From NCBI GenBank assembly GCA_027624915.1, contig JAQBTR010000010.1:1-33552 (forward strand): a stretch of 33,552 nt of DNA, given 5' to 3'. Positions within the stretch are counted from its first letter, which is position 1; every line of letters begins with the position of its first letter. Below, one piece after another: positions 1 through 33,552 of this stretch. The notes under the pieces were generated by a model. It searched no databases. It saw only the letters and a list, made by a program, of their open reading frames with translations, and had not been told where the DNA came from. The DNA comes from a bacterium (GTDB taxonomy: Bacteria > Patescibacteriota > Minisyncoccia > Ryanbacterales > GWA2-47-10b). The position numbers were made by a program, and so were the translations under genes.

Positions 1-794
1 CGATTAAAATTGGTATCTGTAAAAATCTTTAGGTAAAGGGCAAAAAATGATGTGAGTGCTCCAACAAAAAAACTCATAAAGCCGAGTGCGCCAAAAAAGT
101 GTATTGGTCGTCGCGCATACTTGTAGAAAAAATGAAATGCAAGAATATCTAAAAGAACCTTAAATGTACGAGAAAGACCATACTTTGATACACCAAATTT
201 ACGTGCTTCAAATCTAATGGGAAGTTCAGTAATTTTGCCACCTTCCCGAAGTGCGTACGCCGCAATCATACGATGCATATCACCAGAAAATACTATACCC
301 TCAAGAATTTTTTTACGATATACACGAAAATTACAACCATGGTCATGGAGCTTGGCACCAGTAACAAATGATATAAGTCCATTCGCAATCTTTGATGGGA
401 TACGTCGTGTTAGAAACTGTTTTTGCCATCGCTCTCGTCTCCAACCAGTCACAATATCATTTCCTTTTTCAAGTTCATGCAAAAGCATAGGAATGTCTTC
501 GGGTTGATTTTCAAGATCGCCATCGAGAGTAATAATAATATCTCCTCTTGCCTCTTTGATACCAACACCCATAGCGGCTGTCTGACCAGAGTTTCGTCGT
601 AAACGAATAGCTCGAACATCTTCGAGCTTCTTTATTTCTTCATATGTCTTATCAGTCGAGCCATCGTCAACAAAAATAATTTCAAATGGCTTGCCTGTAC
701 TACCCAAGACTGACAAAAGTCTAGTGTACAATGCAGCAACTGAATCTATCTCATTATAAAATGGTACGACAACTGATATTTCTGGACGCTCCAT
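1..794 (-). CDS. GT2 glycosyltransferase, polyprenyl-phosphate sugar transferase type (3' end cut by window)
   Basis: The first 264 residues can be read; the C-terminus lies beyond position 1. The N-terminus has the GT-A pattern of the DPM1/ArnC/GtrB group: a VVVPFYNE start, FVDDGSTD at about residues 42-49 and the metal-binding LDGDLENQP segment near residues 90-98. After about residue 200 comes a hydrophobic stretch, as in family members with C-terminal membrane helices. Family knowledge: these enzymes move a sugar from a nucleotide sugar to undecaprenyl phosphate at the inner face of the membrane, giving a donor for GT-C transferases, three of which lie in this window. The ATG at 794 is chosen because it opens the conserved N-terminus and has a -35/-10 pair just upstream. 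The sugar is unknown. Confidence 0.9.
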   Translation of the reverse strand, partial: MERPEISVVVPFYNEIDSVAALYTRLLSVLGSTGKPFEIIFVDDGSTDKTYEEIKKLEDVRAIRLRRNSGQTAAMGVGIKEARGDIIITLDGDLENQPEDIPMLLHELEKGNDIVTGWRRERWQKQFLTRRIPSKIANGLISFVTGAKLHDHGCNFRVYRKKILEGIVFSGDMHRMIAAYALREGGKITELPIRFEARKFGVSKYGLSRTFKVLLDILAFHFFYKYARRPIHFFGALGFMSFFVGALTSFFALYLKIFTDTNFN

Positions 795-802
795 ACGAGC
801 AA

Positions 803-830
803 ACTATACCACGAAAACTACAAAAATCAA
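803..830 (-). promoter_or_regulatory. Promoter for the GT2 gene, leaderless type
   Basis: On the minus strand TTGATT (825-830), a 16-base spacer and TATAGT (803-808) stand 8 bases before the ATG at 794. No Shine-Dalgarno is visible. The -35 box overlaps the TGA stop of the preceding HddC-like gene. Transcription would begin at or within a few bases of the start codon. Confidence 0.55.
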
Positions 831-1528
831 CTACCAAATGAATCTCTCGCGTCCTTCAACCGATCCGGAGTTCCCATGTCACGAACATACTCTTTTGTAT
901 GATATGCATATACTTTTTCTTCTGCATCAAGGACTAGCGGTAATATATCATTTTCTATACTGCACTGACCATCCGGAATAAAATCTAAAAACCGAGGAGA
1001 AAGAATATAAAGTGATGCAATATTTATATCTGGAAGTTGTACGTCTTTTTGGTGTGGACGCAAAAACAAAACACGAATTTTTTTATCCTCTATGTGAACA
1101 AGGTCGCTGTGCTGAGGGTACTCTGCGTCTTGTACAACAAACGTGGCAATGGCATCGCTATGCTCTTCGTGATATGTAATAAACGATGACATATCAAAGT
1201 CCAATATTATGTCACCGGATACTACCAAAAAATCCTCATTAATTTTGTCGCGTAATACACGTAAGGCGCCAGCTGTTCCTTGTGCATCCTCTTCTTGAAG
1301 GCACTCAACATCCATTCCGAAGCGAGAGCCATCACTACAAAAATTGGCAATCTGCTCACCAAGGTGCCCTGTCAATATAAAAACTTTGGTAATCTCATGC
1401 TTTTTAAAAAGTTTGAGTTGGTGTTCAAGTACTGACTTGCCACCAATCTCAACTAACACCTTTGGAGTTAATCTTGTTAGCTCCCCGAGTCGTGTAGCAC
1501 GACCTCCTGCTAAAATAACGCCTATCAT
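827..1528 (-). CDS. hddC: Sugar-1-phosphate nucleotidylyltransferase, HddC-like
   Basis: The 233-residue protein opens with LAGGRATRLGELT (residues 6-18) followed by PKVLVEIGGKSVLEH, the NTP-binding signature of the sugar-phosphate nucleotidylyltransferase family; SGDIILDF near residue 105 is the metal/nucleotide site. Family role: it joins a sugar 1-phosphate and an NTP to give a nucleotide sugar in the cytoplasm. Its start is fused to the stop of the upstream GHMP kinase by a one-base TAATG overlap, so the two are translationally coupled. The kinase/guanylyltransferase pairing and its length match HddC, which makes GDP-D-glycero-alpha-D-manno-heptose. The symbol rests on that pairing; a mannose- or glucose-1-phosphate enzyme is possible. 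Confidence 0.7.
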   Translation of the reverse strand: MIGVILAGGRATRLGELTRLTPKVLVEIGGKSVLEHQLKLFKKHEITKVFILTGHLGEQIANFCSDGSRFGMDVECLQEEDAQGTAGALRVLRDKINEDFLVVSGDIILDFDMSSFITYHEEHSDAIATFVVQDAEYPQHSDLVHIEDKKIRVLFLRPHQKDVQLPDINIASLYILSPRFLDFIPDGQCSIENDILPLVLDAEEKVYAYHTKEYVRDMGTPDRLKDARDSFGS

Positions 1529-2526
1529 TAGTAATTATCGGTTGGAACGTTATAAATAACCTGACTCCCTAGATTTTCAAACTTAAAGGGAACGTGCAAT
1601 AGATTTGATAGAACTGCTTTTACAGCCATTTGTTTTTCAACCGGAACATAAAAAAGTAAAAAACCGCCTCCGCCAGCGCCAATGAGCTTACCTCCCAGCG
1701 CACCCGCCTTGCGCGCGTTGGAATACATAGAGTTAATATCATCATTTGTTATTTTTGATGTAAGACCGCGCTTAATCATCCACGATTCGTGCAAAAGTTT
1801 TCCGAATTCATCCAAGTCAGCTTTTTCGTCTGTCAAAATATTATATCCCTGATCAACCATCGAGTACATTTTTGCGAGTTCTACTTTTCTTTCTGGTGTC
1901 TTTTTAATCTGCTCTTTAGCTATTTCCGAAGCATTCCTTGGATATCCTGTAAAAAACAACATAAGATTATTCTCTAGTTTAAGTAAACGATCTCTGGAAA
2001 CTGGCACTGGTGTAACACTAATACCTTGTTCTCCACCAAAGACAATCTTATTAAAACCTCCATAGGCAGCCGCCGTCTGATCTTGTGAACCAACACTTTC
2101 CTTTATCCTGTCCTGCTCAACATGAATCGCATCTAGTGCTAGCTGTCGCTTCCCTACTTCATCTCCCTTTAAATTATAAAGCGCATTTAAAAAACCAACT
2201 GTAAACGCGGAGCTAGACCCCAGACCCGACATGCCTGGTACATCTGCATTGTGCTGCATCTCAATCCCCTTAGAAAAAGCCATGTGCGCCAAACACTCTC
2301 GAACAGATGGGTGTTCAATCTCTTTTTGTGTTTTTGTTTCTTCTAGCTTTACGTACCTAATGCGATAATTGCAGTCAAAAAATGGAGGTATGTAACGTGC
2401 CGTAATATAACAATATTTATCAATCGTAGCCGAAAGAACGGCCCCACCGTGCTCCTTGTACCAAACAGGATAATCGGTGCCACCACCAAAAAATGATATT
2501 CGAAATGGAGTTCTAGTAATTAACAT
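1528..2526 (-). CDS. hddA: GHMP kinase, D-glycero-D-manno-heptose 7-phosphate kinase-like
   Basis: The 332-residue protein begins RTPFRISFFGGGTDYP, the typical N-terminus of HddA-type GHMP kinases. It has the ATP-binding PGMSGLGSSSAF loop at about residues 96-107 and a C-terminal GGKLIGAGGGGF segment, the third GHMP motif. Family role: ATP-dependent phosphorylation of the anomeric carbon of a heptose 7-phosphate, giving the substrate for HddC. It overlaps the HddC-like gene by one base. No Shine-Dalgarno is seen; TATAGT lies five bases before the ATG, so the mRNA may be leaderless. The partner isomerase GmhA and phosphatase GmhB are not in the window. Fucokinase-like activity is an alternative, but sequence style favours HddA. 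Confidence 0.75.
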   Translation of the reverse strand: MLITRTPFRISFFGGGTDYPVWYKEHGGAVLSATIDKYCYITARYIPPFFDCNYRIRYVKLEETKTQKEIEHPSVRECLAHMAFSKGIEMQHNADVPGMSGLGSSSAFTVGFLNALYNLKGDEVGKRQLALDAIHVEQDRIKESVGSQDQTAAAYGGFNKIVFGGEQGISVTPVPVSRDRLLKLENNLMLFFTGYPRNASEIAKEQIKKTPERKVELAKMYSMVDQGYNILTDEKADLDEFGKLLHESWMIKRGLTSKITNDDINSMYSNARKAGALGGKLIGAGGGGFLLFYVPVEKQMAVKAVLSNLLHVPFKFENLGSQVIYNVPTDNY

Positions 2527-2531
2527 ACGCG

Positions 2532-2537
2532 ACTATA
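2532..2537 (-). promoter_or_regulatory. -10 element of the hddA-hddC operon, leaderless type
   Basis: The minus strand reads TATAGT five bases before the hddA start codon at 2526. No convincing -35 was found at 16-18 bases, and no Shine-Dalgarno is present. The spacing fits transcription starting on the ATG. Confidence 0.4.
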
Positions 2538-2566
2538 GGATAGTTGTTTTTTGACTAAAAATCAAA

Positions 2567-2596
2567 CAAAAAAGCTAGCACTAATGAATGCTAGCT
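2567..2596 (-). terminator. Intrinsic terminator of the radical SAM gene
   Basis: An 8-base-pair stem (2573-2580 with 2589-2596, core GCTAGCA) has an 8-base loop and is followed on the minus strand by a T run. The TAG stop of the radical SAM gene (2591-2593) lies inside the hairpin arm. Confidence 0.8.
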
Positions 2597-4558
2597 TGCG
2601 CTGTATAATATGTGTCGAGTCTTGGAAACAGACCCTATATATGCGCCCCTCTTATATCCGAACCATACAACATGTCTCAACCAATCTTCAAAATCAGCAT
2701 AATGATCGCCATGGTCAAGTTCATACGATATTTGACCGGCGACCAGTCCTTGCTCCGTACCTTCGAGCACTGAACGATAGAGCTCCCAAATATTATATGT
2801 CGTTGAAGCAGTTGACTGTATGTGTCTCGGCAATCGCATCAACATATGATTAAGATACACTGATTGTTTGAGTACATCCTGTGAGGTCTCGCTAGAGTAT
2901 CTTTGAAGCTCGGGTGCCCGCAAAAGAAGATCAAGAGCCTCCTCGTAAAACTTTTGTAAGACACCTTCTTTATAGAGTTGGATGAATATATATTCGTCTG
3001 CTGGCCAGTATAGATTTAACCATTCTGGCACGGCACAGTATTCAACCTCACCTCTCTGAATTCTACGCGCCTTCTCAATAAAAAACTGGCTAATGTAGGC
3101 GGTTAGCGGATGGCTAGATTTGTCAGCATAGAGAAACTGCTCAAACATCCAACGATACGGAACTTTTGCCACCTTGTTTAGTACAACGAGTGGAATTTGC
3201 AAAAGTTTGTCGAAATGCAAAAGTGAGACCATCCATGCATATGCTCGTGCCTTCGCCCAATCTTCGCGACTCATTGTAGAGGTTGAAATCACTAGCTCTT
3301 CGAGCTCTGGAATACCATCAACAGTTCCATCAATCGATCCATGGTGGAAAGACGTATGAACCGTAACAGATTCCATTTCATAACGTTTTTGATATGCGGG
3401 GTTGCCCATCTCAGCATTTGGAAGAAGCGAAAGATTACCAAACTGAATTCGATTGTGTTGTCCATGCATAATCGCTGTCGCGATTCCGTCAACATACGAA
3501 TCATACGTCTCTTCTGGTAGGCCAAGTAGGTAGTCACTAACGGTTGGGATGCCAACCGCCGTATAACGACGCTGCAGTTCTCGATATACACTTAACTTGA
3601 TGTTATCTCTATGAATAGCCGTGAGCGTGGGTTCGTGTAACGATTGAAAGGCAAGCAATGCCCCTTGCTGAAGACCCGACTCACTCAAAATCGTCTGAAC
3701 TTCAAAAATGTTATCGCCTGCATTTTTTGCTGCCTGTACAGAAAGGCGGTGCGGAAGACCATATCTTGCCTTAACTTCTGCCGCATAACGAGCAAGTTCG
3801 ATGTCTCTTGGGATAATCCCAAAGTTAGCATCACAACAGAAAATGAATTCGACACCGTGAGAGGCAAACCATTCTATTTCTTGTCTTAGAATGTTTTCAT
3901 CAAACCTAGAAAACTTCTGTCCTATGGCTGACCCCCAGTCACAAAAATCACAGCTGTATGGACAACCTCTATTTGTTTCCCAAAGAGCTTGCCAAATAAC
4001 ACCCGGATTGTTCTCCATCAAACTATCAAATACACCAGATAGGTATGGGGATGGAACCTGGGCTAGATCGGCATCCTTCATTCTGCCCACCCTCTCAGTC
4101 ATCTGATACTCACCATCGGCATCCAAAAAACTTACCGACGGAATTTGTGTCCAATGGAAAGATTTAGCATAACGAAGAACTTCTACAAAAACGCGTTCGC
4201 CTTCGTTATGACACGCAATGTCAATGTACGGATGTTTGCGCAAAAATGCTTCAGATCTGTCAGGGGTCTGAGGACCACCAACAAAAATAAGAACGTCAGG
4301 TCGCCTCTCTTTTAATCGACGCGCAACAGCCAAAGAAAACTGTTCGTTCCAAACATAGAGACTCATACCAACCAAATCGGAAGAGATAAGTGCCTCAACC
4401 GCCTCTTCTATGGGCATACGCCTGTAGAGCGGGTCGAGATACTCAACACCAAGATCTGGTGCTGCGTGATTTGCGTATGACATTAAGCATCCAGCAGAAT
4501 AAGGGAAGTAATACTGATCCCCCATAGCATAATTAAACTGAGTGAGACCCACCTTCAT
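2591..4558 (-). CDS. B12-binding-domain radical SAM protein
   Basis: The 655-residue protein has a cobalamin-binding-like Rossmann domain at about residues 1-160 (SAGCLMSYAN, GMSLYVWNEQ, FVGGPQTPD, NEGERVF) and a radical SAM core with the cluster motif C199-x3-C203-x2-C206 (GCPYSCDFCDW). A long C-terminal helical region follows from about residue 420. I see no DxHxxG histidine, as is common in radical SAM cobalamin proteins. Family role: C-methylation or other radical chemistry at unactivated carbons using SAM, a 4Fe-4S cluster and usually cobalamin. Its place beside a methyltransferase, SDRs and a dioxygenase suggests it tailors the sugar made here, but the substrate cannot be read from sequence. 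It has a strong Shine-Dalgarno (AAAGGAG) 8-9 bases before the ATG, its own promoter and its own terminator. Confidence 0.85.
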   Translation of the reverse strand: MKVGLTQFNYAMGDQYYFPYSAGCLMSYANHAAPDLGVEYLDPLYRRMPIEEAVEALISSDLVGMSLYVWNEQFSLAVARRLKERRPDVLIFVGGPQTPDRSEAFLRKHPYIDIACHNEGERVFVEVLRYAKSFHWTQIPSVSFLDADGEYQMTERVGRMKDADLAQVPSPYLSGVFDSLMENNPGVIWQALWETNRGCPYSCDFCDWGSAIGQKFSRFDENILRQEIEWFASHGVEFIFCCDANFGIIPRDIELARYAAEVKARYGLPHRLSVQAAKNAGDNIFEVQTILSESGLQQGALLAFQSLHEPTLTAIHRDNIKLSVYRELQRRYTAVGIPTVSDYLLGLPEETYDSYVDGIATAIMHGQHNRIQFGNLSLLPNAEMGNPAYQKRYEMESVTVHTSFHHGSIDGTVDGIPELEELVISTSTMSREDWAKARAYAWMVSLLHFDKLLQIPLVVLNKVAKVPYRWMFEQFLYADKSSHPLTAYISQFFIEKARRIQRGEVEYCAVPEWLNLYWPADEYIFIQLYKEGVLQKFYEEALDLLLRAPELQRYSSETSQDVLKQSVYLNHMLMRLPRHIQSTASTTYNIWELYRSVLEGTEQGLVAGQISYELDHGDHYADFEDWLRHVVWFGYKRGAYIGSVSKTRHILYSAS

Positions 4559-4587
4559 GGCGAGAGCTCCTTTCTCTTTCTAGCCCA

Positions 4588-4615
4588 AAAGTACCCTATT
4601 TACACAAAATGTCAA
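4588..4615 (-). promoter_or_regulatory. Promoter of the radical SAM gene
   Basis: Minus strand TTGACA (4610-4615), 16-base spacer, TACTTT (4588-4593). The -35 hexamer is perfect and sits directly after the T run of the preceding terminator. The leader is about 23 bases and contains the Shine-Dalgarno. Confidence 0.6.
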
Positions 4616-4642
4616 TAAAAAAGAGCCCCTATGCTGGGGCCC
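4616..4642 (-). terminator. Intrinsic terminator of the 311-residue methyltransferase gene
   Basis: A GC-rich stem (GCCCC at 4625-4629 with GGGGC at 4636-4640) with a 6-base loop is followed on the minus strand by CTTTTTT. The TAG stop (4629-4631) is inside the hairpin. The T run leads directly into the TTGACA of the next promoter. Confidence 0.75.
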
Positions 4643-5564
4643 AAACATCGAAAGAATATCCATCTTGAAACGTATTTCCGCACTTAACTCTTTGAGTATG
4701 GATAACCTTTATTGTACCGTTAACTTCAAACGGCTCTAGAAATTCGGAAACATATCCTGATAAGTACCCACGAGCTTTGTGAAACCTATACGCAAGATAG
4801 TCAATCAAGCTTGAACGATCATACCATTCGAGCATTGGATCAACATGAATAACTCGTGCTGGCTTCTTCTCAAGTAAAAAATCTATAAAAGGCATCCACT
4901 CACCTCCCATTTGCTCAAAAGCACTAAACAAGAGGATTGTGGTATTTTCTGGAAATTTGACATGATCGTCGGGATGGAACATGTCAAAAACTGTTCCATG
5001 CATATTCCATCCAAAGTGTCGCTTGAGAACTTCAGGAATTTTACTTGCCGATTGAGCCCAATCATAACCACGATATTCTCTACTTGGAAAAAGTTGAGCA
5101 AGTCCCGCCAAATTGTGATATGGACCACATCCAAATTCATGAACCGGACCGTGCGATCCAAAAAAATTTAGAAAAAGCCAGAGCTGAAATACTTTACGAA
5201 TGCCCAACTCAAAATGCTCATCTAATGGAATGATATAATCCCCCATCCATCTAACGGGAAAAACATCTCGGTCATAATATTTTGGCCACAGCGAATCAAG
5301 AGTATGTGTCCGTTTTAGTTCCTCAAGATTTTCTAGCCATCCGTCCTCCCAAACAGAAAGCCGATTCGGGCCAGCAACCGCAAGAGAACCAGAATCAATT
5401 CTTTCTATAATTCCTCGAATAATGCCGTCACGCTCCTCTTTGGTTGGCTTTCGAAACCGAAGATCTAAGTCAACAATGAGCCGTTGACACATATTTGGTA
5501 GAGCACCTTTTGAAATTGAAAGAAGCTCGGCAAAATCACTAACTCCCAGTTTGTATTCTTTCAT
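4629..5564 (-). CDS. Class I SAM-dependent methyltransferase-like protein
   Basis: The 311-residue protein has one recognisable motif, VHEFGCGPYHN at about residues 141-151, which matches motif I of Rossmann-fold methyltransferases (E/DxGxGxG with a Tyr in the loop). GYDWAQSA near residue 168 fits the acidic ribose-binding strand. The first 130 residues do not resemble a family I can name and may form a substrate-binding lid. An AAGGAGG sits four bases before the ATG. It is a single gene between two terminators, next to the radical SAM gene, so a role in methylating the same product is reasonable. O-, N- or C-methylation cannot be told from sequence, and loss of catalysis cannot be ruled out. 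Confidence 0.65.
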   Translation of the reverse strand: MKEYKLGVSDFAELLSISKGALPNMCQRLIVDLDLRFRKPTKEERDGIIRGIIERIDSGSLAVAGPNRLSVWEDGWLENLEELKRTHTLDSLWPKYYDRDVFPVRWMGDYIIPLDEHFELGIRKVFQLWLFLNFFGSHGPVHEFGCGPYHNLAGLAQLFPSREYRGYDWAQSASKIPEVLKRHFGWNMHGTVFDMFHPDDHVKFPENTTILLFSAFEQMGGEWMPFIDFLLEKKPARVIHVDPMLEWYDRSSLIDYLAYRFHKARGYLSGYVSEFLEPFEVNGTIKVIHTQRVKCGNTFQDGYSFDVWAPA

Positions 5565-5610
5565 CTATCCTCCTTCAAAGATCAAACTACAAAGACGCTA
5601 TCACATAAAT

Positions 5611-5637
5611 AAAAAATGCGCCACTTATAGTGACGCA
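5611..5637 (-). terminator. Intrinsic terminator of the SDR gene at 5625-6602
   Basis: A 9-position stem with one mismatch (5617-5625 with 5629-5637) and a 3-base loop is followed by a T6 run on the minus strand. The TAA stop (5625-5627) overlaps the left arm and loop. Confidence 0.8.
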
Positions 5638-6602
5638 AATGGATCGTAACGACTCTTGTCTTTTTTGTGAGACCGATACCAATCAAATGTTTCTCGAATG
5701 CCATCTCTCAACGAAACCTCGGGTTTCCAACCCATTTTCCTTGCACGATGTATGAGCAAAACTCTTTTTGAGTCTCCCGTAGAAACTTGCTGGTCGCCAA
5801 GTATAACCTGAACATCTCTACCAGAAACATCGATAACTGTCTTAATAAGCCCGAGAATACTCACGCCGACTCCTGTGCCAAGATTGATAGGGCCGCCCAC
5901 AACTTCTTGCTCTGCAGCCATGAACATACCACGAGCCACATCCTTTGCGTAAACGATGTCACGAATCGCATCTGGTTGACCACGTAGAACAAACGGATCC
6001 TCTCCACCCTCAATACGCCTAATGAACGATGGAACCACCATAGCTGCGGGGGACGCAAAATCATCCCACGGACCATAGGTATTTGCTGGTCGAACAATAG
6101 AAATTCTAAATTCTGGATACTGCTCTTGATAGGCTTGTGCCTGCATCTCCCCCATACGCTTTGCCCAGCCAGGATACCAATCATTTCGAGATGGGGCTGG
6201 ACCAATATCGTCTTCATCAAAGACTGGGGATGGTGCATACACTGCAAGCGAACTTGCAATCAAAATCCCCTCAGAGCAACTTTCACGAGCAGCTCTCAAC
6301 ATATTCATGTCTAAAAGAGCATTGTGATCAAACATTGTTGCAGGTTTCTCGCGAACAAGTTGGGGAGACCCCTTGCTGCACAAAAGATTAAATACATAAT
6401 CCATACCAAAGCATGCATCTCTACAGGCTCCAGGATCAAGAAGATTCATCATGCGAAACTCTGTGTGTGGATTTGCTCGAGATGGATGATCCATCGATAC
6501 CACTCGAACATTGGCTCCCGCCTCCAAAAGAAGAATGACAAGATGCTGACCAATGAGACCCGTGCCACCGGCAACGAGGACGTCTTTGTTTTTGAAGTCC
6601 AT
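5625..6602 (-). CDS. Extended SDR, NAD-dependent epimerase/reductase with altered active site
   Basis: The 325-residue protein has the NAD(P)-binding GGTGLIG at 12-18, SSLAVYAP at 117-124 (catalytic serine), RPANTYGPWDDF near 175 and a C-terminal GWKPEVSLRDGI, all typical of extended SDRs such as GDP-fucose synthase and UDP-sugar epimerases. The usual YxxxK is altered: the DNA encodes Y143-P-G-W-A-K148, so the residue four before the lysine is proline and the tyrosine is one place further away. It may have shifted catalysis or lost one step. The Shine-Dalgarno AAGGGGG precedes the ATG by five bases. It may be the 4-keto reductase or an epimerase for the sugar of this region; the substrate is inferred only from context. 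Confidence 0.85.
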   Translation of the reverse strand: MDFKNKDVLVAGGTGLIGQHLVILLLEAGANVRVVSMDHPSRANPHTEFRMMNLLDPGACRDACFGMDYVFNLLCSKGSPQLVREKPATMFDHNALLDMNMLRAARESCSEGILIASSLAVYAPSPVFDEDDIGPAPSRNDWYPGWAKRMGEMQAQAYQEQYPEFRISIVRPANTYGPWDDFASPAAMVVPSFIRRIEGGEDPFVLRGQPDAIRDIVYAKDVARGMFMAAEQEVVGGPINLGTGVGVSILGLIKTVIDVSGRDVQVILGDQQVSTGDSKRVLLIHRARKMGWKPEVSLRDGIRETFDWYRSHKKDKSRYDPFASL

Positions 6603-6643
6603 CTGAACCCCCTTTTTCTGTCACAAGAATACAACAAATAAAT

Positions 6644-6668
6644 AAAAAAGCAAGCCGCTTGGCTTGCT
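6644..6668 (-). terminator. Intrinsic terminator of the PhyH dioxygenase gene
   Basis: A perfect 8-base-pair stem AGCAAGCC/GGCTTGCT (6649-6656 with 6661-6668) has a 4-base loop and a T6 run on the minus strand. The TAG stop (6667-6669) overlaps the hairpin arm. Confidence 0.85.
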
Positions 6669-7362
6669 AGTCGCGAAGACTCATGGGTTCTCGCTTTGCT
6701 TCTTTTCCAGTTTTATAAGGAGCACCTTTTGTGATGTACGGCACAAGCAGCATGGGTCTTGATCGAGTCGGATGCGTATTTGATCGCGAACCATGAATTG
6801 CATTACCGTGCAGAAAAAGAACACTTCCTTGAGGCATATAGAGATCCAACTTGTGATACTGCGGAGGAGGAACAACTTTGTGCCCGGGCTGCTCTCCTTC
6901 TCCCTCATGGAAACTCCTTGCCGCTTCATATGGCAACAGTGGCTCCACATGTGAGCCAGGATAAATATACATACCACCATTTCCCGGGTCATGATCAACA
7001 AAGTTGAAATTACCGGTAATATACATTCCGTATGGAGATGCGGGATATGCATTATCCTGATGTGGGTTCCAAGCCTGATACCCAAATCGAGTACCAGCCT
7101 CTTTAAAAAGAAACATCGATTGGAGACAGACCACCTCTCCCTCTTGGAGGTATTCTAGATAGTCCACGATGGTTGAATTTCGCACCAAGGCTCGGACTCG
7201 CTCATCGGTTCGATGAAGATTCATCAGCCCAGCGTAATCATCACTCTCTCTATACCCTTCAAAAACACCTAGAATATAACGACACTCATCGGGAGAAAAA
7301 ATATCAGGAACAACAAGATAGCCGTTTGTTCTATAGAAAAATCGTTCTCCTGGCGTTGGCAT
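6667..7362 (-). CDS. PhyH-family Fe(II)/2-oxoglutarate dioxygenase
   Basis: The protein is 231 residues from the ATG at 7362. That start is chosen because AAGGAGG stands five bases before it; a TTG at 7377 would place the Shine-Dalgarno inside the gene. The iron triad can be read: H101-x-D103 (NPHQDNAYP) and H190 (GNAIHGSRSN), with R200 or R202 as the likely 2-oxoglutarate anchor. GNFNFVDHDPGNGGMYIYPGSH is the family core. Family role: hydroxylation, desaturation or ring-forming oxidation of small molecules. Related PhyH enzymes oxidise sugar units in orthosomycin antibiotics, so an oxidised sugar product is plausible here. The substrate is unknown. Confidence 0.85.
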   Translation of the reverse strand: MPTPGERFFYRTNGYLVVPDIFSPDECRYILGVFEGYRESDDYAGLMNLHRTDERVRALVRNSTIVDYLEYLQEGEVVCLQSMFLFKEAGTRFGYQAWNPHQDNAYPASPYGMYITGNFNFVDHDPGNGGMYIYPGSHVEPLLPYEAARSFHEGEGEQPGHKVVPPPQYHKLDLYMPQGSVLFLHGNAIHGSRSNTHPTRSRPMLLVPYITKGAPYKTGKEAKREPMSLRD

Positions 7363-7393
7363 GAAAGCCTCCTTCAAGGTTCAAACCTACCTA

Positions 7394-7422
7394 TCTATAT
7401 CGTGTTTTTAAGTACTAGTCAA
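7394..7422 (-). promoter_or_regulatory. Promoter of the PhyH gene
   Basis: Minus strand TTGACT (7417-7422), 17-base spacer, TATAGA (7394-7399). The -35 box contains the TGA stop of the upstream HAD gene (7419-7421). A leader of about 25 bases carries the AAGGAGG. Confidence 0.7.
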
Positions 7423-8072
7423 ACTAATAGCTCATTTATATTTTTCGTATTTCTTAAATCCTCAAATGAAGAAATAACTTCATCCGCGGCACGTAACGCA
7501 TGATTGTCGCATGTAGAAGTAATGGCAATGCAATATGAGCCAGCAGCCTTTGCCGAATCAACGCCAAGCGGCGCATTTTCGACTGCTATACATTCTTCTG
7601 GTAAAACGCTAATCATCCTAGCACCCATAAGATATGGATCGGGGTGAGGCTTACCATGTTCTGTTGTGTCTCCCGTGACGAGGGCTGTGAACATATTCAA
7701 AAAATCTTTTGGCAAAGACTTCTCCATACGATCACGAAGACCGGCTGTAACTATAGCGCATGGAATATTCTTCTTACGTAACTCACCCACCAATTCATAC
7801 ACGCCTGGATATATATAAACACCATCCTTCGCACCCTCTAAATAGTATTTTTCTTTTTTCTTTGTTATCTCACCGGCCTTATCTGCATCGAGTCCAAACC
7901 TTTCTGTAAATTTATCCGAAAGCAAAGAAAGCTTCGTGCCCTCAAATGGATAGTAATCATCTTCTTTTAAGTCCGCACCGAAATCTAACAAGGCCTTATG
8001 CCAAGCACGAAAATGAGACTCCATGGTATTAGCCAAAACACCATCGAAATCAAATAGGACTCCTTTATACAT
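7419..8072 (-). CDS. HAD-superfamily phosphatase/phosphomutase, beta-phosphoglucomutase-like
   Basis: The protein is 217 residues from the ATG at 8072, which forms a TAATG overlap with the stop of the DJ-1 gene; the longer reading frame to 8105 would run inside that gene. DFDGV at residues 8-12 holds the nucleophile and acid-base aspartates (D8, D10), followed by a helical cap (about 18-90), VTAGL near 109 (motif II), the lysine of HGKPHPDPY (motif III) and AVENAPLGV (motif IV). This is the C1-cap HAD pattern of beta-phosphoglucomutase and small sugar phosphatases. Role inferred: removing or moving a phosphate on a sugar intermediate. It is not the GmhB type, which has a different motif spacing. 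Confidence 0.85.
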   Translation of the reverse strand: MYKGVLFDFDGVLANTMESHFRAWHKALLDFGADLKEDDYYPFEGTKLSLLSDKFTERFGLDADKAGEITKKKEKYYLEGAKDGVYIYPGVYELVGELRKKNIPCAIVTAGLRDRMEKSLPKDFLNMFTALVTGDTTEHGKPHPDPYLMGARMISVLPEECIAVENAPLGVDSAKAAGSYCIAITSTCDNHALRAADEVISSFEDLRNTKNINELLV

Positions 8073-8578
8073 TATGCTGCTAACTTTAGAGTTTCTCGCA
8101 TCCAATCCCCCAAGTGTTTGTAGTGAGGACTGGTGACAATCTTACCATCAACAACAGCTGGGGCATCAACATACTCAGCACCTGCATTATTGATATCATC
8201 TTTAATGCTGTAATAACCTGAGATTTTTTTCCCTTTTACGATATTAGCTGAGATAAGGAGTTGAGCTGCATGACAGATACTTGCAATAACCTTATCTTTT
8301 TCGTAAAAACTTTTAATGACATCCAAAATTTCTTGATCCTGTCGCATGTACTCCATAGCTTTAGCGCCACCCGGCAAGACCAAAATATCATAGTCATCTA
8401 CTTTAATATCAGGAATATCCATGGTTGGAACAATTTTTACTCCAATGATTCCTTGTACCTCTTGTTTGTCACGAATCGCAACGTCAACTTTATATCCAGC
8501 CTCTTGAAGTCGGTAAAACGGATATGTATACTCGTGATCCTGAACTAATTTTCCTGTAAGAATAAGTGCTTTTTTCAT
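8072..8578 (-). CDS. DJ-1/PfpI family protein
   Basis: The 168-residue length is typical for the family. LVLPGGAKAMEYMR (residues 67-80) and the nucleophile elbow ASICHAAQLL with C102-H103 are clear. Family members act as glyoxalase/deglycase-type enzymes or chaperones, and some are cysteine amidohydrolases. It lies seven bases after the cupin gene's stop and overlaps the HAD start by one base, so the three are one operon. No Shine-Dalgarno is visible. In this setting it might detoxify reactive dicarbonyls or act on a sugar intermediate; this is speculation. Confidence 0.85.
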   Translation of the reverse strand: MKKALILTGKLVQDHEYTYPFYRLQEAGYKVDVAIRDKQEVQGIIGVKIVPTMDIPDIKVDDYDILVLPGGAKAMEYMRQDQEILDVIKSFYEKDKVIASICHAAQLLISANIVKGKKISGYYSIKDDINNAGAEYVDAPAVVDGKIVTSPHYKHLGDWMRETLKLAA

Positions 8579-8585
8579 ATTATTT

Positions 8586-9341
8586 TTAAGTCTTTTTAAT
8601 AGCTAATACTTCGGCGCCTTCTGATGGTAATAGGGCGCCTACCTCTTTAAGATACTCCCAAGAAGCTACATCACCAACCTCCATTATTATCTCACCAGAA
8701 TCATCCTTCAAATCTCCATGTAAAACTGCAACTACTGAAGGATGTAGTGTCTTTAATTTTTCATCCATATCGCCGCCCTCTTCATGACGAATAACAGTTA
8801 GTGAACACTCACCGAATGATTTATCTGTATGATATCTATCATTATCTCCATGAAAATGAGGTAGGTCCCCTACAGGAATATGATTACTTGTTCCTTCGTA
8901 CCCCTTTCCACTTCGGCCATATTCATCTTTGAGACGAATAAGATCTTTTTTATTTGTTGGTGTTTCGGTCTCCATTATTAGAACGCCTTCTTCTGAAAGA
9001 GCCTCTGACGAATGAAAAACCCCCTTCTCAATAAGTCTCCCCTCACCCGCAATAATTGTCTCTTCAATATCCAACGTACAAAAACGCACCTCACCAGACA
9101 GTACTGCAAGCGACGTCTTTTTATTTGGGTGACAATGCATTGAAGTTTGACATCCTTGCTTGATATGCAAAATCCAAATAGCAATATTATCATTTCGAAA
9201 AATAAGGTATTCCTGTCCCCACGGTTTTTTAATTACTACATTAGTATAATCAAAAAAATCGTCCTCAAGGAGCGACGCGTCTATGTTGATACCTTCGAGC
9301 TGGTCCCTATCTTTATCTGTAAGTCGGAGTCGCTTAATCAT
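8586..9341 (-). CDS. Cupin-domain protein
   Basis: The 251-residue protein has a first cupin barrel around residues 38-135: KPWGQEY, then QTSMHCHPNKKTSLAVLSGEVRF with metal ligands H69 and H71, then GVFHSSEA as the second motif. KPWGQE resembles the mannose-6-phosphate isomerase type II/cupin group. Residues 160-251 contain a further acidic segment (DLPHFHGDND) that may be a degraded second barrel. Such proteins isomerise or epimerise sugars or bind metal; the exact reaction is unclear. It is the first gene of a three-gene operon with the DJ-1 and HAD proteins. No Shine-Dalgarno precedes it, unlike its neighbours on either side. Confidence 0.8.
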   Translation of the reverse strand: MIKRLRLTDKDRDQLEGINIDASLLEDDFFDYTNVVIKKPWGQEYLIFRNDNIAIWILHIKQGCQTSMHCHPNKKTSLAVLSGEVRFCTLDIEETIIAGEGRLIEKGVFHSSEALSEEGVLIMETETPTNKKDLIRLKDEYGRSGKGYEGTSNHIPVGDLPHFHGDNDRYHTDKSFGECSLTVIRHEEGGDMDEKLKTLHPSVVAVLHGDLKDDSGEIIMEVGDVASWEYLKEVGALLPSEGAEVLAIKKT

Positions 9342-9356
9342 AAATATATAATCGCA

Positions 9357-9384
9357 CTATTACATGAAAACTGTTTCTCGTCAA
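9357..9384 (-). promoter_or_regulatory. Promoter of the cupin-DJ1-HAD operon
   Basis: Minus strand TTGACG (9379-9384), 16-base spacer, TAATAG (9357-9362). The -35 box begins within the T run of the E1-beta terminator. The leader would be only about 10 bases and lacks a Shine-Dalgarno. Confidence 0.5.
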
Positions 9385-9408
9385 AAAAAGCCCCATTTTT
9401 GTGGGGCT
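9383..9408 (-). terminator. Intrinsic terminator of the E1 alpha-beta operon
   Basis: A perfect 7-base-pair stem AGCCCCA/TGGGGCT (9389-9395 with 9402-9408) with a 6-base loop is followed by T7 on the minus strand. The TAG stop of the E1-beta gene (9407-9409) overlaps the arm. Confidence 0.88.
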
Positions 9409-10324
9409 ATATAATAGATTTTACTTTTTCAACTATACGTTCTGCCGTTGGCGGAACATTATCAAAATGAGGTGCAAAACCAGAAATTTGATTACGACGG
9501 CCAAGTACGTCTACCTTACGGCCCGACTCAAGCATGAGTTTGTGTGCAATCTCTCGACACACACCACCCTCATAGTCAGCATCAATCACGAGACCGCCAT
9601 ACACACTATTCGCAAGCGCATCACGTATGACACGTGTTACTTCAAATGGCTTGAGTTGCCAAAGATGAACAACGTTGCACTTGATACCAGCCTTCGCAAG
9701 ATTGATGGTTGCCTGCTCAATTCCTAATCGCGTTACCGAAATCGGGAAGAGCGCAATGTCAGCATCGCCTTGAACGATATTGGGCATTTCATAATCAACA
9801 GGCCACAGAAAACGATTCTCACTAGAGATGAATGGGTCGTCACTACGCATGAATCGTTCCCATACCTCACGAAATTCCATTGGCGTTGCTGGGGCATACA
9901 CTTGTATGCCTGGCATACGAGTAAAAATTGTATGGTGTGCGCCAGATGCTACAGGACCAATCCCAGCATCCATACCAATGATTCGAATAAAGCACGGGCA
10001 CGGCGTACCCCACATCTTTTTTGCAATGGCTGCATAATTGTTAATGCCAATCGAGTTGAAGTGAGCAAAGCCTTGGTAACGAACAACCTGAATTGGACGC
10101 TTGCCCGCCAAAGCCATCCCAGCTGTCATATATCCGTTTGATACATCAGCCATTGGAAATTCGACAATACCCTCATATCCAGGTTCACCCGGATGAATTT
10201 CAGGTACTGTACCACCTACCCAGCCAACAGCTGTTAGACACTGACCTGCAAGAAGTCCACCGTTTTTGAGATGCTCACGTGAGATGTCGGCGATTGTTTC
10301 ACCGAGCGTCATCTTTTCACTCAT
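9407..10324 (-). CDS. Thiamine-diphosphate enzyme, 2-oxoacid dehydrogenase E1 beta-like subunit
   Basis: The 305-residue protein fits the E1-beta fold: a pyrimidine-binding domain (about 1-170, with FPMADVSNGYMTAGMALAG and RYQGFAHF) and a transketolase C-terminal domain (about 190-300, with SVTRLGIEQATINLAKAGI and VIDADYEGG). In classical E1-beta chains the residue after PLA/PIA is the glutamate that activates the cofactor; here the aligned residue is D60. The gene overlaps the alpha gene by ATGA and also has GGAGGG eight bases before its ATG. No E2 or E3 gene is in the window, so a complete dehydrogenase complex is unlikely. A carboligase or decarboxylase role is inferred; compare AviB1/AviB2 of avilamycin biosynthesis. 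Confidence 0.85.
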   Translation of the reverse strand: MSEKMTLGETIADISREHLKNGGLLAGQCLTAVGWVGGTVPEIHPGEPGYEGIVEFPMADVSNGYMTAGMALAGKRPIQVVRYQGFAHFNSIGINNYAAIAKKMWGTPCPCFIRIIGMDAGIGPVASGAHHTIFTRMPGIQVYAPATPMEFREVWERFMRSDDPFISSENRFLWPVDYEMPNIVQGDADIALFPISVTRLGIEQATINLAKAGIKCNVVHLWQLKPFEVTRVIRDALANSVYGGLVIDADYEGGVCREIAHKLMLESGRKVDVLGRRNQISGFAPHFDNVPPTAERIVEKVKSII

Positions 10325-11265
10325 CGGTTATCCCTCCACTCAGTCAGGTCAAGATCGGGAATAGCCTCAAGCCAAAGCTGTTCAACATCAAAGTTGACTT
10401 CGCGTTCAAGCTTGTGAGCCTGAACAAACAAACCTGCGCGGTCCAACACTTTCTTTACGATAGCCATACGATCCCATTCTGGAGGGCCATCACATCCAGT
10501 ACCGTTATGCCACCAGTGGCGCACAGTATGGATATTAAAAAGTGCAGGGCAAGACAAATCAATCATTCGAACTCTATTCATGATAGTCCAAGGATCATCA
10601 GCAAGGTCAAACGACTGCTCAATACCGAAGCCCTTGGCTACATCAACAACATTCCAATTTCTCCGTACATCTACTTCTGTAAGGACAGACATATTGTTGT
10701 CTACACAGATAAAAAGAATTGGAAGTTTTTGGAATGCTGCCCAACCGAATGATTCGAGAGCCCAGCCCTCCTCGGCTGCCGCATCACCAAAAAAGATGAT
10801 GGTCGGTTCACGAGTCGCGTATGCATATCCCGTGCCGATAGCAACATTAGTCCCAATGAATCCATCAGTCCCAAACATCTTAATTGGTGGCGAATGGATG
10901 GATGCAGATCCACCCATACCACCGGCACATCCAGTATCTTTATGAAGAAGTTCATCACGCAAACCTTCAGGCCTGCCACCAAACGCAAGATATATATCAT
11001 GACAACGATGCTGACCAAAAAGCGCTGGTTGCACCTTACTGAGGAATGATTCCGCCACGGAAGACGCAACAAATTCTTGCCCCATCGAAAGATAAATTGG
11101 CATTTGGATATGCTTTGAGCCATCAGATTTGCGCTGATCATGGGCAAGCTTTACTCCCCACTCAAAAGCGCGTATACGACATGCTCGCTCAAACATCTTG
11201 AGTGTCTGATGTGCTGAGAATTGTTCAATAGCACCTGGCAAAACGCCAAGGTCAGGTAATCGCAT
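10321..11265 (-). CDS. Thiamine-diphosphate enzyme, 2-oxoacid dehydrogenase E1 alpha-like subunit
   Basis: The protein is 314 residues from the ATG at 11265, chosen because AGGAGG lies nine bases before it; upstream in-frame codons are in the leader. HRCHDIYLAFGG (86-97) and GGMGGSASIHSP (115-126) match the E1-alpha phosphorylation-loop and cofactor regions. The TPP motif is G160-D-A followed by N190-N191, the GDG-x(25-28)-NN pattern with Ala in the third position. With the beta subunit it should bind thiamine diphosphate and Mg2+ at the subunit interface. Probable substrate: pyruvate or another 2-oxoacid, giving an activated aldehyde that could be added to a keto-sugar. The carboligation role is inference. 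Confidence 0.87.
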   Translation of the reverse strand: MRLPDLGVLPGAIEQFSAHQTLKMFERACRIRAFEWGVKLAHDQRKSDGSKHIQMPIYLSMGQEFVASSVAESFLSKVQPALFGQHRCHDIYLAFGGRPEGLRDELLHKDTGCAGGMGGSASIHSPPIKMFGTDGFIGTNVAIGTGYAYATREPTIIFFGDAAAEEGWALESFGWAAFQKLPILFICVDNNMSVLTEVDVRRNWNVVDVAKGFGIEQSFDLADDPWTIMNRVRMIDLSCPALFNIHTVRHWWHNGTGCDGPPEWDRMAIVKKVLDRAGLFVQAHKLEREVNFDVEQLWLEAIPDLDLTEWRDNR

Positions 11266-11295
11266 AACGATCTTCCTCCTTGTTAGTCTGGGCGC

Positions 11296-11324
11296 ACTAT
11301 ACAGCAAAGCATTATAACTGTCTA
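11296..11324 (-). promoter_or_regulatory. Promoter of the E1 alpha-beta operon
   Basis: Minus strand TAGACA (11319-11324), 17-base spacer, TATAGT (11296-11301), followed by a leader of about 25 bases with AGGAGG. It begins right after the terminator at 11333-11357. Confidence 0.72.
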
Positions 11325-11332
11325 TATAAAAT

Positions 11333-11357
11333 AAAAAGCTCGAGCTATGCTCGAGCT
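11333..11357 (-). terminator. Intrinsic terminator of the SDR pair at 11345-13119
   Basis: A perfect 9-base-pair stem AGCTCGAGC/GCTCGAGCT (11337-11345 with 11349-11357) has a 3-base loop and a T5 run on the minus strand. The TAG stop (11345-11347) lies in the arm and loop. Confidence 0.88.
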
Positions 11358-12316
11358 ATATTTTCTTTGTACCATAAAGCGGTCCTTTCCAGGCCAGCTT
11401 CAAGGGTCGTCTGTGGCAACCATCCAAGAACTTTTTTTGCTTGACTAACATCAAGCTGAATATCAAATGGAAGTGATGGTTTCGAACTGTCCCATTCAAA
11501 GCGAACATTTTTTTTGCATGCTACGGCAATTTTGTGTCCAATCAACTCAATCGTATATCCAATGCCACCCATACCTATGTTAAAAACACTATAGTCTGGC
11601 AAAGTTTTGCTGAGAGTGAGAATGTGATCAATGACCTCTACCATATCATCGATATACATAACATCGCGCCGGATTTTGGGATCACCCCACATCTCGACAA
11701 CACCACCATCCTCGGCTTGCATGACCTTGGTGATAGTAGCGCCAGTTACATGTGACCGCTCGAGATCAAATTTATCGTGAGGCCCATACACATTTGAATG
11801 TCTTAAAACTGTATACTTGGTTCGACCAAGACTCGCATAAAACTTAGCAAGTCCTTCAGCTTCCATTTTAACTGTTGCCGCTCCTTGATATGGAGGAAAG
11901 TAATTACTTTGATCTACATCCTCTTCTCGAAGAAGCCCCCCAACGCCTGAAGGATACACTACCGTGCAGCTTGGAAAGATTACGTGGTCAACACCAAACT
12001 CATGTGCCGCCTCCATTACAAACGTATTCATAAGAATATTATTTGCTACGTGTATCCACGGACGCTCAATAATATCACGAGCACCTGATGTAATGGCTGC
12101 TGCATGAATTAAAATATCTGGTTGAATATCATGAATGAGATTCTCCGCAGCACCCTCATCAATGAGATCGATCGAGTGTCGCTTTCTGTAGAGACGCTTG
12201 ATTCGAGTAAGCCCTGCTGCAAATACTTCAAATCGAGAATCTTTCCGATAGAACTCATAAATATTGCGGCCAATGAAACCAGTGGCACCAGTTACGAGAA
12301 TTTTCTTTTTACTCAC
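11345..12316 (-). CDS. Extended SDR, NAD-dependent epimerase/dehydratase with altered active site
   Basis: The 323-residue protein has GATGFIG at 10-16 for NAD(P) binding, SCTVVYPSG at 116-124, RHSNVYGPHDKF near 174 and RRDVMYIDDMV near 211, resembling GDP-fucose synthase-like SDRs. The start is GTG at 12316, in a GTGA overlap with the stop of the upstream SDR. The YxxxK is unusual: the DNA gives Y143-QGAATV-K150, so the residue four before the lysine is A146. This is the second SDR of region B without a canonical catalytic tyrosine. It could be a keto-sugar reductase or epimerase that uses another acid, or work with the partner SDR at 12313-13119. Function inferred from context. Confidence 0.85.
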   Translation of the reverse strand: MSKKKILVTGATGFIGRNIYEFYRKDSRFEVFAAGLTRIKRLYRKRHSIDLIDEGAAENLIHDIQPDILIHAAAITSGARDIIERPWIHVANNILMNTFVMEAAHEFGVDHVIFPSCTVVYPSGVGGLLREEDVDQSNYFPPYQGAATVKMEAEGLAKFYASLGRTKYTVLRHSNVYGPHDKFDLERSHVTGATITKVMQAEDGGVVEMWGDPKIRRDVMYIDDMVEVIDHILTLSKTLPDYSVFNIGMGGIGYTIELIGHKIAVACKKNVRFEWDSSKPSLPFDIQLDVSQAKKVLGWLPQTTLEAGLERTALWYKENIARA

Positions 12317-13119
12317 GATACTGTTCTTGTCTGACCACCATCAATGTTGATGAACTGACCTGTCATGAACTCGTTGGTCGCAAGCATCCGAACGACACTG
12401 TAAACTTCGTCGAGCGTGCCCGGTCGTCCGAGTGGTGTCTTCTTTCTCTCATCATTGAACATTCGTACTTTAGCGATACTCTCTTCAACACCCTCTCGCC
12501 GCGCCCTATCGGCAATGTTCCGTTCCCATCCACCGCCCATGATTGTGGACGGACGGATAACGTTAACTCGCACCTTTGGTGCAAGCTCGTTTGCCATCAT
12601 CTTACTTAGAGTATCCAAACCTGCCTTGGCCGCTGCATAGTGTGGATTAAATCTGCCAGGCTGGTGTGCCGGCAACGAGGAAATATTTATGATACTTGAT
12701 GTATTTTCTTCTGATGCCTGAAGCATCGGTATGAATTCACGCATGATACGTACTGCACTCATGAGATTGAGGTCAATCGTCCTCATCCAGTCTTCGTCAG
12801 TCAAATCATCGAAAGTACCAAATGTATCAGCACCTCCAATCGCATTGACAAGTAAATCAATTGAATTGGTGTGCTTTTGTACAAGATCACGAAAATCAGC
12901 GATACTGGCTAAATCGTTCATCTCAACAAGTCCGAAGTGGCATTGAGCGTCCTCGCTTGCACGTGGATCATGAACGACTTGCTGAACGTCTTCTAGATGT
13001 TGCGGGTCACGCCCCGTAATGAATACGTGAGCACCCTCATACATAAAGCACTTCGCAATATGTGCGCCAATGCCATAACTACCACCAGCTACAACTACAT
13101 GCCCTCTTTTTATTTCCAC
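12313..13119 (-). CDS. Classical short-chain dehydrogenase/reductase (FabG-like fold)
   Basis: The 268-residue protein has the classical SDR signature: GGSYGIG at 12-18, NAIGG near 92-96, INISS at 144-148, Y161-x3-K165 (HYAAAKAG) and a C-terminal GQFINIDGGQT. The start is GTG at 13119 with AAGGAG six bases upstream. It overlaps the next SDR by four bases (GTGA). Family role: NAD(P)H-dependent reduction of a keto group or the reverse. In a branched-sugar pathway it could reduce the ketone of an added two-carbon unit, as YerF does for yersiniose; that is inference. Fatty-acid-type FabG activity is less likely in this setting. Confidence 0.87.
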   Translation of the reverse strand: MEIKRGHVVVAGGSYGIGAHIAKCFMYEGAHVFITGRDPQHLEDVQQVVHDPRASEDAQCHFGLVEMNDLASIADFRDLVQKHTNSIDLLVNAIGGADTFGTFDDLTDEDWMRTIDLNLMSAVRIMREFIPMLQASEENTSSIINISSLPAHQPGRFNPHYAAAKAGLDTLSKMMANELAPKVRVNVIRPSTIMGGGWERNIADRARREGVEESIAKVRMFNDERKKTPLGRPGTLDEVYSVVRMLATNEFMTGQFINIDGGQTRTVS

Positions 13120-13203
13120 TGTGGTCTCCTTGGGAAAGAACTGTGTTAGGTATACAACAAAACTCTTTTAGATACAAGGGTCAAGAGTGTAGAATACTTA
13201 CAA

Positions 13204-13249
13204 ATCAAAACTCTTTAACTATGATGTATCATAGTTAAAGAGTTTTGAT
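13204..13249. repeat. Perfect 22-base inverted repeat, hairpin or bidirectional terminator
   Basis: Two 22-base arms (13204-13225 and 13228-13249) are exact reverse complements, separated only by GT. Each half runs from AAAACTC at the outside to TATGAT at the centre, giving an A-tract/stem/T-tract shape in both directions. It lies between the stop of the NUDIX gene (13274) and the start of the SDR gene (13119), both on the minus strand. The best guess is a terminator for the NUDIX gene; the AT-rich stem is unlike the short GC-rich terminators elsewhere in this window, so a protein-binding site is also possible. Confidence 0.7.
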
Positions 13250-13273
13250 AAACATTATTACACTAACAAAATA

Positions 13274-13810
13274 TTAGAACTCTTTTAATTCTGGAGGATT
13301 TAATTTGTGCTTTATATATGAAAGCACACCAATACCAGAAATATTATCCATCTCTTCTTTCATAATCATATCCCTCAGTTCTTCAATTGTTTTCGTCTCA
13401 ACCTCAATACCCTCTTCAATCACATGTCCATTTTTCTTAATCGCATTTGTGCCAAATACAACATTTGATATTCTATTCATTCTATCAGATGTAACGTGAC
13501 CACGTGCTACAATCTGTAAATTTTTGCACTCATACCCAGTCTCTTCCATAAGCTCACGTCTTGCTGATTCAAGAGGGTCTTCACCTCCTTCAACACCGCC
13601 CGCTGGTAATTCGATAGTTTCCTTATTAAGTGCCGGTCGAAACTGTTTTACCAAAATAAGCTTTTCTTCTTTTGTAAAAATTGCCATAACAACACCATCG
13701 GGAGCATTGATGCGATAAAAGGGCTTGCCTGTATATATTGGGAGTTCGGGAAACTCCTCACTTTCTACATCAAACCATTCAGTATGAAATTCTATCTTCT
13801 TTTTTGACAT
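13274..13810 (-). CDS. NUDIX hydrolase, ADP-ribose pyrophosphatase-like
   Basis: The 178-residue protein carries the complete Nudix box GX5EX7REUXEEXGU with G71, E77, R85, E86, E89, E90 and G92. The preceding KQFRPALNKETIELPAG matches ADP-sugar and nucleotide-sugar pyrophosphatases of the NudF/ADPRase group. Family role: hydrolysis of nucleoside diphosphates linked to a sugar, giving NMP and sugar phosphate. It has no Shine-Dalgarno and a TACAAT box six bases before the ATG, unlike the strong Shine-Dalgarno genes around it. It may be a housekeeping gene enclosed in the cluster, or control the pool of a nucleotide sugar. Confidence 0.88.
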   Translation of the reverse strand: MSKKKIEFHTEWFDVESEEFPELPIYTGKPFYRINAPDGVVMAIFTKEEKLILVKQFRPALNKETIELPAGGVEGGEDPLESARRELMEETGYECKNLQIVARGHVTSDRMNRISNVVFGTNAIKKNGHVIEEGIEVETKTIEELRDMIMKEEMDNISGIGVLSYIKHKLNPPELKEF

Positions 13811-13816
13811 GGTGTT

Positions 13817-13845
13817 ATTGTACTGAGACTTAAAAAATATGCAAA
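13817..13845 (-). promoter_or_regulatory. Leaderless-type promoter of the NUDIX gene
   Basis: Minus strand TTTGCA (13840-13845), 17-base spacer, TACAAT (13817-13822), then six bases to the ATG at 13810. Transcription should start on the start codon. Confidence 0.55.
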
Positions 13846-13846
13846 G

Positions 13847-13870
13847 AAAAAAGGCGCGTTACGACGCGCC
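13847..13870 (-). terminator. Intrinsic terminator of the dehydratase/RmlC-like operon
   Basis: A perfect 7-base-pair GC stem GGCGCGT/ACGCGCC (13853-13859 with 13864-13870) has a 4-base loop and a T6 run on the minus strand. The TAA stop (13859-13861) overlaps the arm. Confidence 0.88.
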
Positions 13871-14419
13871 AATATGTTTTACCTCTTTATCCCTTTTTGA
13901 AAGAATCGGTTTATCGATTGGCCATGTCAGATTAAATTGTGGTTCATCCCAAGCATATGTAAATTGATGCTCAGCCCCACGATAATATTCTGACTGCCAG
14001 TAGAAAAATCCTGCTCTATCTGACATAACCAAATGACCGTTCCCAAAGCCCGCTGGAATCAAAACCTGTGTTCGATCCTCTTCAGAAAGCGTGATTTGAA
14101 ATGATTGTCCAAATGTAGGCTTGTCTTTACGGCAATCAACAACAGCAAGGAGAAATCTTCCAAACAGGCAAGTCACCAGCTTCCATGTACGCGGATCCCC
14201 ATGAATCCCAATGAAGGAACCCAGTGGGGAAACAGACAGATCATGCTCAATGAATGACTTAGGAGTAATACCATATGCTTCAAAAATGCTCCCATACAGT
14301 CTTTTGTTGAACATCATGGTGTATGAACCACGATGATCTCGAAAAACATTCGGAGTTATGATAAGGGGGCCATCCAGATTTGTCGCCTGAACGAATAGAG
14401 GTTTATTAGGATCGCTCAT
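13859..14419 (-). CDS. RmlC-like nucleotide-sugar 3,5-epimerase (cupin fold)
   Basis: The protein is 186 residues from the ATG at 14419, preceded by GGAGGGG; the reading frame extends further upstream only because it overlaps the dehydratase gene. The RmlC pattern is clear: FRDHRGSY near the N-terminus, SFIGIHGDP with the catalytic-type histidine, WKLVTCLFGRF, DKPTFGQSFQITLS, VLIPAGFGNGH, a YY pair, and LTWPIDKPILSKRD at the end. The second conserved histidine region reads FGNGH instead of FAHGF. Family role: epimerisation at C3 and/or C5 of a 4-keto-6-deoxy nucleotide sugar. Directly coupled (14-base overlap) to the GMD-like dehydratase, it likely uses that enzyme's GDP-linked product, like MlghB-type enzymes of Campylobacter heptose pathways. 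Confidence 0.85.
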   Translation of the reverse strand: MSDPNKPLFVQATNLDGPLIITPNVFRDHRGSYTMMFNKRLYGSIFEAYGITPKSFIEHDLSVSPLGSFIGIHGDPRTWKLVTCLFGRFLLAVVDCRKDKPTFGQSFQITLSEEDRTQVLIPAGFGNGHLVMSDRAGFFYWQSEYYRGAEHQFTYAWDEPQFNLTWPIDKPILSKRDKEVKHIGAS

Positions 14420-15386
14420 AATATCCCCTCCAATAGTCCAGCGTGTCACGAAGTGTTTTTTCGAAAGAAATTTCCGGCTCCCACTGTGTTGCCTGCCTGA
14501 ACTTCTCCGTCGACGGAATCTGAAGTGTAACGTCAGAGGGTCGCAAACGATCAGGATCTTGCCGAACTTCGATGATATCGCCATCCGGCGACAACTCAAG
14601 AAGTCCATCAAGCATTTCACGAACCGTACACGTATGCGCGCCACCAATATTGTAGACCTCACCAGCATCACAAGAATGAACGAGCATCCAGTATGCACGG
14701 ACGGCATCTCTAACATCCATCCATGTCCGAACGCTATCGAGATTACCAACGTGCAGGATTGGTTTTTGCTTACCAACTTCGATTGCCGCAACTTGCTTAG
14801 CAAAGTTAGAAAGAACAAAAACCTCGCCTCGCCGCGGACCCGTATGCGTAAACATACGAGTCCTAATCGTCTGAATACCCCAGCTCAAGTAATACTGAAG
14901 TGCGAGCATATCTTCGGCTATCTTGCTCACCGCATAGGGGGATGCCGGTCTGAACGGATTGGTCTCCAAGATTGGGACTTCGTCCTCACTCACCTGTCCG
15001 TACACTTCAGACGAACTACAGATATGGATGATGGGATTGTACCCATCTTCACCCTTGAGTCTCTTAACGACTTCGAGTAAGTTGGCGGTACCAATAACAT
15101 TGGCCTGCAGTGTCGCCACGGGGGCAACAAAACTATAGTCAACGTATGATTGAGCTGCCAAATGAAAGATGAAATCAGGCTTATGTTTTCGAAGAACTCG
15201 TTCGAGAGAATGTGAGTCTTCGAGGTCTCCTTGTTCGAGCGTTACTCGATCAAGAATGCCACGAATATTGTCTTTCGGTGAACGCCACCGAACGAGACCT
15301 ACAATCTCTTCCGTAGAGTGTTCGAGTATATACTCAGCCAAATGACTTCCAACAAAACCGGTAATTCCAGTAATCAGAAAACTCAT
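14406..15386 (-). CDS. GDP-sugar 4,6-dehydratase-like SDR (GMD family)
   Basis: The 326-residue protein has GITGFVG at 7-13, HLAAQSYVDYSF at 75-86, the catalytic S125-S126-E127 and Y151-x3-K155, and FTHTGPRRGEVF near 181, a variant of the FNHTGPRRG hallmark of GDP-mannose 4,6-dehydratases. LRPSDVTLQ and a W-EPEISFEKTL end are also typical. Family role: NADP-dependent conversion of a GDP-hexose or GDP-heptose to its 4-keto-6-deoxy form. A canonical gmd is also present at 28595-29611, so this divergent copy probably serves another sugar; with HddA/HddC and the RmlC-like epimerase a GDP-heptose is a good candidate. AAGGGG precedes the ATG. Confidence 0.85.
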   Translation of the reverse strand: MSFLITGITGFVGSHLAEYILEHSTEEIVGLVRWRSPKDNIRGILDRVTLEQGDLEDSHSLERVLRKHKPDFIFHLAAQSYVDYSFVAPVATLQANVIGTANLLEVVKRLKGEDGYNPIIHICSSSEVYGQVSEDEVPILETNPFRPASPYAVSKIAEDMLALQYYLSWGIQTIRTRMFTHTGPRRGEVFVLSNFAKQVAAIEVGKQKPILHVGNLDSVRTWMDVRDAVRAYWMLVHSCDAGEVYNIGGAHTCTVREMLDGLLELSPDGDIIEVRQDPDRLRPSDVTLQIPSTEKFRQATQWEPEISFEKTLRDTLDYWRGYYERS

Positions 15387-15408
15387 GACTCACCCCTTTT
15401 CCGAGCAC

Positions 15409-15437
15409 ACTATAATAGAATTTAGTAGTAAATTCAA
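15409..15437 (-). promoter_or_regulatory. Promoter of the dehydratase/RmlC-like operon in a divergent intergenic region
   Basis: Minus strand TTGAAT (15432-15437), 17-base spacer, TATAGT (15409-15414), about 16 bases of leader with AAGGGG. The same 76-base region must drive the flippase on the plus strand: TATAGT at 15450-15455 stands seven bases before its ATG, and a TATAAT at 15411-15416 is also on the plus strand, though neither has a good -35. Confidence 0.65.
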
Positions 15438-15462
15438 TAGATTCTGCGTTATAGTGGTAACA

Positions 15463-16731
15463 ATGAGCTTTTTAGAACTGACCGAGAAGCCTATATCTGC
15501 CCTGGAACGATTTTTAGGAACAGACACCAAGTACCTCATGAGAGGTGGTTTTTGGCTTACACTCGGCAGCATAGCCGGCATGACCATTGCATTTGCACTT
15601 TCTGTCGCATATGCAAGATATATAACCAAGGATATATATGGAAGCTACAGATATCTTTTTTCTATTATTGGCATGGCTGGAATATTTTCACTCCCAGGCA
15701 TGGGAACTGCAATCGTTCGTTCTGTCGCACGCGGATATGACCGCACATATATAAAAAATGCTTTCGCAATATTTATTTCTTCAATTGGTATTAGCTTGGT
15801 AGCAATTGTTGCGGCCTTTGTATTCTTTTTACAAAACCAACCCCCGCTTGCATATGGATTTCTAGTAATAGCGCTTTTCATTCCTTTTGTTGAAGGTATG
15901 GGAAGCTGGAAAGCATATCTAGACGGCAAAAAAGAATTTAAGAAAAAAACTTTCTATACCACGATAGTTAATGTTATCTCTGGCGTAACAATGCTTGGGA
16001 CTATACTTGCCATATATTTTTGGAAACTTGATGCCACATATGCTGTTCCGCTATTGGCTGGTACATATTTTGCAACTCGTGGCATACCTAATATCTTAAT
16101 TTTTTATAAAACAGTAAAGTCTATCCCTAAAGACGCCCGTATAGAACCTGGTGGTCTGCGCTATGGGGTTCATCTTTCACTCGCAAGTATACCAGCCACA
16201 ATCGCTAATTATATAGATGGAGTTATACTCTTCCATTATTTTGGTGCTGCTCAACTTGCTATCTATTCGTTTGCCGTTGTAATGCCAGAGCAGGTTAAAA
16301 AATTACTAACTAATGTTGCGACTGCCACATTTCCAAAACTATCCGAAAAAATTTCTGACGAAGAAGTAAAAAAATCTCTACCACATAAAATCTTCAGAGC
16401 ATCTATATTAACAACCCTCATAATAGGAGCATATATTCTTCTCGCGCCCTACTTTTATCAAATATTCTTTCCTCGATATATAGAGTCAATTGAGTTCTCA
16501 CAAGTCTTTGCTTTGTCGCTCGTACTATTTCCATTTGGTATCTTTGGGAATGCACTAAAAGCAGAAGGCAATATACGTAAAATATATATTCACAGTATTG
16601 GAGTTCCTGTCCTGCAAATAGTTGCACTACTTATTCTTATACCAATATTTGGCTTGTGGGGTGCTGTTTTAGGAAGGGTTGTTGGACGACTCTTGAATCA
16701 CCTTTTAAGTCTTATACTGTTCCAAATGTAA
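15463..16731 (+). CDS. Polysaccharide flippase, Wzx/MATE-like (oligosaccharide flippase family)
   Basis: The protein is 422 residues from the ATG at 15463; a longer frame to 15385 would overlap the divergent dehydratase start and its promoter. The sequence is a series of about 12-14 hydrophobic segments, with FWLTLGSIAGMTIAF at residues 30-44, YGSYRYLFSI, and a late IFGLWGAVLGRVVGRL, typical of the oligosaccharide flippase (PST/MVF) family. Role: moving lipid-linked oligosaccharides from the inner to the outer face of the cytoplasmic membrane. This is the only candidate exporter in the window, so it likely handles the glycan built by the surrounding genes. It starts the plus-strand block C and is followed nine bases later by a methyltransferase. 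Confidence 0.85.
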   Translation: MSFLELTEKPISALERFLGTDTKYLMRGGFWLTLGSIAGMTIAFALSVAYARYITKDIYGSYRYLFSIIGMAGIFSLPGMGTAIVRSVARGYDRTYIKNAFAIFISSIGISLVAIVAAFVFFLQNQPPLAYGFLVIALFIPFVEGMGSWKAYLDGKKEFKKKTFYTTIVNVISGVTMLGTILAIYFWKLDATYAVPLLAGTYFATRGIPNILIFYKTVKSIPKDARIEPGGLRYGVHLSLASIPATIANYIDGVILFHYFGAAQLAIYSFAVVMPEQVKKLLTNVATATFPKLSEKISDEEVKKSLPHKIFRASILTTLIIGAYILLAPYFYQIFFPRYIESIEFSQVFALSLVLFPFGIFGNALKAEGNIRKIYIHSIGVPVLQIVALLILIPIFGLWGAVLGRVVGRLLNHLLSLILFQM

Positions 16732-16740
16732 GTAAAAATC

Positions 16741-17328
16741 ATGAGACTCGCACGTCACACAATGTATACAAAAATCTTTGGGGCTCTTCCCCTGCCAATA
16801 GGTGGAAAGGTTCTTGGTATTAGTAGTCTCAAGTTTTTTCGTGGTTCGCGTCACTATACGCCACCAGTCAAGGTATTTACTGATGACGCCGAAATAATCG
16901 AAAAAGATTACCCAGAAATTCACATCTGCGACCTTCCATTCGAGGATAATACTTTTGATTATGTTATTGCCGACCAGGTCTTGGAACATGTTGAAGGCAA
17001 TCCACAAAAAGCAGTGGATGAGGTGCAACGAATATTGAAACCAGGAGGCACTGCAGTTCTCACCACAGTATTTATGTATCAAACTCACTGGGGACCAAAA
17101 GATTTCTGGCGTTTCTCCCCAGACGGTCTCAAGTATTTGTCTCGTGACTTTTCAAAGATAGTTGAATGTGGTGGGTGGGGAAACCGATGGCTACATCTAG
17201 CCATGCTCACCTATCGTAAAGTTCTTGATTGGGAAGTACCAAAACGAAAGTTAAGTTTTACGCGTTGGCTCACTGAAACAAACGATGAACGATTTCCAAC
17301 GGCCACTTGGATTATCGCTAAGAAGTAA
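16741..17328 (+). CDS. Methyltransferase-like protein (Methyltransf_11 type) with degenerate SAM motif
   Basis: The 195-residue protein shows post-I and later motifs of class I methyltransferases: CDLPFEDNTFDYVIADQVLEHV (63-84), then EVQRILKPGGTAVLTT, and a WRFSPDGLKYL segment. The glycine-rich motif I, expected near residues 22-30, reads GGKVLGISSLKFF and lacks the usual D/ExGxGxG. Either the protein binds SAM in an altered way or it is inactive. It sits nine bases after the flippase and has no Shine-Dalgarno. Proteins like this are common in glycan clusters; the methyl acceptor is unknown. Confidence 0.75.
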   Translation: MRLARHTMYTKIFGALPLPIGGKVLGISSLKFFRGSRHYTPPVKVFTDDAEIIEKDYPEIHICDLPFEDNTFDYVIADQVLEHVEGNPQKAVDEVQRILKPGGTAVLTTVFMYQTHWGPKDFWRFSPDGLKYLSRDFSKIVECGGWGNRWLHLAMLTYRKVLDWEVPKRKLSFTRWLTETNDERFPTATWIIAKK

Positions 17329-17404
17329 AAGCCTCCTATTGAAAGTCGTTTTGATCTCTTTTGGGGAAAATTGATAGTGGACAGCGTCTGGAACAGGCGT
17401 ATAG

Positions 17405-17431
17405 AGCTCGCATAACGCGAGCTATTTTTTT
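17405..17431 (+). terminator. Intrinsic terminator of the flippase-methyltransferase operon
   Basis: A perfect 7-base-pair stem AGCTCGC/GCGAGCT (17405-17411 with 17417-17423) with a 5-base loop is followed by A and T7 on the plus strand. It lies between convergent genes; the T run reaches the stop of the DegT gene (17430). No T run follows on the minus strand. Confidence 0.82.
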
Positions 17432-18554
17432 ACTTCGAAATACCTACTACGTTTTTGATGACGTATTTTTGCTCTTTGAGAGTGAGTTTTGCGTAGAGTG
17501 GCAATGATATGGTGCTAGCACCAATACGCTCGGCCTCTGGGAAACTTCCAACTTTGAACTTATATTTCTTTTTGTAATAGCTCATGAGGTGAATTGCGCG
17601 ATAGTTAACGCCAACACCAATCCCCTTTTTCTGAAGCTCATGCATTATAGAATCCCGCCTTTTTGGCTCTACCCAAATCGTAAATAAGTGGTGTCCATGC
17701 TGTACGCCACGCTCCTGAACCGGAAACAACACCCCCTCGCTGGCAAAGGCTTTTGAGTATATTAATGCCGCCTTTTCCCTGGCCTTCCAAATCTTTTTAT
17801 AACGCCCAAACTGCCCCAAGAGTAGGGCCGCTTGAATATTAGACATGTTATATTTCCAGCCCAATACTGGTACATCATAATGCTGGTAAAGTTTTCCATG
17901 TCGTGCGCTCGCATCTTTTGACTGACCATGAAGTCGCAACAACTTTACTTCATCTGCCAAATCTTTATCGCGAGTTAAAAACGCCCCTCCCTCGCCACTC
18001 GTAATACTTTTAGTTGCATAAAAACTGAAGCAGGTGGCATCTGAATATCGTCCCGGCCTGTAACCGTCTCGTGATATTTCAAAACCGTGTGCCGAATCCT
18101 CAATAACTTTCAAATTATGTTTTTTAGCAATACGCGCAATCTTTTTCATATCTACCATAGCACCATAAAGATGCACTGGTATTATCGCCTTTGTTTTGCG
18201 GGTTATGGCGCGCTCTATTTTTGATATATCAATGTTGGCGGTTTCTCCGTCTACATCAACGAAAACGGGTTTTGCACCAATATATTCTATAGCATGTGCC
18301 GTTGCCACGTATGATAATGCTGTTGTTATAACCTCGTCCCCTCTTTTTATGCCGAGTGCTAAAAGGGATAGGTGTAATGCACCTGTACAACTCGAAAGTC
18401 CGACGGCATGATAGCCACGTCCAAAGTCTTTCGCCAATTTTTCTTCGAATTCTGAAACGGCAGCTCCAGTCGTCAAAAATGGAGTCTTTAAAATCTCAAC
18501 AACGCGACGCCTGTCTTGCGCATCAACATTGTGCTTAAAAAAATCTACTTTCAT
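17430..18554 (-). CDS. DegT/DnrJ/EryC1/StrS family PLP-dependent sugar aminotransferase
   Basis: The 374-residue protein has the family order: LTTGAAVSEFEEKLA (27-41), SSCTGALHLSLLALG (54-68), DEVITTALSYVATAHA (73-88), IEDSAHG with D153 for the PLP pyridine nitrogen, and the Schiff-base lysine K182 in SFYATKSITSGEGG. Family role: transamination of a 3- or 4-keto nucleotide sugar with glutamate as donor. With an SDR upstream and a GNAT acetyltransferase two genes away, an N-acetylated amino sugar is plausible. It lies 24 bases after the SDR's stop, with a 16-base palindrome between them. No Shine-Dalgarno is seen. Confidence 0.9.
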   Translation of the reverse strand: MKVDFFKHNVDAQDRRRVVEILKTPFLTTGAAVSEFEEKLAKDFGRGYHAVGLSSCTGALHLSLLALGIKRGDEVITTALSYVATAHAIEYIGAKPVFVDVDGETANIDISKIERAITRKTKAIIPVHLYGAMVDMKKIARIAKKHNLKVIEDSAHGFEISRDGYRPGRYSDATCFSFYATKSITSGEGGAFLTRDKDLADEVKLLRLHGQSKDASARHGKLYQHYDVPVLGWKYNMSNIQAALLLGQFGRYKKIWKAREKAALIYSKAFASEGVLFPVQERGVQHGHHLFTIWVEPKRRDSIMHELQKKGIGVGVNYRAIHLMSYYKKKYKFKVGSFPEAERIGASTISLPLYAKLTLKEQKYVIKNVVGISK

Positions 18555-18559
18555 ATATT

Positions 18560-18575
18560 GAGTTTGTACAAACTC
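18560..18575. repeat. Perfect 16-base palindrome between the SDR and DegT genes
   Basis: GAGTTTGTACAAACTC is its own reverse complement and fills most of the 24-base gap between the SDR stop (18579) and the DegT start (18554). It is followed on the plus strand by a T run, but no plus-strand gene ends here. It may be an operator or a short hairpin that tunes DegT expression. Confidence 0.6.
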
Positions 18576-18578
18576 TTT

Positions 18579-19571
18579 TTATATTTCTCTTGGAAATAAA
18601 TACTCAAACTGTCTTATATTGTAATACTTTGATTCTCCCAGATCATGCTTACCTGATGCAAGTGTCTCCCAGGTCTCTTTAACCGAATTATCAAAACTAG
18701 CTTCTGATACAAAGCCGGTTGAAGCAAGCGCATCGCCAGATACTCTATAGCTTCGTTGTGGTCCACTTTTTTCGTCTTTTATAACAACATCAACATCAAA
18801 CTCTTTCTTAACAACAGATTTGATGTCTTCGGCAATATCTTTGATTAACTTGTTAAAGCTAATCGCATTAAATATCTTGCCTCCAACCATTTCGTTCGGT
18901 TGCTCCAAAAGATGAACGTATGCTCGAGCCGCATCGTGAACATTAAGAAATGGTCGCCACATCCATCCACCAGAATGAACAATAATCGATTTGTTAATCC
19001 ATGCATTCTTAGTCATTGTATCAATCGCTAAATCGTATCTCATACGAGGAGACTGACCAAAGAGAGTCCCCTTCCTGATCAATACTGGTGCAAAATTATC
19101 GTCAGCCAAATTGAGCAGATATTGTTCCGACAGGTGCTTTGATAATGAATACGGAGCTTTTGGAAAAATAGACGTACTCTCTGTATTAACTTTGTCGTCT
19201 GGTTTGTCTGTATAGTAGACGGAACACGTTGAAGCATACAAAAACTTTTTGATGCCAGCCTCTTTTGCTAAATCAGCCACCTTGCGCGTACCATCAAAGT
19301 TAACCGCAAAGTTTGTAAGCGGGCTATGTTCAGCTGTAGGGTCATTTGAAAACGCTGCCAAGTGAATTACCGCATCCATTCCTGAAAACCAGCTTTTATC
19401 AGCCTCGCGTATGTCTCCATCTATTAATTCAATCTTGTCGCGAACAGCATCAAGTCCATTGTGACCAAAATAGCCTGCATCAACGACACGTACCTTGTGG
19501 CCACGTTCAAGAAGCTTAGGAACAAGAACACTCCCTAAATATCCCGAACCTCCCGTTACGAGCACATTCAT
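18579..19571 (-). CDS. Extended SDR, NAD-dependent nucleotide-sugar epimerase/dehydratase
   Basis: The protein is 330 residues from the ATG at 19571; that start opens directly into the Rossmann strand MNVLVTGGSGYLG, whereas the longer frame runs into the promoter and terminator region. GGSGYLG at 7-13, ASTCSVYY at 113-120 and Y141-x3-K145 (PYSLSK) give a complete active site, unlike two SDRs of region B. RKGTLFGQSPRMRYD and WRPFLNVHDAARAY are typical of UDP-glucose 4-epimerase-like proteins. Its partner is the DegT aminotransferase downstream, so it may form the keto-sugar that is aminated. Substrate not determined. Confidence 0.87.
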   Translation of the reverse strand: MNVLVTGGSGYLGSVLVPKLLERGHKVRVVDAGYFGHNGLDAVRDKIELIDGDIREADKSWFSGMDAVIHLAAFSNDPTAEHSPLTNFAVNFDGTRKVADLAKEAGIKKFLYASTCSVYYTDKPDDKVNTESTSIFPKAPYSLSKHLSEQYLLNLADDNFAPVLIRKGTLFGQSPRMRYDLAIDTMTKNAWINKSIIVHSGGWMWRPFLNVHDAARAYVHLLEQPNEMVGGKIFNAISFNKLIKDIAEDIKSVVKKEFDVDVVIKDEKSGPQRSYRVSGDALASTGFVSEASFDNSVKETWETLASGKHDLGESKYYNIRQFEYLFPREI

Positions 19572-19576
19572 GACTA

Positions 19577-19607
19577 TTAATATGCATGAAAAGAGTCCTA
19601 CTGTCAA
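19577..19607 (-). promoter_or_regulatory. Leaderless-type promoter of the SDR-DegT operon
   Basis: Minus strand TTGACA (19602-19607) lies at the end of the GNAT terminator T run. TATTAA (19577-19582) follows after a 19-base spacer, with ATATTA one base closer. The ATG at 19571 is five bases after the -10, and no Shine-Dalgarno is seen. Confidence 0.5.
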
Positions 19608-19608
19608 A

Positions 19609-19632
19609 AGAAAAAACCGCCGTTGAGCGGTT
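19609..19632 (-). terminator. Intrinsic terminator of the GNAT gene
   Basis: A stem AACCGC/GCGGTT (19615-19620 with 19627-19632) with a 6-base loop is followed by T6 on the minus strand. The TAA stop (19631-19633) overlaps the arm. Confidence 0.78.
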
Positions 19633-20104
19633 ACCACAAATATTTTCTACCAACCCAAATGGGTTTAGTTTTGTTTTTATCCTCGAAGCCTAGCGCTTCG
19701 TAAAACATGATTGCTTTCGGATGACGAGTGCTGACGTCTACAAATGTAGCTCCATTTTTTTTAGCGTCTGCTATGAGCACCTCATTGAGCATTTTTCCAA
19801 TGCCTTGGCCGCGATATCCCTCATCAACTACGACATCTTCAATAACCCAGACTTGACCGCCCATTTTAACGTAATGAGCAATAGATGCGGTACCAACAAT
19901 CTTGGCACCCTTGTGAGCCATATAGACACTAACGTTATCACTTTCAACAGTCCGCTTAAAAGCATCAAAGCTCATTCTTGGATTATCTGGATACAGCTCA
20001 CTTATGAGGTCTACTATCTGCTGATACGCCAAATCCAAGTCTATCATCTGCTGCTGGGTCAACTCAGTGACCTTACTTAACTTTTGTACTTTTATCTCTG
20101 TCAT
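19631..20104 (-). CDS. GNAT-family N-acetyltransferase
   Basis: The protein is 157 residues from the ATG at 20104; the frame continues to a TTG at 20122, but that start has no support. The acetyl-CoA pyrophosphate loop is GYRGQGIGKMLNE, preceded by the beta4 strand VWVIEDVVVDE and followed by the STRHPKAIMFYEALGFE end of the GNAT fold. Family role: transfer of an acetyl group from acetyl-CoA to an amine. It could acetylate the amino sugar from the DegT enzyme two genes downstream, or be an unrelated protein or small-molecule acetyltransferase. The gene is divergent from the GT2 at 20161 and has its own terminator. Confidence 0.85.
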   Translation of the reverse strand: MTEIKVQKLSKVTELTQQQMIDLDLAYQQIVDLISELYPDNPRMSFDAFKRTVESDNVSVYMAHKGAKIVGTASIAHYVKMGGQVWVIEDVVVDEGYRGQGIGKMLNEVLIADAKKNGATFVDVSTRHPKAIMFYEALGFEDKNKTKPIWVGRKYLW

Positions 20105-20105
20105 C

Positions 20106-20143
20106 TTTGGCAAGAATGCCAAATCTTGAGACGTTAGTCAAGA
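20106..20143. repeat. Two inverted repeats in the divergent GNAT/GT2 promoter region
   Basis: TTTGGCA (20106-20112) and TGCCAAA (20117-20123) are exact inverted repeats with a 4-base gap; TCTTGA (20124-20129) and TCAAGA (20138-20143) form a second pair. They fill most of the 56 bases between the divergent starts and overlap the -35 of the plus-strand promoter, so an operator is possible. Chance is not excluded for arms this short. Confidence 0.4.
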
Positions 20144-20154
20144 CATGATAGGAT
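20126..20154 (+). promoter_or_regulatory. Leaderless promoter of the GT2 gene at 20161
   Basis: Plus strand TTGAGA (20126-20131), 17-base spacer, TAGGAT (20149-20154), then six bases to the ATG. The expected transcription start is the A of the start codon. No Shine-Dalgarno is present. Confidence 0.65.
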
Positions 20155-20160
20155 GCCATC

Positions 20161-21069
20161 ATGACACCCAAAGTAACTGTAATCCTTCCAACGCTAAATA
20201 GAGCAAAGCTCTTACCTCGTGCGATAGATAGTGTTCTTTCACAAAGTTTCAAGGACTTTGAGCTTTTGATTTTGAATGACGGATCAACAGACAATACAGA
20301 AGAAGTAATAAAGGAATATATGAAAAAAGACTCGCGTATTAGGTATATTAAGCTGGAGAAACCATCGGGAATCCCAATCATTCGTAATCGTGGGATGTCT
20401 GAGGCGCGTGGTGAATATATGGCATGGCAGGATGATGATGATGAATGGCTTCCTGGTAAATTGGAAGTCCAAGTTAAAAAAATGGACGAGTTAGGACCAG
20501 AGTATGGTGTAGTCTATAGTGCTTTTCTTAGGCACCGCCCAGATGGCAAAGAGGTGTTCTTCCCACCAAAGTGGGCATCTCCTCTTGAGGGAAACATCTA
20601 TTCAACATTTCTCAAGAAAAATTTTTTGTGTCTCCAGGCAATGCTCATAAGAAAAAGCGTATTTGATGACTTAGGCGGTTTTGATCTAAGGTATCCAGCC
20701 CTCCAAGAATATGACTGGTTCCCAAAAATTGCTAAAAAATATAAATTTGCATACATTCCAACCCCATATTCAAAGCTCTACTTAACTGCATCGTCAAACT
20801 CACAACAATACCCATGGGCCGCTGAGGCGCGAGAGTTATTTGTAGCGGACAACACGAGTGAAATAAAAGAAAAGGGCCTTCTCGGATATCATTATGGTGT
20901 AATAGGAGATCTTTGGTTTACAGCAAAAAAGCCTTGGCGAGCTTCACGTTTCTTTCTCAAGGCCGGATTGGCTGATCCACTATATATAAAACACTGGATT
21001 AAATGTCTAATAGCTTTAGTAGGTCTTCACCCACAAGTTTTTAAGGGCGGTAAGCAAGTAGCAGAATAA
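20161..21069 (+). CDS. GT2 family glycosyltransferase
   Basis: The 302-residue protein has a GT-A domain: VTVILPTLNRAKLL at 5-18, LILNDGSTDNT at 37-47, RNRGMSEARGEYMAWQDDDDEW at 77-98 with the DxD metal site, and a late LQEYDWFPKIAKKY acceptor segment. There is no long hydrophobic tail, so it is probably a cytoplasmic or peripheral enzyme. Family role: adds one sugar from a nucleotide donor to the growing lipid-linked glycan with inversion. It is the first gene of a plus-strand run (20161-23920) with short gaps. Donor and acceptor are unknown. Confidence 0.9.
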   Translation: MTPKVTVILPTLNRAKLLPRAIDSVLSQSFKDFELLILNDGSTDNTEEVIKEYMKKDSRIRYIKLEKPSGIPIIRNRGMSEARGEYMAWQDDDDEWLPGKLEVQVKKMDELGPEYGVVYSAFLRHRPDGKEVFFPPKWASPLEGNIYSTFLKKNFLCLQAMLIRKSVFDDLGGFDLRYPALQEYDWFPKIAKKYKFAYIPTPYSKLYLTASSNSQQYPWAAEARELFVADNTSEIKEKGLLGYHYGVIGDLWFTAKKPWRASRFFLKAGLADPLYIKHWIKCLIALVGLHPQVFKGGKQVAE

Positions 21070-21076
21070 TTAGGGT

Positions 21077-21787
21077 ATGGCTAGCAGATTCGAATTCAAA
21101 TATAGACTTAACCCAGCGGATGCGGCTCGGGCAAAGAGCATGGTATCTCACTTACTCAAGGTTGATGAATACGCACAAAAACAAGGCGGGTCGTACTTAG
21201 TAACGAGCCTTTATTTTGATACTCCAGACCTTGCTGATTACTATGATAAACTTGGTGGATTTGTTGAAAGAAAAAAGGTGCGTGCTCGTGTATACGAGTG
21301 GCCAACAAAAAAAGTGTGGCTTGAGATTAAACATAAATACGATATGGTGTTTAATAAATTGCGCGCGACTATATCTATAGAAGACTGGGAAGACCTACTC
21401 AACCACAAATATTCTCTCGTGCTCAATCGCGAACGAGATCCTAAGGATAAGGCGGTTTTAGATGAATTTGTATATTACCTTTTGGCAGAGGGGCGTAGGC
21501 CTGCAGCCTGGGTACGCTACAAAAGAACACCCTACGTAAGTCATGGCGCCGACAGAATCAGAATTACATTTGACGAACACTTGGAAACATCACACCAAAA
21601 CGATTTAAATGAACCTGATTTCCCAACCCATGTAAGTGGAACAACCATTATGGAAGTTAAATTTTCAGGTGGACTTCCAGCTTGGTTTAGTACTATAATA
21701 AAACAGCTCGATTTGAGACGTGATAGCTTCTCAAAATACGCATTTGCAATCGATACGCTTTACCGAGAAATGAAACTTCCTAAATAA
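21077..21787 (+). CDS. VTC-domain (polyphosphate polymerase-like) protein
   Basis: The 236-residue protein fits the VTC tunnel domain: RFEFKYRL at 4-11, SLYFDTPDLADYYDK near 45-59, RKKVRARVYEW, VWLEIKHKY, WVRYKRTPYV, RITFDEHL and a final TIMEVKFSGG. The repeated basic strands and acidic metal ligands form the polyphosphate/triphosphate tunnel in yeast Vtc4. In bacteria this domain is regularly found next to DUF4956 membrane proteins, as here (14 bases downstream). Its biochemical role in bacteria is not settled; polyphosphate synthesis or binding is possible. It begins seven bases after the GT2 stop. Confidence 0.85.
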   Translation: MASRFEFKYRLNPADAARAKSMVSHLLKVDEYAQKQGGSYLVTSLYFDTPDLADYYDKLGGFVERKKVRARVYEWPTKKVWLEIKHKYDMVFNKLRATISIEDWEDLLNHKYSLVLNRERDPKDKAVLDEFVYYLLAEGRRPAAWVRYKRTPYVSHGADRIRITFDEHLETSHQNDLNEPDFPTHVSGTTIMEVKFSGGLPAWFSTIIKQLDLRRDSFSKYAFAIDTLYREMKLPK

Positions 21788-21801
21788 ACTAACTAAATAA
21801 C

Positions 21802-22485
21802 ATGCAAGAGAATCCCCTCACACAGTATTACAATCTAACGCTCACTGAAATTAGTGCAGCGGCTGTTGTAATAAATATTCTTTTAGCCTTTGCACTCAGT
21901 GCCGTTGTTGTTTGGGTATGGCGAAGAACACATAAAAGCCTTTCGTACTCTCAATCATTCGCAATAACTATTATAATGCTAGGTCCACTAGCAACCGCCG
22001 TCATGATGGTTGTTCGAAATAACCTTATTGGAGCCTTTGCGCTACTTGGTGCATTCTCTCTCATACGTTTCCGTACCATCATGAAAGAAACGCGAGACGT
22101 CGCGTTTCTATTTTTCTCACTCACGATTGGTGTAGCCGTAGGAACAAACAACTACGCCATAGCACTTATAACTACAGTTATTATTTCTCTTGTTGTCCTT
22201 CTCCTCTACAAGTTTAACTTCGGTTCACGAGACAAAAGTGGTTTTCTTCTAACCTTTGAAACAGATGATGCTTTCAAAATTGATACCGCCGAGAGTCTTT
22301 TCAAAAAACACACAAAAGAGTTTGAGCTTTTGCATACAAAGACTGGTCGTCACGGCAGAGAGTACGCGTACACACTACATTTTGAAGACAACTCAAAATC
22401 TCACGACTTTATGTCAGAACTACAAAAGATGTCTGGTGTAACAAACAGTTATCTCCTCACTGGCAAAACCACAATCGAATATTAA
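21802..22485 (+). CDS. DUF4956 membrane protein
   Basis: The 227-residue protein has about four transmembrane helices in the first 140 residues and the conserved loop RNNLIGAFALLGAFSLIRFRT with KETRDVAFLF directly after, the hallmark of DUF4956. The C-terminal 90 residues are soluble and ferredoxin-like in strand pattern, probably facing the cytoplasm. The domain almost always accompanies VTC-domain proteins, as with the gene 14 bases upstream, and the two are probably a membrane complex. Function unknown; a polyphosphate or polyanion-handling role is an inference from the partner. Confidence 0.87.
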   Translation: MQENPLTQYYNLTLTEISAAAVVINILLAFALSAVVVWVWRRTHKSLSYSQSFAITIIMLGPLATAVMMVVRNNLIGAFALLGAFSLIRFRTIMKETRDVAFLFFSLTIGVAVGTNNYAIALITTVIISLVVLLLYKFNFGSRDKSGFLLTFETDDAFKIDTAESLFKKHTKEFELLHTKTGRHGREYAYTLHFEDNSKSHDFMSELQKMSGVTNSYLLTGKTTIEY

Positions 22486-22489
22486 AAAC

Positions 22490-23920
22490 GTGAAAATTTT
22501 CATAAAAAAATATCAAATAGAAATATTGATATTTCTATTTGCATTTTTGATGCACTTTTTGTTTTTCTTTATTTTTGCATCGATCCAAGGAGTCTCTATT
22601 TTTTGGGAAGGACCACAAGACTCTGTTGCCTATACCACGCTCGCAAAAAACCTTATTGAAAAAAAATCATATATTAATATATCCGGAAACTCTCCGGCTA
22701 GTTGGTACACTCCTGGCTACCCTCTATTTCTAGCGCTCGTGTTTCAGCTTTTTGATAGCTGGCTAGTAGCTATTATTATTCAAAATATCCTAGCTTCTAT
22801 TTCAGCTGTATTAATTTTTATACTCGGTAAAAAATATATCTCGAAAAGCATTGGCTTATTGGCTGCACTAATCTATGCAGCAGAGCCAACCAATGCGACA
22901 ATCTCAAATTTCATATGGTCTGAAGCACTCTTCCTTTTTCTTTTCTTGCTCTTTGTTGTTTGTTTATTCTCCTTTGTAGAAAAAACTTCTCTGAGATCGG
23001 CAGTGCTTGCAGGATTGTTCCTTGCTTCCGCAATATATATACGCCAAGTTGCCCTTCTTGTGGTTTTCGTAATACCAACTTTGCTTTTCGTAGGATACAT
23101 TTTTAAATATATCCAACCGACAAAAAAACAAATATTGGGAGTTTTAATGATAATGCTAGTTGTGGCTGGTTTGCTGTTGCCATGGTCCTTACGAAACAAA
23201 AAATTATTTGATACCTATTCTTTAGCTGGCACAAGTACAACTATGCTCTATTTTTATGATTCGCTATCATTTCTCTATATGAAAAATGCAGAATCTCCCA
23301 TTGCTTACATGGTAGGAATAGAAAAAGTTTCTACGCCTTGGGGAAACCCAGATCCAGTACACCTGACCCGAGAATATCATTACACTGGTGACGGGGGTTT
23401 ATCAAAAGAAAAAGAGCTATCTAAAAAAGCTAAAGATATTATTTTTGCAAATCCAGTTCAATATAGTTTATTTCATATTTCAAGTGGTTTTGGAGGAATA
23501 ATGCTCCAGGATACTTGGCGATCTCAACTCCGTAGACTGGGTCTCAAGCCAAACACTGAGGGATTATCGCGCACACTCTCATCTTTTGACATCCAAAATA
23601 TTAAAGATCGTGCAAATTTTAAAACAGTTCTATGGATTATAACTGGCATTGCTGGACACACTACTTACGCATTGATCACAATACTTATGCTTACGGGAGG
23701 GTGGCAAATACTGAGACATAAAAGTAACAACACAAAACTATTTGGTCTTTTTCTTCTGGGCATCACGCTCTATTTTATTCTTACAACTGGACCCGCGGCC
23801 TATAGGGAGAGATATCGATATCCTGCCACACCATTTATTTTTCTCTTAGCTTCAGTTGGATTCGTTTTTCTTAAGACGAAACTGAAGGACGCTATCTATG
23901 GCTCCAAGCGTTCTAAATAA
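22490..23920 (+). CDS. GT-C membrane glycosyltransferase, GT39/ArnT-like
   Basis: The 476-residue protein starts with GTG at 22490, four bases after the DUF4956 stop. It has many hydrophobic segments. PQDSVAYTTLAKNL in the first outer loop supplies the acidic catalytic-type residue, and WYTPGYPLFL and AAEPTNATISNFIWSEALF are typical of the PMT_2/GT39 group. Family role: transfer of a sugar from a polyprenyl-phosphate donor to an acceptor outside the membrane. The donor may be made by one of the GT2 enzymes of the DPM1 type in this window. Its last 69 bases overlap the convergent GT2 gene at 23852-24955. Confidence 0.85.
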   Translation: MKIFIKKYQIEILIFLFAFLMHFLFFFIFASIQGVSIFWEGPQDSVAYTTLAKNLIEKKSYINISGNSPASWYTPGYPLFLALVFQLFDSWLVAIIIQNILASISAVLIFILGKKYISKSIGLLAALIYAAEPTNATISNFIWSEALFLFLFLLFVVCLFSFVEKTSLRSAVLAGLFLASAIYIRQVALLVVFVIPTLLFVGYIFKYIQPTKKQILGVLMIMLVVAGLLLPWSLRNKKLFDTYSLAGTSTTMLYFYDSLSFLYMKNAESPIAYMVGIEKVSTPWGNPDPVHLTREYHYTGDGGLSKEKELSKKAKDIIFANPVQYSLFHISSGFGGIMLQDTWRSQLRRLGLKPNTEGLSRTLSSFDIQNIKDRANFKTVLWIITGIAGHTTYALITILMLTGGWQILRHKSNNTKLFGLFLLGITLYFILTTGPAAYRERYRYPATPFIFLLASVGFVFLKTKLKDAIYGSKRSK

Positions 23921-24955
23921 GACTGCAAAAACTAAAATCTCAATCCCCATAAAGAAAAACCATACCCAGACAAACATTCCGCTTAAAATCAAAAATAAAG
24001 AAACAAGAAACATAAAAGTACTTAATACACCAAGTACAGACCAATTACGGAAATGCTTAAAAAACTCATAGACATGAGAATATCTTAATCTTCTAATTGG
24101 CTGCAAAAGAAAAACTATTTCATTAAGAAGAAGTCCTGTAAGAATAAGTGCAATAGCAGAAACAATTAATGCATACCCTACAACCAAATTAAAAATCCAA
24201 GAAAAAATACCAAAAACACCAAAAAGTATACCTAGGCCTCCAAAAATTTTGAATGGTCGATATACAACAGCGGTACTCAATATAACGTTCAAAAACCTCA
24301 AACCGTCTTTAAAAACACTGAGTTTTGATCTCCCTTTGCGTTCAGCATAATGAATCTTTACCTCTTCAATCTTGACCGAAGCGTCCAATATGGCCTTCGC
24401 ACTCATTGCGGGGGTAAAATGCAAACCACTTGGAAGCGGACGCAAAAGCTCAAGAGTTTCTCTAGTGAATAATCTCATGCCGCTTGCAGAATCTGTTATT
24501 TGGGCGTTCCCCAAAAAATTAACCAGCCAAGCAAAAAAATGGTTACCAACACGACGAACCACAGGCATTTCTGACCTCTCATGGACTCTTGCTCCGATAA
24601 CCATATCGGCATTTTTTTCGAATAAAAGCTTACTTATCTCTACGAGTTCACGGGCATCACACGTGCCATCCCCATCAAGAAAGGAAAGGAAGGGGCTATC
24701 AGTAGAATCAAACCCATACAGCAGTGCAGCTCCATAACCTTTATTTTTTTTATGTTGCAAAAGCCTAACCCCCTCAAAAGATCTTACTATTTTTGCCGTG
24801 TCATCAGTCGACCCATCATCTACAACAACAATATCTACATCATCAAAAAGAGAGGCTTCTTTCAGAAGTATTTTTGCTTCTATGCAATTCTTGATTGTGC
24901 CCGCAATTGCTTCCTCTTCATTCAGTGCTGGCAAAACAATGGAGAGTTTCTTCAT
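23852..24955 (-). CDS. GT2 polyprenyl-phosphate glycosyltransferase with C-terminal membrane domain
   Basis: The 367-residue protein has the DPM1-like GT-A domain, SIVLPALNEEEAI at 5-17, IVVVDDGSTDDTAK at 42-55 and FLDGDGTCDARE near 92-103, and then about four transmembrane segments from residue 230 onward (FKIFGGLGILFGVFGIF and others). Role: making a sugar-phosphate-polyprenol donor at the cytoplasmic face; the membrane part may anchor it or help turn the lipid. The ATG at 24955 overlaps the stop of the upstream GT-C gene by ATGA, so the two form a donor/transferase pair. Its 3' end overlaps the convergent gene by 69 bases. Confidence 0.88.
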   Translation of the reverse strand: MKKLSIVLPALNEEEAIAGTIKNCIEAKILLKEASLFDDVDIVVVDDGSTDDTAKIVRSFEGVRLLQHKKNKGYGAALLYGFDSTDSPFLSFLDGDGTCDARELVEISKLLFEKNADMVIGARVHERSEMPVVRRVGNHFFAWLVNFLGNAQITDSASGMRLFTRETLELLRPLPSGLHFTPAMSAKAILDASVKIEEVKIHYAERKGRSKLSVFKDGLRFLNVILSTAVVYRPFKIFGGLGILFGVFGIFSWIFNLVVGYALIVSAIALILTGLLLNEIVFLLQPIRRLRYSHVYEFFKHFRNWSVLGVLSTFMFLVSLFLILSGMFVWVWFFFMGIEILVFAVLFRTLGAIDSVLQFRLKKNESN

Positions 24956-26285
24956 GTTTGAATAGATTTACTATAAATGTACTCTAACGCATATGTAGCA
25001 AAAATAAAAATAAGTGGAGCGACATGATATCTAAATCGCGCACCCGTACCAATCCCACCGCCAACAATACTGGCTGCACCAAAGTAAAGAAGAACAAGTA
25101 AAATAAAAAATCCTTTTTTAGATAAACCAACTCTCCATATACCAATAAGCATAAGAACAAAAATACCAAGCCAGAATAACTTCGCCAACAATACTGCCAT
25201 GAACTCTACTGGTGTTAATTCGCCAAGAGCTCGGGTTGATTGTTCTAGCCACTCGGTACCTAAAAATATAGTTGCAGATAAGTAGTTATGATGTGGGGGC
25301 AACTTACTATCTTCTTTCTGAAGGGTGGAAGAAAAACCATCGTTAGTAAAGAAAGCGAGCGCCGTGAAAAAGTTTGCCTTTATAAACGACGCTGGATTAT
25401 CACGCAACAACCTTCCAAACACTCGGGAAACTGATTCGGTCTCGCATTCGATACGTAAATCCCAGTACTCAGGAGTGTTAATAACTCGAGTAATCGCAGC
25501 ACCAGGAGAAGCATCCGGAAAGCCGTCCCGAGCCGCCAAAATACCTGTTATCGCATACCCACAGGGAGTTTTACTTCCATACGTATTAAATGATGCTACT
25601 CCAGATACATAGTAATTACGAATCACCCATGGAGATAGAATAGCCCCCAGCATGAGAATCGCAACAACTCCATACCGCCAATTTCTAAAAATAAGATATA
25701 CCAGGGGGATAATAATAAGATATATAGCGACCGGTTTTGTATACACTGCTGCTGACAAAGCAAGAAGTGAACCAAAAAACATGATGCCCGACTCTGTATC
25801 AAAATATTCTAAAAAGAGATAAACGAAGAGTGTTACAAAAAACACAAGCAAAGTTTCAGCAAAAACAAACAAATGAAGTGCAGAAATCACAGGTTCAAAT
25901 GAAACCAAAAGCGCTGGTAAAAGCGCCCATCGCTCACTCACAAACCTGCATGCAATCCGATACGTAAATAGTGCTATCCCTGCAGCTAAAAACGCCTGGA
26001 ATAAAGCAACGGGTATGGCAGATACAAACCCAACTGAACCCATCAAGAGAGCAACTAAAAGTGGGTAGAGGGGCACCCTATCTGTTGCAAGCACCACCTC
26101 ACCCCCAACAGTTCTTCCAAACCCTCTCCCTTCAATAAGATTTCGACCTAAATCGATATATTCTGGGCCGTCAGCGCTCCATAAAAATCCATTCTGGCCA
26201 ACAGCAAATACAACAACAAAAACTAATAGCAACTTAACGGTAAAAATAAACCCGATCAACATCCATTCAATTCGTGATAGTCGCA

Positions 26286-26286
<1 letters not shown>
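24952..26286 (-). CDS. GT-C membrane glycosyltransferase, GT39/ArnT-like
   Basis: The 444-residue protein has an N-terminal helix, then WSADGPEYIDLGRNLIEG with an acidic residue pair in the first loop, RVPLYPLLVALLMG, and a run of hydrophobic segments (about 10-11). SFEPVISALHLFVFAETLLVFF matches the conserved PMT_2 region. Family role: use of a polyprenyl-phosphate sugar outside the membrane. It is coupled by ATGA to the downstream GT2 and by TAATG to the upstream methyltransferase-GT2 fusion. Target unknown. Confidence 0.85.
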
Positions 26287-29611
<3,325 letters not shown>

Positions 29612-29618
29612 ACTTGTG

Positions 29619-29647
29619 AGAATACAATAAAAGTCCTTATTTTACAA
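29619..29647 (-). promoter_or_regulatory. Leaderless-type promoter of the gmd-fcl operon
   Basis: Minus strand TTGTAA (29642-29647), 17-base spacer, TATTCT (29619-29624), then seven bases to the ATG at 29611. The -35 lies in the last codons of the upstream GT4 gene. Confidence 0.6.
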
Positions 29648-30662
29648 GGGTTTGGAGCTCTTCATTTATGAGCTTTGCAACATTCTCTAGAGAATATAGT
29701 CTACCTATTTTATCCTGACCAAGCGCCCCCACCCGTTCTCTCTCTTCTTCTTTATCTATGAGCATAGATAAAACTTTTGACCATTCATCATTACCCCTCA
29801 CGAGATATCCATTCTTTTTATCATCAATCAAATAGTTCGCCTCACCAACACCTGAAGAAACAGCAACGGCTCCACACGCCATATATTCTATAGCCTTATA
29901 TGCGCACTTGGCCTTATTAAAAGGAGAATCATTTAATGGCATGAGACCAATTTGAATATTGTACTCCTTAATTAAGCTTGGGGATGTGTCTGACAAGGTC
30001 CAATCTGCAGAATCAACGAATACAATTTCATACGGAACTTTAGAAAAAAGATTCTTAAGTGGTGGATAGTCTTGGGAACCAATAATTACAAAACGAAATT
30101 GTGTATTCGTTTTAGCAAGCTCAGACAAAGAATTTTTTATTAGTTTGAAATTTCCTATCTTGTAGTGAGGTCGCGCCTGTCCAATCCAACCAATCGTTAC
30201 TGGTCTTTTCTTGTGGTCCACCGTGTGGGCTTTATAAACATCGGCACGGACAACAGTTGGCGTAAAAATGACACGCTCATTATATTTTTCTGCCCACTCC
30301 ATAATTGCATGAGAGCCTGCAAAAACTCTGTCAGCGCGTTTCGCAAGTAATTTTGAACGCAGTGGCATATGTATCCATTCTGCATCATCAAGGTCGTATA
30401 CTAATTTTTTTCTCTGCAGCAAAAGTAATATGACTATTTCAAATGCAAAAAATGATTTATGTACATATATGATATCTGCCCTTTTAACCTCTCGTATCAC
30501 ATTAAAAAATCTTTGAAACCGTTTTGGGTTGAGAGATAAAAATGGGGACGACAAATTATGCAAAATAACGTGGCTTTGGCCAAGTTTTTCGGCAATCTGA
30601 TATACCCTCACCCGTGAAGATGGGGTATGTTCATCACCCTTTGTAAGAAATAGGATCTTCAT
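29637..30662 (-). CDS. GT4 family glycosyltransferase
   Basis: The 341-residue protein shows the GT-B fold: an N-terminal domain starting [22 protein letters not shown], and a C-terminal nucleotide-sugar domain with [15 protein letters not shown] near 173-188 and the E-x7-E region [22 protein letters not shown] near 279-300. Family role: retaining transfer of a sugar from a nucleotide donor during assembly of the glycan. The start overlaps the stop of the next GT4 by ATGA. Sugar specificity cannot be read. Confidence 0.9.
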
Positions 30663-31696
30663 GACCTTATTAGGTCTAGAATCTTTTCTCCCCTCTTGTC
30701 CCAGGTATACTTTTCTGCAGATACCTTAGCTCCCCTGCTCAAGATATCTTGCAAATTCTTATTTTCAATAATACGGTCTATTTCCTCTGCAAATTCTTTT
30801 GCATTTAAATTAACTAAAATGCCATTACATCCATTTTTAATGATCTCGTCATTAGCACCACCAAATGATGAAACAATGGGCTTTCCTGCTGCCAAATATT
30901 CATACAATTTTGAAGAAATACTTCCTGGATATTCTGTTACGAGTGGATTAACAAGTATGTCGGCATTGACCAAGTATTGCGCCACCTCCCGAGACTTAAC
31001 ACGTCTAACGATTTTAATTCTGTTCTCTACTCCAAACTTTTTTGCTTTTTTAATAAAATTTTCTTCTTCATCATTCTTGAGCCCAACAACAACCAGGGTT
31101 GCCTGATTATTTAAATTCTTCATCATTTTAAGTAACACCACATCTGAATACCAAAGAAAGCTTCCGGTATACATTAGAAGTGTTCCGTCTGGTAGTCCTA
31201 AATCTTTTCGGTTTTTTTCTTTTTTGTAATCTTCGAACGATACGCCATTGCAATGAACAACCAAGTTGGGTTTATGTACGCCATAAAACTTATTTAATCG
31301 TTCGGTAATAAACACAACATGTGTTGCAATTCCTATACAATATTTCCAAAGCATAAGCCCCCATCTCCATTCATGACTACCATGAACTTCAAACAAAACT
31401 TTCTTACTAAAAAGAAGTCTGGCTATAAGTGGCATAAAAAGAATATTACTATCCCTAAAATAAATGACATCTGCCTTTTTTAGCTTAGAAAAAAGACCCC
31501 CGCCAAATGATAACAAAAAAATATTTTCTATACCCTTGTCTCTTAATATCTCTTCCGTTGGCATGCTCTCTTTGGTGCTCGAAAAGACCTCAACATGTGC
31601 TCCAAGTTTAGTTAAAATCTCTGCCGTTTTTAAAATATTTTTATTCTTTGCGCGCGAAAGCGAAAGTTTTGCCTTGGTGAGATACAAAATATTCAT
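30659..31696 (-). CDS. GT4 family glycosyltransferase
   Basis: The 345-residue protein starts MNILYLTKAKLSLSRAKN and has the GT-B pattern: ADVIYFRDSNILFMPL in the N-terminal domain, then LLMYTGSFLWYSDVVLL, ADILVNPLVTEYPGSISSKLYEYLAAGKPIVSS and GANDEII, the donor-binding E-x7-E region. Family role: retaining sugar transfer in lipid-linked glycan assembly. It begins one base after the upstream GT-C stop and overlaps the next GT4 gene by ATGA, so the three genes form one operon. Confidence 0.9.
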   Translation of the reverse strand: MNILYLTKAKLSLSRAKNKNILKTAEILTKLGAHVEVFSSTKESMPTEEILRDKGIENIFLLSFGGGLFSKLKKADVIYFRDSNILFMPLIARLLFSKKVLFEVHGSHEWRWGLMLWKYCIGIATHVVFITERLNKFYGVHKPNLVVHCNGVSFEDYKKEKNRKDLGLPDGTLLMYTGSFLWYSDVVLLKMMKNLNNQATLVVVGLKNDEEENFIKKAKKFGVENRIKIVRRVKSREVAQYLVNADILVNPLVTEYPGSISSKLYEYLAAGKPIVSSFGGANDEIIKNGCNGILVNLNAKEFAEEIDRIIENKNLQDILSRGAKVSAEKYTWDKRGEKILDLIRS

Positions 31697-31697
31697 A

Positions 31698-33002
31698 CTA
31701 GAGAAGGATGTTTAGGCGTTCGAGTAATAATCCCCAGTTTGACCAAAAGTCATACAGAGTAAATATGGCCAACAGGGCGCTAACACCAAAAACTATCTTT
31801 TTATTCCATGGTCTGGTCACCAAAAAATATGCTGCAAAAATTGCCAAGAATGGGAAGAATGGATATCTGTAACGTGTTTCCACAATAATTGGTATAACGC
31901 CAAGTGGTTGTACAAGTGCTACAGCACCAAAAAATAAGAGCTTGTCTGAAACTTTTGTTTTAAATGCTTGTAGCATTCCTGTGAGTCCGCCAATAAAGAA
32001 TATGAGATTCCATATTACAGAGCCTACTAAAATCGCTAGCAATACATTTGGATAGTCCCAAAGCCCAATCCAAAATCCACCTGGACGTATAGCATTTGCA
32101 TAAATAGAAAGTTTTCTAAATTGAAGCTCAATAAAGCTTAGCGGTTCTGTTGTTAGATATGTAAAGTATTGCTTCCTCCCCTCTTGTGCCACCTCTATGC
32201 TGTGATGCGAATTTCTATATGCCTGAATCTCAGGAGACTTTTCAAACCCACCACGCGCACCAAGGTGATTACCAACCCAAAGGTCATACCAGCCAGCAGT
32301 GGTGGTCAATACAAATGTATTGTGCCTAGATGAAATGAAAGCTGACCACGAACCAACAAATAGTGCCGCAAGCAAGAAAACAATCACTGCGTTAGCAATT
32401 TTCTTTTTCCAAAGAAGAAATAGAAGTAATACACAGAGTGGTACGAGTGCAATTGGGCGCGTAAGAATAGTAATGCCCCATATAAACCCACTCGCAAGCG
32501 CGGTCTTCTTGGATCCTGATTCTAAATGTATTAGAGAAATATATGTTGAAAGCAACAACAAAAACAGAAACAATGTCTCGGTAAGTAAGAGTCCACTTAT
32601 TACAATTAGATCTGGTGAGAGGGCAAAAAGGATTCCGGCCAACAGGGCTACCCGATGCGACTCAAATACTTTTTTGGCCAAAAGATAAAGAACAATAACT
32701 GTGGCACCGCGCAATAAAGCGTGCATCAACCAAATAATCCAAATACTGTGACCAAATATTTTATAAAAGACGCCCAAGAAAAGTTCGTATCCGGGCCCTA
32801 CACGCACAACCGCATCATCTTGGGAAGGGTCATCGGTATTTTCTGCATGTTCAATATAACCAAGGCCCTGTGCCCAGTTCCAAGCAATACTGTCATATGC
32901 CTTTGCATCCACCCTTGGATGGTCCTGCAACCAAAAAGCAAAACCGGCGCTCAGTATAACAGAGCCCAAGGCAACTAAAAGAACTAGCCGCGGTATTCTC
33001 AT
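31698..33002 (-). CDS. GT-C membrane glycosyltransferase, GT39/ArnT-like
   Basis: The 434-residue protein has an N-terminal helix, [20 protein letters not shown] in the first periplasmic-type loop, [15 protein letters not shown], and a membrane region with [24 protein letters not shown] matching the PMT_2 core. A large loop at about residues 230-290 carries [15 protein letters not shown]. Role: transfer of a lipid-linked sugar outside the membrane. It overlaps the upstream GT2 by ATGA, the third case in the window of a GT2/GT-C pairing. Acceptor unknown. Confidence 0.85.
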
Positions 33003-33552
33003 CGATCAAATAGATTGAAATAAACAATAGAAATGACAGCCCATATTCCATCACGCCATGTTATCTTCTTGCCTTCTTTATAGGTACGTCCGTAGTAACT
33101 AATTGGAACTTCATAAATACGCCATGCGAGTCCAGTTTTTTTGTTTTCGCCGTGTGCTACGCGTGCCGTAATCTCTGGCTCAATTCCAAAACGTTTTGAG
33201 CGAAGGTGCGGAGTAATATCATTAATAACTTGTTTTGTAAAAACCTTGTACCCTGTCTCCATGTCCGAAAGGTTAAGATTGGTAAACATATTAGAAAGAA
33301 TCGTAAGAAATGTATTCCCCAAATAGTGCCAGTAGTATAAAACTCGTTGGTACTCCCCTCGAAAACGACTTCCATATACAACATCGGCCGTACCTTCGAT
33401 TACTGGTTTCAATAATGCAGGAATATCCTTTGGATCATACTCCAAATCAGCGTCTTGAACGATAACAATATCTCCAGAGGCTGCCGCAAATCCAGTTTTT
33501 AAAGCCCCGCCCTTACCTTGATTTTCTTCATGAAAAATACTCTTGACGTCTG
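32999..33552 (-). CDS. GT2 polyprenyl-phosphate glycosyltransferase, DPM1-like (5' end outside window)
   Basis: 184 codons can be read to the stop at 32999; the start is beyond 33552. The visible part begins inside the GT-A domain with [25 protein letters not shown], then [20 protein letters not shown] with the DxD metal site, [30 protein letters not shown] and [14 protein letters not shown], the standard order of DPM1-type transferases. Role: forming a polyprenyl-phosphate sugar, probably the donor for the GT-C gene it overlaps by ATGA. Confidence 0.92.

Follow-up and report, generated by a model that had tools for sequence, protein, structure and literature searches.

An E1-like enzyme pair with conserved cupin, DJ-1 and HAD partners in a putative branched-sugar cassette of Patescibacteria and T4-like phages

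Five genes, encoding E1-alpha- and E1-beta-like ThDP subunits, a bicupin, a DJ-1 protein and a HAD phosphatase, form a core which is common to distant bacteria and to many uncultivated T4-like phages. In the 839-kb Patescibacteria-like genome of a tiny uncultured bacterium this core lies among 16 co-oriented sugar-tailoring genes, all on the minus strand at positions 827-15386 of the window (the whole analysed stretch of 33,552 nucleotides). We see about an even chance that the product built and tailored by this block is a branched 6-deoxy sugar in nucleotide-activated form, which most likely derives from GDP-heptose, with the E1 pair adding a two-carbon unit at C4. We infer that the sugar is branched, and the same holds for the donor of the E1 pair and the position of the branch; judged from sequence relationships, its nucleotide is probably GDP.

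A preliminary description of this DNA had proposed a co-oriented set of such genes, and all the genes that it named are there as intact minus-strand ORFs within 827-15386. It had passed over the NUDIX hydrolase g14. Gene families were assigned by Pfam, with NCBIfam models as a second basis, while the class of the methyltransferase was assigned by motif only. The spacing between the genes ranges from -34 to +154 bp and the block is therefore operon-like. Its features are:

g01, 827-1528, minus strand: sugar-1-phosphate nucleotidyltransferase, putatively HddC-like in role (Pfam PF00483, NTP_transferase, 5e-30)
g02, 1528-2526, minus strand: GHMP kinase of the HddA/WcbL type (PDB and NCBIfam matches)
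g03, 2591-4558, minus strand: B12-binding radical SAM protein of the KedN5-like C-methyltransferase family (Pfam, NCBIfam)
g04, 4629-5564, minus strand: probable SAM methyltransferase (HEFGCG-type motif read in the sequence; no Pfam match)
g05, 5625-6602, minus strand: extended SDR, Fcl-like, catalytic Tyr lost (Pfam, NCBIfam)
g06, 6667-7377, minus strand: PhyH-type Fe(II)/2-oxoglutarate oxygenase, HxD...H present (PF05721, 1e-16)
g07, 7419-8105, minus strand: HAD phosphatase, beta-PGM/BT2121-like, core gene (Pfam, NCBIfam; DFDGV motif conserved)
g08, 8072-8578, minus strand: DJ-1/PfpI protein with ICH nucleophile elbow, core gene (PF01965, 1e-51)
g09, 8586-9341, minus strand: two-domain cupin with KPWGxEYL and HxHPNKKT motifs, core gene (cupin folds)
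g10, 9407-10324, minus strand: E1-beta-like ThDP subunit (Transket_pyr), core gene (Pfam)
Asp60 codon of g10, 10145-10147, minus strand: where ThDP enzymes have their catalytic Glu (family alignment)
g11, 10321-11307, minus strand: E1-alpha-like ThDP subunit (E1_dh), core gene (PF00676, 2e-17)
g12, 11345-12316, minus strand: extended SDR, Fcl-like, catalytic Tyr lost (Pfam, NCBIfam)
g13, 12313-13119, minus strand: classical SDR with YxxxK, candidate ketoreductase (PF13561, 1e-40)
g14, 13274-13810, minus strand: NUDIX hydrolase (PF00293, 8e-15)
g15, 13859-14419, minus strand: RmlC-like epimerase (dTDP_sugar_isom), start codon ATG at 14419 (PDB matches)
g16, 14406-15386, minus strand: GDP-heptose 4,6-dehydratase-like SDR (GDP_Man_Dehyd; PDB matches)

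Conserved linkage in relatives had been named beforehand as a point on which the reading of this gene set depends, and it is found: a genome of another family (G037) has a collinear copy of the cassette, which recurs in about a dozen cellular loci and in viral contigs. Moreover, the genomes with a member of the E1-alpha subfamily are precisely those with the cassette cupin, 10 out of 384 in the class (p 6e-20). From the collinear copy, the cellular and viral recurrence and this exact co-occurrence it follows that the genes are linked far beyond chance. Parts of the cassette are also present in Omnitrophota and Elusimicrobia. In single relatives the homologues of g08 (locus L018), g14 and g03 (both locus L061, g03 beside the cassette) are 74%, 53% and 49% identical, respectively. 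For E1-alpha, a contig search with a single sequence gave no loci and one with a three-sequence alignment as query gave nine.

The five-gene core is found in many uncultivated-virus contigs, with 68 distinct E1-beta proteins, and a T4-type portal was detected in 8 of the 20 virus records tested. Among 50,697 records of named phages the cupin had no match, and E1-beta only weak and generic ones. In one phage version (L184) a glycosyltransferase-like gene lies near the cassette. In the open-licence literature we found no report of this gene combination in phages, Patescibacteria or Coxiella.

The AlphaFold model of E1-beta resembles the E1-beta subunit of pyruvate dehydrogenase (1w85, TM 0.84), the ThDP motif GDAx...DNN of E1-alpha is intact, and at three loci both subunits are encoded as a fusion. 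This fold and the Pfam family would fit an ordinary 2-oxo acid dehydrogenase which came to lie in a polysaccharide locus by chance, but for practical purposes this explanation is refuted. An E2 acyltransferase (PF00198) was not found in the genome, in agreement with the earlier claim that the pair stands outside a complete dehydrogenase; the co-occurrence of E1-alpha with the cupin is exact, and the pair is also encoded by phages. Furthermore, in the alignment 134 of 134 E1-beta family members have Asp where the catalytic Glu would be, whereas the other E1-beta proteins and the transketolase have Glu. To our knowledge, this Glu is found in nearly all other ThDP enzymes. The His pair of the family aligns with THQ of transketolase and not with QHSQ of pyruvate dehydrogenase. 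Because of the Asp and of this transketolase-like His pair the donor of the E1 pair should not be regarded as fixed in the preferred explanation. A second E1-like match in the genome turned out to come from an ordinary split transketolase.

The GDP-heptose reading gains support from the PDB scores of three enzymes and from the distribution of GmhA. Proteins of GDP-heptose pathways with solved structures are the top match for kinase and dehydratase and the joint top match for the epimerase. The kinase g02 is most similar to D-glycero-D-manno-heptose kinases and their relatives (3k85, 4usk, 4n3o); with the NCBIfam HddA model it reaches 141 bits, which is under the equivalog cut-off of 600, and g01 matches the HddC model weakly (49 bits, cut-off 300). 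The dehydratase g16 scores 300 bits against GDP-D-glycero-D-manno-heptose 4,6-dehydratase (7us5) and 146 against GDP-mannose dehydratase, and the phage 4,6-dehydratase likewise favours the heptose-pathway enzyme (378 versus 149 bits). The best PDB matches of g15 are 7ani, 8dcl and 8dak (about 121 bits), followed by the first classical RmlC at 93 bits; judged by homology, GDP-4-keto-heptose 3-epimerases are its nearest relatives. GmhA is present in 9 of the 10 cassette genomes compared to 50 of the 374 others of the class. The one lacking it is the genome studied here, in which a search gave no match to GmhA, where an assembly gap is possible, nor to GmhB-type (HAD-IIIA) proteins. The GDP-heptose derivative proposed in the preliminary description agrees with the enzyme scores and with the GmhA distribution, but the GmhA and GmhB sought elsewhere in the genome are both missing, which counts against the heptose reading as regards the source of the heptose.

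GmhA is likewise missing from the 20 phage records in which it was sought directly. A protein near the phage cassette belongs to phrog_1238, which PHROG names phosphoheptose isomerase; as GmhA has no match and a small HAD-like ORF with the DFDGV motif occupies that place, this label is probably misleading. In two distinct viral loci a GDP-mannose-type dehydratase is the substitute, so that the sugar need not be a heptose every time.

Could the E1 pair instead act before activation? As a transketolase-like chain extender it would produce a higher ketose phosphate, which the cupin would isomerise to an aldose and the HAD phosphatase dephosphorylate, before the HddA-like kinase and the nucleotidyltransferase activate the product; in that case GmhA and GmhB would have their substitute in the cassette. 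The lack of both proteins in the genome speaks for this scheme, as do the transketolase-like His pair, the cupin and HAD phosphatase as obligate partners and the at least three HAD types which occupy the HAD slot across loci, as fits a required phosphatase step. However, such a replacement is not general, because nine out of ten cassette genomes have GmhA and the L018 cluster contains, beside the cassette, GmhA, HddA and an HddC-GmhB fusion. The genome also has its ordinary split transketolase elsewhere, and we regard the chain extender as unlikely.

Seven cellular loci carry a C3-dehydratase with the ColD His signature, and a homologue was found in 41 of 50 distinct viral loci. Most relatives have such a ColD-type enzyme, in addition or as a substitute, which makes 4-keto chemistry the common denominator. 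The chemistry of GDP-heptose dehydratase and C3-dehydratase is published (PMC10440746). The DegT protein at 17430-18554 of the window was rejected as a C3-dehydratase; it has the PLP Lys, unlike those of the seven relatives.

The function of the cupin is not indicated by its structure: the AlphaFold model (pLDDT 89) retrieves only generic cupin folds such as oxalate decarboxylase, quercetinase and phosphomannose isomerase. On a Rouxiella plasmid a cupin and DJ-1 pair is followed by a HAD-like ORF without E1, and the triad may therefore function by itself. This plasmid, the lack of an assigned chemistry for cupin, DJ-1 and HAD, and the glycosyltransferase-like gene near the L184 phage version would suit another role: a small acyl or acyloin group, made or attached by E1, cupin, DJ-1 and HAD, would decorate another part of the sugar, at an amine or hydroxyl, or a non-sugar group, without a branch at C4. 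Yet no acyltransferase was seen among the conserved genes of the cassette, and the 4,6-dehydratase, C3-dehydratase and RmlC found steadily beside E1 point to a ketone as acceptor, so that we consider such a decoration quite improbable.

For the preferred C4-branched sugar, the following route can be proposed. By homology, a heptose would be activated by the HddA/WcbL-type kinase and the nucleotidyltransferase, converted by the 7us5-like g16 to a GDP-4-keto-6-deoxy sugar and epimerised at C3 or C5 by g15. The E1 pair, acting without E2 and E3, may then attach a two-carbon unit, taken from a 2-oxo acid and bound to ThDP, to a GDP-4-keto-6-deoxy(-dideoxy)-heptose at its C4 ketone, in analogy to AviB1/AviB2, for which such an addition was proposed, and YerE, for which it was shown (PMC4753412, partly general knowledge). 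Next, g13 might reduce the ketone of the new branch, and PhyH oxygenase, B12 radical SAM protein and methyltransferase might oxidise and methylate it. Cupin, DJ-1 and HAD are obligate partners, which perhaps prepare the donor or dephosphorylate donor or product. Against this explanation counts that the top C4-reductase-like candidates, g05 and g12, are without the catalytic Tyr, which is replaced in five of five members of their family; neither has the YxxxK of an Fcl-like C4 reductase, which is found instead in the classical SDR g13.

With somewhat less than even confidence we suggest, in addition, that the Asp-for-Glu E1 proteins are a subfamily not described before and, together with their obligate partners bicupin, DJ-1 and HAD, a five-protein module which forms an undescribed C-C bond on GDP-4-keto (3,)6-(di)deoxy-heptoses and is kept by ultrasmall bacteria and T4-like phages for surface sugars or glycosylation. 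If true, sugar biosynthesis would gain a new way of forming carbon branches, and the ThDP enzymes a family without the usual catalytic Glu. It would provide a concrete five-gene module for Patescibacteria surface sugars and phage sugar clusters, areas with scant biochemistry, and a module common to phages and ultrasmall bacteria would bear on how phages alter virion or host surfaces.

Among known systems, the capsular GDP-6-deoxy- and GDP-3,6-dideoxy-heptose pathways of C. jejuni (PMC10440746, PMC7949155) use enzymes of the kind among which the cassette's kinase, dehydratase and epimerase have their best or joint-best solved relatives, and a ColD-type C3-dehydratase of the type found in relatives of the cassette. 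The cassette differs in its obligate E1-alpha/E1-beta/cupin/DJ-1/HAD core, its PhyH and B12 radical SAM proteins, its Fcl-like SDRs without catalytic Tyr and a genome without GmhA and GmhB matches. T4-like pelagi- and cyanomyophages also have nucleotide-sugar and glycosyltransferase genes in sugar/LPS-type clusters (PMC7029224); that text names rfaE and UDP-glucose dehydrogenase, while 'epimerase' and 'cupin' are absent from it. In yersiniose formation a 4,6-dehydratase and a PLP-type C3-dehydratase precede a ThDP-dependent two-carbon addition at C4 (PMC4753412, partly general knowledge), but YerE is a single-chain ThDP flavoprotein acting on a CDP-hexose, whereas the cassette enzyme has a two-subunit E1 fold and probably acts on a GDP-heptose. 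The E1-like Pau11/Pau12 and AviB1/AviB2 are assigned to the C4 two-carbon branches of paulomycose and of the avilamycin sugar eurekanate (PMC4425429, PMC4753412). What they share with the cassette, judged from their descriptions, is a deoxysugar cluster whose E1-like ThDP enzyme has two subunits and no E2/E3, and a 4-keto sugar as proposed acceptor; avilamycin has the non-heme iron oxygenase AviO2 as a partner where the cassette has PhyH. In contrast to both, the cassette combines a GDP-sugar/heptose context with linked cupin, DJ-1 and HAD genes, and its hosts are Patescibacteria and phages.

The window is the complete 33,552-base contig G000:C16 of an 839-kb genome (31 contigs, 98.6% complete), and its positions 827-15386 are filled by 16 minus-strand genes, whose spacing ranges from -34 to +154 bp. 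Because glycosyltransferase-type genes are cut off at both contig ends, the locus extends outside the contig. The preliminary description had assigned gene families to this block, all of which were confirmed by Pfam except the methyltransferase (4629-5564), which matches no Pfam family; a single NUDIX gene was overlooked there. An O2-requiring PhyH oxygenase (6667-7377) and a typically O2-sensitive B12 radical SAM enzyme (2591-4558) share one operon-like block, and the two are also found together in the cellular locus L061 and in some viral loci. Further groups of genes in the same contig are:

17430-20122: PseC-like DegT aminotransferase (Lys present), SDR and GNAT-like acetyltransferase, which suggests a separate N-acetylated amino sugar
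21077-22485: VTC-domain-like protein, then DUF4956-like membrane protein, within the glycosyltransferase region (read from sequence)
27673-29611: GMD-Fcl pair (GDP-L-fucose pathway), 60-65% identical to the pairs of cellular loci L030 and L031

Among 384 genomes of the class, the E1-alpha subfamily (at least 314 bits in ten genomes, at most 133 in the others) and the full-length cupin (at least 269 bits in ten, at most 70 in the others) single out one and the same set of ten (p = 6e-20, a value which takes no account of genome kinship; the ten are spread over at least six families). E1 and cupin are therefore functionally tied, and this co-occurrence is the strongest single result of the analysis. 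The gene set is also kept in order: a genome of another family of the class (G037) retains g13-g12-E1-alpha-E1-beta-cupin-DJ-1-HAD-PhyH-g05 (g13 a classical SDR, g05 and g12 Fcl-like SDRs), then the GHMP kinase g02 and the nucleotidyltransferase g01, at 28-74% protein identity and with the homologue of g16, a 4,6-dehydratase-like SDR, at the opposite end. The relatives that share these genes belong to the Patescibacteria, for example Yanofskybacteria and Sungiibacteriota, and further loci come from these two groups, Daviesbacteria, Omnitrophota and Elusimicrobia. When gene families were clustered, the set that recurred consisted of E1-alpha, E1-beta, cupin, DJ-1, a HAD and the GHMP kinase. The Omnitrophota contig is short and encodes HAD, cupin and the two E1 subunits; in the Elusimicrobia locus there are E1-alpha/E1-beta, a kinase fragment, DegT and the dehydratase, without cupin in the stretch examined. 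On a Rouxiella badensis plasmid (NZ_CP060593.1, L099 10543-12263) relatives of cupin and DJ-1 are followed by a short ORF with a HAD-like DFDGV motif, without E1, so this triad may be an older module. Arsenic resistance genes lie near this cupin/DJ-1 pair.

The E1-alpha protein has an intact ThDP motif (GDAx(n)DNN), the predicted E1-beta model is a PDH-type beta subunit (pLDDT 84, TM 0.84 to 1w85), and in three loci both subunits are fused into one ORF. E1 might have been completed by dehydrogenase partners encoded elsewhere; no E2 was found in the window's genome. In other ThDP enzymes a glutamate activates the cofactor. At this position all 134 members of the cassette E1-beta family have Asp, while Glu stands there in four other E1-beta-type proteins from related genomes and in the transketolase of the window's genome. 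The His pair of the family aligns with the transketolase THQ histidine, not with PDH QHSQ. The family is accordingly distinct from dehydrogenase E1, with a donor not readable from sequence. Several Patescibacteria genomes have a second type of E1 pair, with the ordinary Glu, close to DegT/SDR sugar genes:

L028 14856-17151: ordinary-Glu E1 pair
L031 13889-15878: ordinary-Glu E1 pair
L024 10595-12315: ordinary-Glu E1 pair

Seven cellular relatives encode a DegT-family enzyme with His replacing the PLP lysine (FGHQxST.EGG), a signature shared by most viral versions. The nearest relative of the one cellular protein tested is ColD, a GDP-4-keto-6-deoxymannose 3-dehydratase. The 3,6-dideoxy-heptoses of C. 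jejuni are made with a ColD-type C3-dehydratase (PMC10440746). The window has an RmlC-like epimerase in place of this enzyme, and many viral loci have both. The common denominator of the variants is the capacity to produce or use a 4-keto-6-deoxy sugar, an acceptor of the kind that YerE uses. The same kind was proposed for AviB1/AviB2 and Pau11/Pau12 (PMC4425429, PMC4753412), and mainly for these reasons we tentatively place the E1 reaction at C4. E1-alpha/E1-beta would add a two-carbon unit there, g13 would reduce the product, and oxidation and methylation would come afterwards. As the catalytic Tyr is lost in g05 and g12, neither is to be called a reductase yet.

A GDP-heptose as the substrate, as proposed in the preliminary description, is supported in part. 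Nine of the ten cassette genomes have GmhA, compared with 50 of the other 374 (p = 2e-7). The gene often lies no more than about 25 kb from the cassette, and the G037 cluster includes GmhA, HddA and an HddC-GmhB fusion. Among solved structures, heptose-pathway enzymes are the best matches of the window's kinase and dehydratase and the joint-best match of its epimerase; the dehydratase scores 300 bits there versus 146 for GDP-mannose dehydratase. Homology supports that kinase, 4,6-dehydratase and C3(5)-epimerase or C3-dehydratase act on GDP-heptose. Against this, neither GmhA nor GmhB was found in the window's own genome (98.6% complete); either an assembly gap hides them or the lineage has another source of heptose.

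Contigs of uncultivated T4-like phages (L100-L254, e.g. L184, L208, L225) commonly carry the E1/cupin/DJ-1 cassette, which named phage records lack. IMG/VR scans with the cupin and E1-beta alignments gave at least 80 loci each, largely on the same contigs, and both E1 genes are present in at least 121 loci (at least 68 distinct E1-beta proteins); no cupin relatives were found among named phage records. Among the matches listed, the 50 distinct viral loci with both E1 genes and at least 15 kb of DNA contain:

DJ-1: 49/50
cupin: 49/50
C3-dehydratase: 41/50
RmlC: 33/50
B12 radical SAM: 29/50
heptose-type 4,6-dehydratase: 20/50

In many phages a small HAD-like ORF with the DFDGV motif lies between cupin and E1-alpha, so that the HAD slot seems to be kept though the HAD type changes. 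The gp20 portal was found in at least 8 of 20 viral records (E 1e-69 to 1e-182) and in none of 14 control genomes, which identifies these records as genuine T4-like phages. Genes in the flanks of the phage cassettes belong to clamp loader, sliding clamp, translation repressor and head-protease families. One side of the E1-beta tree, whose root is not known, holds 24 of the 26 viral rows, the other the 13 cellular rows and two viral ones, which argues for an ancient divergence and against recent exchange. A GDP-mannose-type dehydratase occurs in two distinct viral versions. The viral dehydratase tested, with 378 bits to the GDP-heptose enzyme versus 149, is even nearer to it than that of the window. 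A search of 20 viral records detected no GmhA, so phages would take heptose from the host or build on a different sugar. Phage proteins close to the cassette (e.g. L206:1-909) match the family phrog_1238, whose label is phosphoheptose isomerase; with GmhA undetectable in those records and a HAD-like motif in the small ORFs there, this label is probably wrong.

Gene content, linkage, co-occurrence, phage distribution and motif changes can be read directly from these loci. Of the branched, tailored deoxysugar pathway first suggested for 827-15386, the gene block is real and conserved, and the idea, supported in part only, can be sharpened to a candidate GDP-4-keto-heptose branching cassette. This cassette is like known branched-sugar systems in its logic but differs from them in its obligate five-gene core (E1-alpha, E1-beta, bicupin, DJ-1 and HAD), in the Glu-to-Asp signature of E1-beta and in being common to Patescibacteria and T4-like phages.
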